Shown: positions 1 through 64,000 of the stretch, piece by piece
How positions within the stretch are numbered: the first letter of the stretch is position 1
Layout: each line of letters begins with the position of its first letter
DNA from: Carboxylicivirga fragile
GTDB taxonomy: Bacteria > Bacteroidota > Bacteroidia > Bacteroidales > Marinilabiliaceae
Reading direction: 5' to 3'
Assembly: GCA_025499625.1 (NCBI GenBank)
Contig: JAFMVD010000008.1
Location: 62,001 to 126,000, forward strand
Length of the DNA stretch: 64,000 nucleotides
Program-made: the position numbers and the translations under genes
Notes under the pieces: generated by a model
Told to the model about the DNA's origin: nothing
Databases searched by the model: none
The model's input: the letters and a program-made list of their open reading frames with translations, nothing else

Positions 1-558
1 TATTCACTTGAACAATTGCATATCCTCTCAGAAAAAGCATTTAAACTTGCCCCAAATAGCTTCATGGTTAGGCTTGTTCTTGCTATAAAATATTTTATAA
101 ATAATGAAAAAGATCGTTTCCTAAATGAAGTTGAAAAATGCCTTTCGATGAATTCAAAATCCCCGCTTAGATTGGGTAATGTAGGTCAATACCTTTCGCT
201 TTATGGAGAATGGGAACGTGGAAAACTTATTTTGGATAGAGTAATGCAAATGAATGTTAGTTACCCAGCATATTTATTAGGGCCAACAACTCTTTATTAT
301 TATCGGAAAAAGGAATATGACAAAGCTTTGAAAGAGGCTAATCAATACGATACTCCCTTCTGGGGCCCAATGCTTAAGGCAGCAACTTTAGGGCAATTAA
401 ATAGGCTTTCTGAAGCGGAAGTCAGCATTGCCCACCTAAAACAATTAAAACCAAACTTTGAAAATGAAGCAACTTATTTAATCAGTCGATTTGTTAAAGA
501 GGACGAGCTTGTAGAACATGTAATTGAAGGACTTAAAAAAGCTGGGATGATAATTTAA
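1..558 (+). CDS. TPR-repeat protein, C-terminal part (5' end outside window)
   Basis: The frame is open from the first base of the window, so only the C-terminal ~185 residues are seen and the true start lies upstream. The visible part is alpha-helical with repeating hydrophobic/Ala patterns typical of TPR units (for example around the LSEKAFKLAP and EYDKALKEA segments). The ending, with a VKEDELVEHVIEGLKKAGM segment, resembles the C-termini of TPR proteins that carry an N-terminal nucleotide-cyclase or winged-helix domain in Bacteroidota. That resemblance is from memory and the N-terminal domain cannot be seen. Role unknown; probably a protein-protein interaction or signalling scaffold. Confidence 0.6.
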   Translation, partial: YSLEQLHILSEKAFKLAPNSFMVRLVLAIKYFINNEKDRFLNEVEKCLSMNSKSPLRLGNVGQYLSLYGEWERGKLILDRVMQMNVSYPAYLLGPTTLYYYRKKEYDKALKEANQYDTPFWGPMLKAATLGQLNRLSEAEVSIAHLKQLKPNFENEATYLISRFVKEDELVEHVIEGLKKAGMII

Positions 559-1105
559 AGCTATCATAAAGTTATTCAGCACCTAAAATTACAACAAACT
601 CCTTAGCATAGCTTTCCCAAGCAACTTTCAATTCATCCTATCTTTCTCGATATTGACTAACAAGTTTTGTGGTTTCTACAGGGTCAATTATATGCTGTTA
701 CAAGCCATACAGTATATGATTAAGGTGTATTTACAAGAGTGATGTTACAATTAATATTTTGGCATTTCTAGTAGTTACCAGGAAAAACTGCTCTTTTGCA
801 AACTTCAGCTTGTAGATTGGCATTGTGCAGTTTGCAATTATACTGTTGTGTGTTGGATTCCCTTTTATAAGGAGGAGACAAAATATATATCGTTTTAGCG
901 ATGAACTTATTGCGTAGTGTTAACTTCTTAGGAATAATTAAGTTAATGCTTATTAAATAAGCAAATGATAATCTTTAAGCATTTTATAAGCTGTCACGTC
1001 CTAAAATACAGCTACAGGTTAAAATTAAATTGTGCTACATTTTTAAATACCATATTAGGTGTTTTATAATCTAATTATAAATGTAATCTTTTGTTGTTAT
1101 AATTG
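559..1105. other. Intergenic, AT-rich, no intact gene
   Basis: No credible intact ORF on either strand. A short decayed coding fragment lies at its left end on the minus strand (572-698, listed separately) and the right end runs into the IS3 relic. I see no RNA gene here. Confidence 0.5.
572..698 (-). pseudogene. Short decayed gene fragment, family unknown
   Basis: Read on the minus strand, about 42 codons end in a normal-looking C-terminus (VAWESYAKEFVVILGAE then stop). The sequence before it looks protein-like (HIIDPVETTKLVSQYRER) but is interrupted by an in-frame TAG and preceded by a TAA. This pattern fits the 3' remnant of a gene broken by nonsense mutations. I do not recognise the family. 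Confidence 0.3.
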
Positions 1106-1731
1106 TTAATTGCATTTTTTGTAGCTTTCTTGCGCATGCAAAGTGCTATAGGAGCATTGGTCAAGATTAAATATTTTCCTTAAATATACCATCAACTCTC
1201 TCAGCAACTGCGTTTTTTTATGGCAGTTTTTTTCTTCGGTCATGCTAATTAGGATATTTTGTTTTTTTAGTATTTCTACATAAGTATGACTACAATACTG
1301 AACACCTCTGTTAGAGTGATGTGCTATTCCGGACGCTGACCGAGCGCCTTCCAGGGCCATTTTTAGGGCTCGGAGACACCCAGTCAGCTCCAGCGAGTCA
1401 CTGATGTCCTATTCTACTATCTTTCGTGAATGCAAATCAGTAATAAGAGCTAAATGGCAAAGCTATTAACTGTGTGTATATCGGTAATATCAGATACCCA
1501 GACTTGATTTGGCCGAGTTACTTTCATATCCTTAATCAAGTTATTATACTTGTGGAAATAAAGATATGAGTTCGTTGGTTTAGCAAAGACTCTTTTCTTA
1601 GAAACAAGCATATTACTGTTTCTTAAAGTATCAAATAAGTAGTCTCTGATAACTTTCATATTTTCAATCACTAATGCTTCTTCTTTAGCTGCATGTAGCT
1701 TTCTTATGCCACCTCTCCTACGTCTCGGCAT
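1106..1731 (-). pseudogene. IS3-family transposase (OrfB) relic
   Basis: Two fragments on the minus strand together cover the rve/DDE part of an IS3/IS150-type OrfB. The upstream piece (1450-1731) has the RDYLFDTLRNSNMLVSKKR helix region and the TRPNQVWVSDITDI motif with the first catalytic Asp. The downstream piece (1106-1360) has the second motif as HHSNRGVQYCS, where the usual Asp is Asn. Between them the frame reads LHSRKIVE, a stop, then DISDSLELTGCLRALKM, so a frameshift and an in-frame stop separate the pieces. A further frameshift sits at a 7-nt T run (1213-1219 on +): the shifted frame restores KNAVAERVDGIFKEN, the expected third-motif region. The element is dead. Terminal inverted repeats were not identified. 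Confidence 0.85.
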
Positions 1732-1891
1732 ACAAATAAATATTTAAGCGAGAATATTAATACTAAAAATATAATGAGATATCACATATTAAAAAAGAAA
1801 TGAGTTTTTTTTCTTTCCGAATAAAACTGAAACTTGGGAATTTCATATTAAAAAATGGTTCTTGCTTGCCTATCTGACACTCAAAAAAAAA

Positions 1892-2139
1892 ATGTTAACT
1901 ATGTTAACCATGTTAACCACACCTGTAAATTGCAGTAATTCTGTTGCTTAATGGTTAACACAAGCGCAAATCACATGTTAACTTGTGTTAACTGTTTCAA
2001 AAACGCTTACTATTTAGAGCTAATAATAAAGAATTCAAATATGTAGGTGTGTTAACCATGTTTACCTCATGTTAATCGATAAGAAACTACAATACAGTAA
2101 AATAGCATGTTTGGTTAACATGGTTAACATAGTTAACAT
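1892..2139. repeat. Iteron-like array of GTTAAC units with inverted arms
   Basis: Nine exact GTTAAC sites plus degenerate ones lie within 250 bp. Three tandem 9-bp units of the form ATGTTAACY start at 1892, and the same 28-bp stretch occurs as a perfect inverted copy at 2112-2139. Between them an 11-bp inverted repeat (1954-1964 / 1982-1992) carries three more units, and a degenerate triplet lies at 2051-2075. The array is just beyond the 3' end of the primase-helicase gene. Clustered, helically phased short repeats beside a replication gene resemble iterons of a plasmid-type origin. Alternatives are a recombinase/excisionase arm-site cluster or an operator array. Confidence 0.6.
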
Positions 2140-2204
2140 AGTTTATAATTCAACATCTTATCAAGTTTAATAAGGACAAAAAAAATACCGATTAAAACGG
2201 TATT

Positions 2205-2278
2205 ATACCGATTACCAAATAAAATGAGTCTTAAATTCGCTCTACTCTTTAAGTCTCTTTATTTGTGTATCGGCATTA
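2205..2278. repeat. 74-nt palindromic element, copy A
   Basis: Begins ATACCGATTA and ends TATCGGCATTA. Inner arms CAAATAAA (2216-2223) / TTTATTTG (2258-2265), GAG/CTC and CTTAAA (2230-2235) / TTTAAG (2248-2253) fold around a 12-nt loop at 2236-2247. The same length, ends and loop position occur at 23391 and 34377. An extra copy of the left end (ATACCGATTA) lies at 2185. It sits just past the 3' end of the primase-helicase gene. Confidence 0.7.
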
Positions 2279-2330
2279 ACAATTGTAATTTTTAAATATC
2301 GCTTAAAGCTCTTTGAAAAAACAATTTGTA

Positions 2331-5036
2331 TTATAAGTTCAGTTCTACAGCATTTATTATTATTCCCATTCCTTCGGGTATATCTTCATATTTAAACCGA
2401 TAACAGCTCCCCAAAGGTTTTTTATTAATTGCCTTGTCTCTCGACTTCTGTGTTGTATTTTGAATGAAAGATGTATTGCCTTTTGATGTGAGTAATGATT
2501 TTAACGAGTTTGCATCCAAATCGTTTAATCCGTTCTTTTTCACATATTCCTTGTAATATGGAAACAGGAGAGGAAATTTAATAAACAGGTTTTTATTTAC
2601 CGGGTCTTTTAAATAATGTGTGCTTACTTTAATCTCACTTTTAGGTTGGCTCAGTTTAAAAGCAATGGCTTCCCAAAATATGGTGACATCTTTAATGGTA
2701 CTGGCCATCTCATTTTGCTTAATTGTATTCTCAATAACGGACTGTTTGTATGTTGAATAATCAAATGGTAGCTCCAAATTGCTTTGTAATAGCTGAACAG
2801 GAGTTAGCAATAAAGCTATATGCTTAATCTGTCGGTCAGATATTTCAGTAACAGTCGTTATTTCCGGTTTAAGTTCGTAAAAGATAGCATCAAACGCCGT
2901 TTTAAACTTCGATTCAATAACATTCCGGTACTTTAGAAGTTCCCTGGTTATGTTACAAAAGCCTTGTTCTTTCTCTTTTAATAGGGTTTTATAAGCTTGG
3001 GTGCTTTCATCTGAAAACTTATTGTCCTCAAAATGCAGTACAATCATTCTGGCAAATAATGCAGCTTCTGATGTGGGCAGCTCGTTACCATCTACCATAC
3101 AGGCAGAACTAATTTCAAGCGTTGTGGTTTTATTATCGTTACTTTTTTGAGCCATAGTGTATAGCTCTCCATCGTAACCAGTTTTGAAGACATCAACCGT
3201 TTTCTTATCAATGGCATTGGTGTATTCCTTTAGATAATAAAGTGCATTATTTCGTTGTGTAAGCGAACGAGAAAAACCTTTATCGGTTGAGTTTAGTAAT
3301 GATATCCCATGATTAGGCTCGCCAAACAGATGTAGAAAAAAGTTGACAAAGTTTGATTTCCCGGCTCCCTGGTCTCCAAACAGGAACAGGAATGGAAAAA
3401 ACCCTGTCAGTTCAAGTATAAAATCACGATACAAGGCAAGTATGATGAAGGAAATACCAATTGCGCCATTAATACCATAAGCTTTATAAATCAGCTCCGA
3501 CCATTCTTTAAAATTCAGGTTTCCTGCTTTGTATGTAAATTTTCGTTGTCCGGAATAGCTTTTATCATCAAGATTGGTGTATGCAAATGGAGGTAAATAA
3601 TAGGCAGATTTACCATGATTCACAATACCGAGTTTGTCTGGATAAAGCAATTTATTGTCATGGGTTATTGTAGCATCCGCAAAACAATAGGCTTTTGATT
3701 CTTGCTGATAACCCAGCTGATTTACAGCAATGGCATTTTTTTCATTATCGTAGAGGTAAGTAAGGATAGTGTCAAGATTTTGGGTGTTCCCAAAGAAAGT
3801 TAAACCACGCTCGGATATACTACGAATTACTTTCTTAAACTTATCGAGGTTAAGCTCAGAACTTGTTATTTCATTTACTGTAATCTCTCCTGTATTTCGT
3901 TGAAACTTAATCAAGCGTTTGCTTTCCTTTGTGCCATCCATTAAGTGATAAACTGAATCCATCAAAAAGTTGGAAAGCTTTCTTTCAACAGGTTTGCTTT
4001 TATGAAACTCATTGGCATAGTAGCATCCATTTTTCTTATAAAAGTTGTATTCTTCGATGTCGGTCAGTTCATCAATACTGAATTTTGGAATAGGCTTATT
4101 AATAATATCTTCCCAAAGCAATTGGTAATTATTCATGTTTTGAAGAAAATCAACAATTGTTTTGTCTTGAAGTAAATCATTGGCATCCTTATTCCCCGGT
4201 AATATCAACCTACGTAGTGATTTAATGTCAAATCGGTTGGATAAAATAAAATCTTGATAATACTCCGCACATTTATTTCCTGCACTATCGTTATCCATTG
4301 CTAAAACAACGATTTTTCCTTCAATATACTTTTGTAGGATTTTAGGATTCTTGATTTTATTCTCTGTGGAAAACAAAGCGATGGATGAACAGCCTTTCAT
4401 TGATAGAGCATTTACAACGCCCTCCTGTATGAAAACAACATCATTATCGGGATTGTACATTTTATCATAGATGCTGCCGTTTAACGTTCCGTTATTTTTT
4501 GCTTTTGGCTTACCCTTTGTAGGATTAATCATCCTGCGGTTAATGAGTTGATTGTTGGCATCAGTAAAAACAATAGCATCTGCGTGTGAATCGTACCAAT
4601 AACTATTGTCAGGCAAATCATCTATAAAACTAATTCCACGAGATTTTAGGTAATCGGCAGCAGTTTCTTTAGGATTGTTTTTTATGGCAAAAAGCATTTT
4701 GTCGAAAGCACTTGTAACATTCTGTGATGGTTGAAACGTCTCTTTTATACCAAGATATTCCTCCTGTAAATATTTGATAGCCTTATGTTCGTTCCAACCT
4801 GAATTTAGAGAAATCAAGAAATCTATGGTGCTACCACCGGAACCACATGAAAAACATTTGTAGAAATTATTTTTCTTTTTAATGCTAAAAGCTGGAGACT
4901 GATTCGTGCCTTTACCGCTACCACAAAAAGGACATTTTTCCAATTGATTGGTTTTATTGAAGCAAGTTCCGGTTTCCTTTTCAATAAGAGCTTTTATATC
5001 AATTTGCTTTACTTTTTCAATTGTTTGCATCTGCAT
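2331..5036 (-). CDS. Primase-helicase of a mobile element (CHC2 zinc finger, TOPRIM, P-loop ATPase)
   Basis: A 901-residue replication protein. Residues 35-64 form a CHC2-type zinc finger (C35xxC38, C61xxC64), as in DnaG-like primases. A TOPRIM fold follows near residues 200-265 with the acidic motifs IQEGVVNAL and LAMDNDSAG. The second half contains a Walker A motif GDQGAGKS near residues 553-560, followed by a hydrophobic strand and acidic residue consistent with a DUF927/SF3-type helicase. It would make primers and unwind DNA for autonomous element replication. Spacing to the coiled-coil gene upstream is 35 bp, so the two are probably cotranscribed. Known relatives occur in Bacteroidota integrative elements beside DUF4248 genes, as here. 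Intact, with no sign of decay. Confidence 0.82.
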   Translation of the reverse strand: MQMQTIEKVKQIDIKALIEKETGTCFNKTNQLEKCPFCGSGKGTNQSPAFSIKKKNNFYKCFSCGSGGSTIDFLISLNSGWNEHKAIKYLQEEYLGIKETFQPSQNVTSAFDKMLFAIKNNPKETAADYLKSRGISFIDDLPDNSYWYDSHADAIVFTDANNQLINRRMINPTKGKPKAKNNGTLNGSIYDKMYNPDNDVVFIQEGVVNALSMKGCSSIALFSTENKIKNPKILQKYIEGKIVVLAMDNDSAGNKCAEYYQDFILSNRFDIKSLRRLILPGNKDANDLLQDKTIVDFLQNMNNYQLLWEDIINKPIPKFSIDELTDIEEYNFYKKNGCYYANEFHKSKPVERKLSNFLMDSVYHLMDGTKESKRLIKFQRNTGEITVNEITSSELNLDKFKKVIRSISERGLTFFGNTQNLDTILTYLYDNEKNAIAVNQLGYQQESKAYCFADATITHDNKLLYPDKLGIVNHGKSAYYLPPFAYTNLDDKSYSGQRKFTYKAGNLNFKEWSELIYKAYGINGAIGISFIILALYRDFILELTGFFPFLFLFGDQGAGKSNFVNFFLHLFGEPNHGISLLNSTDKGFSRSLTQRNNALYYLKEYTNAIDKKTVDVFKTGYDGELYTMAQKSNDNKTTTLEISSACMVDGNELPTSEAALFARMIVLHFEDNKFSDESTQAYKTLLKEKEQGFCNITRELLKYRNVIESKFKTAFDAIFYELKPEITTVTEISDRQIKHIALLLTPVQLLQSNLELPFDYSTYKQSVIENTIKQNEMASTIKDVTIFWEAIAFKLSQPKSEIKVSTHYLKDPVNKNLFIKFPLLFPYYKEYVKKNGLNDLDANSLKSLLTSKGNTSFIQNTTQKSRDKAINKKPLGSCYRFKYEDIPEGMGIIINAVELNL

Positions 5037-5071
5037 TATTATTGAGCCATAAACTGGCTGTTTAAATCCTT

Positions 5072-6190
5072 TTATTCTTCTTTCCCTGTGCTTTCATCAT
5101 CTTCCTCAATGGTCAAACGCTGTTTTTCCTTTTCGAGATGCTGAACCATGCTCTTGGTCAGCTCTTTGCTTTCCATGCAATTGCCAATTATTGTTATCAT
5201 GTAAATAGCAAATTGAATATCGCTTTGCTTGAGTGCTTTTGCAGTATCATTTATGGCATTAAAGATTTGTTTTTGCTGTTCTGTTTTTGGGACTGGCATC
5301 TCTTCTACGTCAACATCGTGTTGGGTAATGGAAGAATGTCCTTGCAATTCTTCATCCTCTTCAACAAAACCCAGGGCAGCTTGCAACTCATCTTTTGATA
5401 AACCCATTAATTCGGCAGCCTTTGGGCTATTCCCAAGTATCTTACTACCGATGCCTGATAGTACACCCGTTGCAACCCGTTTTAATAGTTCCGTGTTTGA
5501 ATATCCGGCAAGTCGGGTTTCAAGCTCGGACACCTCAGTTTTGTAAGCCGAATTTGCTTTTTCTAATTCCTGATTTTGGTTTTTTAGGCTATCTCGCTCA
5601 GTAGTTATTTTATGCAACTGCTTTTTCAATGTGCTGAGTTCGGTTTCCTGTTTGTAATCGCTGAGTTTTTTCTCAAACTGCATCAAGGTGTTTTCATACC
5701 GGGAATTATTGACAGCACCCAATAATCCGGCTAAACCATTTAAGGTATTACCGTTGTTTTCATTATCAGCATCATTACCTGTTAATGCGCCGAATAGCAT
5801 ATTGAGGTTTTCAATACTTCCCAATCCACCTATATTTCTACTGAACTGGTATTTTTTAATAGCCATATCAACCGCTTGTTCTATTTGTGACTGATTTGTT
5901 ACAGGTTTCTCAGTTTTACTGTTGTCATCTAAATCAATGTTGTATCGTGTAACTAATCCGGCTTTTGGACTTTTACCACGATAAATATCTACTTTGATAT
6001 TACCGCCATCTTGCTTGACAATATCTTTAGCCGATTTCATGTTCTCATTAAAAGCCTCGATATTATTGGTTCGGGGTACAATCAGTATATGTCCTGAATT
6101 GTCTTCGACTAATATTTCATAAGCGTAAGTTGCGTTTTCTTGCAAATTCCGATAAATGGCATCTTGTAAATTGCTATGTTTTTCCTTCAT
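5072..6190 (-). CDS. Hypothetical protein with long central coiled coil
   Basis: 372 residues, no family recognised. The N-terminal ~90 residues look like a small alpha/beta domain. Residues ~165-235 are a strong heptad-rich coiled coil (QFEKKLSDYKQETELSTLKKQ, then ERDSLKNQNQELEKANSAY). A Gly-rich hydrophobic stretch near 240-260 and a helical acidic C-terminus with EEDDESTGKEE follow. No signal peptide. It lies immediately upstream of the primase-helicase gene in the same direction, so it may serve element replication or partition. That role is inference from position only. Confidence 0.65.
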   Translation of the reverse strand: MKEKHSNLQDAIYRNLQENATYAYEILVEDNSGHILIVPRTNNIEAFNENMKSAKDIVKQDGGNIKVDIYRGKSPKAGLVTRYNIDLDDNSKTEKPVTNQSQIEQAVDMAIKKYQFSRNIGGLGSIENLNMLFGALTGNDADNENNGNTLNGLAGLLGAVNNSRYENTLMQFEKKLSDYKQETELSTLKKQLHKITTERDSLKNQNQELEKANSAYKTEVSELETRLAGYSNTELLKRVATGVLSGIGSKILGNSPKAAELMGLSKDELQAALGFVEEDEELQGHSSITQHDVDVEEMPVPKTEQQKQIFNAINDTAKALKQSDIQFAIYMITIIGNCMESKELTKSMVQHLEKEKQRLTIEEDDESTGKEE

Positions 6191-6517
6191 TGTTGCATTT
6201 TTTTATGTTGTACTCAATTCTTATGGTATTAAAAGCTATTGGTCGGGCACATTTTTCTATAAAAAGTTATTATGACCTACTTTGCTGCGATTATTACCTA
6301 TTGTGAGCAATTAAATTCTACTAAACAGCTACTTTTCTAAGTGTTGCAGCTATTAATAGTGACTACTCATCTATTATTTTTTAAAACTCCATTTGTGATT
6401 TTCTCTTTGATTTACTTCTAATAGACTTTTCAATACTATTGAGCAAAAGAGTGGGGTTCTTAACGTATTAGATTGAAACTATGGGTTATTAAAAACAACC
6501 CACAGCTTACCATTGCC
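6191..6517. other. Intergenic region upstream of the replication genes
   Basis: No ORF of note on either strand. A small hairpin (TGGGTT/AACCCA, 6482-6502) lies directly downstream of the minus-strand gene at 6518 and may help end its transcript. The remainder probably carries the promoter of the coiled-coil/primase pair, but I cannot identify a convincing -33/-7 pair. Confidence 0.4.
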
Positions 6518-6739
6518 TTACTCATCATCTTCTTCTGAGTAAACCTCGTCCAGGTCTTCTAAATGGTCAATCATTTCAAGAATTGCCTGGCTGTGTTCCT
6601 CTGGGTCGTAATCTACTTTAACAAGGATTTCATCATCTTCATTTGTGCCAATGATTGCACCTTCAAGTTCGTACTCTCCCAATAACCCGGCAAATTCAAC
6701 CATCGAAACTGCCGAAACATTAAATGTTCTAATCTTCAT
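6518..6739 (-). CDS. Small acidic hypothetical protein (73 aa)
   Basis: A 73-residue cytoplasmic protein with a strongly acidic C-terminus (DHLEDLDEVYSEEDDE) and no membrane segment. The pattern of alternating strands and helices with KIRTFNVSAVSM at the start looks like a compact globular domain. I do not recognise a family. It lies 71 bp downstream of a DUF4248-like gene in the same direction, inside the putative mobile element. Acidic small proteins in such elements are sometimes DNA mimics or replication accessories, but nothing here proves that. Confidence 0.55.
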   Translation of the reverse strand: MKIRTFNVSAVSMVEFAGLLGEYELEGAIIGTNEDDEILVKVDYDPEEHSQAILEMIDHLEDLDEVYSEEDDE

Positions 6740-6810
6740 AATTTTAAATTTTAATTAAACAAAAAATTGACTACTCATTTCGGGGCGGGATTATTGTTTA
6801 ATATGGAATA

Positions 6811-7044
6811 TTACAGCTCCTCAAACTCTTCTGGCTCAACACAGAAATGTTCAAGTATTAATAAAAGCTGCTGTTTGTTGTAGTAGTGTCGTTTGGTATG
6901 ACCAGCTTTAGCAATTTGCCTTTTTAAATCAGGGCATGTATCTATCTCACGCCTTAGATGCTGCATGGCAGATTTAATTGAGACACTATTAGGATATAAC
7001 TTTGTTACTAACTCTTGCTTTAATATTGTTCTGCGATTTATCAT
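6811..7044 (-). CDS. DUF4248-like small protein (77 aa)
   Basis: The layout matches DUF4248 proteins of Bacteroidota: an N-terminal short helix (LKQELVTKLYPNS), an AMQHLRREIDTCPDLKRQI helix with the conserved 'W/R-I-x-x-C/N-P-x-L' type pattern, a Tyr/aromatic turn, then QQLLLILEHFCVEPEEFEEL matching the family's 'xxVxxIVEHLGEP' ending. The family has no established biochemical function but recurs in phage-like and integrative elements beside primase/helicase genes. The call is by remembered pattern and should be treated as probable. Confidence 0.6.
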   Translation of the reverse strand: MINRRTILKQELVTKLYPNSVSIKSAMQHLRREIDTCPDLKRQIAKAGHTKRHYYNKQQLLLILEHFCVEPEEFEEL

Positions 7045-7478
7045 AGCGATGAATTTTATTTAGATAACTGAAATATTTTTAGAGGAATTGACGGTGAGAA
7101 TAGAATACAAGTGTAGAACCTTGATATTTCGGATAATAAATCGAAACATAAGGCAACAAATCAAAAAACACTTAGGGACTATAAACACGAAAAGCCCCTG
7201 AACGGAGCTTGTTTTAAAAGAATCGGCATGTATTTTCGGCATAATTATGAAAATTACACCCTTGACAATTAGCTGTAGCAAATATATAATTTTAGCCGAA
7301 AATTCCTGAAAGTTTTCGTTTGAATTTATTTGAAGTGGATTGATTAACATATCTCGGACTTTAATAAGTTAATCAAGTACTCCGCTAAGGATTACATTAG
7401 AAATTGCCTCTAAATCTTCAAGTATATAGTTCGAAATTTGACCGCTTGGGTTCACATTACAAGAATTCAAATTGTATC
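7045..7478. other. Intergenic boundary region of the putative element
   Basis: A minus-strand ORF of 96 codons (7060-7350) exists but its composition (runs of I, F, L, C) and lack of a recognisable motif make it unlikely. A small hairpin (7192-7198 / 7204-7210) followed by GTTTT may be a weak + strand terminator. No tRNA or integrase was recognised, so the right boundary of the element is not fixed. Confidence 0.4.
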
Positions 7479-7512
7479 AAAAGCCTGTAAATCGCACGAT
7501 TTACAGGCTTTT
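7479..7512. terminator. Strong bidirectional hairpin terminator
   Basis: Arms of 16 nt (7479-7494 and 7497-7512) are perfect complements: AAAAGCCTGTAAATCG pairs with CGATTTACAGGCTTTT, leaving a tight loop. A-run before and T-run after make it work on both strands. It divides the accessory region from the xylose module. Confidence 0.8.
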
Positions 7513-7691
7513 CTTATGAATAAGTTAAGTTTTAACTTTCTTAACAATACTGATCAATATTCGAGTTAACTCCTGATTAGCAACTATCATTCTCAACCAA
7601 AACCAGTTGTTAAACAACAAAGTAAAAAATACTTTTTCTGCTACCACCATAAATTTTAGCTAAGCCAGTACTCTATCTCTACAAATAATCA

Positions 7692-7718
7692 TATCTTTGA
7701 CCCGATCAGAACAGAACA
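7692..7718 (+). promoter_or_regulatory. Promoter -7 box and possible operator of the GntR-type regulator
   Basis: TATCTTTG (7692-7699) matches the Bacteroidota -7 consensus TAnnTTTG. Ten bases later lies AACAGAACA (7710-7718). The same 9-mer occurs 11 bases after the -7 box of the xylulokinase promoter. No good -33 box is seen. Confidence 0.4.
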
Positions 7719-7734
7719 CTTTAACCAGGAAGCA

Positions 7735-8724
7735 ATGTTAAAATTCAATATTAATACCAACAGTGAAATTCCTAAATTTCAACAGATGGTAGATACAGTT
7801 ACAAATGCTTTAGCCGAAAATAAACTGCATGAAGGAGACCAACTCCCATCGGTAAATGCCATTTGTAAAACCTATAAATTATCGCGCGATACCGTATTTA
7901 AGAGTTACGGCATACTCAAAGAACAAGGCATCATTGAATCAGTGCCAAATAAAGGATACTTTGTTGCTAAAGAGGGGCAAAAAGTATTTCTTTTCTTGGA
8001 TACATTCAAAGCATATAAGGAAGTACTATATGCTGAATTCGTGAAAAATTTAAATAAAAACACCATAGCTGATGTTCATTTCCACCATTATAACATTGAG
8101 TTATTCAAAAAGCTAATTACCGAAAGTCGTGGGCGCTATAGCAAGTACATTATTATGCCATTCGCCCATAAAGATGTAGCTGATATTGTTAACCTATTAC
8201 CACCAAACAAAACACTCATAATTGACTGGAACACAAATATAAACAAGGTTAAAAATAAACTATATCAGGACTTTAATACCCCTGTTTCAAAAACCTTGCA
8301 AGAGGCTGACCATCTACTAAAAAAATACAAGCGCAAAATAATGGTCTATCCCTCCTTTACCTACCACCCTATTATAACGGCACAGGCATTTGAAAAGTAT
8401 TGTAAAGACAAGGGGTATGAACATTATAAACTAACAAATGAAGAAGAATTAAGTGTTAGAGCAGGTGACATGTATTTTTGTGTAAGCGACAGAATGTTAG
8501 GCCATATATTAGAACAGTGTAAGGAACGTAAACTTGAACCAGGAATTGATGTTGGCATCTTATCGTACAACGAAACACCCATGAAGAAATTTATTTACAA
8601 GGGTATTTCCGTTATTTCAACTGATTTTAAATTAATGGGACAACAAGCGGCTGCCTTTGCTTCCAACGATATTGAAATGGACTTTTGCGTACCAACAAAA
8701 ATATTTTTTCGAGAATCATTATAA
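7735..8724 (+). CDS. GntR-type transcriptional regulator with sugar-binding-like C-terminal domain
   Basis: 329 residues. The N-terminal ~75 residues are a GntR winged helix (DQLPSVNAICKTYKLSRDTVFKSYGILKEQGIIESVPNKGYFV), with the usual GDxLPS start and wing. The rest (~80-329) resembles a LacI/periplasmic-binding-protein fold (LFLDTFKAYKEVLYAEF, VGILSYNETPMKKFIYKGISVIST), a combination common in Bacteroidota carbohydrate regulators. It starts the xylose gene cluster and is followed 64 bp later by the xylulokinase gene in the same direction. The likely effector is xylose or a xylose derivative (inference). It may autoregulate through the AACAGAACA motif in both promoters. Confidence 0.8.
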   Translation: MLKFNINTNSEIPKFQQMVDTVTNALAENKLHEGDQLPSVNAICKTYKLSRDTVFKSYGILKEQGIIESVPNKGYFVAKEGQKVFLFLDTFKAYKEVLYAEFVKNLNKNTIADVHFHHYNIELFKKLITESRGRYSKYIIMPFAHKDVADIVNLLPPNKTLIIDWNTNINKVKNKLYQDFNTPVSKTLQEADHLLKKYKRKIMVYPSFTYHPIITAQAFEKYCKDKGYEHYKLTNEEELSVRAGDMYFCVSDRMLGHILEQCKERKLEPGIDVGILSYNETPMKKFIYKGISVISTDFKLMGQQAAAFASNDIEMDFCVPTKIFFRESL

Positions 8725-8742
8725 TGGTGATTCTTTTTTTTA

Positions 8743-8770
8743 TAGATTTGCACCATACCACAACAGAACA
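8743..8770 (+). promoter_or_regulatory. Promoter -7 box and possible operator of xylB
   Basis: TAGATTTG (8743-8750) matches TAnnTTTG. AACAGAACA (8762-8770) follows after 11 bases, the same arrangement as upstream of the regulator gene. A related AGAACACT lies before the GH3 gene (10314-10321) and also upstream of the regulator (7713-7720). Confidence 0.4.
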
Positions 8771-8788
8771 GTATAGAAATATAGAATT

Positions 8789-10264
8789 ATGTACTCATTA
8801 GGATTCGACATAGGAAGTTCATCGGTTAAAGTTGCATTGTTAGATGTAAAAACTGGCAAGGCTGTTAACTCGGCTTTTTACCCAAAAGAGGAAATGGCTA
8901 TTTCAACACCTGAGGCAGAATGGGCAGAACAAAATCCATCGGACTGGTGGTCTAACTTAAAATTGGCATTATCAGATGTTCTGAAATCTTCAAACATAGA
9001 TAAAAAAGACATCAAATCAATTGGCATCTCATATCAAATGCATGGTTTAGTATGCCTTGATAAAAATGGTGAAGTTCTGCGCCCATCAATCATATGGTGC
9101 GATAGTCGTGCCATCCAATATGGAAATACAGCATTTGAAGAAATTGGCGAAGAGCATTGCCTGTCACACATGTTAAACTCACCTGGAAATTTCACGGCTT
9201 CTAAACTTAAATGGGTAAAAGAAAATGAACCTGAAGTATTTGATAAAATTGATAAGATAATGCTTCCAGGCGATTACATTGCCTATAAGCTAACTGGAGA
9301 TATCGTTACAACCAAAGGTGGTTTATCAGAAGGTATTTTCTGGGATTTTAAAACGCAAAGCGTATCAAAAGAGCTTCTTGAAAACTATGGCTTTAATGAA
9401 AATATTATCCCAACTATTAAGGAAACATTTGAAGTGCAAGGGGTTTTAAGCGGTAAGAGCGCTAAGGAACTTAATTTGAAGCTAGGTACTGCAATTTCAT
9501 ACCGAGCCGGCGATCAACCTAATAATGCCTTGAGCTTAAATGTACTTAACCCAGGCGAAGTGGCTGCCACAGCTGGAACATCTGGTGTAGTTTATGGCGT
9601 AAGCGATCAACTGAAATACGATCCTGCATCACGCGTTAATACCTTTGCTCACGTCAATCACACAAACTCAGACAATCGCTTAGGTGTATTGCTTTGCATT
9701 AATGGAACAGGCATTCTGAATTCGTGGTTACGCAAAAATGTAGCAGCCGATTTGAACTATGTTCAGATGAATGATGAAGCAATGGCTGTTAAACCTGGTA
9801 GCGATGGTTTGCTAATTTATCCTTTCGGAAACGGCGCTGAACGAGTACTTAAAAATGAAAATCCAGGAGCTACGGTAAAGAATTTAAACTTCAACCACCA
9901 CAGTCGTGGACATATGCTAAGAGCTGCTCAAGAAGGTATCGCTTTCAGTTTTAAGTACGGAATGGAAGTAATGGAGCAAACAGGTATTGAAACTAAGGTG
10001 ATTAAGGCTGGCAAAGCCAACATGTTCCTCAGCCCTGTTTTTCGACAAACATTGGCTGATGTTTCAGGTTCGACAATTGAGTTGTACGAAACAGATGGCG
10101 CCTTAGGAGCCGCACGCGGTGCTGCTTATGGTGCCGGATTATATGAGTCGCTTGAAGAGGCGTTTGCATCATTGGAAAAGGTACAAGTAATAAAACCCAT
10201 TCCTGAAAATTCAGATACTTTAAAAGCAGTGTATAGTCACTGGAAATCTAACATTGGCTTATAA
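8789..10264 (+). CDS. xylB: Xylulokinase (FGGY kinase)
   Basis: 491 residues, normal for FGGY sugar kinases. It phosphorylates D-xylulose with ATP to xylulose 5-phosphate, the second step of isomerase-type xylose catabolism, in the cytoplasm. The N-terminal ATPase fold begins LGFDIGSSSVKVALLD. The substrate region has the SYQMHGLV segment and IIWCDSRA (QMHG and WxDxR are FGGY xylulokinase signatures). The second domain has the AGDQPNNALSLN segment with the catalytic Asp and AGKANMFLSPVFRQTLADVSG near the C-terminus. The neighbouring xylose isomerase and symporter fix the substrate as xylulose. Confidence 0.93.
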   Translation: MYSLGFDIGSSSVKVALLDVKTGKAVNSAFYPKEEMAISTPEAEWAEQNPSDWWSNLKLALSDVLKSSNIDKKDIKSIGISYQMHGLVCLDKNGEVLRPSIIWCDSRAIQYGNTAFEEIGEEHCLSHMLNSPGNFTASKLKWVKENEPEVFDKIDKIMLPGDYIAYKLTGDIVTTKGGLSEGIFWDFKTQSVSKELLENYGFNENIIPTIKETFEVQGVLSGKSAKELNLKLGTAISYRAGDQPNNALSLNVLNPGEVAATAGTSGVVYGVSDQLKYDPASRVNTFAHVNHTNSDNRLGVLLCINGTGILNSWLRKNVAADLNYVQMNDEAMAVKPGSDGLLIYPFGNGAERVLKNENPGATVKNLNFNHHSRGHMLRAAQEGIAFSFKYGMEVMEQTGIETKVIKAGKANMFLSPVFRQTLADVSGSTIELYETDGALGAARGAAYGAGLYESLEEAFASLEKVQVIKPIPENSDTLKAVYSHWKSNIGL

Positions 10265-10340
10265 GCTGCTTACATTCATCCTTAAAAAATATTTGCATAA
10301 AGCATATTGATCAAGAACACTAACTAAATACGGATTCACT

Positions 10341-12572
10341 ATGAAGCAATCATTAATCATTGGCATCATCACAACAGTATTTACAATAAGCTGTAGCGCA
10401 CCAAAGCAAAAGACAAAAAGCAACAATCAAGCTTCATTTCCTGATTCTTTAGCTGGCACCTTTCTTGATCATCGCATTGATATTGAAGAAAGACTCAATC
10501 TTATTATCAATGAACTTACACTAGAGGAAAAGTGCGCTCAATTAATGCATGACGCCCCAGGAATTGAACGTTTGGGTATTAAACCCTACAACTGGTGGAA
10601 CGAAGCTCTTCATGGTGTGGCCAGAATGGGGCGCGCCACCATTTTTCCTCAGCCCATTGCTATGGCATCTACTTTTGATCCTTTATTAATTGAAAGCGTG
10701 GCTTCGGCCATATCTGATGAAGGAAGAGCAAAATTTAACATCGCTCAAAAAAATGGCAACTATCTGCAATATGCTGGCCTAACATATTGGTCGCCTAATG
10801 TTAATATCTTTCGTGACCCTAGATGGGGACGCGGAATGGAGACTTGGGGTGAAGATCCTTTTTTAAGTGGAATACTTGGTGGTGCTTTTGTTCAAGGAAT
10901 TCAAGGCTACGACTCCACCTATCTTAAGGCAGCAGCATGCGCCAAACATTATGCAGTTCACAACGGTCCTGAAGGTTTAAGACACAGCTTTAATGCCTAT
11001 TCTTCGCCCAAGGATCTTTATGAAACCTATTTGCCAGCTTTTAAAATGCTGGTAACTGATTATAATGTGGAAGCTGTTATGTGTGCCTATAACAGAACAT
11101 TGGATGTACCTTGTTGTGGTAGCACCCTGCTGCTAACAGATATCTTACGAAGCAACTGGGGTTTTAAAGGGCATGTAATGTCCGACTGTGGTGCCTTGGC
11201 AAATTTCCATGGACTGCATCAATATACAAACAACCCCAAAGAGTCATCAGCAGAAGCAATAAAACACGATGTAAGCCTCAACTGCGGAACAACATATAAA
11301 AATCTTGTTGAAACAGTAAACGCAGGTTTATTAAGTGAAGTTGATATCGACCGCAACCTTCGTTTACTATGGCGAACACGTTTTAAGTTAGGCTTATTCG
11401 ATCCCTATGGCGATAACCCTTATAATAACTTAGGCCCTGAGGTAGTAAATAGCAAACAGAACATTGATCTTGCTCGTCAATCTGCTCAAAAATCAATTGT
11501 TTTACTAAAAAACAATGGCGCACTACCCCTCAAAAAAGATATCAATCACTTATTTGCAATAGGCCCTTTGGCAGCAGATGTTGACGTTATGTTGGGTAAC
11601 TACAATGGTATGTCTGGCAATGTGGTTTCGGTAATTGAAGGTATCGCCGGAGCGGTAAGCTTAGGTACCCGTTTTGAATACCGCCATGGCTTTTTATTAA
11701 GTGAAGAAAATAAAAACCCTATTGGTTGGGCAATAAGTGAAGCCCGAGGTGCTGAAGCTTGTATTGCTGTAGTAGGGATTAACACGCTTCTCGAAGGAGA
11801 AGAAGGCGAGGCTATTGGGTCGGCTCATAAAAGTGATCGTTCTGATTTGAAGCTTCCAGGCAAGCAATTAGATTACTTAAAACAAATACGTGAAGGACAA
11901 GATAAACCATTAATTGTAGTGGTAATGGGGGGCAGCCCAATTGCTCTTGAAGAGGTGCAGGAATTTGCCGATGCCGTAATCATGGCCTGGTATCCAGGAG
12001 AACAGGGCGGTAATGCAATTGCTGATATCATTTTTGGCAATGCAAGTCCAACAGGCAAATTACCAATTACCTTTCCTAAATCAATTGAACAGCTACCTCC
12101 ATATGAAGATTACACCATGTATGGACGTACCTACAAATACATGAAAGAGGAACCACTCTATCCATTTGGATTTGGCTTAAACTATGCCGACCTAAACTTT
12201 TCAAACATTGAGGTTAACAAACAAAACTATCAATTTGGTGAAGCCATTACAATAACAGCAGATCTTAATAACAAAAGTGATTTTGATGCCGAAGAAACTG
12301 TACAGTTATATGTTTCTGCACTGGATGCACCATTTCCTGTACCAACATACGACCTAAAGGGCTTTAGAAGAGAAAATATTAAAGCCAATGGCAGTACTCA
12401 AATTAGTTTTACAATTGATTCATCAGACCTGTATAATATCGACGAAAATGGTGAAGAACAATACATTAAGGGTAAGTATCGCTTTTATATAGGAAGCACC
12501 TTACCGTCGCAACGAGCAGTTGATTTAGGTGCACCTAAATCCGTTTCTATTGAAATTGAATTAAATATTTAA
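10341..12572 (+). CDS. GH3 lipoprotein, probable beta-xylosidase
   Basis: 743 residues with a type II signal peptide (lipobox ISC, Cys18), so probably a periplasmic or membrane-anchored exo-enzyme. It removes terminal beta-linked xylose (or glucose) from oligosaccharides. The GH3 TIM barrel has NWWNEALHGVAR and the KHYAVHNGPE segment. The nucleophile is Asp282 in VMSDCGAL. The second alpha/beta domain carries EGEEGEAIGS and LPGKQLDYL, and an FN3-like domain ends the protein (from ~residue 620). NWWNE-LHGVAR is typical of xylan 1,4-beta-xylosidases such as Xyl3A, and the position between xylB and xylA supports xylosidase. Confidence 0.87.
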   Translation: MKQSLIIGIITTVFTISCSAPKQKTKSNNQASFPDSLAGTFLDHRIDIEERLNLIINELTLEEKCAQLMHDAPGIERLGIKPYNWWNEALHGVARMGRATIFPQPIAMASTFDPLLIESVASAISDEGRAKFNIAQKNGNYLQYAGLTYWSPNVNIFRDPRWGRGMETWGEDPFLSGILGGAFVQGIQGYDSTYLKAAACAKHYAVHNGPEGLRHSFNAYSSPKDLYETYLPAFKMLVTDYNVEAVMCAYNRTLDVPCCGSTLLLTDILRSNWGFKGHVMSDCGALANFHGLHQYTNNPKESSAEAIKHDVSLNCGTTYKNLVETVNAGLLSEVDIDRNLRLLWRTRFKLGLFDPYGDNPYNNLGPEVVNSKQNIDLARQSAQKSIVLLKNNGALPLKKDINHLFAIGPLAADVDVMLGNYNGMSGNVVSVIEGIAGAVSLGTRFEYRHGFLLSEENKNPIGWAISEARGAEACIAVVGINTLLEGEEGEAIGSAHKSDRSDLKLPGKQLDYLKQIREGQDKPLIVVVMGGSPIALEEVQEFADAVIMAWYPGEQGGNAIADIIFGNASPTGKLPITFPKSIEQLPPYEDYTMYGRTYKYMKEEPLYPFGFGLNYADLNFSNIEVNKQNYQFGEAITITADLNNKSDFDAEETVQLYVSALDAPFPVPTYDLKGFRRENIKANGSTQISFTIDSSDLYNIDENGEEQYIKGKYRFYIGSTLPSQRAVDLGAPKSVSIEIELNI

Positions 12573-12584
12573 ATAAATACACCG

Positions 12585-12638
12585 GAGACTTGAATCTAAT
12601 TTAACATTTCGGATTTACATAAAATGCGATTCGGTCTC
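12585..12638 (+). terminator. Hairpin with T-run between GH3 and xylA (attenuator-like)
   Basis: GAGACTTGAATC (12585-12596) can pair with GATTCGGTCTC (12628-12638) with one bulge, followed by TATTTTTAA. The loop is long (31 nt), so this is a weak call. It could reduce read-through into xylA. Confidence 0.3.
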
Positions 12639-12658
12639 TATTTTTAAAATAACAAATT

Positions 12659-13975
12659 ATGGCAACAGGTAATGAATTTTTTCCTGGAATCGGGAAAATA
12701 GCTTATGAAGGCAGAGAGTCAAAAAATCCATTAGCTTTTAAATGGTACAATCCCGAGCAAGTGATTGCTGGAAAAACAATGAAAGAGCACATGCGTTTTG
12801 CAATTGCTTACTGGCACACTTTCTGTGGCGATGGTGGCGACCCTTTCGGACCAGGCACACAAATCTTTCCTTGGAACAAAGGTGCTGATGCAATGGATAA
12901 GGCCAAGTTTAAAATGGATGCTGCCTTTGAATTTTTTACCAAAATTGGTGCTCCATTCTATTGTTTTCACGACACCGATGTGGTAGGAGATGGTACTGTT
13001 TTTGAAATTGAAGAGCGCCTATCGAAAATCATTCCTATAGCACAACAATATCAAAAAGATTCGGGTGTAAACTTACTTTGGGGAACTGCCAATGTTTTTT
13101 CGAATGCTCGATACATGAACGGCGCCTCAACCAATCCTGATTTCACTGCTTTGGCACATGCCGGAACACAGGTTAAAAATGCCATAGATACCACCATCGC
13201 TTTAGGTGGACAAAATTACGTTTTCTGGGGAGGTCGCGAAGGGTACGTGTCGTTACTAAACACGGATATGAAAGCGGAAAAAGAACACATGGCTCAGTTT
13301 TTAACAATGGCACGTGATTATGCTCGTAAAAATGGATTTACAGGTAACTTCCTTATCGAACCAAAACCAATGGAGCCATCGAAGCATCAATACGATGTTG
13401 ATGCTGAAACAGTGATTGGATTCCTACGTCATTATGGTTTAGATAAAGATTTTAAACTAAATATTGAAGTTAACCATGCAACTTTAGCTCAACACACATT
13501 CGAGCACGAATTACAATGTGCGGCTGATGCCGGTATGCTTGGAAGCTTGGATGCCAACAAAGGTGACTATCAGAACGGATGGGATACGGATGAATTCCCA
13601 ACAAGCATACCAGAAACTGTTCAAGCCATGATGGTAATTCTTCAGGCAGGTGGTTTGCAAGGTGGTGGTGTTAATTTCGATGCTAAAACTCGTCGTAACT
13701 CAACCGATCTTGAAGATATCTTTATTGCTCACGTTTCAGGTATGGATACTTTTGCACGTGCATTGGTTATTGCTGACGACATTCTTACTAACAGCGAATA
13801 TCCTAAAATGAAGGCCGATCGTTATGCATCATTTAACACTGGCTTAGGTGCTGAGTTTGCAGCTGGCAAGTTATCAATGGAAGATCTTCGCAAGATTGCT
13901 AAAGAAGCTGGCGAACCACAAATGATAAGTGGTAAACAAGAGCGTTATGAGCAATTAATTAACATGTATATTTAA
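12659..13975 (+). CDS. xylA: D-xylose isomerase (class II)
   Basis: 438 residues, the usual class II length. It converts D-xylose to D-xylulose in the cytoplasm using two divalent metals. Visible signatures: the N-terminal [26 protein letters not shown], the catalytic His in CFHDTDVV, metal-binding [32 protein letters not shown], and the GSLDANKGD and [11 protein letters not shown] segments. It sits between the GH3 xylosidase and the sugar symporter and completes a compact xylose pathway with xylB. The next gene is separated by a structured 300-bp spacer. Confidence 0.96.
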
Positions 13976-14091
13976 AAAGGTAAATAGTTTGAAGTCAGTA
14001 GGCAGAAGTGACGTAAAGCTTCAAAAGTAAAGCCATAGGCGAACAATCAACTACGGTCTACGGACTTTCGACTACGGACTATAAAAACATT

Positions 14092-14224
14092 AACTCCCGA
14101 AAGGTGTAAAATGAACTACAACTGTGTTCGATTCGTATTGCAAGATACATTAGAGCATGGTTGCATTTTAAATAAAAACAACACAATTGTAGTTCGGTCT
14201 TCAAACGCGCATCTTTCGGGAGTT
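14092..14224 (+). other. Nested inverted repeats between xylA and the symporter gene
   Basis: This fills most of the ~300-bp gap 13976-14277. Outer arms AACTCCCGAAAG (14092-14103) and CTTTCGGGAGTT (14213-14224) are perfect complements, followed by TTT. Inner arms of 16 nt (14113-14128 and 14180-14195) pair with one mismatch. The transcript would fold into a long two-tier stem ending in a T-run, so it could be a terminator of xylA, an attenuator of the symporter gene, or a small mobile palindrome. Upstream (14055-14082) is a degenerate TACGGACT-type repeat. Confidence 0.5.
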
Positions 14225-14277
14225 TTTCATCTAGCTTCTAGCAATTCGCAGCTAGTGGTTAACTTAAATCCGGGTTT

Positions 14278-15660
14278 ATGAAAAAACAAAATTTAGCTTA
14301 CATCATGCTTCTCACATTAGTGGCAACCTTAGGCGGGTTGCTTTTTGGGTATGATACGGCTGTTATCTCAGGAGCTGAAAAATCCATTCAGGCCTTTTTA
14401 ATTGATGGCTTAAATCTCAGCTCATTTGCGCATGGAGCCACTGTCTCAAGTGCACTTATTGGTTGTATTATCGGCGGTGCTATCTCAGGCGTACTTGCAT
14501 CACGATTAGGACGTAAGAAATCGCTACTCGTTGCAGCCATCCTATTTTTCATATCAGCTTTAGGTTCAGGCCAACCTGAATTCCTATTCTTCACTAAAGG
14601 TGAGCCTACTATGGGTTTACTTTACATGTTTAATTTCTATCGCATTATTGGTGGTATTGGAGTTGGTCTGGCATCAGCCATAAGTCCTATGTATATTAGC
14701 GAAATAGCTCCGGCACATATCCGTGGTCGTCTTATCTCTTTTAACCAATTTGCTATCATATTTGGTATGCTGGTGGTTTACTTTGTAAACTGGTCGATAG
14801 CCAAGGGACAAACCATTGAATGGATCAATCAATTTGGGTGGCGTTACATGTTTATGTCGGAAGCCATACCCGCAGCCCTATTCGCATTCCTTCTAATATT
14901 TGTTCCTGAAACACCTCGTTATCTGGCAATGCAAGGCCAAAATGAGAAAGCGCTCTCAATCTTAGAACGCATAAACAGTAAAGAAATCGCTGCCAAAATA
15001 CTAAACGATATCAAAGGAACGGTTACTAAATCATCGGCTAAACTATTTTCATATGGTAAGAAAGTCATTATCATCGGCATTCTTTTATCTGTATTCCAAC
15101 AGTTTGTTGGCATTAATGTAGCACTTTACTATGCACCTCGCATATTTGAAAGTATGGGAGCAGCAAAAGATGCTTCGATGCTTCAAACAATTGTAATGGG
15201 CTTGATAAACGTTGTATTCACCGTAGTAGCTATTTTAACAGTAGATAAATGGGGAAGAAAACCACTATTGATTACCGGATCAATTGGTATGGCCATAGGT
15301 ATGATTGCTATTGGAATGTTATCGTTCTTTGAAATCATTGGCATCAGTACATTGGTATTTATCATTGTATATACCGCTTCATTTATGATGAGTTGGGGAC
15401 CAATTTGCTGGGTATTGATTGGTGAAATATTTCCAAATAAGATTAGAGGTAAAGCCATTGCCATTGCCGTAGCCACGCAATGGGCAGCTAACTACTTTAT
15501 ATCATCCACTTATCCAGCTATGATGGAGTTCAGTGGTGGTGTGACATATATGTTCTATGGTGTCATGAGTATTATGTCAGCTATCTTTGTTTGGAAAATG
15601 GTACCTGAAACAAAGGGTAAATCATTAGAAGAAATGGAAGAAGTGATTGAAAGATTATAA
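14278..15660 (+). CDS. xylE: MFS sugar porter, probable D-xylose:H+ symporter
   Basis: 460 residues with about twelve membrane segments. It brings a pentose across the inner membrane with a proton. Sugar porter family signatures are present: FGYDTAVISGAEKSI in TM1, RLGRKKSLL in the loop after TM2, VPETPRYLAMQGQ before the central loop, QQFVGINVALYYAPRIFESMG in TM7, DKWGRKPLL after TM8, and PETKGKSLEEME at the C-terminus. It follows regulator, xylB, GH3 and xylA, so xylose is the expected substrate. Other sugars such as arabinose or glucose remain possible. Confidence 0.88.
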   Translation: MKKQNLAYIMLLTLVATLGGLLFGYDTAVISGAEKSIQAFLIDGLNLSSFAHGATVSSALIGCIIGGAISGVLASRLGRKKSLLVAAILFFISALGSGQPEFLFFTKGEPTMGLLYMFNFYRIIGGIGVGLASAISPMYISEIAPAHIRGRLISFNQFAIIFGMLVVYFVNWSIAKGQTIEWINQFGWRYMFMSEAIPAALFAFLLIFVPETPRYLAMQGQNEKALSILERINSKEIAAKILNDIKGTVTKSSAKLFSYGKKVIIIGILLSVFQQFVGINVALYYAPRIFESMGAAKDASMLQTIVMGLINVVFTVVAILTVDKWGRKPLLITGSIGMAIGMIAIGMLSFFEIIGISTLVFIIVYTASFMMSWGPICWVLIGEIFPNKIRGKAIAIAVATQWAANYFISSTYPAMMEFSGGVTYMFYGVMSIMSAIFVWKMVPETKGKSLEEMEEVIERL

Positions 15661-15678
15661 GCTATTTTGAAACATACT

Positions 15679-15715
15679 AAAGCCTGGCATTGTAAAAAAG
15701 TGCCAGGCTTTTTAT
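15679..15715 (+). terminator. Rho-independent terminator of the xylose module
   Basis: AAAGCCTGGCA (15679-15689) and TGCCAGGCTTT (15701-15711) are perfect 11-bp arms with an 11-nt loop and a trailing T-run. It lies 19 bp after the symporter stop codon. Confidence 0.88.
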
Positions 15716-15740
15716 ATACTTGCATAAACAACATCTGCAT

Positions 15741-16388
15741 ATGCAAAAGAAGTTATTGATCCTAATACTTACAGTTATTCTTTATTGGGTGCTTAAAAAC
15801 TATATTCCTTATGGAAATATGGTATTGTATCCTCTTACATTACTGGTGACATTCTTTCACGAAACAGGTCATGCTTTCTTTGCTGTTATAACAGGAGGAA
15901 GTGTACATGGTATACAGATAAATAATGATGGATCGGGTTATGCACTTATTGCCGGTGGCATTTCGCTCTTGGTCATTCCAGGTGGATATATTGGTAGTGC
16001 TTTATGGGGTAACTTACTTTTATTTGTGGCTCTGCATAAGGATCGCTACTCAAAGTTTGTTCTGTACCTTATCACCTTTGTATTAATATTTAGCGCCATT
16101 GTATGGTTCAGCTCAATTGGCACAAGCCTCTTGTTGTTTGCATTTGCAGCACTATGTTACTGGCTAAGTAGATTAAATGCTAATGTTCAAACTAACACTT
16201 TACTTGTGATAGGAGCTATCTCATTAGTATATATTCTGATGGATTTCAATGGTGGTCCTTCTTCTGATCTCAATAAGTTCACGCAACTTATTCCAATCTT
16301 TCCATCCTTTATTTGGGCACTTATTTGGTTAGCAATAGTTGCTTACATCACCTATTTAAATCTTAAAATTATTTGGCGTAAAAAATAA
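15741..16388 (+). CDS. M50-type membrane metallopeptidase-like protein
   Basis: I place the start at the ATG at 15741, giving 216 residues. A TTG 21 bp upstream would add seven His/Lys-rich residues and overlaps no better signal. The protein is very hydrophobic with six or so membrane segments. H40-E-x-x-H44 in FFHETGHAFFAVITGG is the zinc-binding motif of site-2/M50B-type proteases, and NDGSGYA after it resembles that family's second motif region. Function in this strain is unknown; relatives are annotated as M50 family proteins of unclear substrate. It is separated from both neighbours by terminators, so it is probably monocistronic and unrelated to the sugar genes. Confidence 0.7.
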   Translation: MQKKLLILILTVILYWVLKNYIPYGNMVLYPLTLLVTFFHETGHAFFAVITGGSVHGIQINNDGSGYALIAGGISLLVIPGGYIGSALWGNLLLFVALHKDRYSKFVLYLITFVLIFSAIVWFSSIGTSLLLFAFAALCYWLSRLNANVQTNTLLVIGAISLVYILMDFNGGPSSDLNKFTQLIPIFPSFIWALIWLAIVAYITYLNLKIIWRKK

Positions 16389-16417
16389 AAGCCGCTCCAG
16401 TTAAGTTGAAACAGCTT
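16385..16417. terminator. Imperfect bidirectional terminator between convergent genes
   Basis: AAAAGC...GCTTTT arms with several mismatches inside (16385-16400 / 16402-16417) overlap the end of the M50-type gene and lie between it and the convergent sulfatase gene. Confidence 0.5.
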
Positions 16418-16439
16418 TTATAATATTTTGAAGGTTCCA

Positions 16440-17906
16440 TTATTTCATAAAGGCATTTACGTCTCTTCTCCATTCATGCAATTCTTTTAATAAGGAATCA
16501 CGCACAGCAGGTAAGCTCTCGGCCAAATTATTTTGCTCCGAGAGATCAACCTCCAAATTATATAATTCAACTAAATTAGTATCATAAAATTCGATAAGCT
16601 TATACTTTCCTTTTCGCATAGCCGTACTATTTGAATCACCTGTTGCGTGTGGTCGATCCACTGGCGAATGCCAAAAGATCGCTCTATCTTCAAATACCTT
16701 TTCACCTTTCAAAGCATCAACAAAACTTTGTCCGTCTAAATGAGCCTCAGGCTTCAATACTTGATTTGTCATTTCCAGTATAGTTGGAAAAAAATCAGTT
16801 CCTGTTATCACTTTATTTGACTTACTTCCAGCTAAAGTTACACCAGGCCATTGCACAATCATAGGCTCGCGAACACCACCTTCATATAGGTGCCCTTTAC
16901 CTGCTCTCAAGGGGTAATTCGAGGTAGCAACGCGCCGTGGGTTAAACCCTTTATTGGAAAGACCTCCATTATCAGAAAAGAAAATAATGATGGTATTATC
17001 CAAAACACCTAACTCTTTTAATGTGACTTGTATTCTTCCCAAACTCTCATCCATGCTATACACCATACCGGCATATGCAGGATCATCCTGATGCATTTTC
17101 GTCGTTCCTGTTCCTTCGTCAATAAAGGCGGGACCTTCATATATCATCTTTTCTATCTTCTTTTCAAACTTATCTATGTGTTCCTGCTTTGCCTGTAAAG
17201 GTTCATGAACCGCATAGTGCGACACATAAGCTAAAAATGGTTGTGATGGATTTTGTGTTTGATGTTGCTTGAGCCACTTTATGGTTTCATCAGTAATGCG
17301 ATCGGTTAAATATTCTCCATCCGGCCCATTATCCAGACCTTCAATGGGTTTCTTTTTACCCGCTTGCTTTCCCTCGTTATAGGGTTGAAAAAACGAGATG
17401 GGCGAACCAGCATGCCCACCAGCAACATTAACATCAAAACCCACATGTTCAGGCATAGTACCGGAAGTTGCCAAGTGCCATTTTCCAGCAAAAAAAGTGG
17501 CATAATTAACTTCTTTCAATGCTGAAGCAATGGTATGTTCATTTGATTTCAATTTCCCCTCATCTCCCGGACGAACACTTGAATGCCCTTTCAACTTGCC
17601 CTCTCCTGGTCCAGGCATTTGAGCACGTGCAGGATATTTACCAGTGATTAATGAATAACGAGATGGCACACAACGAGGATGCGTTGCATAGGCATTACTA
17701 AACACCATCCCATCCTTTGCCAGTTGATCAATATTTGGTGTTTCATAAAACTCAGACCCGTTATAGCCAAGGTCAGCCCAACCCAAATCATCAACTAAAA
17801 AGAATAAAACATTTGGCTGCTTTTGTTCTTTTTTGCTTTCTGTATTACATGCAAATACGAGCAAGGCTAGTAATGCAGCAATGATTAATCTATATGAATA
17901 TCTCAT
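16440..17906 (-). CDS. S1 family sulfatase, lipoprotein
   Basis: 488 residues. The lipobox VFAC (Cys20) predicts a lipoprotein, so it acts at a membrane surface facing the periplasm or outside. The formylglycine motif is C79-V-P-S-R with the downstream TG (YSLITGKYPAR). Metal ligands Asp-Asp lie in FFLVDDLGW and a second pair in FFSDNGG. The catalytic GKWHLA and HYAVHEP segments are present. It hydrolyses sulfate esters from a polysaccharide; the exact position cannot be read. Its closest relative in the window is the sulfatase at 50595-52073, sharing the LGW, GSEFYETP-like, THPRCVP and YPLR-GKG-LYEGG-RE blocks. Last gene of the left arm, behind a hairpin terminator. Confidence 0.9.
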   Translation of the reverse strand: MRYSYRLIIAALLALLVFACNTESKKEQKQPNVLFFLVDDLGWADLGYNGSEFYETPNIDQLAKDGMVFSNAYATHPRCVPSRYSLITGKYPARAQMPGPGEGKLKGHSSVRPGDEGKLKSNEHTIASALKEVNYATFFAGKWHLATSGTMPEHVGFDVNVAGGHAGSPISFFQPYNEGKQAGKKKPIEGLDNGPDGEYLTDRITDETIKWLKQHQTQNPSQPFLAYVSHYAVHEPLQAKQEHIDKFEKKIEKMIYEGPAFIDEGTGTTKMHQDDPAYAGMVYSMDESLGRIQVTLKELGVLDNTIIIFFSDNGGLSNKGFNPRRVATSNYPLRAGKGHLYEGGVREPMIVQWPGVTLAGSKSNKVITGTDFFPTILEMTNQVLKPEAHLDGQSFVDALKGEKVFEDRAIFWHSPVDRPHATGDSNSTAMRKGKYKLIEFYDTNLVELYNLEVDLSEQNNLAESLPAVRDSLLKELHEWRRDVNAFMK

Positions 17907-17920
17907 AATTCGTATTTAAA

Positions 17921-17949
17921 AATCCTGTTTCATTTGTAGAAACAGGATT
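17921..17949 (-). terminator. Intra-operon hairpin terminator
   Basis: AATCCTGTTTC (17921-17931) and GAAACAGGATT (17939-17949) are perfect 11-bp arms with a 7-nt loop. On the minus strand the stem is followed by TTTTTAAA. It lies between the sulfatase at 17959 and the one at 16440, so the last gene is likely expressed less or from its own promoter. Confidence 0.7.
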
Positions 17950-17958
17950 AGTTAAATT

Positions 17959-19467
17959 TTAATATTGATTTGGATGACGGTAATCGCCATATGGGTTCTT
18001 AACGGTGCGCTTAAGTGGAATATTCATTCCATGTGTTTCTTCCAACCAATCGTATAGATCAGATGCCAGTTGTTTCGCCACATCAGCATATTCAGGATCG
18101 CCCATAAGGTTATACATTTCATCTGGATCATTAATGATATCATACAATTCATTCTGATCCCAGATTCCCTGGTAACGCATGTACTTGTACTTATCAGTTC
18201 GGACTCCAAATACAGTAGGTGTCATTGGAAAATCATATTCCCAGAAGTACTCATAATAAACGCGTTCTCTCCATCCCTCTTCATTTCCCTTCAAAAGCTG
18301 AACCATTGATTTACCCGGCATATAATCTGGCTTTTCCAATCCGGCGCACTCAAATACAGTTGGTGCAACGTCAACATTCTGAACCATGCGCTCAATGTTT
18401 TTACCTCCTTCAAATATCTCAGGGCAACGAATTAGCATCGGTACTTTAACCGACTCTTCGTAGAAATGACGTTTATCTATCAGACCGTGTTCACCCCAGC
18501 TAAAGCCATTATCGCCCATGTAAATCACCATGGTTGACTCATCCAAGCCGTTGGCTTTTAACCATTCCATTACAGAACCAATACTTTCATCTACACCCAA
18601 AAGGGTTTCGCAATATTTCTGAAGGTTCTCATTAAAATTTCCATTTTGACCATGATACATGTAGTCCACACCATGCCAACTGTGGCGTTGCTGCTTCACC
18701 CATTCCGGCCATTTCAAATCCTTATAATCATCACCAATGGTCTGCTCATATGTTGCTGGTAATTCAATGGTCTTGCCGTCGTATATTCCATCATGACGTT
18801 TAGCTGGCTTAAATAAGGCATGAACAGCTTTATGCGATAGGTACATAAAAAATGGCTTTTCCTGATCGCGATTATCCAACCACTCCAAAGCATGTTCCGT
18901 CAATAAATCAGTCACATAAGTATCTTCATCGTACTGAACACGTTCGCCATTGATGTTTAAGTTTGGTGCATAATAATCTCCTTGCCCCTTAAAACTTTCC
19001 CAATGATCAAAGCCAGGACGTGGATCGTCATTATGATCGCCCATATGCCATTTACCGAAGAATCCGGTTTGATAACCACCTTCCTGTAGGTATTGGGGGA
19101 AGAAAGTTAAGTTACCCGGATTTGGCGCATTATTATCAACAATGGTATGCACATGCGAATACTGACCCGTTAGAATACTCGCTCTACTTGGCGAGCAAAG
19201 CGACGTGGTTACAAAGGCATTTTTCATGTAAGCACCTTCCTGAGCCAGTTTATCCATCTGCGGTGTTTCTAACCATGGCACTTTACCAGTAAACCCCATA
19301 TAATCGTAACGATGATCATCCGTTAAAATAAAGATGACATTGCGTTTTTTTGCACCCTCAATTTGAGTGAGCTTTAAATCTGTTGTTGTATCCTGCGTCT
19401 CGTTCTTTGAAACGGTGCAGCTCGTAAGCAAGGCAAGAATAACAAAGAAGTTAATGATGTGTCTCAT
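17959..19467 (-). CDS. S1 family sulfatase, lipoprotein
   Basis: 502 residues with lipobox LTSC (Cys17). Formylglycine motif C91-S-P-S-R followed by ASILTGQYSH. Metal-binding Asp-Asp in FILTDDHRYDYMG, GKWHMGDHND, and YMGDNGFSWGEHG near the second metal site. The general shape (DDHRYDYMG, WLETPQMDKLA, YSHVHTIVDN) resembles the glucosamine-6-sulfatase-like branch of S1, but the substrate cannot be told from this. It lies 28 bp downstream of the sulfatase at 19496 in the same direction and is followed by an intra-operon terminator. Acts on a sulfated glycan in the periplasm or on the cell surface. Confidence 0.88.
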   Translation of the reverse strand: MRHIINFFVILALLTSCTVSKNETQDTTTDLKLTQIEGAKKRNVIFILTDDHRYDYMGFTGKVPWLETPQMDKLAQEGAYMKNAFVTTSLCSPSRASILTGQYSHVHTIVDNNAPNPGNLTFFPQYLQEGGYQTGFFGKWHMGDHNDDPRPGFDHWESFKGQGDYYAPNLNINGERVQYDEDTYVTDLLTEHALEWLDNRDQEKPFFMYLSHKAVHALFKPAKRHDGIYDGKTIELPATYEQTIGDDYKDLKWPEWVKQQRHSWHGVDYMYHGQNGNFNENLQKYCETLLGVDESIGSVMEWLKANGLDESTMVIYMGDNGFSWGEHGLIDKRHFYEESVKVPMLIRCPEIFEGGKNIERMVQNVDVAPTVFECAGLEKPDYMPGKSMVQLLKGNEEGWRERVYYEYFWEYDFPMTPTVFGVRTDKYKYMRYQGIWDQNELYDIINDPDEMYNLMGDPEYADVAKQLASDLYDWLEETHGMNIPLKRTVKNPYGDYRHPNQY

Positions 19468-19495
19468 AACAATATATTTCTAGATGCTAATTCTA

Positions 19496-21490
19496 TTATT
19501 TAATGGTTGCTTTAAAATCTGACATGGAATACTCACCCTTGTTGAGGAAGTTGAGTTTGAAAGACCAATCTCCCGCTTCACTTATAGGAAGCTTGATTAT
19601 TTGCTGGCTCACTTCTTTACTGGCTTTTACAATACGTGCCAGCCGTTTATTATCCGAGGCATTCATATTAATCTTCATTTCCGGACCTGAATACTGCATA
19701 GATATCACCAATGATTGACCTTTCTGAAGTGTCAATTTTTCCTTGTACTCTAATTGAAGATCCCAAGGCTTTTTTCCCAAAGAGCTGACATCTGCGCTTA
19801 GTGTTTTGCCATCAATCTTGAAATCACAGGAGGCACCATTACGTATTATTGGTTTCCAGTTTTCATTAACTGTACTACCTAGACTTATAGCATTGGATTC
19901 TTGTTTAACTTTTGTTTTAGGCATTGTTTTGTTTGTTGCAGAACCTTTGCACTGCACATTTTGCTCAATCACAAAATCAAGGAAAATCTGAAGCATTTGT
20001 TTTTTCACTTTAAGATACTTCTCTTGCTCATACAGATTAGTTGTTTCATACGGATCGCCTTTGTAATCATACAGCTCACCATCAATAATGGTATTTGTAG
20101 CGATAGGCATGGTTGTATTCCAGCCATCTGCCGTCCATAAAGTTAAACGAAAACGATCGCTTCTGATGGAATAGCCCTTCTTCTTACCTCTGTTGAATTG
20201 ACTAACTGCAACAGGTTTCACCATCTGATTGTTATCCTTAAAGGTGGGCACTAGACTGACACCTTGCAATTGTTCAGGTGTTTCAACATCTGTTAGTTCG
20301 CACAAGGTTGGAAACACATCAATGAACTCTGCCGGATGGGCATATGTTCCAGCTTCAAATCCCGGAGCTGTAATAATCAATGGCACTCTCGTTGCCTGTT
20401 CAAAATTAGAATGCTTGCACCACAAGGTATGATCTCCCAGGTGCCAGCCATGATCACCCCATAATACCACAATGGTGTTCTTATCCAAACCTGTTTCTTT
20501 TAATTTGGCCATTACTTTACCTACCTGAGCATCGATGTAAGAAATAGCTGCATAATAACCATGAATCAACTCCCTTTGCTTGGCCTCAGGTAGGTCCAAA
20601 GTATTAATATCGGAGAACGAACTTAAGGGCGGAATATCTGTATATGATCTTAATTCACCTGAGTTGTGATAGGCTAACTGAACACCATCCTTAACGGGAT
20701 GTGGATATTTAGCTAGTTCAATCTCTTCGCGTTTATACAAATCCCAATATTTAGTGGGCGCTGCAAATGGCAAGTGAGGACGTTTAAATCCCACTCCAAG
20801 GAAAAAAGGCTTGTTTTTATCTTTTGAAAACTGATCGATGTAGTCAATCGCATTATTGGCTATTTGCCCATCAATATAAGCTTCGTCGGGCACATCGGCC
20901 ATTTCAACAGAAGGCTTAAATCGCTCACTCACATATTTATGAACATTCACATTCTTCTTACGTGCTTCTTCTTCCAAAGCATGTACTTTCACTTTACGAT
21001 CTTCAAGCGCATAATATGATAAGGCGGGCTCTCCATATTCCTCAGGATAATTATATACTGAACTTTCTTTATAAGGAATACTCCACGAAGGCGCATCGTA
21101 TTGTTTATCAACGCAACGCGGATCATAAATCTTACCAACAGCTACTGTTTCGTAACCATGGTTTTTAAAATGCTCAGGCATAGCCAAAATATCAGGATTA
21201 ACATCGCGCATGCGCGTTTTTAGATCCCAGACACCCGTGTAATCAGGTCGCATACCAGTCATAATACTGGCTCGTGAAGGTCCACAAACGGCTTGTTGGC
21301 AATGCGCATTGGTATAAATCATACCAGCACCAGCCAAGGCATCCATATTTGGTGTATGCATAAAATCGGCACCATAACTCCCCGTCAAGGGTTTCATATC
21401 ATCAATCGCAATAAATAAGACATTCGCCTTTTTCTGAGAAAAGGCAGAAAAGCTCAAAACTGACAACACAATTATAATTAGTTTCTTCAT
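19496..21490 (-). CDS. Iduronate-2-sulfatase-like S1 sulfatase with extra C-terminal domain
   Basis: 664 residues, ~150 more than the other sulfatases here. Type I signal peptide ending FSAFSQ. The sulfatase domain (~22-510) has Asp-Asp in FIAIDDMKP, formylglycine motif C69-G-P-S-R, VAVGKIYDP, and LWGDHGWHLGDH. It belongs to the iduronate-2-sulfatase-like group by the MKPLTGSYG, TGVWDLKTRMRDVNPD and GYYAAISYIDAQVGK blocks, shared with the sulfatase at 46727. The C-terminal ~110 residues (LSADVSSLGKKPWDLQ...) form a beta-rich add-on of unknown function, perhaps glycan binding. It is the first gene of a unit preceded by a copy of the shared tandem operator and -7 box (21534-21600). Confidence 0.88.
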   Translation of the reverse strand: MKKLIIIVLSVLSFSAFSQKKANVLFIAIDDMKPLTGSYGADFMHTPNMDALAGAGMIYTNAHCQQAVCGPSRASIMTGMRPDYTGVWDLKTRMRDVNPDILAMPEHFKNHGYETVAVGKIYDPRCVDKQYDAPSWSIPYKESSVYNYPEEYGEPALSYYALEDRKVKVHALEEEARKKNVNVHKYVSERFKPSVEMADVPDEAYIDGQIANNAIDYIDQFSKDKNKPFFLGVGFKRPHLPFAAPTKYWDLYKREEIELAKYPHPVKDGVQLAYHNSGELRSYTDIPPLSSFSDINTLDLPEAKQRELIHGYYAAISYIDAQVGKVMAKLKETGLDKNTIVVLWGDHGWHLGDHTLWCKHSNFEQATRVPLIITAPGFEAGTYAHPAEFIDVFPTLCELTDVETPEQLQGVSLVPTFKDNNQMVKPVAVSQFNRGKKKGYSIRSDRFRLTLWTADGWNTTMPIATNTIIDGELYDYKGDPYETTNLYEQEKYLKVKKQMLQIFLDFVIEQNVQCKGSATNKTMPKTKVKQESNAISLGSTVNENWKPIIRNGASCDFKIDGKTLSADVSSLGKKPWDLQLEYKEKLTLQKGQSLVISMQYSGPEMKINMNASDNKRLARIVKASKEVSQQIIKLPISEAGDWSFKLNFLNKGEYSMSDFKATIK

Positions 21491-21533
21491 CGTATATTTT
21501 TCAATAAAACCTTCTTTTCTTTTTTTGATGATA

Positions 21534-21600
21534 CAATATTAAGACATGTTCGAATCAAACAAGATGTAAATATCGTTCCTGATAGGTATAAAATTCATTC
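21534..21600 (-). promoter_or_regulatory. PUL promoter with tandem operator, sulfatase operon
   Basis: Sense strand: GAATGAA, 15 nt containing ACC, then GAACGAT (21600-21572, half-sites 22 bp apart), then exactly 30 nt, then -7 box TAATATTG (21541-21534), 43 nt before the start codon. The same layout precedes susC, the right arm and the fusion gene. Confidence 0.7.
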
Positions 21601-21887
21601 TAAAAAACCACACGCTACTTATTACAACTAACATTTACAAGAGCTTAAGACTGACAACAACATTGTTCTATATTTTATGTTAATTGGACTGTCCGCCCAA
21701 ACCCGACTTCATTTTTTGTCATGACGCAAAAAACGTAAGCAAAAAAAGTCTAGGCTGCACCAGCTTCGCTATATGATATTTCGAAGGATACATAATATAC
21801 CAAAAATACACCCAATGCATGTTGCATCAGATGTATCCTTTCCCTCCCGATTCTAAACAATTATATTTTTTTGTTATGCCTATTACC
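21601..21887. other. Intergenic between two sulfatase genes
   Basis: No gene. Contains a near-palindrome, TTTTTTG (21712-21718) / CAAAAAA (21727-21733) around GTCATGAC, followed by AAGCAAAAAAAGTCTAGGCTG. It resembles a dispersed intergenic repeat I associate with Bacteroidota genomes, but only one copy is in this window. I see no terminator with a clear T-run. Confidence 0.35.
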
Positions 21888-23372
21888 TTATTTCACAACA
21901 CCCACTGGCGATGGGGCAATATTTTCTTGATACTCGCTATGCAAGAGCGCGTGTAAACTATCTACAATTTGACTGTACTCATTTAACTCAGCTACATTTC
22001 GTTCTTCCAGTTTATCAACTGAATGATCATAGAGGGCTCGTGCCATTACTTTATCAATATCCTCACCAAGTAATTCGGTGTAGCTGTAACGAATGGTTTT
22101 TATGGTATAAGCTGTTCGGTTATTAATTAACACATGTTCTTTTCCACTCTTCTCTTGATCATTTAATAATGGGACAATACTTCGACCATCTAGCTTATTG
22201 GGTGCAGTATGCAGCCCACATAACTCGACCATTGTTGGATACATGTCAACTAGTTCCACCATAGCCTGAGATTGACCTCTCTGTTTCATGTTAGGTGCTG
22301 AAATAATTAAAGGTACACGTGCTGATGTTGTATGATAGGTCCATTTTGCCCATTGACCATGTTCCTGTAAATTATAGCCATGATCGGATACCAATACTAC
22401 GATGGTATTCTCATCTAAATCCAATTCTTTAAGCTTAGCCATTATTTGGCCTATTAATGCATCAACATAACTTACTGTGGCAAAATATGCATGAATAAGT
22501 GAGGTGGCCTTTTCGTCGGATATCACTTCATCAATGGGTGGTATATCGGTATACTGTCTAATCTCAAAAGAAGGAAGTTGCAAAGCCTTAGGTTCGGATT
22601 GTGCCGGCTGATTATTTATGGGTAGTTGAATCTGTTCTCTTTCATACTTATCCCAGTGTCTGGCTGGCGCATTAAAAGGTAAATGAGGGCTTATAAAACC
22701 AGCCGTTAAGAAAAAGGGTTGATTCGATGACTTGAGCTTTTCCAAATCGCGCATCACCTTTTGTGTCATTAAACCATCAATATAAGCCGAATCAGCAACA
22801 TTGGCTTTTTCATAAGATGGCCCTCGATCAGTATCAGCATATAGTTTTGCATTATCACTATCGAGGTAATCGCGCCATAAGGATTGCCACCAATCCGTTG
22901 GTTTGAGTCCTTCTGGATTTTCATCAAAGGCATATGGTCGCCATACCTCATCCCAATCGTCCATACGATCATCTAAGTGATGGTATATTTTCCCATTGGA
23001 AATGCAGATATAACCATTCTCTTTAAATAGCTGCGGTAATGTAACTGCATTTGGTGCATCCTCCTGAACAAAGGTTTTGTAATCCCTGAAACGATGGCGA
23101 GTAGGACGCAATCCGGTGAGCATGCTTGCACGAGAAGCGCCACATACAGCTACATTACAATAGGCATTGGTAAACTTTACACCTTTGGCGGCCAAGGCAT
23201 CAATATTGGGTGAATGAATATGCGACTGCTCATAGCATCCCAACTCAGGTCTTAAATCATCCATGTATAAGAGCAAAACATTTGGCTTCTCATGCTCCTT
23301 ATTGCAAGATTGCAATAAAGTCATGAAACTTAATGCTAATAGTATGCCTGCTATTCTACTCATATTAAACAT
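21888..23372 (-). CDS. Iduronate-2-sulfatase-like S1 sulfatase, lipoprotein
   Basis: 494 residues; lipobox LQSC (Cys23). Formylglycine motif is C77-G-A-S-R, the allowed Ala variant of CxPSR, followed by ASMLTGLRPTRHRF. Metal ligands in LLYMDDLRPELG and VSDHGYNLQEHG. NGKIYHHLDD and SPHLPFNAPARHWD place it in the iduronate-sulfatase-like group, though more distant from the pair at 19496 and 46727. Two Met codons are close together (residues 1 and 4); either start leaves a good signal peptide. A 74-nt palindromic repeat lies 18 bp upstream, between this gene and the sulfatase at 23500. Confidence 0.88.
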   Translation of the reverse strand: MFNMSRIAGILLALSFMTLLQSCNKEHEKPNVLLLYMDDLRPELGCYEQSHIHSPNIDALAAKGVKFTNAYCNVAVCGASRASMLTGLRPTRHRFRDYKTFVQEDAPNAVTLPQLFKENGYICISNGKIYHHLDDRMDDWDEVWRPYAFDENPEGLKPTDWWQSLWRDYLDSDNAKLYADTDRGPSYEKANVADSAYIDGLMTQKVMRDLEKLKSSNQPFFLTAGFISPHLPFNAPARHWDKYEREQIQLPINNQPAQSEPKALQLPSFEIRQYTDIPPIDEVISDEKATSLIHAYFATVSYVDALIGQIMAKLKELDLDENTIVVLVSDHGYNLQEHGQWAKWTYHTTSARVPLIISAPNMKQRGQSQAMVELVDMYPTMVELCGLHTAPNKLDGRSIVPLLNDQEKSGKEHVLINNRTAYTIKTIRYSYTELLGEDIDKVMARALYDHSVDKLEERNVAELNEYSQIVDSLHALLHSEYQENIAPSPVGVVK

Positions 23373-23390
23373 TAAATCGCGTTAATAATT

Positions 23391-23464
23391 ATACCGATTA
23401 TATAATGAACTTAGTGTCAAGTTCGCTACGCTCCTTATCACTAGTCATTATCATATCGGCATTA
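23391..23464. repeat. 74-nt palindromic element, copy B
   Basis: Begins ATACCGATTA and ends TATCGGCATTA, as copy A. Arms ATAATGA (23402-23408) / TCATTAT (23445-23451) and TTAGTG (23411-23416) / CACTAG (23439-23444) are different in sequence from copies A and C but fold the same way. The 12-nt loop (23422-23433) reads TTCGCT-N3-CTC, nearly the loop of copy A. It lies in the spacer between two sulfatase genes of one operon. Confidence 0.7.
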
Positions 23465-23499
23465 TGCCTGGTTCTAAGTATATTGCAAAAAACATGTTG

Positions 23500-25113
23500 T
23501 CACTTCGTTTTTAACTCTCCAAATCCGCCTGGAATCGTTTTTATATGCTTTTGTAACTCAACTTGCATTTTCCTGGCCAAATCGCGATACTTTGGATCGT
23601 TAAACAAATTATTTTGTTCCTCAGGATCATCAACAAGGTTATATAACTGATCGGCGTCGGAATAATGCTTGTAGCGCTGCGTAGCCGGAAATTCGGCATC
23701 TCCTCCGCCCGGAACTATTTGTACATGTCCAAAACCAGCCTGCGGATCCAGATTATTCGGTGCTTTCCCTCGCCCTGCTAATATTTTATTGTAATCATCT
23801 AAAATAGTCTGACGCTGTTCATCATCAATATCCATCACCCATTGCGGATAACGTACGGCAATGTATTTATAATCACCCATCCTTACGCCTCTGGAATAAC
23901 CAATCTCAAAGTAGTGAGACTCTCTTGCCTTCTGTTCTTTCCCTTCTAAAATAGTTGCAAAGCTGCGACCATCGTAGTCGTATTTTTTTGGATTAAGACC
24001 TGCTTGCTCAATGATAGTTGGCATAAAATCCACATTCGAAACCAGGGCTTCGCAATGATTACCAACTTCAAAACCACCCTTTTGCCAAATTATACTTGGA
24101 TTAAGCACTGATCCTTGATAAATGGTTCCTTTGGCATATTGGCCGTGGTCGTTGAAGAAATAGATAATGGTATTATCAAATTCGCCTATATCTTTCAGCT
24201 TATGAATAAGTGCACCAAGGGCATCGTCCATCCACAGCAAATTAGCTTTAGGATCATTTACCTTGACATCCGCTTCTTTTAATCGAGTTGGGATGGTTGA
24301 TTTATCAGGCAAACAAGATGGTGCTTTATCCAGAATACCAATTGGAGTAATTTTTCGATCTGCATTCCAGGCACGTTCGGCCTTTTGGGGGCCATGAGGT
24401 ATGGTGGTGGCAAAATACAAGAAAAATGGTTGCTCATCCGTATCGTCCAAAAAAGTGAGTGCTGCTTCAGTTGACCAATCCAGGTTATGAACGGCCAAGT
24501 CCATTGGCCCGTTAAAATCAGGGTTTTCATAAAATATGCCATCGGCATAATCAAATCCACATTGATGATAGGCTTCTATAGTAAGCTTGTAATTCAAAAG
24601 CTGCTGATCCATTACCTTCTTATCAGAAGCATCGGCAGATAAAGGAATCTTTTTATATTTTTTCACCTCAAACACATGATTTTTACCAACAGCTCCCGTA
24701 TTGTAACCTGAGGCTTTTAGTACATTAATAAGGTTTTGCTCACCAGGTAAAATGTGCGTATTCCACTCCACAACACGCTGCTTGTTGTTCTTTCTGCTTT
24801 GCCTTAAAAACCCAGGGTTCTCGGCTCTACTGGCATATTTACCCGTCAGCACATTAAAGCGACTAGGAGTGCAAACCGTAGCGCTCACATGTTGTTGATG
24901 CATGATGGTACCTTCTTCTGCTAAAAAGTCAATATTGGGAGTCAGGTTCTTTCCTTTACCTTCTTCCAAACAGTTAAACATATTGCGAGTCATATCATCC
25001 GCTATGAAGAAGATGATATTTGGTTTTTTATCTTTAGTTTTCTTTCCATTGGCCATCATCCCCTGTGTGGTCAACAATAAGAGCAATGAAAAGATGGATA
25101 TTAAATGCTTCAT
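23500..25113 (-). CDS. S1 family sulfatase, secreted
   Basis: 537 residues with a cleavable signal peptide (LLLLTTQGMMANG). Formylglycine motif C81-T-P-S-R followed by FNVLTGKYASRA. Metal-binding Asp-Asp in FFIADDMTRN, GAVGKNHVFEV where most S1 members have GKWH, and FFNDHGQYAKGT near the second metal site. HVSATVCTPSR and the NKQRVVEWNTHILPGEQNL block set it apart from the other sulfatases in this window. It starts 7 bp after the GH9 gene stop, so the two are cotranscribed. Substrate position unknown. Confidence 0.88.
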   Translation of the reverse strand: MKHLISIFSLLLLLTTQGMMANGKKTKDKKPNIIFFIADDMTRNMFNCLEEGKGKNLTPNIDFLAEEGTIMHQQHVSATVCTPSRFNVLTGKYASRAENPGFLRQSRKNNKQRVVEWNTHILPGEQNLINVLKASGYNTGAVGKNHVFEVKKYKKIPLSADASDKKVMDQQLLNYKLTIEAYHQCGFDYADGIFYENPDFNGPMDLAVHNLDWSTEAALTFLDDTDEQPFFLYFATTIPHGPQKAERAWNADRKITPIGILDKAPSCLPDKSTIPTRLKEADVKVNDPKANLLWMDDALGALIHKLKDIGEFDNTIIYFFNDHGQYAKGTIYQGSVLNPSIIWQKGGFEVGNHCEALVSNVDFMPTIIEQAGLNPKKYDYDGRSFATILEGKEQKARESHYFEIGYSRGVRMGDYKYIAVRYPQWVMDIDDEQRQTILDDYNKILAGRGKAPNNLDPQAGFGHVQIVPGGGDAEFPATQRYKHYSDADQLYNLVDDPEEQNNLFNDPKYRDLARKMQVELQKHIKTIPGGFGELKTK

Positions 25114-25120
25114 AAAAGGT

Positions 25121-26812
25121 TTATTGCTTATCGTTGTAAATACTATCTAAACCAAGGAATAGATAAATGGCTGCTGCATTCCAATTAATGGCAATTTCGT
25201 TGGTAGAGTAACTACACTCCTCATCTAAATACGACATGGCAGGAAACTCTGATGGATACTTTTTCTCGCCACAATCTTTTCGTGCTTGTTTAGTTGGTCC
25301 ACCAGCAAGTAATCCGGGCACTGGTGCATCTATTCCATCTGATTCGGAACGACGCTCATGTATATGCATCGGACTTTTAGTTCCAAAACCGGTAATAAAA
25401 CAATAGCCCAATGGATTAGCGCCCAAGATATAGGCTGCACAGGCATCCGCTGCTTTCAGATAAATGGCTTTCTCAGTCAAATGATAAGCTTGCAACAACA
25501 ATATTCCTTGATTAGCAACTTCGCTATTGCTTCCCCATGGAAATTTTGTGATGGAAATACCATATGCCGAGTTTTCATATTCGTTTACTAATTTATCAGC
25601 TTGTGCTAATAATTTTTTGCTTGCCGTTTTGTTATCTGCCTTTGATTTCTTACTTGAAAGGATTGAATACAGGCCTAAACTATTCACTCTTCCCCATTGT
25701 GGCACCCCAAAATGCGTGCTCTTATAATCCATCTTATCCAAGAACTTTTCATTGGAACTAAGCAGATATAACTCGCTAGCGGCCCAAAACCACTCATCGG
25801 CAATTTTAGTATCTTGATATTGTCCGGTTTTAATGTCTTCAGCCTGCTTATATAAAACATCAGGATTAGCCATTGCCCATTCCCAGGCATATAAAGCAGC
25901 TTTTTCACACTCTTCTGCCAAACCAGGATAATCCTTTTGATGGGCTTTCAACACACGGACTGCTTTAGCCATTGTGGCAGCAAAATCGAGTGTTGCTGCA
26001 GTAGTTTTCATCACAACATACCGATCCGATAAATCTTTATGTGGCATTTTTATTCCACAAAACTTCTTTGATGTCAGCTTATGGTAAACCCCTCCATCAT
26101 TGGGATCTTGCATGCTTAGCATCCATTTCAGGTTAATAAGTGTTTCATCCAATAAATCAGGCGTAGAGTTTCCACTTTCCGGGATGTTCAAATGCATCTT
26201 CTTTGCTGTTTTTGGATACATTTGCACAGCATGCAACATGGTATAAGTGGTAATACTTGAATTAACGATGTATTTATTGTAATCGCCTGCATCGTACCAA
26301 CCGCCTGGTGAAGAAATAGTAGATCCTTCAGAGCGTTCCTTTGTGGCCGCTGTTGGATGAATTATTACTTTATCATCAGGATGCCCAGCCGGACGTGCAT
26401 ATTCTCCTGCAAACTCCTCCAATATCTCAACAGAAACTCTGGCATGATAAAACGATTTGCTGAGCGCCTTATTCAAATCTTTATAAACGATATTAGTAAT
26501 AAGGATGGCTTCATGCTGCTTACTTCCCTCAATAAGTAATTCAAAACTACCTTCATCTTTCAGATGCGAAAAATCAGCAATACAAACCTTAGTGCCAGAG
26601 TGTGGCCATTCTTTAGCTTGGCTTGTAATGCCTTCATAAACTGCTTTACCATTTTCATTAAGCACTTTGAATGATTTAGATCCAAAGTCTTCTGAAAAAA
26701 ACACGCGTTTTTGACCTTCCGGATGAAAACCTATCTGACTCTTATTCTGAGCAAAAACAATAGAAGTACCGAGTACTAAAATCGCTGCAAACCATTTTAT
26801 TCTTAATACCAT
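25121..26812 (-). CDS. GH9 endo-beta-1,4-glucanase-like enzyme
   Basis: 563 residues with signal peptide (ending TSIVFAQ). Residues ~25-105 form the N-terminal Ig-like (CelD_N) domain. The (alpha/alpha)6 barrel has catalytic Asp174 and Asp177 in GGWYDAGDYNKY, the YILGANPLGYCFITGFG loop with HIHERRS after it, and catalytic Glu539 in YSTNEIAINWN. GH9 enzymes cut beta-1,4-glucans (cellulose, mixed-linkage glucan, xyloglucan, glucomannan) and some act as exo-glucosidases. In a xylan-rich locus it may attack a mixed glycan. It lies 13 bp after the GH3 gene and 7 bp before a sulfatase gene. Confidence 0.9.
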   Translation of the reverse strand: MVLRIKWFAAILVLGTSIVFAQNKSQIGFHPEGQKRVFFSEDFGSKSFKVLNENGKAVYEGITSQAKEWPHSGTKVCIADFSHLKDEGSFELLIEGSKQHEAILITNIVYKDLNKALSKSFYHARVSVEILEEFAGEYARPAGHPDDKVIIHPTAATKERSEGSTISSPGGWYDAGDYNKYIVNSSITTYTMLHAVQMYPKTAKKMHLNIPESGNSTPDLLDETLINLKWMLSMQDPNDGGVYHKLTSKKFCGIKMPHKDLSDRYVVMKTTAATLDFAATMAKAVRVLKAHQKDYPGLAEECEKAALYAWEWAMANPDVLYKQAEDIKTGQYQDTKIADEWFWAASELYLLSSNEKFLDKMDYKSTHFGVPQWGRVNSLGLYSILSSKKSKADNKTASKKLLAQADKLVNEYENSAYGISITKFPWGSNSEVANQGILLLQAYHLTEKAIYLKAADACAAYILGANPLGYCFITGFGTKSPMHIHERRSESDGIDAPVPGLLAGGPTKQARKDCGEKKYPSEFPAMSYLDEECSYSTNEIAINWNAAAIYLFLGLDSIYNDKQ

Positions 26813-26825
26813 GTCTCTTTAATTT

Positions 26826-29150
26826 TTATTCGACGTAAGTGAATGGGATTGACAACAAGTCCTTATCGCGGGAAGAACCACCAACCATAGCTTTAAAAAC
26901 ACCTTCTTCAATAGTTGGCTTTAATTGTTTATCCAGAAACACTAACATATCGGGTGTAATTTCAAAACTTACTTGCTTGGTTTCTCCAGCTTTCAACGAT
27001 ATGCGTCGATAAGCCTTCAATTCCTTTACAGGTCGCGTTACAGAGCAAATTTTATCATTCAAATAAAGCTGAACAACCTCATCCCCATCGTATTTACCAA
27101 TATTTGTCACTTCTACCTTAAGCAGTAACTTTTCCTTTTTACCAATGCTTTGTTTCGACAATTGCAGGTTCTGATAATTGAAATCGGAATAGCCTAAACC
27201 ATAACCAAACTCGTACAATGGTGTTGATTTTGAGGTCACATATTTGTGGAAATAATGGGTTGGCTTATGGTTATAAACCGATAACAGGTGTCCTGAACTT
27301 CGTGGAATACTAATGGTTAATTTGGCCGAAGGATTCACTTCTCCAAATAGTATTTGAGCCAATGCCTTACCTCCCATGCTTCCTGGTTCCCAAGCTTCAA
27401 TAATAACCGGAACATTGTCTGCAATCCATTCGGTGGCCAATGGTCGGCCATTCACCAATACTACAATTGTTGGCGTACCCGAATAGTATACAGCTTCCAC
27501 TAGATCTTGCTGTAAGCCTGCTAAGCCTATGTCTGATCTGCCTGAATTTTCACCACACGTTTTTTGGTCCCACTCCCAACGGAAAGAGTTTTCACCAACT
27601 ACAACAATGGCTAAATCTGCTTTTGACGCCCGCTTATTGGCTTGTTTGATATGAGCTTTAGTTACGTGGCGAGGGTTATGTCCCACATCCAAATAATCAT
27701 AGTTACAAGAAGTACCAATCTCATGTAATCCATCAAGAATAGTTGATACCTTATCACTTGCTTGTTGAGCAGACCAATCGCCCAATACACTTTCGTTATT
27801 GGCATTAGGACCTGTTATAAACACATTTAATTTTTTCGAAATATTTAAGGGCAGTAGCTCATCCTCATTCTTTAATAATACGATTGACTTTTGAGCCGCT
27901 TCCAAGGCTGTGGCCTGATGTTCAGCATTAAATAAGATTGTTTCTGTTACCGTTTCATCAACCATTGGATTTTCAAATAAGCCCAAACGAAACTTTGCCT
28001 CTAACAAGCGACGAACACTTTCATCAATACGTTCCTCTGTTAATCGGCCTTCATTCACCAAGTCTATTACGGGCTGAAGAAATTCTGGCCCATGCATATG
28101 CATATCCATTCCAGCATCAATGGTTTGATAACAAGCTTCTGTTTGATCTTCTGCCACAAAGTGACGAGTAGCCAAACGCTCTATATCCATCCAATCACTG
28201 ACGATGAATCCTTCAAAACCAAGTTCCTCGCGCATAACATCAGTCATCATCCACTTATCGGCATGACAAGGCACTCCGTTTAATTCGTTATGGGCAGTCA
28301 TTAATGAAAATACACCAGCATCAACAGCAGCTTTATAGGGTGGTAAATAAATCTCGCGAATGGTGCGTTCTGACAAATCTGTTGGTGCACCATTTAAACC
28401 ATTTACTGATTCGCTTCCGGCAATCAGATGCTTTGCACAGGCAATCACATTAAAGTAGGCATCGCTATCTGTATTTTGCAGACCTTCAATCATGGCTACA
28501 CCCATATCTGAAACCAAAAGCGGGTCTTCGCCAAAAGTCTCACCAACTCTCCCCCAACGTGCATCACGTGCCACATCAAGATTGGGTGTAAATGTCCATG
28601 CTGCTCCTGTGGCTCTCATTTCTTTGGCTGTCTCAACTGATAGTTTCTTAACCAGTGTTGTATCCCAAGTACTGGCCAATCCTATTGGTGTAGGGTATAC
28701 TGTAGCTCCTTGTACCAAAGCCGTACCATGAATGGCATCAATGCCAATCAAGAGCGGTATTTTTAAGCGACTCTTTTGAGCCAGGCTTTGTAAGTAATTA
28801 GCCTCCTTAACATCTGTTACATGCAGAAATGAACCAATCAAACCTTGTTCAACCATCTTCTCCACATCGGTGGAATGCAGATCCGGGTAGAAGCCCTGTG
28901 CATCACTCTTCTCCATATCTTCTTTGGAGAGGTTTTTCTCAGCCTGCTTCATGTGCTCCAAACCTACAAACTGGCACATCTGTGCCACCTTTTCTTCAAG
29001 CGTCATCTGTTGAAGTAAGTTTTCAACTCGCTCCTCAACAGCCATCTCCGAATTAAGGTACAAGGCCTTGTCTTCACTATTCTGAAACGAACAGCTTGTA
29101 ACTAACAAAGCAAGTAGCCCAACTTTTATATAATCAGATATCTTACTCAT
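26826..29150 (-). CDS. GH3 lipoprotein, BglX-like beta-glycosidase
   Basis: 774 residues; lipobox VTSC near residue 20. The GH3 barrel shows LEEKVAQMCQF, IGIDAIHGTALVQGATVYPTPI, and nucleophile Asp319 in FIVSDWMDIERL. The second domain has LLPLNISKKLNVFITGPNAN and the VVVGENSF region; an FN3-like domain ends it (EVTNIGKYDGDEVVQLYL). IDAIHG and the VYPTPIGLAS block place it with BglX-type beta-glucosidases rather than the NWWNEALHG xylosidase type encoded in the xylose module, so it probably takes beta-glucosyl or mixed beta-linked ends. Located after the hairpin that follows susD, 13 bp before GH9. Confidence 0.9.
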   Translation of the reverse strand: MSKISDYIKVGLLALLVTSCSFQNSEDKALYLNSEMAVEERVENLLQQMTLEEKVAQMCQFVGLEHMKQAEKNLSKEDMEKSDAQGFYPDLHSTDVEKMVEQGLIGSFLHVTDVKEANYLQSLAQKSRLKIPLLIGIDAIHGTALVQGATVYPTPIGLASTWDTTLVKKLSVETAKEMRATGAAWTFTPNLDVARDARWGRVGETFGEDPLLVSDMGVAMIEGLQNTDSDAYFNVIACAKHLIAGSESVNGLNGAPTDLSERTIREIYLPPYKAAVDAGVFSLMTAHNELNGVPCHADKWMMTDVMREELGFEGFIVSDWMDIERLATRHFVAEDQTEACYQTIDAGMDMHMHGPEFLQPVIDLVNEGRLTEERIDESVRRLLEAKFRLGLFENPMVDETVTETILFNAEHQATALEAAQKSIVLLKNEDELLPLNISKKLNVFITGPNANNESVLGDWSAQQASDKVSTILDGLHEIGTSCNYDYLDVGHNPRHVTKAHIKQANKRASKADLAIVVVGENSFRWEWDQKTCGENSGRSDIGLAGLQQDLVEAVYYSGTPTIVVLVNGRPLATEWIADNVPVIIEAWEPGSMGGKALAQILFGEVNPSAKLTISIPRSSGHLLSVYNHKPTHYFHKYVTSKSTPLYEFGYGLGYSDFNYQNLQLSKQSIGKKEKLLLKVEVTNIGKYDGDEVVQLYLNDKICSVTRPVKELKAYRRISLKAGETKQVSFEITPDMLVFLDKQLKPTIEEGVFKAMVGGSSRDKDLLSIPFTYVE

Positions 29151-29198
29151 ATTTGACTAATTAACATTACTCCAATAAGCGGAGCATTAAAGAATTAA

Positions 29199-29226
29199 TA
29201 AGCACACTCATAACTGAGTGTGCTTA
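29199..29226 (-). terminator. Intra-operon hairpin after susD
   Basis: TAAGCACACTCA (29199-29210) and TGAGTGTGCTTA (29215-29226) are perfect 12-bp arms with a TAAC loop; the minus strand continues TTAATTCTTTAA. Such hairpins after susCD commonly reduce transcription of the downstream enzymes or stabilise the susCD message. Confidence 0.6.
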
Positions 29227-29235
29227 AATTATTAT

Positions 29236-30798
29236 CTAATAACCAGGATTTTGATCAGCTTGAGTGACATTAGGATTTGAAGTAATTTCAGCCTGAGGAA
29301 TAGGCATATAGATATTACGTTCATTATCCGGCAAAAACACATCACGTATCACGCTAAAATCATATCCCGAGTGATTGTTATGAACATCGATAACATTGGT
29401 TTTAAAATATTCGTAACCGCGTCGACGATCATTAAACCATTCATGACCTTCTCCTAATAATTCATAACGGTATTCGAACATAATATCCGCTCTAAACTGT
29501 TCTTGAGTTAAACCACTCCAATCAGCTGGTTCAGTAGAAGAAACATCTCCTGAATTTCTAGCACGTTCAAGAACAAGATTCACATACTGATAAGCATTAT
29601 CTGGTCCATTTAGCTCATTCTCAATCTCCGCTAACATCAATAATAAATCGGCATAACGCATTACTACAAAGTTCATGTTTGTATCATAACTACTGCGAGT
29701 TGTTTCGCGAATATAATATTTATCTAACCATGGGTAACTTTTGTCTTTGTTATTGCGATTTGTAAATACGGGATACGTTTTAATTGTGGATGTATTACCA
29801 TTAGCTGCATACTTTGTCCATTCAGTCATAAAAGTTGCTGCGTGACGTGGATCATCAGGGTATTTTGCCAAGTGCATATCGTAACATTCAATATTTGGCT
29901 TGATACGCCCCCAAACTGAGCGTCCTGCATTACCATTTGATGGAGTAAACAGTTGGTGCAAACGCAAGGTATTTTCAACATTACCTTGAATTTCGAATAT
30001 TGATTCAGCTGTATTATTAGATGATGCTTCGTTAAACAAAGTTCGGTAATCACTAACTAATGAATACTTCTCATAAACTTCTATGGCTTCATCATAAGCT
30101 TTTGTCCAGTAATCAGTTTGAGCTGCTGTTTGATTCCCGGCCATTGTCATATACACTTTAGCTAACAACATATGTGCGGCATACATACCCGGACGCCCTG
30201 CCATTTGAGTTGCATTATCCCTCAACATAATTTTGGCCTTATCTAAATCAGAAACAATCTGCTCATAAACAACCGATACTTCAGCACGTGGCTGATTCAT
30301 AGTTTCAATAGTAGGGTTTTTAGTTAATAAGGGCACGCCACCATATAATCGCACCAAATTGAAATACGTTAGAGCACGTAAAAAATAAGCTTGACCGATT
30401 ATATTATTTTGCTCCACTTCATCACCTAATTCAATCATTTCAAGATTTTCAATTAAATCATTGGTACGACCAATTACACGATAAGAAGCTCTCCATACGT
30501 TTTCAACAAAATTCAGTGAAGGCGTTTGCTGCAATGCTATTATATCAACCAAACTTGCATCTCTGTTACTGGTAAACAAGCCTGATGAGAAATAGGTGAG
30601 GTGCATAAAATCAGCTCCATAATAATTAAAATCAGCCATGCCGGAATAACAACCATTTAATACGGTGTGGCTACCTTCGATTGACGAATATAAATTATCG
30701 GCCGAAGGGAAAAGAGGCTTTTCCTCCATATTGCAACTAATCCCAATGAAGCTTAGTGCAATGCTTAATGCTATATATTTAATAAATTTCATGATCAT
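29236..30798 (-). CDS. SusD/RagB family glycan-binding lipoprotein
   Basis: 520 residues, normal for SusD. Lipobox GISC (Cys22). It is the surface lid that binds oligosaccharide over the SusC channel. SusD signs: N-terminal VLNGCYSGM, the TPR-like helices (AYFLRALTYFNLVRLYGGVPLLTKNP is diagnostic of the family), RYADLLLMLAEIENEL, and the C-terminal RRYELLGEGHEW-type block (FEYRYELLGEGHEWFNDRRR). 12 bp after the susC stop in the same operon. Ligand unknown; the locus suggests a sulfated xylose-rich glycan. Confidence 0.95.
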   Translation of the reverse strand: MIMKFIKYIALSIALSFIGISCNMEEKPLFPSADNLYSSIEGSHTVLNGCYSGMADFNYYGADFMHLTYFSSGLFTSNRDASLVDIIALQQTPSLNFVENVWRASYRVIGRTNDLIENLEMIELGDEVEQNNIIGQAYFLRALTYFNLVRLYGGVPLLTKNPTIETMNQPRAEVSVVYEQIVSDLDKAKIMLRDNATQMAGRPGMYAAHMLLAKVYMTMAGNQTAAQTDYWTKAYDEAIEVYEKYSLVSDYRTLFNEASSNNTAESIFEIQGNVENTLRLHQLFTPSNGNAGRSVWGRIKPNIECYDMHLAKYPDDPRHAATFMTEWTKYAANGNTSTIKTYPVFTNRNNKDKSYPWLDKYYIRETTRSSYDTNMNFVVMRYADLLLMLAEIENELNGPDNAYQYVNLVLERARNSGDVSSTEPADWSGLTQEQFRADIMFEYRYELLGEGHEWFNDRRRGYEYFKTNVIDVHNNHSGYDFSVIRDVFLPDNERNIYMPIPQAEITSNPNVTQADQNPGY

Positions 30799-30810
30799 TC
30801 GGATTAAGTA

Positions 30811-33800
30811 TTAAAATGTAATGTTTAAACCTACGAGGATAGTCTTTGTATTTGGTGTACCTACCCAATCAACTCCCATAATAGAACCATCGTTTAAGAA
30901 ACTTGTAACTTGCGGGTTATAACCACTATAGTTAGTAATGGTAAAAACATTTCGCATAGAAGTGTAAAAACGAGCATTAGCAATGCTATTGGTCCATTTC
31001 ATTGGGACGTCGTAGCCAAGGGTTAAGTTATTCAACCTAAAATAACTGCCATCTTCAACTATTCGATCTGATAAATATTCATTCAGACTATACCCAACTC
31101 TTGGGTAGGTATTGGAAGGTGCGTCAGGCCGCCATGCCAGCTCATAAGCATCACTTAGGATATTTTTATTATTTCCCTCCGCGTAAGCCAATTCCATATC
31201 ATATGCATTAATGATATCATTACCATAAACCCCTTCAAATAATACACTTAATGTGAAACGTTTGTATTGAACATTTAAGTTAAAGCCGTAAATGAAATCA
31301 GGATTAGGATCACCAATAATAGTTTTATCCGTATCGTCAATATTACCATCTCCATTCTGATCTACGAAAATAACATCTCCAGCCTGGTTTGGATTACCAT
31401 TAAATAGGGGGCCATCACCTGCTGCTGTAACGTCTCGGTAAATTCCATTTGTTTTCCAGCCCCAGAATAACCCCATTGGCTGACCAACCATAAACACGTT
31501 AGCTGGTTGTTTAAAATAAGTACCAGTAGAAACTGAACTACCAAAATAAAACTCTTTCTCAACTTCCTGTCCGTCGATCCAAACATTAGTTGAAGGTAAT
31601 CCTAGCGTTTTGACTTCATTTCGATTAAATGCAATGTTAGCACCTAAATCAATACTAAAATCGGTTTTATTAACAACTAAACCATGTATAGTAAATTCAA
31701 TACCCGAATTCTCTATAGATCCTCTATTAATAAAAATACTAGTCAATCCATTGGAAGGGCCAATTTCAATTTCTTGTAATAGGTCTTTGGTTGTTTTCTT
31801 ATAGTAATCGACTGTTCCACTCAAACGACCATCAAAAAAACCAAAATCTAAACCAGCATTAAACTGATCTGTTTTTTCCCAAGTCAAATCCGGATTTGGA
31901 ATACGAGCTGGTGCATTTCCCACAATTGTTGAATTACCAGCATTTACATAGTAAACTGTATTATATGTTCCTAAGGTTTGATAAGGCGAAATCGCCTGAT
32001 TACCTGTCAAACCCCAACCCACGCGCATTTTAAGATTATGGAATACGCCAAGGTTTTTAATAAAAGGCTCTTCCATCATACGCCAGGCACCTGCAACTGA
32101 AGGGAAATAACCCGTTTGGTTTCCCGTCTGAAATTTCGTTGATCTATCACTCCTGAAACTACCGGTAAAAACATACTTATCGTTAAAGGTATAATTTACG
32201 CGTCCTAAAACTGAGAATATAGCTTCTTTCGAAGTAAGAAGACTAAATGGACGCAATACTATCTGTCCTCCTTGAGGGTAATCAGCACGCAAGCTTTTAT
32301 CAGGAAAATCTTTTACTTCATATACTTTATTATCGGCATCAACACCATCATAAGTTACACCTGCAACTGCATTAATATTGTGTTTCTGGTTAAACTTACG
32401 ATTATACATCAATAAATTATCAACCACATAAGCTTTACGATCAAGGTATGAATAGTTGGCCAAACCATTCTCTTTTTGACCAACAAAAACACCAACATCA
32501 TAGAATCGCGTACGGTCTTTTTTACGGTAATCAAAACCAGCGTTTATTTTGTATTTTAAACCTTTAGCAATTTGATAGGTAAAAGCAACCGATTGATTTA
32601 TTCTGATTTCTTTTGTTTTATCATCAAAGTCTGTTAACCAGGCATAAGGATTCGATACTTCAAGATCTAAATCTTCATCTTCCTGATCATCTGCACTTAT
32701 TAATGGGCGATAGCTAAGAATTTGTTTAGTAAAACTGCGATTACCACCCGATTTACTACCGGCTTGAGCAAATGTTCCATCCTGAAACATCATGCTTGTG
32801 CGTGTTTCTAGTTTTAATCGCTCATTTAATTCGCGAGAAAAGTTAAAACGCAAATCACCACGTTTAATACGCGTTGTTTCAACAATACCCCTTTGATCAT
32901 TTATTCCAGCTGAGAAATAATAGGTTGACTTGTCAGAACCACCATTGATCGAAAGGCCTGCATTATAACTAAGTGTCGTATTATATATCTCATCCTGCCA
33001 ATTAACTTCATTATAGGGCACTTCACCAATTACAGGATTATCATCCGAATCATAACTTATTGGATACACTTTGTTTCCATCTAAATGATACTTTGGCTGA
33101 AAACCATCCAATACATCTTTTTCGTTTTGATATCTGGCCCATCCAGATCCATCCAACAGGTCAATTTTGCGATCAATCATATTCCATTCCGCACTTGCAT
33201 ATGCCGATATCTTTGCATCACCTTTCTGCCCTTTGTTACCACTTTTGGTTGTTATCATTACAACTCCATTCGCACCTCTGGATCCATAAATGGCGGTTGC
33301 TGACGCATCTTTTAGTACTTCAATGGATTCAATATCCTGAGGGTTTAATCCAGTTAATCCATTCTGCCCCGATTGTAACTCATTGGCATCAGTTGAAGCA
33401 TCACTTACATCAGTTCCTGCTGTAGATATTAAAACACCATCAATTACATAAAGTGGCTCATTATTTCCACGTAAACTATTTGTACCACGGATACGAACAC
33501 TTACTGCTCCTCCTGGACTTCCTGAATTACCAACTACCTGCAAACCTGCGGCACGACCTTGCAATAACATGTCAACGGAAGGATACTGACGAGCCACTTC
33601 ATCTGATTCACGAACAGAAACAACTGAACCAGTCAAATCACGCTTTCGCATTTCACCGTAACCAACAACAACAACCTCATCCAAATCGGTGAATTCTTCA
33701 ATCATCACAACATTAATTTGTGTTTGATTGGCAACTGTTATTTCCTGGTTTTTAAAACCAATAAAAGAGTAAATAATAGTTGCAGTCTCCGATACCTTTA

Positions 33801-33984
33801 TTGTATAATTACCATCCATATCGGTGATGGTACCATTGCTTGTTCCTTTTTCAACAACAGAAACTCCAGGAATACCTAGTCCATTCTCATCTGAAACAAC
33901 TCCTCCAATGGATTTTGTTCCTTGTGAATAAACAGAAAGTGAGGATAACATTAGAATTAGCCCCATCATAAATAGATTCTTCAT
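30811..33984 (-). CDS. SusC/RagA family TonB-dependent outer membrane transporter
   Basis: 1057 residues with signal peptide (MKNLFMMGLILMLSSLSVYSQ). Residues ~25-110 are the carboxypeptidase-regulatory-like beta domain (GGVVSDENGLGIPGVSVVEKGT). The plug follows with DEVVVVGYGEMRKRDLTGSVV, IRGTNSLRGNNEPLYVIDGV and the SIEVLKDASATAIYGSRGANGVV block, all diagnostic of SusC. The barrel occupies the rest and ends in NITF with a terminal aromatic. It imports oligosaccharides into the periplasm using TonB energy. First gene of the left arm; its promoter holds the tandem operator and -7 box (34030-34096). The HTCS gene is divergent. Confidence 0.96.
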   Translation of the reverse strand: MKNLFMMGLILMLSSLSVYSQGTKSIGGVVSDENGLGIPGVSVVEKGTSNGTITDMDGNYTIKVSETATIIYSFIGFKNQEITVANQTQINVVMIEEFTDLDEVVVVGYGEMRKRDLTGSVVSVRESDEVARQYPSVDMLLQGRAAGLQVVGNSGSPGGAVSVRIRGTNSLRGNNEPLYVIDGVLISTAGTDVSDASTDANELQSGQNGLTGLNPQDIESIEVLKDASATAIYGSRGANGVVMITTKSGNKGQKGDAKISAYASAEWNMIDRKIDLLDGSGWARYQNEKDVLDGFQPKYHLDGNKVYPISYDSDDNPVIGEVPYNEVNWQDEIYNTTLSYNAGLSINGGSDKSTYYFSAGINDQRGIVETTRIKRGDLRFNFSRELNERLKLETRTSMMFQDGTFAQAGSKSGGNRSFTKQILSYRPLISADDQEDEDLDLEVSNPYAWLTDFDDKTKEIRINQSVAFTYQIAKGLKYKINAGFDYRKKDRTRFYDVGVFVGQKENGLANYSYLDRKAYVVDNLLMYNRKFNQKHNINAVAGVTYDGVDADNKVYEVKDFPDKSLRADYPQGGQIVLRPFSLLTSKEAIFSVLGRVNYTFNDKYVFTGSFRSDRSTKFQTGNQTGYFPSVAGAWRMMEEPFIKNLGVFHNLKMRVGWGLTGNQAISPYQTLGTYNTVYYVNAGNSTIVGNAPARIPNPDLTWEKTDQFNAGLDFGFFDGRLSGTVDYYKKTTKDLLQEIEIGPSNGLTSIFINRGSIENSGIEFTIHGLVVNKTDFSIDLGANIAFNRNEVKTLGLPSTNVWIDGQEVEKEFYFGSSVSTGTYFKQPANVFMVGQPMGLFWGWKTNGIYRDVTAAGDGPLFNGNPNQAGDVIFVDQNGDGNIDDTDKTIIGDPNPDFIYGFNLNVQYKRFTLSVLFEGVYGNDIINAYDMELAYAEGNNKNILSDAYELAWRPDAPSNTYPRVGYSLNEYLSDRIVEDGSYFRLNNLTLGYDVPMKWTNSIANARFYTSMRNVFTITNYSGYNPQVTSFLNDGSIMGVDWVGTPNTKTILVGLNITF

Positions 33985-34029
33985 ATTAACTTGGATTTAT
34001 TATTTAAAATAATTCACATTTTCTTGATA

Positions 34030-34096
34030 CAATGTTACCACCAATATCTAGCAAGCCTTAGGTAAAAATCGTTCCCTTGGGGTGGATAAACCATTC
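34030..34096 (-). promoter_or_regulatory. susC promoter with tandem operator
   Basis: Sense strand: GAATGGT, 15 nt containing ACC, GAACGAT (34096-34068, half-sites 22 bp apart), exactly 30 nt, then -7 box TAACATTG (34037-34030), 45 nt before the start codon. No canonical -33 box, as expected for an activator-dependent promoter. The rest of the 499-bp spacer 33985-34483 shows no gene. Confidence 0.7.
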
Positions 34097-34376
34097 AAAT
34101 TAACAAATGATGACATTTATTAAGATGACTAAAACTCACAAGTCCTAATGTCTTTGACAATTAAGATCGAACTAAGAAATAGAAAGCATAAAGAATTTTC
34201 ACATCTATGCTCAAGCCTGATACATTAACGCTTGCCACACATCGAATCATTTACACCCCTTGATTGAACGATTTATACATCCTTCTATAAATATAATAAA
34301 TGCCGACTAAGAGTATATGAAGAGCTAATCAATTATTAACTATATTTGATTTCATTAGCTGATTAATTAGACATTA

Positions 34377-34450
34377 ATACCGTTTACTAATCAAAATGCG
34401 CCTTTAGTGCATTCCATTTCTAAAGTCACTTTGATTATGTATCGGCATTA
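34377..34450. repeat. 74-nt palindromic element, copy C
   Basis: Starts ATACCGTTTA and ends TATCGGCATTA, 33 bp before the HTCS start. Arms AATCAAA (34389-34395) / TTTGATT (34430-34436) and CTTTAG (34402-34407) / CTAAAG (34420-34425) flank a 12-nt loop (34408-34419). Length, ends and loop offset equal copies A and B, while stem and loop sequences differ. Confidence 0.65.
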
Positions 34451-34483
34451 TACCAGCGCATTTTAATATTTAATTGGTATAAC

Positions 34484-37400
34484 ATGACCAACAACATCCA
34501 TCATTTAAGATTGATCATCGTTGCAGTTTGTTTGCTGTTTGGTTTACAAATAGCGTGGTCGATTGATTATAAATTTCAGCACATATCAGTTGACGAAGGC
34601 CTGAAAAACAACCGTATTGTATCGCTTGCCCAGGATATGGAAGGATATATGTGGTTTGCTACTCACAATGGCGTTGATAAATTTAATGGTGCTGATCTAA
34701 AGCACTACACGCTGAGCATCGATGGGGAGCTTGGAGTACCCAATGATCAAATTATAAATTGCCTTGAATTCTCTGAGTACAACGATATATTATGCGGCAC
34801 TAAAAGTGGCAATGTGTACAGATACAACAGGGAACAGGATCACTTCGAAAGACTCTTTCATAATTCGGACAACGATGCCTTATTTAATGTTACCGCTATC
34901 CACTCAATAAACAAAGGAGAGATGTGGGTTGGCACTACATCAAGTCTCTTTTATTTCAATTTAAATGCCCCAGGCATCCAAAGCGTTAACAAAAATACAT
35001 CCACCGTAAATTGCATTACAAAATTCAACGATAATTACGAATTGGTGGGTAGTGCAAGTGGCTTGCACTTTTTGAATAACGAAGACAAGAAACTAATAGC
35101 TATTGACAACGCTCTATTCTCAAAAAAAGATATTACCTCAATACAACAAATTGATAAGCATTTTTACATTGGAACAAGAGATGGATGGGTGTACAAAACA
35201 ATGATTGACATCAATAACATTGAAGTAGTAGCTTCGGTTTCCTTCTCAAAAAAAGAAAAGGTATTCCCAATAAAAGACATTGTGTTAACACCAGATAAGC
35301 ATGTACTTTTTGGAATTGATGGTCTTGGCATGGTTCAAACTGATGGTGAATTGAATAATCAGCAATGGTTCAAAGCGAACGAAAATGACGACTATTCTTT
35401 ATCTTCAAATGGTATTTACAATTTATGTTTTAGTGAAGATAATATTTTGTGGGTTGGTGCCTATGGAAGTGGGGTGTGTTATTCTGACCCCAATATTAAA
35501 AAATTCCATATTGAACGCCACGTGGCCTATAAAGGTCAGAGTCTTCGATCAAACGTTACTAATGCCATTTTTGAGAATATTGACGGCTGCTTATGGTACG
35601 GTGGCAAAAATGGCATCAGTATTTATGATCCAAAGACAGAAATATGGAAGCATGTGCCAAGGAAACAATCACCTGATGAATTAAGGATTCAAGTTATGTC
35701 GATTTGCGCCGGGCAGAATGGCAATGTTTGGGTAGCAACATATGGACAAGGCATTCATTGTTTTAGTTCAAAAGGACAACGCTTAAGGTCATTTACCGAG
35801 AATGCTAGCAATAAGAAGCATCAAATAGAAACAGACCATCTATATCAAAACTACACCGATAGTAAAGGTAAGATATGGACAGGTGGAATTTGGGGAGGCA
35901 TTAGTGTTATTGATTTTAACGGCCTTCGAACCACTGTCAACATTTCCAATGTTAGATCATTTTACGAGTACAAAAATCACATGTATGTTGGCACCCTATT
36001 TGGCCTTTTTGTAGTTGATTTAGATACTTATAAGGTTAGCCGCCCATCGCTTGAATCTTTGATATCAAATCGAATCATTTGCATGACCAGTCACCCCACA
36101 AGCAATAAGTTACTATTAGGAACCGACGCCAATGGACTTATAGAGTGGAATCATGACAACGATAGTCTGAATTTTTTACAAAGCGAACACGGTCTCCCGT
36201 CCAATTTTATTCGAAGCATGGTATGGGTAAATGATACCACACTTTGGTTGGCTTCAACTGGCGGATTGTCCAAGATTCAAAACTTTTCAGTTTATGACAA
36301 TTATGACTTAAGTGATGGACTGGCCAATACTGTTTTATTAGAAAATTCAATCTGTAAAAAACGGGATGGCCAACTACTTTTTGGAGGGCCGCGTGGCGTA
36401 TCCTATTTTTATCCTTCCCAAATACATCGTTCTACACAAAAGAACACACCTATCTTAAATGAAATTAAACTCTTTGGAAAAACATTGCCTATTTCACCCG
36501 ATGGAATCCTTCAAAAAAACATTAACCTGCAAGAAACATTTAAACTAAAGTACAACGAAAATACCTTTGGCATTTCATTCGGAGCAATCGCCTATACCAA
36601 TCCACACAAAGTAATGTTTAAGTGGAAACTGGAAGGATTTGAGGAACAATGGAATGGTCCAAATCAGATACGAGAAGCCAATTACACAAAAGTTCCATCT
36701 GGCAACTATACATTTAAGCTAATGGTGTCAAACGACGATGATGTTTGGCAAGAAGCTATTAAGAAGGTTAGCATCAGCATTGACAAACCTTTTTATACCA
36801 CTTTTTGGGCTTATCTGGTTTATTTCATGATAGTTTTAAGTTTAACCTTGGTCATTCTTCATTACAATAAACTCAGACTGCATGAACGGCACAACAACGA
36901 AAAACAACAATTCTTCATTTCCATTGCCCACGATTTAAGAACACCTCTTTCTCTTATTAAACTACCCGTTGAAAAAATGGTAGAGGAGTCGGAAGAAGAA
37001 GACAGCAACCTATCATTAATAAAGCGTAACATCGATCGCCTGAGCAACCTTGTTAATCAATTGCTCGACTTCCAGAAGGCTGATTTAAAAAAGATGCAGC
37101 TACAAGTGAGCGAATACGACATCAACACCTTTATACAAGAGCGTGTAAAAGCTTTTGAACCACTATCAAAGGAAAAGAATATAAGCGTTACCATTTCATT
37201 ACCCAATGAGTCTTCGAGTGTATGGTTCGATCGCAATAAAATGGAAAAGGTAATGTACAACCTATTATCCAACGCCTTTAAATACACACCTAAAAATGGC
37301 GAAATAAAGGTTTGCATATTAATTGACAAGAAGTATTGCACCATTACAGTTGACGATACAGGTGAAGGTATTCCGGCCAAGCAGCAAAAGAAAATATTCC

Positions 37401-38419
37401 AGCACTACTACCGTGCTACCAATGCCATTAATTCAAAAGAAGTTGGTAGTGGTGTAGGTTTAATGTTAACCAAAGAAATAGTTGAACTGCACAAAGGCGA
37501 CATTAGTTTTGAAAGCACACTTGGAGAAGGTTCTGTTTTTAGGGTAAAACTATTACTTGGCAACCACCATTATACACACGAAGATTTCAGTCACAGTGAA
37601 GACGAAAGTCAACTGCCTACGCCTATTGTTGACCAATCAAATACCGAGAGTTATGCTAATGTAAGTTCCATTGGTATCAAATTATTAATTGTTGAAGACA
37701 ACCCTGAATTACTTGAGGCTCTAAAGCAAGATTTTAGTAAGGATTATAATGTATTTGGTGCAGCAAATGGTAAAGAGGGCATGGAGAAGGTAAATGAATA
37801 CATGCCAGACATTATTATTTCGGATGTGATGATGCCTGAGATGAACGGACACCAACTTTGTCAGCAGCTTAAGAACGACTTATCAACTTGTCATATTCCT
37901 ATTATTCTGCTTACTGCGCTTGACTCACCCGATTACAAACGCGAAGGATTGGAACATGGTGCTGATGCCTACCTCGAAAAACCTTTCGATTTAAAGCTAC
38001 TGAGGGCTCAGGTAAGTAATTTATTGAAGAGCCGCCAGCAACTTAGACAGAAATTTCAGGAACCTGAAAGTGAACTAAAAGAAGTAGCACCTACCAATGC
38101 CGATGAGCAGTTTTTGGAAAAGATCAAAAGTTATGTGATTGAAAACATCGATAAGGATGAGCTGAGTGTTGAGAGCACAGCCATTGAGTTGGGTATGAGT
38201 AGACCTGTGCTTTATCGTAAAATAAAATCATTGACCGACTTATCGCCCCAACAATTGTTAATGACCATTAAGCTTAAGGAAGCTGCTCGCATACTTAAGG
38301 AAGAAGGTAAAAACATTAGTGAAACAGCCTATATGATTGGATTTACCGATCCTAAGTACTTCAGTCAAACCTTCAAGAAGTATTTTGGCATGACACCAAG
38401 TGAATACTTAAAGAAATAG
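34484..38419 (+). CDS. Hybrid two-component system regulator (HTCS)
   Basis: 1311 residues, a complete HTCS. Signal/anchor at the N-terminus (LIIVAVCLLFGLQIAWS), then a periplasmic two-propeller sensor of Reg_prop repeats (~30-690; for example SLAQDMEGYMWFATHNGVDKF and ENILWVGAYGSGV), a Y_Y_Y domain (~695-765), one membrane helix (~773-795), HisKA with His816 in SIAHDLRTPLSL, HATPase_c (NLLSNAFKYTP, DDTGEGIP, GSGVGLML), a receiver with Asp1114 in IIISDVMMPEMNG, and an AraC-type HTH (~1200-1311) ending FGMTPSEYLKK. All phosphotransfer residues are present. It should sense an oligosaccharide in the periplasm and activate the surrounding PUL. The GAAYGAW/GAACGAT tandem sites upstream of four units are its likely targets. 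Confidence 0.96.
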   Translation: MTNNIHHLRLIIVAVCLLFGLQIAWSIDYKFQHISVDEGLKNNRIVSLAQDMEGYMWFATHNGVDKFNGADLKHYTLSIDGELGVPNDQIINCLEFSEYNDILCGTKSGNVYRYNREQDHFERLFHNSDNDALFNVTAIHSINKGEMWVGTTSSLFYFNLNAPGIQSVNKNTSTVNCITKFNDNYELVGSASGLHFLNNEDKKLIAIDNALFSKKDITSIQQIDKHFYIGTRDGWVYKTMIDINNIEVVASVSFSKKEKVFPIKDIVLTPDKHVLFGIDGLGMVQTDGELNNQQWFKANENDDYSLSSNGIYNLCFSEDNILWVGAYGSGVCYSDPNIKKFHIERHVAYKGQSLRSNVTNAIFENIDGCLWYGGKNGISIYDPKTEIWKHVPRKQSPDELRIQVMSICAGQNGNVWVATYGQGIHCFSSKGQRLRSFTENASNKKHQIETDHLYQNYTDSKGKIWTGGIWGGISVIDFNGLRTTVNISNVRSFYEYKNHMYVGTLFGLFVVDLDTYKVSRPSLESLISNRIICMTSHPTSNKLLLGTDANGLIEWNHDNDSLNFLQSEHGLPSNFIRSMVWVNDTTLWLASTGGLSKIQNFSVYDNYDLSDGLANTVLLENSICKKRDGQLLFGGPRGVSYFYPSQIHRSTQKNTPILNEIKLFGKTLPISPDGILQKNINLQETFKLKYNENTFGISFGAIAYTNPHKVMFKWKLEGFEEQWNGPNQIREANYTKVPSGNYTFKLMVSNDDDVWQEAIKKVSISIDKPFYTTFWAYLVYFMIVLSLTLVILHYNKLRLHERHNNEKQQFFISIAHDLRTPLSLIKLPVEKMVEESEEEDSNLSLIKRNIDRLSNLVNQLLDFQKADLKKMQLQVSEYDINTFIQERVKAFEPLSKEKNISVTISLPNESSSVWFDRNKMEKVMYNLLSNAFKYTPKNGEIKVCILIDKKYCTITVDDTGEGIPAKQQKKIFQHYYRATNAINSKEVGSGVGLMLTKEIVELHKGDISFESTLGEGSVFRVKLLLGNHHYTHEDFSHSEDESQLPTPIVDQSNTESYANVSSIGIKLLIVEDNPELLEALKQDFSKDYNVFGAANGKEGMEKVNEYMPDIIISDVMMPEMNGHQLCQQLKNDLSTCHIPIILLTALDSPDYKREGLEHGADAYLEKPFDLKLLRAQVSNLLKSRQQLRQKFQEPESELKEVAPTNADEQFLEKIKSYVIENIDKDELSVESTAIELGMSRPVLYRKIKSLTDLSPQQLLMTIKLKEAARILKEEGKNISETAYMIGFTDPKYFSQTFKKYFGMTPSEYLKK

Positions 38420-38423
38420 AGAA

Positions 38424-39398
38424 ATGATCAAGCGTTCAATCAAGTTGTTCTTTGTATGTTTTATATTTAACTATTCTGTTCTGCAAGCGCAAAGTTTTCA
38501 AATAAATAATGGGATTAATGTAAGTCATTGGCTGTCGCAAACGGACATTAGGGGTGATGAAAGAGCACAATGCATACAAAAAATAGATTTCGAAACCATT
38601 GCCAGCCATGGTTTTGATCATGTTAGGTTACCGGTGGATGAAAAACAGCTATGGGATGAAAATGGTAATATAGATAATGTAACCTTAAACTTATTAAAGC
38701 AAGGTATTGATTGGGCTCACGAGTGCAAACTCAAAGTAATTGTTGATCTACACTCATTAAGAAGTCATCACTTCGTTGGCAATAATCAACGAATATGGAA
38801 TGACTCAGAAGCTCAAATCCAATTCATTGACTACTGGAAAGAATTATCAAGTCACTTAAAAGAATACCCAAACAAACTACTTGCCTACGAAATTTTAAAC
38901 GAAGCCGTAGCAGAAGATCCCAATGACTGGAATAAGCTTATAAGAAAAGCAATTAGCGCCATACGTGAGAAAGAACCAAAACGCACCATCGTTATTGGAT
39001 CAAATAAGTGGCAGCAGGTTTATAGTTTCCCTGAATTAAAACTACCGGAAAATGACACTAATCTCATCCTTAGTTTCCATTTCTACGAACCATTTTTGGT
39101 CAGTCATTACAAGACTTCATGGAATACCATAGGCACCTATAATGGCCCAATTGTCTATCCTGGTTACGCTATTGATACGCTCCAATATCCATCACTTGAT
39201 AAATCCTTACAAGAGGCAATCTCTTACGAAAACCATTACTACGATCGTGAAACAATGGAGGAACGGATTTTAATAGCTGTTAAAATCGCTAAGAAACACA
39301 AGCTTCAATTGTACTGTGGCGAATTTGGCTGCTTTCCTTCTACTCCGCTCGCCATAAGAAAAGCGATTTATACCGATTGGATCAGCATCTTCGATTAA
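38424..39398 (+). CDS. GH5 endoglycanase, truncated by an in-frame stop
   Basis: 324 residues with signal peptide (ending SVLQAQ), 4 bp after the HTCS gene. GH5 motifs: GINVSHWL, HVRLPVDE, VIVDLHSL, catalytic acid Glu160 in EILNEAV, SFHFYEP, and nucleophile Glu300 in YCGEFGCF. After TAA at 39396-39398 the same frame continues with HNIAWAHWNYKNDFPLFDG and then LLDIL, exactly the expected last strand and conserved Trp of a GH5 barrel. So a single nonsense codon removes the C-terminal ~35 residues. The protein may be inactive or unstable; the gene is probably a young pseudogene unless the stop is a sequencing error. Likely targets are beta-1,4-glucan-type chains. Confidence 0.85.
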   Translation: MIKRSIKLFFVCFIFNYSVLQAQSFQINNGINVSHWLSQTDIRGDERAQCIQKIDFETIASHGFDHVRLPVDEKQLWDENGNIDNVTLNLLKQGIDWAHECKLKVIVDLHSLRSHHFVGNNQRIWNDSEAQIQFIDYWKELSSHLKEYPNKLLAYEILNEAVAEDPNDWNKLIRKAISAIREKEPKRTIVIGSNKWQQVYSFPELKLPENDTNLILSFHFYEPFLVSHYKTSWNTIGTYNGPIVYPGYAIDTLQYPSLDKSLQEAISYENHYYDRETMEERILIAVKIAKKHKLQLYCGEFGCFPSTPLAIRKAIYTDWISIFD

Positions 39399-39790
39399 CA
39401 CAACATTGCCTGGGCACATTGGAATTATAAAAACGACTTTCCTTTATTTGATGGTAAATCGCTGAAACCAAACAACTCACTACTTGACATATTAAAACCA
39501 ACAGCTCTGAAAACCCGAAAGGACAGGCGCCCCTTACACAGGACGATGCACTTATTTACAGCACAGCCTCACCTATGCGCAGGATGTAAGCAAACTTCCC
39601 TAGGACGGCTCACCTTGTTTCCCATTCACTCTCAATTATGCGCAGGGCGGCTCAACTCGTTGCAGGACATAGAAAATAGGCCAGGAAGTTTTAGTTTAAT
39701 AGCCATACTTCGACATATTTTGGCAAGCTCAATAAGCGCTCAGTATTCGACTCTCCCATTAAACCTCGGATTTTAAAGTAACCACGAACT
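39399..39790 (+). other. Lost GH5 3' end and decayed spacer
   Basis: The first ~110 bases encode the missing end of the GH5 barrel in the same frame. The frame then stays open to 39776, but the sequence beyond LKPTALK is rich in His, Cys and Leu and not protein-like. A degenerate tandem repeat is visible: TATGCGCAGG at 39574-39583 and 39637-39646 with related flanks (CGGCTCA). No other gene is seen. Confidence 0.5.
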
Positions 39791-40984
39791 TTATAAAACC
39801 TGAATCTTGTGCACTTCGGTATAATCAAGCGTAGTAGTAAGCTGCATGTAGTACTGCCCCGCACTCAGAAAAGAAAGATCAAGCTCTTGTGCATAAAATT
39901 CTCGACATAGACATTGCCCCTGAATATTAAACACAGCTATACTTTCTACTCTTGCTCCCTTAATATAAAATAAACCATTAGAAGGGTTAGGATATACGCT
40001 TAATCGTTTTTCATTTTCAGGGTGAAAAATAGACGTTGTGTTATCTCCCTCGGGATAAAGCTTAAATTGATCTACCTTCAATGTTGATTCGCCCGTATAA
40101 ACCTCGTAACCTGCTGCAATGGCTTTGAGCCAGGTATTGTCGCCTGCAATTTTTTCGTGTGCCAAACTTAAGTACGGCTCGGGTATAGCCGCATATTGTA
40201 TATAGTCTTTTGTAGTGGCAATCAAATGCTTTATATTAATATTTGCGACCGATGGTGCCCCATTGCTTCCGTAGGGAATTAGTTTTATATGCGCCTTATC
40301 ATCCTTATCGCCAGTATCCACAAAAAACTTATAACGAATGGCGTAAGTATAAACAAGACCATCAAGTGTGAGTTCGTAGGGTTTTAGGCTCCCATCCGTA
40401 TTTCGGGCAAAGAAATATATTTTGTTATTAAGCACTTCGGCCTGGTCATTCAGGTCATCAGAGAAATTATGGCTTTGTGCCTTCACAACTAAATCATAGT
40501 CGCGCTCGGCATTGATGGGTTCACTCGTTTCGCTTCCGTTAATATCAAAAATAAAGTTAATGGACGACATCCACTTATCGTCTGCATCCAGAGCGTTGGT
40601 TTGTGTACTTTCCCATACAAAACTCATATTAGGATGAATGTCTTTTATCTGAACAGGCATGCCTACCACAGCTTTTTCTCCCACTATCCATTGGCCTCCA
40701 ACTTTAGAGCCTCCGGCTCTCACATTAGGGTAGCCATCCATTCCGCCATCATAAGTATCGATGTAATCCAACTGAAAACCTCCTCCATGATTCGCATTCA
40801 TCATAGCTGAGCAATAAAACATGCTTCCACCCACATTCGAGGAAGGTATCAATGCGTAGGAGCTAAATGGAATGACGCGCGATGAAAGAACTATCTTATC
40901 GTTTTCGTCACAAACATTCTGTGCTTTGGGTTCACCTGCAGAAAACAGAATAAAAAGACTACAGACTAATAATGTATGATTCAT
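39791..40984 (-). CDS. Secreted jelly-roll protein with T9SS sorting domain (GH12-like?)
   Basis: 397 residues: signal peptide (to PKAQ), a beta-rich domain of ~280 residues, and a T9SS type A C-terminal domain (LSVYPNPSNGLFYIKG ... TEVHKIQVL). Segments such as DGYPNVRAGGSKVGG, VGMPVQIKDI and MSSINFIFDIN recall the beta-jelly-roll of GH12 xyloglucan/beta-glucan hydrolases, but I cannot confirm the catalytic Glu pair, so the family is uncertain. The C-terminal domain means secretion to the outside or cell surface by type IX secretion. Last gene of the right arm. Possible role: endo-hydrolase or glycan-binding protein. Confidence 0.6.
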   Translation of the reverse strand: MNHTLLVCSLFILFSAGEPKAQNVCDENDKIVLSSRVIPFSSYALIPSSNVGGSMFYCSAMMNANHGGGFQLDYIDTYDGGMDGYPNVRAGGSKVGGQWIVGEKAVVGMPVQIKDIHPNMSFVWESTQTNALDADDKWMSSINFIFDINGSETSEPINAERDYDLVVKAQSHNFSDDLNDQAEVLNNKIYFFARNTDGSLKPYELTLDGLVYTYAIRYKFFVDTGDKDDKAHIKLIPYGSNGAPSVANINIKHLIATTKDYIQYAAIPEPYLSLAHEKIAGDNTWLKAIAAGYEVYTGESTLKVDQFKLYPEGDNTTSIFHPENEKRLSVYPNPSNGLFYIKGARVESIAVFNIQGQCLCREFYAQELDLSFLSAGQYYMQLTTTLDYTEVHKIQVL

Positions 40985-41020
40985 TATCTTAAAATAATGT
41001 TAGTACTAATTGCCAGCGCA

Positions 41021-43066
41021 TCAATAAATCAACACCTTATGAATTGAGGAATTTGTTTGAATTATGTACATACCATCGTTCAGATGATTCACATGAATAA
41101 GCAAGGCATCTCCCCTATCTACTTCAACGCCACTCATCGAATACAAGCGCCAATTAACACTAGGGCTATCCGTTTTAATTCGGATGGTTTTATTCTGAGC
41201 TGAATAAGAGATTGTCTCTGTTTCTTTGAGGCTTGATTCTATACTGGTTGGTATATCCGACTTAGCGATACTCACTACAGCTATGGAATAGGCCGGAAGA
41301 CTAATTATGCCACTAGCACTTTGCGAAACAAAAGCCTGCTCTGGAGAGTTGTAGGGATCGGTCAATACCTGATTCACATCCTCATGAAAATATTCCAAAG
41401 TATAAGCTCCAGCATAACTTTGTCCGCCAAATTGAAGGTTTAATGTGGCAGGCTCGGGCAATTTATTTACTGCCAAAACCTTTACCTCATCGCCATGATC
41501 AACCGCTCGGGCATTAACAGCAGGAAGACCTGGCTCTAAATCAGCACTTGTACTTAAAGCACTATACACCTGTTTATCTTTAAACACATCAAACAATTTG
41601 GCATAAACAACACCATTAGCTGTCAACACCATTTGCGAGCCAATATTATAGGTCAGTGTTGATTCGTGATAATGTTCGTTTTTAAATAACATATGAATGC
41701 CGGCCTGTTTCACTACTTCCTCTTCTTCTATGGCTAAAAACAGATCGGTAATTGATAAAGTCTGAATAAAATTCAAAGGTGTATCGTCCGATAGCACATT
41801 CCATTCAGTCATTAATAGTGGTGTATTTCCAAACAGATTTTTGTAGGCTTCAAAACGTTCCTGCGTTGTTTTATAGGCATTCAGCATTGTAAATGCCGAT
41901 ATTGGGTTTAATAAGAAAGTATTGGTTTGTACGTAGCCATGCATCACCGTAGCGTCATAGTAATTCTCTTGAGCCAAATTATAATTCCAGCCACCTGCTT
42001 CCCAAGCACCATGCTCAATATTCACCGCTACTTTCACATCGGATATTACTTCTTTCAGCCCGGCTGCCAAATCGGTTGTATGCAATATATAATTCTCTTC
42101 TGAATCGACCTGCCCAATACCTTGTGTTCCTATAAAATAGTTCTCATTGCCCATCTCAATCCAGGCAATATCCAAGCCTCCGTCAATACGATCCTGCAGC
42201 CTTTGTTTCGCTACTTCAACCGTTTCGGAAATGACATTAAACATGAGTGTTGAACTGGCACCACTACTTAATGAAAAAGCTTCGAATCCGGGATATCCCA
42301 CACGGTGATCCATACTATACCCTTTATCGTAGGAGTATTGATTTTCGTAGTAGCCATCGCGTCGCCAATCGTAGAAATTACCTACAGTGCCTCCCGGGAA
42401 GCGAAGATTAGTCATCGGAAAGTGCTCGTAAATGACCTGATGTACCTCATCATCGGCCCAACCATAATCGGCCCATGTGAAATGTGTATTAGAGGAGAGT
42501 TTATCGTTATTAAACGGCCGTGTGCTTTGAAGATCAATATCAAGGTAGCATATCTTATCAGCCGGCACATCAAAGGGAAATTCAAGAGCAGGTACCGATG
42601 GTGCTGTGCTTAGTAACTGTGGATTCTTTATCACCATGGTACCTGTGGCACTTTGTATACCAAATTCAATGGTTATCTGTGTCTCACTATTCTTCTCTAT
42701 TTTCAAACCAGTGGTCACCCATCGCTTTTCAAGCGGATTATAAAAATTTAAAACCGGATATTTAGAACCATCACTTTTATACATCTTAAACTTAGGCGCC
42801 TTATGTGCTGCATCGCCACAAACGATATTCTCAAAATAGACATCAGCCACCAAATACAAGGTAGAAGTATTTGCAGGAATATCTACCACCAGGGAAGCAG
42901 TGCGATAGCCCGTGCTTGAGCCAATAATTTCTATCTTATTAGCACTTTGAGTTACTCCCGAACTGTAAGTCCAGTCTTGATTCGTGAAAGAAATATCAAC
43001 TATGGATGCATTAACAAAATAATGTAAGCTCAGCATCACACAAAGCGCAAGAATTTTAATTCTCAT
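41021..43066 (-). CDS. GH-A clan glycosidase (GH51/GH39-like), T9SS-secreted
   Basis: 681 residues. Signal peptide, an N-terminal beta-sandwich of ~150 residues (CBM-like; SFTNQDWTYSSG...), then a TIM barrel with NLRFPGGTVGNFYDWR, probable acid/base Glu308 in IEMGNENYF and probable nucleophile Glu421 in LMTEWNV. A beta-sandwich and a T9SS-type C-terminal segment (SVNWRLYSMSG...HKVLIY) follow. RFPGG and MGNE are shared by arabinofuranosidases of GH51 and some GH39/GH79-type enzymes; the exact family is not certain. Located 43 bp after the CE6-like gene. It probably removes side chains or cuts internal links of the target polysaccharide outside the cell. Confidence 0.72.
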   Translation of the reverse strand: MRIKILALCVMLSLHYFVNASIVDISFTNQDWTYSSGVTQSANKIEIIGSSTGYRTASLVVDIPANTSTLYLVADVYFENIVCGDAAHKAPKFKMYKSDGSKYPVLNFYNPLEKRWVTTGLKIEKNSETQITIEFGIQSATGTMVIKNPQLLSTAPSVPALEFPFDVPADKICYLDIDLQSTRPFNNDKLSSNTHFTWADYGWADDEVHQVIYEHFPMTNLRFPGGTVGNFYDWRRDGYYENQYSYDKGYSMDHRVGYPGFEAFSLSSGASSTLMFNVISETVEVAKQRLQDRIDGGLDIAWIEMGNENYFIGTQGIGQVDSEENYILHTTDLAAGLKEVISDVKVAVNIEHGAWEAGGWNYNLAQENYYDATVMHGYVQTNTFLLNPISAFTMLNAYKTTQERFEAYKNLFGNTPLLMTEWNVLSDDTPLNFIQTLSITDLFLAIEEEEVVKQAGIHMLFKNEHYHESTLTYNIGSQMVLTANGVVYAKLFDVFKDKQVYSALSTSADLEPGLPAVNARAVDHGDEVKVLAVNKLPEPATLNLQFGGQSYAGAYTLEYFHEDVNQVLTDPYNSPEQAFVSQSASGIISLPAYSIAVVSIAKSDIPTSIESSLKETETISYSAQNKTIRIKTDSPSVNWRLYSMSGVEVDRGDALLIHVNHLNDGMYIIQTNSSIHKVLIY

Positions 43067-43109
43067 AGAACATCGATTTTTTTTACCACTTCAACAACTT
43101 TTGATTTCC

Positions 43110-43964
43110 TTAATCTTCACAGTTATGCTCTTTCAACAATGAGAGCATTTTTTCAGCATACCGTTTACCAATCATTCTGTAGCCCTCCGAATTAAAATGT
43201 GCCCTGTCCATTGCCGGGCATCCTTCAGAAGAGATAACGTGGGCATTTAAGAGCACATCTGGCAAAGTATTAATGATTGGATTCATTGTAGAGCAACAAT
43301 TATCAGGTTCGGAAACCAGCTCACCAGCAAGCAGAGGAATATCCACAGCTTTTAATGAGAGATCCTTCAACATATCGTCATAAATCTTTTTTACGTACAT
43401 GGGCCATTGGGTATCTCCGGTATTGGTTTCACCCTGATGCAAGAGAACGCCTTTAATCACACCGTTCTTTTGTGCTTGTTTAGCCAATTCAATCAAGCAC
43501 TCATAGGGATTACCACCGTATCCCTTCACTTTATTGGCAAACCATGCTTTACCATCCTTAGAGTCATAATCGAGATATTGATCTTTATCGAATAAACGTA
43601 TATCGCAACCACCAATCGCCACATTGATAACACCAACTGTAATACTGTCGGGCAGCTCTGCTACCAATGTTCTGCCAAAATAATCAGCTGGCGAAAGGCC
43701 AGCGTAACATTGACTTAATGGTGACACAGCTGTGTACCACTCTCCCTTCTTTCTGCACAGGTTATCGCAATCCATTGATGCCATCACCTGAAACCGATTA
43801 TCAACCCTTGTGTCTTGCGCTTCAATTTTTCCTTGTCCTTCCATATTAGATTGACCAAAACAGAGATAGATATGGAAATTAGTGTCTTGTGCAATTATAT
43901 AACTTGAAAACAGTAGTAACTTAATAAATACGAGTAGTCTTATATACTTTATGGTATTATTCAT
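43110..43964 (-). CDS. CE6-like acetyl xylan esterase (SASA domain)
   Basis: 284 residues with signal peptide (ending SSYIIAQ). The SGNH-type SASA fold shows the catalytic Ser in CFGQSNMEGQG, the VAIGG block, LLHQGETNTG, and the catalytic Asp/His in DRAHFNSEGYRMIG. These match carbohydrate esterase family 6, which removes acetyl groups from xylan. It is one of four esterase-type genes in this arm next to the GH10 xylanase, so the target chain is probably acetylated. A small GC hairpin (44003-44019) lies just upstream. Confidence 0.85.
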   Translation of the reverse strand: MNNTIKYIRLLVFIKLLLFSSYIIAQDTNFHIYLCFGQSNMEGQGKIEAQDTRVDNRFQVMASMDCDNLCRKKGEWYTAVSPLSQCYAGLSPADYFGRTLVAELPDSITVGVINVAIGGCDIRLFDKDQYLDYDSKDGKAWFANKVKGYGGNPYECLIELAKQAQKNGVIKGVLLHQGETNTGDTQWPMYVKKIYDDMLKDLSLKAVDIPLLAGELVSEPDNCCSTMNPIINTLPDVLLNAHVISSEGCPAMDRAHFNSEGYRMIGKRYAEKMLSLLKEHNCED

Positions 43965-44058
43965 CTTTAATTTTTTATTGATGTTCCATGCATCTTATCT
44001 ATTTTGGCGCTTCGCCAAACCAATCCCAATATGTAATAACACAATTTATCTCAATTCG

Positions 44059-44424
44059 TTACCACTTAATATTTTCATCGATAAAGGCAATCAAGAGTTT
44101 AGCCATCACTTTGTGCTCATCCACTTTGGGATGTCCTGGGGTATTTTTATAGGGAAACATCAGCGTATACATCTTTTCATCATTCAGTTCCTTAACAGCC
44201 GTTTGCACATATCCCGGCCAAGACGATCCTTCTTTGGTGGCATCCATACTTCCCAGTGCGCAGATAATATTTGCTTTGGGATATTTTGCTCTGATATCAG
44301 AGACAAAACTTTTATAAGCATCAATATGGCTATAATCAAACTCAAGCGGATTGTTTTGTGCAATAAGGTTTGTGCTTAATACGCACAAAAGAAGTAATAA
44401 GTAGAGATGTAATATTTTAATCAT
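44059..44424 (-). CDS. CE2-like esterase remnant, internally deleted
   Basis: 121 residues. A normal signal peptide (MIKILHLYLLLLLCVLSTNLIAQ) is joined directly to the last ~95 residues of an SGNH/CE2-like esterase: FVSDIRAKYPKANIICALGSMD and a GHPKVDEHKVMAKLLIAFI block carrying the catalytic His region. The N-terminal jelly-roll and the GDS segment with the catalytic Ser, expected for CE2, are absent. The junction is in frame, so a clean internal deletion is likely. The product cannot have the usual Ser-His chemistry. Treat as a probable pseudogene, or a small protein with a new role. Confidence 0.65.
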   Translation of the reverse strand: MIKILHLYLLLLLCVLSTNLIAQNNPLEFDYSHIDAYKSFVSDIRAKYPKANIICALGSMDATKEGSSWPGYVQTAVKELNDEKMYTLMFPYKNTPGHPKVDEHKVMAKLLIAFIDENIKW

Positions 44425-44470
44425 AGCGTTTCTTTTAAGTTACTCGCTTACTCTTCACAAACAACTTTTC

Positions 44471-45604
44471 TTATTCGGATGTTGCGGAAGCGTTTAACAA
44501 AGCTTTGTTCATCTCACTATAAATAGCTTTGGGCTTTAAATTAGCATCCCAAGGTGCAATCACCAATTTGTTCTTGTTTTTATAATGAGGTACATCCTTA
44601 ATGTTCCAGAGGTTAAAGGTCACCACTCCACTTTGGCGCATCTCCAATACAGCATTGAAAATATTCATATAAGTAGCAATGTGTTGTTCTTCCGTGCCAG
44701 GTTCTTTAGAGGGCACGTGAATATTACATTCCGTCACATGAAATTCAAGTTTATTTTTATGCGACCAGGCAATGAGCTCTTTCAAAGCCTTAATACTCAC
44801 TTCGGGCGATTCCCATTCCACATCGCGCCCATAACTAATGTGTGCCTGCCAACCAATGCCATCAACTTTATAATTATTGTCACGCAGGTAACGGACTAAG
44901 TCTTTAATCTTATTCCATATCAAAGGACTCATACTGCCATGTTGATTAATCACCAGCTTTTTATTGGTGGCCTCCTGTGTAGCTATTTCGAATGCTCGAA
45001 TAATATAGATGGGTACTTTACCATCCAGATGCGGATACTTTTGCTTATCGACCTGCTCATAACCAATAGCCTCCCATGGCAACTCCCAACTATTATCACC
45101 CAGGCGAGCCGTTTTCCAGGTTCCATCGCGACTTACTGTTTCGTTAATCACATCCATCCAAACCACTACTTCCTCATCGTTATAGCGACGACACAACTCA
45201 GTCATATACTCACTTAGGTTGGTCAATAACTCCACATGGCTGCGCTCATCGTTCTTTGCCCAGCGTGAGCATTGCGGACTAATTGGTCCATGAATTCGGA
45301 TAACTTGCTTATGCTTTTTGGCAAACTTTATCCAGGCATCTGAACGATCCCAACGCCATGTTTGAGGATTAGGATGCACATAGCTCTGTTTAAAATCGTT
45401 GGCCGGTGTAGTATAAGAAAACTCGCGAGCTAAAATCTTAGACTCTTTAGTGCCAATTTTACTATACATACTTGTAGCACCAATGTATAGACTCTTGTCA
45501 GGGCTAATTCGCTCTACAATTTTCCGGATAGGTTCTTGAGCACTTAAATCAGCAATTGATAAAATACTAATAACAGTTATTACAACTAATTTCATTTTTT
45601 TCAT
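44471..45604 (-). CDS. GH10 endo-beta-1,4-xylanase-like enzyme
   Basis: I start at the ATG at 45604 (377 residues), which gives a clean signal peptide (MKKMKLVVITVISILSIADLSAQ). A longer frame to 45688 would overlap the upstream gene and add a poor N-terminus. GH10 barrel: YIGATSMYSK, FSYTTPANDFK, acid/base Glu155 in MDVINETV, IGWQAHISYG, nucleophile Glu292 in HVTECNIH, and FNLWNIKD. The usual GH10 TELD is TECN here. It cuts the xylan backbone and is the main evidence that the locus targets a xylose-containing glycan. 25 bp after the SGNH esterase gene. Confidence 0.9.
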   Translation of the reverse strand: MKKMKLVVITVISILSIADLSAQEPIRKIVERISPDKSLYIGATSMYSKIGTKESKILAREFSYTTPANDFKQSYVHPNPQTWRWDRSDAWIKFAKKHKQVIRIHGPISPQCSRWAKNDERSHVELLTNLSEYMTELCRRYNDEEVVVWMDVINETVSRDGTWKTARLGDNSWELPWEAIGYEQVDKQKYPHLDGKVPIYIIRAFEIATQEATNKKLVINQHGSMSPLIWNKIKDLVRYLRDNNYKVDGIGWQAHISYGRDVEWESPEVSIKALKELIAWSHKNKLEFHVTECNIHVPSKEPGTEEQHIATYMNIFNAVLEMRQSGVVTFNLWNIKDVPHYKNKNKLVIAPWDANLKPKAIYSEMNKALLNASATSE

Positions 45605-45629
45605 AATTACCGATTTTATTATTTCTACA

Positions 45630-46727
45630 CTAATGTTTAATAATTTGACATAACTCTTCAGCAAATAAGGCAGCACCTTCAATACCAAAATGAGCTTTAT
45701 CTGTTAAGCGGTCTGCCCTTAAATTTTTCTCCGAACTAATTTCATCTCCCTCAATAAGGTAAAGTTTGCTGTCCCCGTTTTTCTGGAAGTCGTTTACGAG
45801 TATTTTTAGGGCTTCACGAAAATCGTCAGGCACAATACCTGTTCGTTCATTGGCTTCAGCACGTGTATGTGTGAGCGTAATGCAATATATAGCAGCCTTG
45901 GGTTGATTTTGTCGAATGGTTTTTAAATAAGCTCGATAATCATTACTGTACTGCTTCACCGACTTATCATTAAACATTAAATCGTTATAGCCAATCAAAA
46001 TGGTGATGACATCTGCCTGAGGCATTTCACCTGTCATACTAGCAATGGCTGGAGATATTTTAGCCCCTCCAACAGCCAGATTATAATAATTATAATCCAG
46101 TTTCTGCGCCAGCAAATAAGGGTAGGTCAAATAAGCAGCTGATCCTTGTCCTACACCATGAGTAATACTATTGCCAATGGCAAAATAGATGGGTCGTACA
46201 TCCTCAGGAATGGAAAGTAAACTTGCTCTATCAAGCAGCTCCATTTTAAGTAAAGACACATTGGCAAAACTTGGTAAAACAACCTCAAATAAACTTTCTT
46301 TTTCTCCAGCTACATTTTCGAATTCAAGTAGCATCTCATTCTTTGACTTTTCCCCTTTGAAATCAAAGGTATGGGTTTGGATCCCATTTTGAAGCACAGC
46401 AAATTCAGCACCCCTATTCTGACCTTGGTCTGGTGCAAATGTCAGGCGAATTTTAGGACTAGCTGACTTGAATCGTAAACGTATACCACTATTAGTTCTT
46501 GCCTTATCGGCATTAAACATTGCCTCCGACAAGGGAGCGTTTAAAGTGGCTTCCGAAAAACGATTATAAGACAATTTAGCTTCCTCGCGCATCACATAAT
46601 TGGCTCCCAGCACTTGTATTTTTTCCATTCTGAGATCCTGAGCGACAAAGGTTTCCTGAGCCAAACTATTGGAGCAACTTACAAACAAGCTACTCAGTAG
46701 GATAATATTAAAAACTATCTTTATCAT
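45630..46727 (-). CDS. Bimodular SGNH esterase (CE2/GxDLY-like), lipoprotein
   Basis: 365 residues; lipobox FVSC (~Cys18). Residues ~30-170 are a beta-sandwich (RLRFKSASPKIRLTFAPDQ...), then an SGNH hydrolase domain: catalytic Ser in YFAIGNSITHGVG, Gly block NLAVGGAK, Asn in LIGYNDLMF, and catalytic Asp-x-x-His in DKAHFGIEGAALF. The two-domain order is that of CE2-type acetyl esterases and GxDLY-type SGNH proteins. Likely deacetylates the target polysaccharide. Its ATG overlaps the TGA of the sulfatase upstream by one base (TGATG), so the two are translationally coupled. Confidence 0.8.
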   Translation of the reverse strand: MIKIVFNIILLSSLFVSCSNSLAQETFVAQDLRMEKIQVLGANYVMREEAKLSYNRFSEATLNAPLSEAMFNADKARTNSGIRLRFKSASPKIRLTFAPDQGQNRGAEFAVLQNGIQTHTFDFKGEKSKNEMLLEFENVAGEKESLFEVVLPSFANVSLLKMELLDRASLLSIPEDVRPIYFAIGNSITHGVGQGSAAYLTYPYLLAQKLDYNYYNLAVGGAKISPAIASMTGEMPQADVITILIGYNDLMFNDKSVKQYSNDYRAYLKTIRQNQPKAAIYCITLTHTRAEANERTGIVPDDFREALKILVNDFQKNGDSKLYLIEGDEISSEKNLRADRLTDKAHFGIEGAALFAEELCQIIKH

Positions 46728-48259
46728 CAGGGTTGCGAGTTTAGTATTTGTAATAATTTATCCTGTAAAAGACTGCGCACCTCGGCATACTCTTCGTTTT
46801 CTGCAAATGATTCTTTTTCCAGAGGATCCTTTTCATAATCGTAAAGCTCTACACCTACAATATCAGGATTGGAATAAACGTCTGTTTTTCTGAATTCGCC
46901 CTTCAGCCACAAAGTCAATCGGTACTGCTTGGTTCTTAAGGAATAGCCCATTACCTTATTTCCACGAGGATATTGACTTATGGCATAATCTTTTATCTCT
47001 ACCTTTGAATTCTTAAGCACAGGCACTAAACTAAGACCGTCCAACTCGTCATCAACAGGCAAGTTACTCAACTCACATAAGGTTGGATAGATATCAACAA
47101 ATTCAGCCATTGTATTGGCTTGTTTACCTTGTTGCATTCCAGGTGCAGAAATCATCATAGGAACCCTTGTGGCTTGCTCAAAATTGGAATGTTTGCACCA
47201 TAAACCGTGGTCGCCCAAGTGCCATCCATGATCGCCCCACAACACAATAATCGTATTATCACTTATACCCAATTCATCAAGCTTATCCATTACTAAACCA
47301 ATCTGTGCATCCACATAGCTCACGCAAGCTCTATACCCATGTATCAACTCTTTTTGCTGATCTGTGGGAACAGGCCCTTGCTGCGGGATATCGGAGTAGT
47401 TGCGCAATTCGCCCCAGGTATGATAAGCATAATCAGGTGCACCTATAGCTTCCTCCTGATATGGGTTTAACTGTATGGCATCGCGCTCATACATGTCCCA
47501 ATATTTTTTTGGTGCAGCAAATGGCAGGTGAGGTTTATTAAACCCTAATGCTAAAAAGAAAGGCTTATCATTTGAGCTTAATTCTTCCAGTAGTTCAATA
47601 CCGGCAAGTGCAACAGCTCCATCTTTGTATGCTCCATCTGGTACATCCATACATTCGACAGATGGCGCTAAACCCATTTTTTTCAAGTATTGGTTGGTTT
47701 CCTTCCAACCTAGCTTCTGTTTTTTACTCTGACGATAAGCTTTATGAATTTCTTTTGCCTGATACTTGCCATTGGCCGGGTATTTATAACCTTCAGGGTA
47801 TACCAATTCTTTTGACTCCTTATAAGGAATGCTCCACGACTTAGGATCATTATTTTTTGCCCCATGCATCAGTTTACCCAAACCAACCGTTTCGTAACCT
47901 TGCTGCATAAAGTATTGAGGTAAGGTTACTACATCGGGGTTAACATCGCGCATGTTGGTTTTTAAATCCCATACTTTGGTTTGATCAGGGCGTAATCCGC
48001 TAAACAAACTTACCCTTGATACAGCACATACCGCTTGCTGACAATAGGCATTATTAAACTGCACACTTCTAGCCGCCAAAGCATCCATATTAGGCGAGAT
48101 TATTTCCGTATCGCCATATGTGCCTAACATTGGCTTTAGATCATCCACAGCTATAAATAATATATTTGGCTTCTGTGGTTTGGACTGTGCACAGGCTACT
48201 AACTGCACCCCCAGCACCATAAATAGTAGAAAGTATGCCTTCAAACTTCGATTCATCAT
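46727..48259 (-). CDS. Iduronate-2-sulfatase-like S1 sulfatase with unusual CAVSR motif
   Basis: 510 residues; lipobox LVAC (Cys23). The fold follows the paralogue at 19496: FIAVDDLKPMLGTYGD, VWDLKTNMRDVNPD, LGLGKLMHG, NKPHLPFAAPKKYWD, LWGDHGWHLGDHGLW. The formylglycine motif is C78-A-V-S-R: Val replaces the Pro/Ala normally at the third position, while Cys, Ser and Arg are kept. All other active-site blocks look intact. The maturation of this Cys may be slower or use a tolerant enzyme. Cotranscribed with and coupled to the SGNH esterase downstream. Confidence 0.88.
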   Translation of the reverse strand: MMNRSLKAYFLLFMVLGVQLVACAQSKPQKPNILFIAVDDLKPMLGTYGDTEIISPNMDALAARSVQFNNAYCQQAVCAVSRVSLFSGLRPDQTKVWDLKTNMRDVNPDVVTLPQYFMQQGYETVGLGKLMHGAKNNDPKSWSIPYKESKELVYPEGYKYPANGKYQAKEIHKAYRQSKKQKLGWKETNQYLKKMGLAPSVECMDVPDGAYKDGAVALAGIELLEELSSNDKPFFLALGFNKPHLPFAAPKKYWDMYERDAIQLNPYQEEAIGAPDYAYHTWGELRNYSDIPQQGPVPTDQQKELIHGYRACVSYVDAQIGLVMDKLDELGISDNTIIVLWGDHGWHLGDHGLWCKHSNFEQATRVPMMISAPGMQQGKQANTMAEFVDIYPTLCELSNLPVDDELDGLSLVPVLKNSKVEIKDYAISQYPRGNKVMGYSLRTKQYRLTLWLKGEFRKTDVYSNPDIVGVELYDYEKDPLEKESFAENEEYAEVRSLLQDKLLQILNSQP

Positions 48260-48278
48260 TTTCGCAGATTTAATATTA

Positions 48279-49292
48279 TTAATTATCTCTTATCACTTTC
48301 AGCTTTTGCTGTTCTACTATAAAATCAAACGCCAGCTCTTCCAAGCGTTTATTGTCAAGCATAGCACCCCAGGCGCCATGCCCCTTTCCTTCTAGTGGGT
48401 AATAAACAAATGGCGCACCGGTGCTTTCATACATCTGTTTTAATTCCTTTGCATTAATGAAGGGAACAGTAGGATCTTCTGTACCATGAGCAATAAACAG
48501 GGCAGGATCATTACGGTCAAATCGTTGATGACTAAATATTTTTTCCATTGCATCCAATGCAGCTTTTGATCCCCAAAGGTCGACTATGATTTTAATCTGA
48601 TAGGATTGATCAATGTTTGTAGTCGTCAAGCTTGGGTCTTGCTCAAATGTCAACTCGTCTCTGAAATCTTCCGGGTTAGAAATACCCATTGTTATGGCGG
48701 TAATAGCGCCTGCAGAACCTCCACCAACAGTAATATAATCTGTATTTATATTGTACACATCAGCATTTGCCACCACCCAACGCAGCGCTGCCTTGGCATC
48801 TCGAATAGCAGGATAGATTGCTAAGAACGGTCCTACCTTCGCTGCTTTAGGAAGCTTTTCTGCAAAATCAAGCCACTCAATAGGTACTGTTCCTTTATGG
48901 CGCTTTAAGCGATAATCGGCTGAAATGAACACCCATCCTCTTGAGGTATAATAATTGGCCCATTCAATAATCCTCCCTTGTTGTTTTGTACCGCCAGCAA
49001 AACCACCTCCATGAATAAACAAAAATACAGGTCTGTTTTCTAACTCATTATCCGGCGTATACACATCAAGCTTTAAGGGCATAACTGTGGCATCCGAACT
49101 ATTAATGCTTGAATGGCTCAAGCCTTTGGCATACACAATATCATGCTCCACATTTACTTCAAATGTCTGCTCAGCCTGTACAACAGGTGTTTCATCCTTA
49201 CAAGACTTTGATTCACTTTTATTATTTGAAAACGAAAGTGTGCACTTGCCAATTGCTAATATTAAGATAACTGCCCTTATTAATCTATGCAT
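48279..49292 (-). CDS. Alpha/beta-hydrolase esterase (acetyl/feruloyl-esterase-like)
   Basis: 337 residues with an N-terminal signal segment (LIRAVILILAIGKCTLSFS). Catalytic features: oxyanion HGGGF (FLFIHGGGFAGG), nucleophile Ser in VGGGSAGAIT, Asp in AHGTEDPTVPF, His in GKGHGAWG, the arrangement of BD-FAE and hormone-sensitive-lipase-like esterases. Probably removes acetyl or aromatic acyl groups from oligosaccharides in the periplasm. It lies between a T9SS jelly-roll gene and a sulfatase gene, 4 and 19 bp away, so it is in the same operon. Natural substrate cannot be read from sequence. Confidence 0.8.
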   Translation of the reverse strand: MHRLIRAVILILAIGKCTLSFSNNKSESKSCKDETPVVQAEQTFEVNVEHDIVYAKGLSHSSINSSDATVMPLKLDVYTPDNELENRPVFLFIHGGGFAGGTKQQGRIIEWANYYTSRGWVFISADYRLKRHKGTVPIEWLDFAEKLPKAAKVGPFLAIYPAIRDAKAALRWVVANADVYNINTDYITVGGGSAGAITAITMGISNPEDFRDELTFEQDPSLTTTNIDQSYQIKIIVDLWGSKAALDAMEKIFSHQRFDRNDPALFIAHGTEDPTVPFINAKELKQMYESTGAPFVYYPLEGKGHGAWGAMLDNKRLEELAFDFIVEQQKLKVIRDN

Positions 49293-49296
49293 ACGT

Positions 49297-50598
49297 TTAT
49301 CTTTTAATCAATTTTATTACATGCCCATTTTGTTCGAAAAGGTAGACTCCTGAAGAAAAAGCTGAAATATCAAATACAGACTCCTCTCCGGCTTTCATAA
49401 CCTGACCATTCATGTTATAAACCGTCCAAGGCCCAGCTTTACTAACTCTAAAGATACCTTTAGAAGGATTTGGGTAAACCAATACTTCACTTCCCTTGGT
49501 GGCATTAATGGACAGAGGCTCTTCATTCAGCTTAATGTTGAGAGAATTGAATTTTAATGCGCCAAAACCATCCGTCACCTCTAGACCAACTTGTATATTT
49601 GGCACATACTGATTTTTATTCAGGTAGCCTCTTGATATAAACGAATCATAAATGCCTTTCATATCAATACTTCCCTGAAGCAATTGCTCGTTATCTTTAA
49701 TAATCACCCTGCGCCATTCATAACCATTCTCCTCCTTATACAAGCGTGCAAATGGTTTTTCATTAATAATGGTATCTGTTAACACAGTTGGGTATGGTGG
49801 AATCCACGTTCCTTTCTGGTCAAATACAAAGAAAAAATCACCGTCGTTACTACTGAAATCATCCAGGTAAGCTTCGTCGGTAACAAAATGGTTCAGCGCA
49901 ATTTTATAGCCTTCTGTACCATAGAGTTGTTTAAAATCAAAATCCAGCTCCATTGATTCAATGGAAGATAATTGTATAGGGAAACCCGACAAGTCCTCTC
50001 TTATTCCTTTTCGATTACCCCACAATACACTGATATAACACCAAACTGAGGCACCATCAAAATCTCCGGGTGACGATGGAGTATCCCAAACAAAAATGGT
50101 TTGATCAGGCAAATCGGCGTGGCAAAGTGTAGCCATTCTGAAATCCACACCCTCCTGGGCTGTGCCACGTCCCCATAAATTATTGTATCCTAAATAAGGG
50201 TTGCCAGGCACTATGTATGTTTCTTTATGCGACTCTAATATCACATACTCATTGCTATTGGATAGTGTGTAATCATAGCCATCGACAACCACAATGCTTG
50301 TTTGCTCATTATTACACTGTATCAATAAATCATGCCTTGTTACTTCACCGATTACATCCTCAATAACAGTGTTGATGCTAATAATGCCCGTTGTCGGCTC
50401 AATAACAAAATGATTATCGTTGTTGCCTCCTACTATTTCATAATCAAAGCTTCCTTCTCCTGGCAAATCAACATCAGCAATCTGATCGCCCATTTTTTCG
50501 AATTCACTCCTGTAAAATAGAGAAGACTGAGCAAACAGATGACAACTATTAGAAAATAGTACCACTGTCAGAAAAACATGTAATAATACCTTTGTCAT
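49297..50598 (-). CDS. Secreted cadherin-like plus jelly-roll protein with T9SS sorting domain
   Basis: I choose the ATG at 50598 (433 residues), which overlaps the sulfatase stop as ATGA, rather than a Met five codons upstream. Signal peptide (to HLFAQ), a cadherin-like segment (~35-105: FDYEIVGGNNDNHFVIEPTTG), a beta-jelly-roll with GYNNLWGRGTAQ, SVWCYISVLWGNRKG and FPIQLSSIESM, and a C-terminal T9SS domain (VLVYPNPSKGIFRV ... VIKLIKR). YNNLWG and the FPIQLS block faintly recall GH12, as in the protein at 39791, but catalytic residues are not confirmed. Probable extracellular hydrolase or glycan-binding protein. Confidence 0.6.
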   Translation of the reverse strand: MTKVLLHVFLTVVLFSNSCHLFAQSSLFYRSEFEKMGDQIADVDLPGEGSFDYEIVGGNNDNHFVIEPTTGIISINTVIEDVIGEVTRHDLLIQCNNEQTSIVVVDGYDYTLSNSNEYVILESHKETYIVPGNPYLGYNNLWGRGTAQEGVDFRMATLCHADLPDQTIFVWDTPSSPGDFDGASVWCYISVLWGNRKGIREDLSGFPIQLSSIESMELDFDFKQLYGTEGYKIALNHFVTDEAYLDDFSSNDGDFFFVFDQKGTWIPPYPTVLTDTIINEKPFARLYKEENGYEWRRVIIKDNEQLLQGSIDMKGIYDSFISRGYLNKNQYVPNIQVGLEVTDGFGALKFNSLNIKLNEEPLSINATKGSEVLVYPNPSKGIFRVSKAGPWTVYNMNGQVMKAGEESVFDISAFSSGVYLFEQNGHVIKLIKR

Positions 50599-52073
50599 TT
50601 CTTTTTCTTCCACTTGCTCTTACTCGGATCGATCTTCTTGGCATTAATGGATTTCCGCCACTCTTTTACTAAAGCATGTAACTCTTTGGTTTTCTCAGGG
50701 AGTTCCTGACTCAAATCTTTATTTTCACCAATATCATTACTTAAATCAAACAGCTCTACACGTCCTTCGTCGTACCAATCAATTAGCTTATACTTACCCA
50801 AACGCACTGCTGAGCTATTCTCATCTCCTGTACTTCCCGGCCGAGCCAGAGGCGAATGCCAAAACATAGGTGTTTCACGTTCAAACTTTTTACCTTTAAT
50901 GGCTGCACTTACATCTATCCCATCTAAATGATCCTTTGGACGCTGATCCAAACCAGCCATTTCTAATACAGTTGGGTATATATCGGTTCCTGTTATTAAG
51001 GCATCACTTACCTGACCAGCTTGGCTTTGTGCCGGCCATTTGACAATAAAGGCCTCACGAATACCTCCTTCGTACAACCAGCCTTTTCCATAACGTAAGG
51101 GATAATTAGAAGTAGCCAGTTTACGTGTATTACCACGTGTTGAAAGGCCTCCATTATCGGCAGTGAAAATGATGATTGTATTATCTGCAATATCCAATTC
51201 AATCAGTTTAGCTTGTAGCTTAGCCATACTCTGGTCGATGCTTTCTATCATGGCTGCATAAACCGGATAATCCTGAAGAAGTTTAGTATCACCTGTGATT
51301 GTTTCTTCATACTCCGGCAAATCATATTCCATCGATTTTAGTTTGGCCTCATACTTCTTAACCAATTCTGGTTTGGCCTCAAAGGGTGTATGCACCCCGT
51401 AATGCGATAAGAAAACAAAGAAAGGATCCTCACTTTGATGGCTAACATGATCTGATATAAAATCTAATGTTTCATCGGTAATGCGATCAGTAATGTATTC
51501 ACCTTCCTGGCCATCTTCCAAACCATGAATTTCGTTTTTCTTATAACCTTTTTTACCCGATGGAGTAGCTTCTCCTTTGCGATATGGATACCAATAAGTG
51601 GGCGGTGCACCAGCTGCCCCTCCAGCCACATTTACATCAAAGCCCTGATTTTCGGGCATATTTCCTTCCTTATCTCTGAACAACAGATGCCATTTACCTG
51701 TGAAAAATGTTGAGTATCCACCTTCTTTTAAAGCTTCTGCAATAGTAACATCTTCAGGCAGCAAACCTCCACCTCCCGGAACAGAATCACGGGCAGGATA
51801 TTTTCCTGTCATTACACCGTAGCGAGCAGGCACACAGCGAGGATGAGCAGTATACGCCTGAGTAAACCTAACTCCTTCTGCAGCTAATTGATCAATGGCA
51901 GGTGTCTCATAAAACTTAGATCCCTGACAAGCTAAATCCATCCATCCCAAATCGTCCACATAGAAGATAACGATATTTGGTTGTTGCTTTGGTTTATCCT
52001 CAGCAAATAATAGTACTTGATTGAGCAATAATATACCGATGATGGCTACTACGAACTTTATCTTCCCCTGCAT
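50595..52073 (-). CDS. S1 family sulfatase
   Basis: 492 residues; signal peptide (to LLFAE). Formylglycine motif C80-V-P-A-R, where Ala takes the usual Ser place; Cys, Pro and Arg are kept. Metal ligands in FYVDDLGW and FTADNGGLS; GKWHLLF and SHYGVHTPF are present. It is the close paralogue of the left-arm sulfatase at 16440 (same LGW...L, KFYETPAIDQLA, THPRCVP-like, YPLR-GKGWLYEGGIRE and HSPLARP blocks). The C-terminus is Lys-rich. First enzyme gene of the right arm after the T9SS binding protein, and translationally coupled (ATGA) to the next gene. Confidence 0.9.
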   Translation of the reverse strand: MQGKIKFVVAIIGILLLNQVLLFAEDKPKQQPNIVIFYVDDLGWMDLACQGSKFYETPAIDQLAAEGVRFTQAYTAHPRCVPARYGVMTGKYPARDSVPGGGGLLPEDVTIAEALKEGGYSTFFTGKWHLLFRDKEGNMPENQGFDVNVAGGAAGAPPTYWYPYRKGEATPSGKKGYKKNEIHGLEDGQEGEYITDRITDETLDFISDHVSHQSEDPFFVFLSHYGVHTPFEAKPELVKKYEAKLKSMEYDLPEYEETITGDTKLLQDYPVYAAMIESIDQSMAKLQAKLIELDIADNTIIIFTADNGGLSTRGNTRKLATSNYPLRYGKGWLYEGGIREAFIVKWPAQSQAGQVSDALITGTDIYPTVLEMAGLDQRPKDHLDGIDVSAAIKGKKFERETPMFWHSPLARPGSTGDENSSAVRLGKYKLIDWYDEGRVELFDLSNDIGENKDLSQELPEKTKELHALVKEWRKSINAKKIDPSKSKWKKKK

Positions 52074-52117
52074 CCTAAATATTTTTAATTTCAGAATATA
52101 CTCTATTTTTAAATAAT

Positions 52118-52155
52118 AAAATACCTCTGCAATTTTTACATCACAAAGGTATTTT
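52118..52155 (-). terminator. Hairpin between the first and second gene of the right arm
   Basis: AAAATACCT (52118-52126) and AGGTATTTT (52147-52155) are perfect 9-bp arms with a 20-nt loop; the minus strand continues ATTATTTAAA. It lies between the T9SS binding-protein gene and the sulfatase gene. It may partly terminate transcription so that the first gene is made in excess. Confidence 0.5.
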
Positions 52156-52177
52156 CACCTCAAACCAAAACTTCTAA

Positions 52178-53893
52178 CTATTTCTTTGTAAACTTCTTAA
52201 TTACTTTTTCACCATTTACCTCAAGAGCAGCAATGTAAATGCCATTTGGTAAATGTGCTACATCTACTCCGTCAACTAATTCCATTACGTCTAACACCTT
52301 TTGGCCAGATAAGCTATAAATCTCAACTTTACTTACAAGATCAGAAGAATCGATGTATAACATTGATTTAACAGGATTAGGATATATCGAAAGCCCACTT
52401 AAATTATCATTAATAGCTGTCGCATTATCAACAGTAATTATTACAGTATAAAACAATTTTGCCCCATTTTCTGCTTCTACCCTTACACTAACTTTGCCAC
52501 TGCCTGAAGAAACATCGGCGTTTCCATCAGCAATCTCAACGGCAACTTCTTCACCATTAACATCAGTTACTTGTCTTATTGTAACAGTTGCTTTCTCATT
52601 GTCTGTAGCAGTTGCTGAAAAATTAACCACAGTAGTACCATTTGGAACTGTTAATGTATAATCGTGAACACCAGAACTAAATCCAGGAACCAAAGTTCCT
52701 AAAGAACTAGTTAAACTACTCAAAGTAGCATCATCATTTCCTTTTAAAAGTTTTATATAGTCTATCTCAACTGTGCCAGCATTTACCGGATCAGCCAACT
52801 TAGCCGGCCCCATAATAAGGAAGGATGCGATATTGCCATTCCAATATTCATGTCCACCTAATAAAACTCTGTAAGTTTTAAATTCAGTATCATTAGCAGT
52901 GGTATTAGGAATTATATTACTTCTTTGATTGCCATCAGGATCAACAAAGACAAACTTCAATGGAGCCTCACTATCAACATCATAGATAGTGTTATTTTTC
53001 AATCTAACTTCAAAGATATCAAACTCATCACCCATAACGCCAAGTTTATCATGTTGAAATCTCGGCCAGTTGCCCGTCATTGTCATAACTGCCGAGCCAT
53101 TAACAACCTCTATATCACAATTGGTGTAAGCTTCCCAACCTTCCAGATCACCATTAGTATTAAAGTTCCATTCATAAGTAAATCCTGGTATCTTTGTGAA
53201 CGTAGCACTTATGCTTTTATCACCATCCATGGTTAAAGTAGTCGGGTTTGTCGTACCGCTTAAGTCTCCTCCCCAGCTTGTAAACTCATATCCTAAATAG
53301 GGCACTGCCGTAATTGTTTGTACAGAATTCTGTGGCAAATCATCACTGGCAGGTGTGATTGTACCCGCTCCTGTTATAGTTTTACTTAAATTATAGGTAG
53401 CTCTGGTGCCAAAAAATAAATCATCAGCAACAAAGGTTTGAGATACACCAGCTCCTAAATCACTATTTGACTGCAATATAAATTTATCAATATTCAAAGC
53501 TGCATCTAAGGAAACTGTTGTAGTAAAAAACTCCCAACTGTCACTAGCTTCAAATGCAGTTCCATTAACGGTTTTAGTAGACCCATCTTTAAATTTCACC
53601 TTAAACTTGGCTAATTCTCCAATTGTACCTTTTGCCCAAAACGACAATTCGTAATCTCCTATAGCAACCTGCGTGGTCCCATCTGTAATATACTGAGCAC
53701 CTTTATTTATAGCAGCAACTACCTCATAAGCGTTCGTTGACCCATTATTACCTGGCGATACAATCTGACGACTATCAGCTCCACTATTAGTCCAACCATC
53801 AGCCCCTCCTTCAAAATCAAAATTAGGTACGAAGTTTTGTCCATTCATATTTAGTGACAACACAACGATAAGTAGAGTAAAAAGTTTTTTCAT
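52178..53893 (-). CDS. T9SS-secreted modular glycan-binding-like protein
   Basis: 571 residues: signal peptide (to LNMNGQ), CBM4/9-like sandwich (~20-165, PNFDFEGGADGWTNSGADSRQ), a bacterial/InlB-like repeat (~170-235, LGYEFTSWGGDLSGTTNP), a second sandwich (~240-395, YEWNFNTNGDLEGWEAYTNCD), a cadherin-like beta sandwich (~398-490) and a T9SS type A domain (LSIYPNPVKSML...KVIKKFTKK). No catalytic domain seen, so it is probably a surface or secreted binding protein that holds the polysaccharide. First gene of the right arm, downstream of the tandem operator and -7 box (53923-53989). Confidence 0.75.
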   Translation of the reverse strand: MKKLFTLLIVVLSLNMNGQNFVPNFDFEGGADGWTNSGADSRQIVSPGNNGSTNAYEVVAAINKGAQYITDGTTQVAIGDYELSFWAKGTIGELAKFKVKFKDGSTKTVNGTAFEASDSWEFFTTTVSLDAALNIDKFILQSNSDLGAGVSQTFVADDLFFGTRATYNLSKTITGAGTITPASDDLPQNSVQTITAVPYLGYEFTSWGGDLSGTTNPTTLTMDGDKSISATFTKIPGFTYEWNFNTNGDLEGWEAYTNCDIEVVNGSAVMTMTGNWPRFQHDKLGVMGDEFDIFEVRLKNNTIYDVDSEAPLKFVFVDPDGNQRSNIIPNTTANDTEFKTYRVLLGGHEYWNGNIASFLIMGPAKLADPVNAGTVEIDYIKLLKGNDDATLSSLTSSLGTLVPGFSSGVHDYTLTVPNGTTVVNFSATATDNEKATVTIRQVTDVNGEEVAVEIADGNADVSSGSGKVSVRVEAENGAKLFYTVIITVDNATAINDNLSGLSIYPNPVKSMLYIDSSDLVSKVEIYSLSGQKVLDVMELVDGVDVAHLPNGIYIAALEVNGEKVIKKFTKK

Positions 53894-53922
53894 AATACTT
53901 AAGATTTAAAAATTAGTTTAAG

Positions 53923-53989
53923 CCAATATATGAGCTTATATCAAAAGGCTTGGTGGTATAATCGTTCTGCTAGGGTAGAAGAATCATTC
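53923..53989 (-). promoter_or_regulatory. Right-arm promoter with tandem operator
   Basis: Sense strand: GAATGAT, 15 nt containing ACC, GAACGAT (53989-53961, 22 bp apart), exactly 30 nt, then -7 box TATATTGG (53930-53923), 29 nt before the start codon. It would drive up to eleven genes down to 39791. Confidence 0.7.
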
Positions 53990-54056
53990 AAGCACCCTAA
54001 CACATTAATATTCAGCACAAACAAACAAAGTCATTGTAAATCGTAAAAACTAATAC

Positions 54057-54123
54057 GAACGATTACTAAACCATAGTAGAACGATAGTAGCGACACCTAC
54101 TACCTTGCGAAACAATACTTTTA
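54057..54123 (+). promoter_or_regulatory. Fusion-gene promoter with tandem operator
   Basis: GAACGAT (54057-54063), 15 nt containing ACC, GAACGAT (54079-54085), exactly 30 nt, then TACTTTTA (54116-54123) as -7 box, 27 nt before the start codon. This is the only copy in which both half-sites are identical. Divergent from the right-arm promoter. Confidence 0.7.
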
Positions 54124-54150
54124 CAACCATAATCTATTTGTAAAAAGTCT

Positions 54151-57100
54151 ATGCAAAAACGTTTACTCATTTTAAGCACATTAATTACTATAAGTATCTC
54201 CATATTAGGACAAGGGGATAATGGGCGACAATTTTTCCATGATAAATGGGAGGCTAAGACTTATAGTATTCCGAGTGAAAACACTGTACAAACGCTTAAT
54301 ACTAGTGCGACTCCGGATGCCACCATTTCGTTCAATACTGAAAACAAACTGAATAAAGTACTTCCCCAGCATCTTGGCGTAAACACTACGTTTAGAAATG
54401 GGAACGACCAACTGGATCGCACATCCTTATATACAAATGCTGGAATTGGCTCCATGCGTTTTCCGGCAGGAAGCGGATCAAACAAATACTTTTATGATGG
54501 TACTATTCCGGATGAGTTTCGCATTGAAATGACTGGAATAAACGGTCAGAATTCTAATTACATGACACTAGAGCTCTTTGTTGACTTTATTGGAGATGCA
54601 GGAAGCGAGGCAACCGTAGTTGTTAATTACTTCTATGCTCGATATGGAATCACCACTGAAGGTACCAGGGAAGCACGCGTGCAACAGGCGGCTGATTATG
54701 CGGCTGGTTTTGTTCATCGTATGAATATAGAGTTAAACGCCAACATCACTTATTGGGAAATTGGAAACGAATGTTACGGTGCATGGGAAGAAGGTTTTGA
54801 AATAGATGGAGAAGTAACTACTGGTAAAGAATATGGCGAAGATTTCAGAGTATTTGCAGAAGCCATGAAAGCTGTTGATCCTGACATTAAAGTGGGTGCC
54901 GTAGTTACTCGCGAAGATGACGATTGGAACAGCACCTTATTACCAGAAGTAAAAGACCACGCGGACTTTTTAGTGGTTCATAATTATTTTACCACTGTAA
55001 AAGATGCCACAGCAGAAAACATATTAGGCAGCGTTGGTCAGGTAGAAACGATTCATACCACGCTTGGCAATTGTATCGAAAAATATACTGACAAAACACG
55101 GGATCACTTTCCGGTAGCCATGACGGAATTTAATTCTCGTGGCCCTTTAAACTGTACCATGGTTAATGGCTTATTCGTTTCGCAAGTAATTGGCGAAATA
55201 ATAAAGAATGGCTATGGCATGGCCGACTTATGGGTATCGGAATGGAACTGGAACGAAACCGATCAGGAAAGCAAAGGCTTTCTGGCTCGCAGCGATCCGG
55301 ATCAGGTGGACTACTCACCTCGCCAAAGCTATATACCGTTTCAATATTACAACAGATGCTTTGGTGATGAACTGATAGAATCAGCAAGCAACAAAAGTGA
55401 TATAAAGGTTTATGCCTCCACATTTTCAAGTGGTGAGCTGGGCTTAGTGGTTGTGAATACTTCAGCTAATAGTCAAAGTGTAAACCTTGATTTATCAAGC
55501 ATCGGAACCAATATCAATCAAGCTGAAGTCTGGTGGTACGAACTACATGGTAATTCAATTACTGCGGGCGATAAAAAGTTCTACATCAATAATCAAAGTG
55601 GTACAACACAAGGCGGTGGCCCCGATGATTTCATGACGATTCATCCATATTATGCCAACATCGAAACAAATAGCATATTCGAAACGAAAGCCTATAGCGT
55701 TAATTACATTGTATTAAAAACCAATGAAGCTCCATTGCCTCCGCAGATAGAACAATCAGGGGCAACTATAAGTATAAGTTCTGAAACCACAGGTGCTAGC
55801 ATTTATTATACAGTGGATGGATCTGAGCCTACAAACAGTTCTACCTTGTACGAAAACCCTTTTAATGCACCTCCTGGCGCAACGATAAAAGCCATAAGCA
55901 GCAAAGATGGAAACAACAGTTCTGTTACCACTTTTAAACCACAATTCAATGTATTATTTATCGCTATTGACGATTTAAAGCCGGTACTTAATTGCTATGG
56001 CGAATCACAAATTATTTCACCTAACATTGATCGTTTGGCCAATCAAGGAATGGTATTTACAAAGGCCTATTGTCAATGGGCAGTATGTGGCCCATCGCGC
56101 GCCAGTGTAATGTCGGGACAAACACCAGATGGGACAGGCATTCGTAATTTAAGTAGTTTACTGAGAGAAGAAAATTCTGAGATTGTAACGCTTCCTGAAT
56201 ACTTTCTGAACAAGGGTTATGGTACAGCCGCTTGTGGTAAGATATATGATCCACGTAATGTGGATGATAGTCACGATAGTTTCTCATGGACCATTCCCTA
56301 TACCGATCCAGGTGATTATACCTATCCTGACGAATATCCACCTTTTGTACAAGGTAGCGCCTACCGTGTGACGGCTAATACTGCTACTGAAGAAGGTCCT
56401 GAAGGTATAGATGATGATGGTTATCAGGATGGACAAATAGCGCTTGATGCATTAAATAAGATGGATCAACTGCAACAAAACGGAGCACCATTTTTTCTAG
56501 CCGTTGGTTTCAAAAAACCACATATTCCATTTATTGCCCCAAAGAAATATTGGGATATGTATGATCGAAGCACTTTAAATTTGGCTCCTTTTCAGAAAAT
56601 AGCAGAGGGAAGCCCGGAATACGCCTATCATACTCCTGAACCTCTTGGATACGATGACATTCCTGATCCATGGGAATATGATGATGTCGATCTGGGTGAT
56701 AATATACTTGAATTAGAACATCAAAGACGATTAATACATGGCTATTATGCATCAGTTTCTTACATTGATGCGCAGGTAGGTAAGCTACTTGACAAACTTG
56801 ATGCAATGGGGCAAGCCGATAATACGATCATTGTTTTGTATGGCGATCATGGATACCACCTTGGTGATCACAACCAATGGGGAAAACATACTCAATTTGA
56901 AAACTCAGTACGTGCACCTTTAATTATATCATCACCAGGTATGAATAGCGGCACTAATGCTACTCCTGTTGAATTTACGGACATATACCCAACACTTTGT
57001 GATTTAGCTGGTTTAGAAGTTCCAAGCAATAAACTACAAGGCATTTCACTAGCACCCGCATTAAGAGGAGAAAGTATAAACAAAACATGTGCCGTATCTG

Positions 57101-58131
57101 AATATCGCGCTGGTGGGGGGGCTGCCTATTCATTCCGTACTGATCGCTATAGACTCAGTCTCTGGCTGAATGGTTCCAATGACCGACCAGACCTTATCGA
57201 ATGGGATGCATCTAAAATTAAAGCCATTGAACTCTACGACTATGATGTGGATCCTTTGGAAACAAAAAATCTTGCAGCGGACAGTAATTATGAACAAGTG
57301 GTCAATGATTTAACAGCAATGGCTGCCAACTGGTGGGGTGAGCAATATGCTTTCTTTAATAATAATGAAATTCAGCCCATTGAGATTCCGTACATCGAAC
57401 ACTTCGAGAACTATAATGTCGGAGATAGTTTTAGCGGTGACTTTTGGCTGCACGAAAACTCCATTTGGGATCGCCTATGGAAAAGTACTTATGTTGGTAA
57501 CTTTTCAGCCGAAGTAATCGATGACAGTGCCAATGATGGGAATAATGTTCTTAAAGTCAAGTTCACACCTTTAGCAACTGAACAAGGAGGTAGCTTAATT
57601 AAGCTCAGAACCATTGACATGAGTGAGTTTGAGGAAAGTACTTATAGAGTGACTTATAAAGCCAGAACCTCAGCCTTGGGTACCAATACTGTTAAAATTG
57701 GAGCAGACATAAGCAGCGATAATTGGCATACTCTAAATGAGGACTACCAATATTTTTATGATACAGTTAACCTAAGCAATGGAAAGCTATTTATCTACTT
57801 CAACAATATGGAGCTAACATCGGGAACTGAATACGAAGTTATAATTGATGACCTTAAAATATCATATGCAGAGCCAACCGATATAGATGATAGCATAGAC
57901 GACATTGAAATGATACATCAGGTTTATCCAAATCCAAGTGATGGTGTGATTCATCTAATCTCAGATTATCCCATAGAAAAATCAAGAGTCTATAGTATTG
58001 ATGGTATCTTGCTAGTTGAGTGCAATAAGGAACACAAGCAATTAAATATCCATGAGTTCAGCAAGGGTTTATACATCCTTGAACTGTGGAGTAATAATAT
58101 AAAAACCAGTCACCGTATTATTAAAAAATAA
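54151..58131 (+). CDS. Glycosidase-sulfatase fusion with CBM-like and T9SS domains
   Basis: 1326 residues in one unbroken frame. Order: signal peptide (to ISILGQ); GH-A clan glycosidase (~55-525) with SMRFPAGSGSNKYF, Glu207 in YWEIGNECYG and Glu326 in AMTEFNSRG; a CHB_HEX_C-like linker domain (~535-600, SGATISISSETTGASIYYTVDG); a full iduronate-2-sulfatase-like S1 domain (~605-1075) with FIAIDDLKPV, formylglycine motif C646-G-P-S-R, ACGKIYDPR and LYGDHGYHLGDHNQW; a CBM4/9-like sandwich (~1080-1245); and a T9SS type A tail (QVYPNPSDG...SHRIIKK). It would desulfate and cut the polysaccharide in one secreted enzyme. Own operator/promoter upstream; a ninth sulfatase follows after 15 bp. The GH family number is uncertain. 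Confidence 0.88.
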   Translation: MQKRLLILSTLITISISILGQGDNGRQFFHDKWEAKTYSIPSENTVQTLNTSATPDATISFNTENKLNKVLPQHLGVNTTFRNGNDQLDRTSLYTNAGIGSMRFPAGSGSNKYFYDGTIPDEFRIEMTGINGQNSNYMTLELFVDFIGDAGSEATVVVNYFYARYGITTEGTREARVQQAADYAAGFVHRMNIELNANITYWEIGNECYGAWEEGFEIDGEVTTGKEYGEDFRVFAEAMKAVDPDIKVGAVVTREDDDWNSTLLPEVKDHADFLVVHNYFTTVKDATAENILGSVGQVETIHTTLGNCIEKYTDKTRDHFPVAMTEFNSRGPLNCTMVNGLFVSQVIGEIIKNGYGMADLWVSEWNWNETDQESKGFLARSDPDQVDYSPRQSYIPFQYYNRCFGDELIESASNKSDIKVYASTFSSGELGLVVVNTSANSQSVNLDLSSIGTNINQAEVWWYELHGNSITAGDKKFYINNQSGTTQGGGPDDFMTIHPYYANIETNSIFETKAYSVNYIVLKTNEAPLPPQIEQSGATISISSETTGASIYYTVDGSEPTNSSTLYENPFNAPPGATIKAISSKDGNNSSVTTFKPQFNVLFIAIDDLKPVLNCYGESQIISPNIDRLANQGMVFTKAYCQWAVCGPSRASVMSGQTPDGTGIRNLSSLLREENSEIVTLPEYFLNKGYGTAACGKIYDPRNVDDSHDSFSWTIPYTDPGDYTYPDEYPPFVQGSAYRVTANTATEEGPEGIDDDGYQDGQIALDALNKMDQLQQNGAPFFLAVGFKKPHIPFIAPKKYWDMYDRSTLNLAPFQKIAEGSPEYAYHTPEPLGYDDIPDPWEYDDVDLGDNILELEHQRRLIHGYYASVSYIDAQVGKLLDKLDAMGQADNTIIVLYGDHGYHLGDHNQWGKHTQFENSVRAPLIISSPGMNSGTNATPVEFTDIYPTLCDLAGLEVPSNKLQGISLAPALRGESINKTCAVSEYRAGGGAAYSFRTDRYRLSLWLNGSNDRPDLIEWDASKIKAIELYDYDVDPLETKNLAADSNYEQVVNDLTAMAANWWGEQYAFFNNNEIQPIEIPYIEHFENYNVGDSFSGDFWLHENSIWDRLWKSTYVGNFSAEVIDDSANDGNNVLKVKFTPLATEQGGSLIKLRTIDMSEFEESTYRVTYKARTSALGTNTVKIGADISSDNWHTLNEDYQYFYDTVNLSNGKLFIYFNNMELTSGTEYEVIIDDLKISYAEPTDIDDSIDDIEMIHQVYPNPSDGVIHLISDYPIEKSRVYSIDGILLVECNKEHKQLNIHEFSKGLYILELWSNNIKTSHRIIKK

Positions 58132-58146
58132 GCTAAACAAGCAAGT

Positions 58147-59814
58147 ATGAAACGATTGCTACATATTACAAAACTTTACCTGATTCTATTATCACTTTCT
58201 ATGTCGATAATAGCACAGGAAAAGTACAATATATTGTGGCTTAGCTGTGAAGATATCGGGCCTATTATGAGTTGTTATGGAGCTGAAGGTATTGAAACTC
58301 CAAATATTGATCGTTTGGCGGAGGAAGGTATTCTATTTTCAAAAGCCTATTCAACCGTTGGCGTTTGTGCACCTAGTCGATCATCGATTATTACGGGCAT
58401 GTACCCTATTAGTATTGGAAGTCATAACATGCGCACAGGAAACCATTGGGGCTATCATTCGCCTGAAGAAGAAAGTTATAAGGACTACATTGAAGTGAAG
58501 GATAAAACGGGAAGAAATGTACCACAATACTCTGTTGTTCCTCCAAGCTATGTAAAGTGCTTTACTGAATACCTGAGAGAGGCCAACTATTTTTGTACTA
58601 ATAATGCCAAATGCGACTATCAATTTAACTGCCCTATTACGGCCTGGGATGAAGTTGGCAATAAGGCTCACTATAAGAATAGAAACGATAATCAGCCCTT
58701 CTTTGCAGTCTTTAACCATGGCATCACCCATGAATCGCAAATTTGGAAAAAGAAAGATGAAGCCTTAACAGTGGACACTTCAAATGTGCCTATTCCAGCC
58801 TATTTTGCCAATACAACTCAAGTACGTCAAGATGTCGGTCGAAAATACTCAAACATTCAGGAGCTGGATGCTCAAATTGGAGATTGGTATAAGAAACTCG
58901 AAGAAGAAAACTTATTGGATAAAACCATCATCTTCTTTTGGAGCGATCATGGAGGACCCTTACTACGCCAAAAACGAGCCCTTAGCAACTCTGGCCTTCA
59001 TGTACCCTTAATTGTAAGAATGCCTAATAAAGCAATGGCTGGCACCATAGTCGACGATATCGTTTCACTGATGGATCTTGGCCCAACGGCACTTTCGATG
59101 GCTGGGATTAAGCCTCCTACTTACATGCACGGAAAGGCATTTCTGGGAGAATACAAGGATAACAAAGGACATAGATACGCCTTTGGCAGTGCAGATCGCT
59201 TTGACGAACATACCGACATGAGTCGTTCCGTTATAGATGGTCGCTATGTATACATACGTAACTTCATGCCTGAGCTGCCCCTTACCTATCGTTTGCGTTA
59301 CCGCGAACAAATTGACATGACAAAAGAGTTGCTTGCTCTTAATAAAGAGAATAAACTAAGTGGCGATGCAGCCTACATATTCATGCCAACAAAGCCACTT
59401 GAAGAGTTATACGATCTGAAGCATGATCCAGACGAAGTTAATAATCTGGCAAATGATCCAAAGCATCGTGAAAAATTAATTGAATTACGTACAGCACTCG
59501 CAGCATGGCAATTGGAAGTTGGTGATATGGGTTTCATCCCTGAGCATGATCTGGTTCAGATGATGTGGCCGGGAGGCATTCAACCCATGACTGAAACAGT
59601 GCAATTTAATCCACAGCGAAAAGGTAAACTAGAGATGCTTTGCGCAACTAAAGGGGCCTCAATTGCGTATCAAAAAGGAGACGAAATAGGTAGTGAGCGT
59701 TGGTCATTATATCACGAAGCAATTACAATAGAAAAAAATGAAAAAGTACAAGCCAGAGCAGTGCGCTTAGGTTATGCTACTTCTAAGGTATCAAAATACA
59801 ATTCCGCAAGATAG
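58147..59814 (+). CDS. S1 sulfatase with C-terminal CHB_HEX_C-like domain
   Basis: 555 residues; signal peptide (to SIIAQ). Sulfatase domain with WLSCEDIGPIMSCYG (Glu-Asp at the first metal site, as in N-sulfoglucosamine-sulfohydrolase-like members), formylglycine motif C74-A-P-S-R followed by SSIITGMYPISIGSHNMRT, FNHGITHES, and WSDHGGPLLRQKR. The last ~60 residues (TKGASIAYQKGDEIGSERWSLYH...) resemble the CHB_HEX_C domain that also links the two halves of the fusion protein upstream. 15 bp after the fusion gene, so they form a two-gene operon. Substrate position unknown. Confidence 0.88.
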   Translation: MKRLLHITKLYLILLSLSMSIIAQEKYNILWLSCEDIGPIMSCYGAEGIETPNIDRLAEEGILFSKAYSTVGVCAPSRSSIITGMYPISIGSHNMRTGNHWGYHSPEEESYKDYIEVKDKTGRNVPQYSVVPPSYVKCFTEYLREANYFCTNNAKCDYQFNCPITAWDEVGNKAHYKNRNDNQPFFAVFNHGITHESQIWKKKDEALTVDTSNVPIPAYFANTTQVRQDVGRKYSNIQELDAQIGDWYKKLEEENLLDKTIIFFWSDHGGPLLRQKRALSNSGLHVPLIVRMPNKAMAGTIVDDIVSLMDLGPTALSMAGIKPPTYMHGKAFLGEYKDNKGHRYAFGSADRFDEHTDMSRSVIDGRYVYIRNFMPELPLTYRLRYREQIDMTKELLALNKENKLSGDAAYIFMPTKPLEELYDLKHDPDEVNNLANDPKHREKLIELRTALAAWQLEVGDMGFIPEHDLVQMMWPGGIQPMTETVQFNPQRKGKLEMLCATKGASIAYQKGDEIGSERWSLYHEAITIEKNEKVQARAVRLGYATSKVSKYNSAR

Positions 59815-59840
59815 AGTCCAATTTGTTTTGCAAACTTTGG

Positions 59841-59870
59841 TGCCCGGGGAGATTTCCTCGGGCATTTTTT
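59841..59870 (+). terminator. Rho-independent terminator
   Basis: TGCCCGGGGA (59841-59850) pairs with TCCTCGGGCA (59855-59864, one G-U), loop GATT, then six T. It ends the fusion/sulfatase operon. Confidence 0.88.
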
Positions 59871-59886
59871 ATAAAAAAAATATTAT

Positions 59887-59918
59887 AAGAGGATGCCCAA
59901 AACTTTGGACACCCTCTT
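59887..59918 (-). terminator. Terminator of the GH81 gene
   Basis: Arms AAGAGGATGCCCAAA (59887-59901) and TTTGGACACCCTCTT (59904-59918) pair with two mismatches. On the minus strand the stem is followed by a long T-rich run (59871-59886). Confidence 0.65.
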
Positions 59919-59944
59919 TACATTACCCCCCCAATAAACTATCT

Positions 59945-62900
59945 TTATTTTTTAATAATCTTTAATGGTGCTTGTCCGTCAATTAAGACAAAGTAAATTC
60001 CCGCCGGATAAGCCCTCATATCGTATTGATATTGCTTTGAATCTGCTTCAATTACATCTATCGCAACACCTTTCATATCAAACACTTTTACTACACTGTT
60101 TTCACTTGGTAATTCAATGTTTAAAAAGGAAGTAACCGGATTTGGATAAGGTGCTTTCAATGCATTGTTATTAGTTCCAATGTTAGTAGGCACACAATTA
60201 TCTCCTACGGTATACGAAAATACTTTAGTCACCGATAAGCCACCTGCATAGGCGAATTTACAAGCCAATTGTAGCACAGCACCTGGCGTTTGATTACTTA
60301 ATGTTGTAGTAAACACACCATTCGAATTCGACATGCCCGATTCAACAAAACCATTGGTATAATTCCATAAATAGGCAACCTGACCATCTTTGATATCCAA
60401 TAGCTCAAAGCTGATGTTAACATCATTACCTGAGGTCGAGAAGGCATAATTATACCCTATGTCAAAAGCCCCTTGCGATGCCTCAGAAGAAGTTCCGGAG
60501 CAGGCATTATTAGTGCTTTCTGTTGTTGTGGCATTCAACACAATCGGATTATTGGCTGCATCATTACCCGAATTATCTGAAGCGGTAACAGAAAATGAAT
60601 AAGAGGTTTCAGGATTTAGAGCCGTAATTTTATAGCTGGTTTCTTCACCAGAAATACCGGTTGTGGTTTTTGTGATGCCATTATAGCTAATTTTATAGAG
60701 CAAAGCTCCCGAATTATCAGTAGCATTCAATAGAATTTCCACGCTCGACTGTGTGACTTCTCCTACAGATGCTGTAAATGCAGTAGGAGCTTCATTATCC
60801 GGTTGGCAATTATCACCAACCACATACTGGATGTATTTAGTAACCGCAAGGCCTCCGGCAAAAGCAAATTTACATGCCACACTAATGGTCGATCCTATCG
60901 GCTGACCAGCAAGGACTGTTGAGAATGTTTTACCCTCAACATGATTCATCGCTGTCTCTGAAAATGGATTTTCATTAAATAAATAGGCGACCACACCATC
61001 TTTATCATCTTGTAGCTCGAAGGTAACAGTCACATCGGTACCTACTGTTTCAAACTCATAATTATAACCAACACTAAATGAACCTTCACGAGCTTCACTT
61101 GAATTACCTGTGCAAGATCGCACTTCTTCAAACGACATATTGATGGCCTGTGATTCACCAATAGCGCCTCCATCATCAATGGCCTTAGCTGATAAAGCGT
61201 AGTCTCCAGCTGTGCTGGTCCATTCAATAGCAAATGGAGCAGTATCATCTGAATCGATCAGTACATCGTTTTGATAAAAGTCTACACCTTGAATGGTTCC
61301 ATCCAAATCACTGGCACTGGCTGCTATGGTGATTTCTTCTCCCTCTTTATAGCTTGCCCCTTCTTCAGGGGAAGTGAGTGACACGGTTGGAACAATGTTG
61401 GCCGTACTACTAACTATTACCAATACCTCATCACTTGCCGTTCGCATATCAACATTAGTTACCTCAAGCTTAAAGCGATAGACTCCTTCAAGCAATCCAC
61501 TTAAGGAAGGCTGAGCTATGGTATTATCATCATAAGTCACCAATGAGGGTCCATAAATTTGTGTCCATTGATAAGTTAAAGCTTGTCCAGTCGATTCGCT
61601 ACTTCCTGTAGCATCTAAAGTTGCTGTAGACAATGGCCAAAGCACTTTTACATTAGCTCCTGCTGAAGCTGTTGGATAAGAATAGGGCAGATCACCTGTA
61701 CGGGTGAAAGTCATTTTACCAAAGTTAAATTCCCCGGCAGAAAACTCCACTCTTAACACATGTTCACCCTCAGTTAAAGCAATATCCTGAACCGTCTTTG
61801 TTGCCCACACATCCCAACTAGTTGTTGATGTTGAAGGCACGCTAATATTCGAAACGATTTCTTCATTATCCACCACCAAAGAAAATGGTCCACCTCCATT
61901 GACATTGCCTGAAGCATAACGAAAGGCCATTGAGTATAAGCCAGACTCCGTTACATCAATAGTGTATTCAGTCCATTCGCCAGTGGCAATATGACTTATG
62001 AATTTACCTTCTGAATTATCGGATGTAGCATCTACATTTTCATCTGTTCTATAATCACCAGCATTACCTGCTGAAACATCCACATATGAAATACCTTGTC
62101 CCTGACCGCCTTCATATTTATCGTAGTTACCTGCATCAATCACCCCTGGCAAGGCAAAGGCAGTTCCTAAATATGGAACTTGTTCACCCACCTGTACATC
62201 AACTGTATTGCTCACAATAAAATCCTCACCAACATATACTTTTGCATACATGCCATGTACTCCAAGGCTTAAGTTATCAGCTTTAAAGGTATAAGGTGCA
62301 TCAGCCTTTGTTCCGATAAAAGTGCTGCCGTCGTAAAAATCCACCTTCGTGATACCCGCACCTGTGGTTTCAACTAATAAGTTAACACTGCCATTGGCAT
62401 AAGCTCGTGTAAAATCGGAACTTAATACACCGGTAGCATCTATATCTTTACTTGTAGCCATGGCATTAGCTGGCACATCCAAAGTATATCCATCAGAGAA
62501 AGTTACGCTTATGGGGGCATTTGTATAGTTATGTGCCACATAGGTCTTGTCGCCATCCTTATCAAACACCACAGCAATCGGATAATCGGCCGTAATACCT
62601 GTATTGACGGTACCCATCGCATTCATATTGTGCAACCAATGGTAGGTTTGCGCATCCGAAATACCAAACTTCAAATTTCTATCCGGGTTAGAATTATACA
62701 AATCAATGGCTCCTTGCGGATCAATAAAGGCCTGATACTCCCACATCACATCATGCCACAGATTTGGGTTTTCTTCATTGCTTAATATGCCTGTATTAGC
62801 TTTTATTTCGTTCCATAATTTTTCGACATAAGCGGTATTGTGCCCTAGGTAGAGTGATCCACCATGGATGGGATACATTTCAATACCGTAGGAGGCTGCA

Positions 62901-64000
62901 ATATCAGCCGTCCAGAAGGTTCCATTATCGTATGAATTACCCCAAACACGAGAAACCAAACTGTATTGTTGTTCAGGCTTGAAATTGCGCTCATACATAT
63001 CAAACCAATATTCTTCAATAGCCGACTGCTCGGTTGTATACAAATGTATTCCTAGGTCACGTATCTCATCATTCCCAGTAATGCTTCCCCAATGGATTAG
63101 TGAAGAGTTAAACTGCATACTTTCCGAGGTTGACTCCTGGTCATTTCCCTGAGGGAAGCTGGCAAAACCATTTGCCCAGCAATGTCCGGCATAGGGACTA
63201 AAATTCCTTAGGAAAGGAAAAGTATCATCATTCCTGTTAGGTGAAGCTGCATCTCTAACCAACAGATTAACCATATCGCCCCATTGAGCTGCCCATCCTG
63301 GCTCAAACTGTTCCATAAAGGCGGCAGCATGAATAAAGTAACCCCAATGGAAGTGATGATCATTCAGGTTGCCATCCTGACCATGACCGGCAGGATAGCC
63401 AATCATTGCCGACCAATCAGAGTTATAATAGAAGAGAAAAGCTACTTCCCCACTTTGATAAGTCAACCAATCTTCCAATCGTTCTTTTACGGTCGCAATC
63501 ATTTTGTCACGAGCCTCAGTGTTGCCCATCTGATCGGCAATACGAGCCGTTTGTATTAATCGATTCATCACCTGACCTTCGTTATAAGAATCTGTCCAGG
63601 TTGCTAAAGCATCATTTTCAATCTGAGAGATTTTAGAAGCTAGTTCAGCAGGACTAAAACCATCGCTGTAATTAGCTAGATAAGGCATAGTAGGTAAGAT
63701 GCCCTTATAGGTATATTCAACAGCAAATGTATTTCCTGCCAAGGTTTTAAGCTCTCCTCTAACCGATTCATAGCTGTATTGATTTGGCAGTGCTGATGAT
63801 ACAGCCAAATTAGCCCACTGATGAGGAAGTAAGCCCAAGAGAACATCTGTATCTGTTCCTTCTTTTACATCGGTACTTACGATAAAGGTAGTTGTTGTTT
63901 TTGAGGTACTTTCGTCGAAAGACCAATTGGCAGTAGTGTTTGTAGGAAACACATAGGCATATTGTTTATATTCTTCAGCTACAGTGGTAACATTTGCTGC
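59945..64000 (-). CDS. GH81 endo-beta-1,3-glucanase, multimodular, T9SS-secreted (5' end outside window)
   Basis: The frame is open to the last base, so the N-terminus lies outside; 1351 residues are visible. The GH81 catalytic domain fills the first ~500: MIGYPAGHGQDGNLNDHHFHWGYF-type block with the Asp, and NDQESTSESMQ with the paired catalytic Glu residues. Then an Ig-like region, a CBM6-like module (~600-770; GISYVDVSAGNAGDYRTDENV), a PKD-like (~775-860) and an Ig-like domain (~865-945), two copies of a ~105-residue module (SSEAxxGxFxxGYNYxF...) separated by an FN3 domain, and a T9SS type A tail (APYPNPVTSFLNIE...LKIIKK). It cuts laminarin-type beta-1,3-glucan outside the cell. It may belong to a separate, laminarin-directed locus. 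Confidence 0.92.
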   Translation of the reverse strand, partial: AANVTTVAEEYKQYAYVFPTNTTANWSFDESTSKTTTTFIVSTDVKEGTDTDVLLGLLPHQWANLAVSSALPNQYSYESVRGELKTLAGNTFAVEYTYKGILPTMPYLANYSDGFSPAELASKISQIENDALATWTDSYNEGQVMNRLIQTARIADQMGNTEARDKMIATVKERLEDWLTYQSGEVAFLFYYNSDWSAMIGYPAGHGQDGNLNDHHFHWGYFIHAAAFMEQFEPGWAAQWGDMVNLLVRDAASPNRNDDTFPFLRNFSPYAGHCWANGFASFPQGNDQESTSESMQFNSSLIHWGSITGNDEIRDLGIHLYTTEQSAIEEYWFDMYERNFKPEQQYSLVSRVWGNSYDNGTFWTADIAASYGIEMYPIHGGSLYLGHNTAYVEKLWNEIKANTGILSNEENPNLWHDVMWEYQAFIDPQGAIDLYNSNPDRNLKFGISDAQTYHWLHNMNAMGTVNTGITADYPIAVVFDKDGDKTYVAHNYTNAPISVTFSDGYTLDVPANAMATSKDIDATGVLSSDFTRAYANGSVNLLVETTGAGITKVDFYDGSTFIGTKADAPYTFKADNLSLGVHGMYAKVYVGEDFIVSNTVDVQVGEQVPYLGTAFALPGVIDAGNYDKYEGGQGQGISYVDVSAGNAGDYRTDENVDATSDNSEGKFISHIATGEWTEYTIDVTESGLYSMAFRYASGNVNGGGPFSLVVDNEEIVSNISVPSTSTTSWDVWATKTVQDIALTEGEHVLRVEFSAGEFNFGKMTFTRTGDLPYSYPTASAGANVKVLWPLSTATLDATGSSESTGQALTYQWTQIYGPSLVTYDDNTIAQPSLSGLLEGVYRFKLEVTNVDMRTASDEVLVIVSSTANIVPTVSLTSPEEGASYKEGEEITIAASASDLDGTIQGVDFYQNDVLIDSDDTAPFAIEWTSTAGDYALSAKAIDDGGAIGESQAINMSFEEVRSCTGNSSEAREGSFSVGYNYEFETVGTDVTVTFELQDDKDGVVAYLFNENPFSETAMNHVEGKTFSTVLAGQPIGSTISVACKFAFAGGLAVTKYIQYVVGDNCQPDNEAPTAFTASVGEVTQSSVEILLNATDNSGALLYKISYNGITKTTTGISGEETSYKITALNPETSYSFSVTASDNSGNDAANNPIVLNATTTESTNNACSGTSSEASQGAFDIGYNYAFSTSGNDVNISFELLDIKDGQVAYLWNYTNGFVESGMSNSNGVFTTTLSNQTPGAVLQLACKFAYAGGLSVTKVFSYTVGDNCVPTNIGTNNNALKAPYPNPVTSFLNIELPSENSVVKVFDMKGVAIDVIEADSKQYQYDMRAYPAGIYFVLIDGQAPLKIIKK

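Follow-up and report, generated by a model that had tools for sequence, protein, structure and literature searches.

A tandem operator at a fixed distance from the -7 box, probably bound by the local HTCS, precedes four operons for sulphated polysaccharide breakdown

Introduction

Among the PUL regulators of Bacteroidota the HTCSs form a major class, and operators and start sites are known for only a minority of them. According to the available part of Ravcheev 2013 (PMC3878776), operators of Bacteroides thetaiotaomicron HTCSs were predicted upstream of PUL operons as direct repeats of two conserved sites, on average 21 bp apart; HTCS_Man has two 16-bp sites with a 5-bp spacer, and 20 of the 36 HTCSs were left without a motif. 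EMSA was carried out on two PUL regions for the arabinan HTCS BT0366 (Schwalm 2016, PMC5061871), and HTCS ChIP-seq has been reported (Lynch 2012, PMC3404733); the accessible text of these two papers describes BT0366 as promoting transcription of BT0366 itself and of PUL operons. AraC of E. coli is a soluble protein that binds arabinose, whereas an HTCS is a membrane histidine kinase. At araI1-araI2, AraC sits in head-to-tail order over about two helical turns, next to the -35 region. These are two adjacent promoter-proximal half-sites, the nearer of which recruits RNA polymerase (PMC4760080, available part).

The locus described here resembles the B. thetaiotaomicron regulons in carrying direct repeats upstream of PUL operons, spaced 22 bp rather than about 21 bp apart (PMC3878776, same part). 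It differs from them in its GAACGAT-N6-ACC half-site, its 22-bp spacing and its family (Marinilabiliaceae), and in combining a fixed distance to the -7 box with a longer distance at the regulator gene; the available text of PMC3878776 yielded no -7 register for B. thetaiotaomicron. BT0366 binds a target promoter and a region beside its own gene (PMC5061871 and PMC3404733, accessible text), as we propose for this HTCS on comparative evidence. The two adjacent promoter-proximal half-sites also recall AraC at araI1-araI2, although the Bacteroidota -7 type of promoter (TAnnTTTG) sets this locus apart from the AraC system. Direct repeats of HTCSs are already known (Ravcheev 2013, PMC3878776, available part). 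For a fixed distance from an HTCS operator to the -7 box we found no statement in the literature searched, which included the accessible parts of PMC3878776, PMC11253607, PMC12125979, PMC6874557, PMC7366714, PMC10994844, PMC9723704, PMC11501099, PMC5061871 (main text), PMC3404733, PMC4942465 and PMC4760080; such distances may be visible in Fig. S3 of PMC5061871, where sites and -7 boxes are marked.

Tandem operators in the window

We analysed a 64,000-nt stretch of the Carboxylicivirga fragile genome (the window) in which four operons with a shared operator serve the breakdown of sulphated polysaccharide. Its features, with coordinates in the window and strand, are as follows.

34059..34096, minus: operator of the susC operon, GAATGGT-N6-ACC-N6-GAACGAT-N6-CTA, 38-bp tandem
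34030..34037, minus: -7 box of the susC operon, TAACATTG, 30 nt after the inner GAACGAT
21563..21600, minus: operator of the downstream sulfatase operon, 38 bp
21534..21541, minus: -7 box of the sulfatase operon, TAATATTG
53952..53989, minus: operator of the right arm (CBM/sulfatase/esterase/GH10 genes), 38 bp
53923..53930, minus: -7 box of the right arm, TATATTGG
54057..54094, plus: operator of the large sulfatase gene (the fusion gene) and the next sulfatase, 38 bp
54116..54123, plus: -7 box of the large sulfatase gene, TACTTTTA
34244..34281, plus: fifth operator, upstream of the HTCS gene, GAATCAT-N6-CCC-N6-GAACGAT-N6-ATC, two mismatches to the search pattern
34341..34348, plus: consensus -7 box of the HTCS gene, TATATTTG, 68 nt after the inner GAACGAT
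34484..38419, plus: HTCS (Reg_prop, Y_Y_Y, HisKA, HATPase, receiver, AraC-type HTH), the proposed binder
38424..39398, plus: GH5-like enzyme, starting 4 nt past the HTCS and presumably in one operon with it
21888..33984, minus: target operon 1, susC, susD, GH3, GH9 and two sulfatases, gaps of at most 127 nt
16440..21490, minus: target operon 2, three sulfatases
39791..53893, minus: target operon 3, CBM-type secreted protein, sulfatases, esterases, GH10 and SASA esterase
54151..59814, plus: target operon 4, large sulfatase with C-terminal sorting domain and a second sulfatase

Target operon 3 is possibly two units, because 506 nt holding only a small ORF separate the GH10 and SASA genes.

An earlier note on this DNA had placed the same tandem site before four operons, with both internal spacings constant and 30 nt between the inner GAACGAT and the -7 box, and all four copies are exact in each respect. 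The 29-bp site that it described is present within a longer element, a 38-bp tandem of two 16-bp half-sites placed 22 bp apart (consensus GAAYSAT-N6-ACC-N6-GAACGAT-N6-A(A/C/T)C), in which an ACC-like element, mostly of this A(A/C/T)C form, recurs 7–9 nt after the inner GAACGAT. This second element is the weakest part of the site, since the window copies read CTA, ATC, ACC and GAC. The inner GAACGAT and the ACC, which had been called invariant, are so among the four window copies, but both vary in relatives (GAACAAT, GAACGAA and GAACGCT for the former; ATC, AGC, AAC and TCC for the latter).

A genome-wide scan, one of the checks suggested with the original observation, showed how specific the pattern GAAYGRW-N6-ACC-N6-GAACGAT is: its only four exact matches in the 5.6-Mb genome are the four window sites, with one match at one mismatch (inside an ORF) and 11 at two, against five matches at up to two mismatches for the reversed pattern. 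Across a 60-genome set the same pattern matched exactly in six genomes and its reversed control in none. When a slightly wider pattern was run on 393 genomes of the order, matches fell in six genomes, that of the window and five of the 387 outside the family (seven matches; one for the control). None of these seven has a -7 box at +59; four lie inside ORFs, and three, all from a single genome, are near-identical to one another. Four of these seven chance matches score above 17 on the 38-bp matrix, so the score by itself lacks specificity. At gathering scores, Rfam returned no family within the window.

Register to the -7 box and promoter type

Register was examined with a 38-bp matrix that leaves out the -7 box. 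The box stands 30 nt after the inner GAACGAT (+59) in all 30 distinct target sites above threshold, and any other phase within 15 nt occurs in at most 3 of the 30. The seven other above-threshold sites are on the HTCS side and set apart by position. One sub-threshold site, before a sulfatase in G076 (related genomes carry G numbers), breaks the register: it scores 16.4 and its TAATATTG box is 29 nt away, not 30. Among other sites scoring 8–17, two targets (susC in G026 and the large sulfatase in G017) have the box at +59. An activator site over the -33/-35 region at a fixed distance from the core promoter is the mark of class II, and these sites carry it, 30 of 30 in one phase with the one weaker site 1 nt off.

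The target -7 boxes mostly read TAnnATTG or TAnnTTnG. The lack of a clear -33 box, already remarked on in the window, extends to the whole set: TTTG is found in none of the 30 target sites at spacers of 15–23 nt and in three at 14 nt, and TTG at an 18-nt spacer in 5 of the 30. Target promoters thus do not have the sigma-ABfr form, TAnnTTTG at -7 plus TTTG at -33 (consensus from the available part of PMC7366714). A missing -33 element and a non-consensus -7 box are as expected of activator-dependent promoters. The former is weak evidence, since the accessible text of PMC7366714 reports that a -33 motif could not be identified in Flavobacterium johnsoniae at large either; nor is this motif general in the phylum.

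We propose that binding of an oligosaccharide by the periplasmic sensor and phosphorylation of the receiver would let a dimer bind head to tail through its two AraC-type DNA-binding domains. Each monomer would read GAACGAT plus A(C)C, two elements on one face whose centres are about 11 bp, or one turn, apart; the copies are spaced by 22 bp. The four target promoters leave 21 nt between the end of the downstream copy and the -7 box. With that box taken to span -12 to -5, as the available part of PMC9723704 gives for flavobacterial promoters, the operator would lie at about -71 to -34, over the position where the -33 element is missing. From there the activator would substitute for -33 and keep RNA polymerase on a promoter that has only a -7 box, in a class II geometry like that of araI1-araI2. 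The sequences show the sites, their spacing, their conservation and their co-occurrence with the HTCS, whereas HTCS binding, its dependence on phosphorylation and activation are what we infer here. A fixed register would explain promoters without a -33 element and would let the operator of an HTCS be found from few genomes.

The HTCS might instead bind with the fixed 30 nt serving repression or an architectural role rather than activation in place of -33. A position at -33 is not obligatory for the protein, as the different -7 distance of the fifth site shows, and an HTCS has been found bound at loci that it represses (PMC3404733, accessible text). Against this, the target promoters are without a -33 consensus, the order of half-site and -7 box matches class II activators, and BT0366 activates its PUL (PMC5061871, available part); we consider such a role quite improbable.

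The HTCS and its own promoter

The protein encoded at 34484 has seven Pfam models above cut-off in HTCS order: periplasmic sensor propeller, Y_Y_Y, HisKA, HATPase_c, receiver and AraC-type HTH in one chain, with the DNA-binding domain at residues 1233–1310. The closest solved chain is itself an HTCS protein (12aw). An inhibitory interface of conserved receiver S/C-H and DNA-binding-domain D-K residues has been described for HTCSs (PMC11253607, available part); C1136, H1137, D1207 and K1291 are invariant in 15 HTCSs and may correspond to the BT4124 positions.

A fifth operator stands before the HTCS gene in 10 of the 12 orthologs examined, 67–69 nt before the TAnnTTTG box of that gene. Seven of these sites are above the matrix threshold and three are weak (G012, G009 and G011), each being the best-scoring site upstream of the gene, below threshold. 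The 12, G026 not among them, include two (G005 and G007) that yielded no HTCS-side site. The HTCS-side operator lies 38 bp further from its consensus -7 box than the target operators do from theirs, at about -109 to -72. Such a position would be class-I-like or modulatory and implies autoregulation of the HTCS, of either sign. Looping between the susC-side and HTCS-side operators is not favoured, because the gap between them varies (111–168 bp in nine orthologs, 561 bp in G022) while each operator keeps the distance to its own -7 box.

The HTCS as probable binder

The earlier note took the HTCS at 34484 for the binder, and four comparative lines now support that assignment: the motif tracks the ortholog, stays where SusC has been swapped, is kept on separate contigs, and its layout recurs beside unrelated HTCSs. 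On these sequence comparisons, the tandem sites are very probably the operators of this HTCS.

The comparison with orthologous loci, also suggested at the outset, showed operators recurring at orthologous promoters. With a pattern widened after relatives had been inspected, the motif is present in 11 of 71 family genomes, 11 of the 14 with an HTCS ortholog against none of the 57 without (Fisher 1.4e-10), counts that are not independent given shared ancestry and the near identity of G009 and G011. The window-derived pattern alone gives 6 of 12 ortholog genomes against 0 of 48 others (p 1.8e-5, 60-genome set). The three ortholog genomes without an exact motif have weak sites (G032), a degenerate site (G026) or none (G079, 33% identity). 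DNA-binding-domain identity is 75–94% in 11 other HTCSs from genomes with above-threshold sites, 70% in G026 with its degenerate site, and 50% (G007p) and 58% (G076p) where no above-threshold site occurs.

Operator positions are largely shared. Among the 12 orthologous loci with a readable susC promoter, the susC operator scores above threshold in 11 and is degenerate in G026; in G022 a matching site faces the contig end, the gene behind it out of view. The right-arm operator is at the same place in G004, G012, G009, G011, G013, G022, G017 and G005, and that of the large sulfatase in G004, G012, G009, G011, G005 and G013, with a weak counterpart in G017 (score 9.4). The 21563 site is sporadic: only G076, among nine other loci covering the junction, has one, just under threshold. 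We rejected an origin of the 21563 site as a copy of another promoter; BLAST gave only short stretches shared with operators, plus an interspersed repeat. The operator is kept in G005 and G076 although the SusC encoded after it there is just 38% identical, so the operator follows the HTCS and not the transporter. The divergent sulfatase/CBM pair keeps its sites on contigs other than the HTCS contig in five draft genomes. For this PUL the operator defines a regulon of four operons, to which relatives probably add genes on other contigs.

The link between HTCS and site is comparative and the binding predicted, and the receiver and HTH portion of the HTCS has matches in several other genes of the genome, so that another AraC-type or response regulator encoded elsewhere might co-regulate the PUL through the tandem site. 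Such a regulator is very improbable: motif presence tracks the HTCS ortholog across the 71 genomes, the site outlasts the exchange of SusC, the HTCS gene itself carries it, and unrelated HTCS genes have the same layout beside them with other half-sites. Scarcely credible is a repeat, part of duplicated promoter DNA or of a mobile element, that was copied together with promoters and has no regulator of its own, for although interspersed repeats do occur nearby, the operator is absent from them, and copying would not conserve half-sites and -7 box while leaving the 21 nt between them with little information.

The layout at other HTCSs

The first general test of the layout covered 94 HTCS regions, 92 from the genus and two from another genus of the family; two lacked a usable frame, and in 47 a divergent gene of 220 aa or more lay at 100–650 nt. 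Clustering by ungapped identity gave 30 clusters, with related HTCSs left apart; re-clustering on gapped alignments reduced these to 23 and left the outcome unchanged. On a motif-free grid of 1,000 cells (repeat offset by distance to the -7 box), the best cell for both clusterings was an offset of 21 and a distance, counted from where the second half-site begins, of 37 nt, equal to that in the operators of this clade. For the 23 gapped clusters the grid maximum was reached in 0 of 200 shuffles at both box thresholds. Unrelated HTCSs share this layout, each with its own half-sites.

The 51 regions from outside the family yielded 18 that qualified, and dropping four with more than 60% identity to the first set left 13 clusters. 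At the loose box threshold, cell (21, 37) ranked 5 of 1,000 and was reached in 0 of 200 shuffles (grid maximum in 4); at the strict threshold it ranked 23 and was reached in 4 of 200 (grid maximum in 100). The rule is thus weaker outside the family, with agreement at the loose threshold and weak agreement at the strict one; the run before the four were dropped gave a similar picture. Read toward the HTCS gene, the same grid has no peak near 75 nt in 30 and 18 clusters, so the 68-nt HTCS-side grammar looks particular to this clade.

We lean slightly towards a promoter code for HTCSs across Bacteroidota. In it, half-sites specific to each regulator would be repeated head to tail at a spacing of 21 bp (22 bp in this clade), with the second copy beginning 37 nt before a -7-only promoter and the regulator replacing -33; as a second grammar, a clade could place this operator 38 bp further upstream where the regulator's own gene is concerned. 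If the code is true, an HTCS gene and its neighbour would suffice to read operator and transcription start from sequence. The second grammar at the HTCS gene makes autoregulation a concrete prediction. The 22-bp repeat, read by the earlier note as two helical turns, is nearly that: other HTCSs recover 21 bp, and 22 bp is particular to this clade.

The operator co-occurs with one HTCS ortholog group

The PUL gathers susC/susD, GH3, GH9, GH5 and GH10 enzymes, esterases and nine sulfatase-domain genes around a hybrid two-component system (HTCS) in which every expected domain is present. Scanning the 5.6-Mb, 140-contig genome for GAAYGRW-N6-ACC-N6-GAACGAT returned four exact matches, upstream of the susC operon, the sulfatase operon, the right arm and the large sulfatase, exactly where the earlier note had put its four operator copies and nowhere else. 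Twelve further matches differ from the pattern at one or two positions; of these, just the one next to the HTCS gene ranks high (31.6) on a 38-bp operator weight matrix (threshold 17, -7 box excluded); the next best (16.7) lies inside an ORF. The same pattern occurs in 6 of 60 genomes, each with an orthologous HTCS (6 of 12 HTCS-ortholog genomes versus 0 of 48 others, p = 1.8e-5), and a reversed control has no match in these 60. The set includes 24 genomes from outside the family, each checked for the HTCS; their best match was 2.6e-121, and that same fragment brings seven of the orthologs to 1e-210 or better. A wider pattern, designed only after inspection of relatives, matches 11 of 71 family genomes, all among the 14 with an HTCS at E ≤ 1e-200 (Fisher, 1.4e-10). 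HTCS-ortholog genomes lacking an exact match number three: G032, with two weaker sites instead; G026, whose degenerate site still has TATTATTG at +59, the position 30 nt after the inner GAACGAT; and G079 (HTCS 33% identity), with no site scoring above 8. Across 393 genomes of the order, six have a match, the window genome among them; four of the seven matches in the other five exceed 17 on the matrix, and none has a -7 box at +59. Three of these seven, near-identical sites in G099 from another family (L295, L296 and L297), lie outside ORFs of at least 150 codons and are perhaps an unrelated interspersed repeat.

The -7 box lies in fixed register with the operator

An information profile built from 21 exact sites of orthologous loci has strong columns at GAAYSAT, ACC and GAACGAT, and columns of moderate strength at positions 7, 10, 11 and 33 inside the half-site. 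A-x-C recurs 7–9 nt 3′ of the second GAACGAT, followed by 21 nt of little information and then T-A-x-Y-W-T-T-G at +59, indicating that the operator is a 38-bp tandem of two 16-bp half-sites. The two conserved blocks of each half-site have centres 11 bp apart, one turn, a spacing that would fit an AraC-type domain reading each block with one of its two helix-turn-helix motifs; the sequence matches in the PDB include MarA and SoxS. At 17 or above, the matrix finds 38 sites in orthologous loci, 7 on the HTCS-gene side and 31 others (30 distinct). This matrix is blind to the -7 box, which falls at exactly +59 in all 30 distinct target sites, with other phases within 15 nt never reaching more than 3 of 30. 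Of the sub-threshold sites (8–17), two targets, susC of G026 and the large sulfatase of G017, likewise keep the box at +59, and a third site, in G076, places TAATATTG at +58, so the register is 30 nt, and 29 in one case. The latter, an operator-like site at C77:23416–23444 (locus L099) before the ortholog of the sulfatase at window 21490, is the sole departure seen from the exact register. The earlier remark that no -33 box is clear holds over the whole 30-site set: TTTG occurs at no 15–23-nt spacer (3 sites have it at 14 nt), and TTG with an 18-nt spacer in 5 of 30. Part of PMC7366714 describes the -33 motif as not general in the phylum either.

A second distance at the regulator gene

A fifth operator adjoins the HTCS gene and has no -7 box at +59:

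34244–34281, + strand: fifth operator, a variant, upstream of the HTCS gene, matrix score 31.6
34341–34348, + strand: -7 box of the HTCS gene, TATATTTG, 68 nt past the inner half-site

Among 12 orthologs examined, the HTCS-side site is above threshold in 7 (the window's counted), weaker in 3 (G012, G009 and G011) and not found in G005 and G007. All 10 orthologs with the site have a perfect TAnnTTTG box 67–69 nt past the inner half-site, although the distance to the first in-frame ATG ranges between 85 and 325 nt. Spacing between the HTCS-side and susC-side operators is not constant (111–168 bp, with 561 bp for G022), which suggests that each operator is tied to its own promoter. Unrelated HTCSs gave no comparable 68-nt-type signal in the same test, and this second grammar therefore looks particular to the clade. 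Its placement implies autoregulation, which could be of either sign: an excerpt of PMC5061871 credits BT0366 with promoting its own gene, and BT1754 is given as low and constitutive in one of PMC3404733. Within the HTCS gene's 5′ leader lies a MITE-like interspersed repeat of about 104 bp (window 34377–34480) with imperfect 25-nt inverted ends (76%) and 10 genome matches including itself, one at window 2205–2278.

The predicted regulon follows its proposed regulator

Comparing orthologous loci via tblastn, we found that, of the 12 where susC and its promoter were seen, 11 carry an above-threshold site at the susC promoter and G026 a degenerate one; in G022 the matching site points toward the contig end. 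The SusC that follows the operator shares only 38% identity with that of the window in G005 and G076 and 56% in G007, and the HTCSs of these three are 50–51% identical. Such low SusC identity behind a retained operator suggests transporter exchange with the operator left in place; for G005 and G076, the transporter genes were apparently swapped under one regulator in an otherwise conserved PUL. The susC/susD pairs at L114/L071 (G005) and L112/L099 (G076) are distant homologs (38% and 32–33% identity). The divergent large sulfatase/CBM protein pair lies on a different contig in G011, G013, G017, G022 and G005, draft genomes in which a contig split may not mean physical separation; in each, one or more of its operators persist in phase with a -7 box. 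For two HTCSs whose DNA-binding domain has diverged further (DBD; 50% and 58% identity), no site passes the threshold, and the site has decayed in G026 (DBD 70%).

The sulfatase-operon operator (21563) is sporadic: among nine other loci covering the junction ahead of this sulfatase it is present only in G076 (16.4), the best score in the remainder being below 0. The window's 397-nt gap between the two sulfatase genes contains this operator-promoter and an interspersed repeat (about 21663–21770; 8 genome matches including itself). The gap measures 20–146 nt in seven relatives (by tblastn ends); G012 and G032 have roughly 4 kb of other DNA at this junction. Insertion of the repeat may have split the operon and accompanied the operator-promoter (21534–21600).

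The register appears general in the genus and probably beyond

The register's probable generality is the most interesting point. From 94 HTCS regions (92 of the genus and 2 from another genus of the family), 47 with a divergent gene at 100–650 nt formed 30 clusters by ungapped DBD identity. We searched them with a motif-free grid of 1,000 cells (repeat offset 10–34; distance 20–59 from the second 16-mer start to a -7-like box), using mean self-identity of 16-mers as the statistic. The best cell was offset 21, distance 37 (8.33 of 16 versus 6.78, sd 0.26, shuffled), a maximum matched by 0 of 200 shuffles, also at a stricter box threshold; the window operators share distance 37, with offset 22. 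Windows of 10 bp kept offset 21 and spread the distance over 31–39, the maximum being reached in 1 and 4 of 200 shuffles. Because ungapped clustering left relatives apart, we reclustered with gapped alignments, and (21, 37) again came top in the resulting 23 clusters (matched by none of 200 shuffles at the two thresholds). Beyond the family, 51 regions yielded 18 that were usable; their best cells have offset 21 and distances 33–37, with (21, 37) matched in 0 of 200 shuffles and, at the strict threshold, ranking 14 of 1,000 (6 of 200). When the test is limited to the 13 clusters that differ from those of the first set, (21, 37) ranks 5 (0 of 200; grid maximum in 4) and, strictly, 23 (4 of 200; grid maximum in 100 of 200). 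The grid thus blindly recovered the 21-bp offset, already known according to a portion of Ravcheev 2013, and the -7 register looks general within the genus and likely, if less surely, extends beyond it.

A passage of PMC9723704 places the -7 box at -12 to -5. Target operators would then span about -71 to -34, and that of the HTCS gene about -109 to -72. On the target promoters the activator would sit over the stretch expected to hold a -33 element. This is a class II position and resembles that of araI1-araI2. In the relevant section of PMC4760080, araI2 binding recruits polymerase. Elsewhere, HTCS operators are described as direct repeats (a section of PMC3878776), and DNA binding by HTCS response-regulator parts as receiver-restrained and phosphorylation-dependent (an extract of PMC11253607). 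Our literature search found no fixed HTCS operator-to-(-7 box) distance, 22-bp variant or second distance at a regulator gene.

Relatives and uncharacterized parts of the locus

HTCS alignments matched named species of Carboxylicivirga, Labilibacter, Marinilabilia and other Marinilabiliaceae, and the nearest ortholog (74% identity) comes from an uncultured Carboxylicivirga, which makes that genus the most likely source of the window. A 681-aa protein of the PUL, encoded at window 41021–43066, gave no Pfam hit at E 0.001. What the earlier note called a fusion gene encodes, by Pfam, a sulfatase of 1326 aa that carries a C-terminal sorting domain. At a cut-off of E 0.001, no Pfam family has its best stretch inside the first 530 residues, leaving this N-terminus (window 54151–55740) without a match, and about 500 of these residues are 68–70% identical across several relatives (tblastn).
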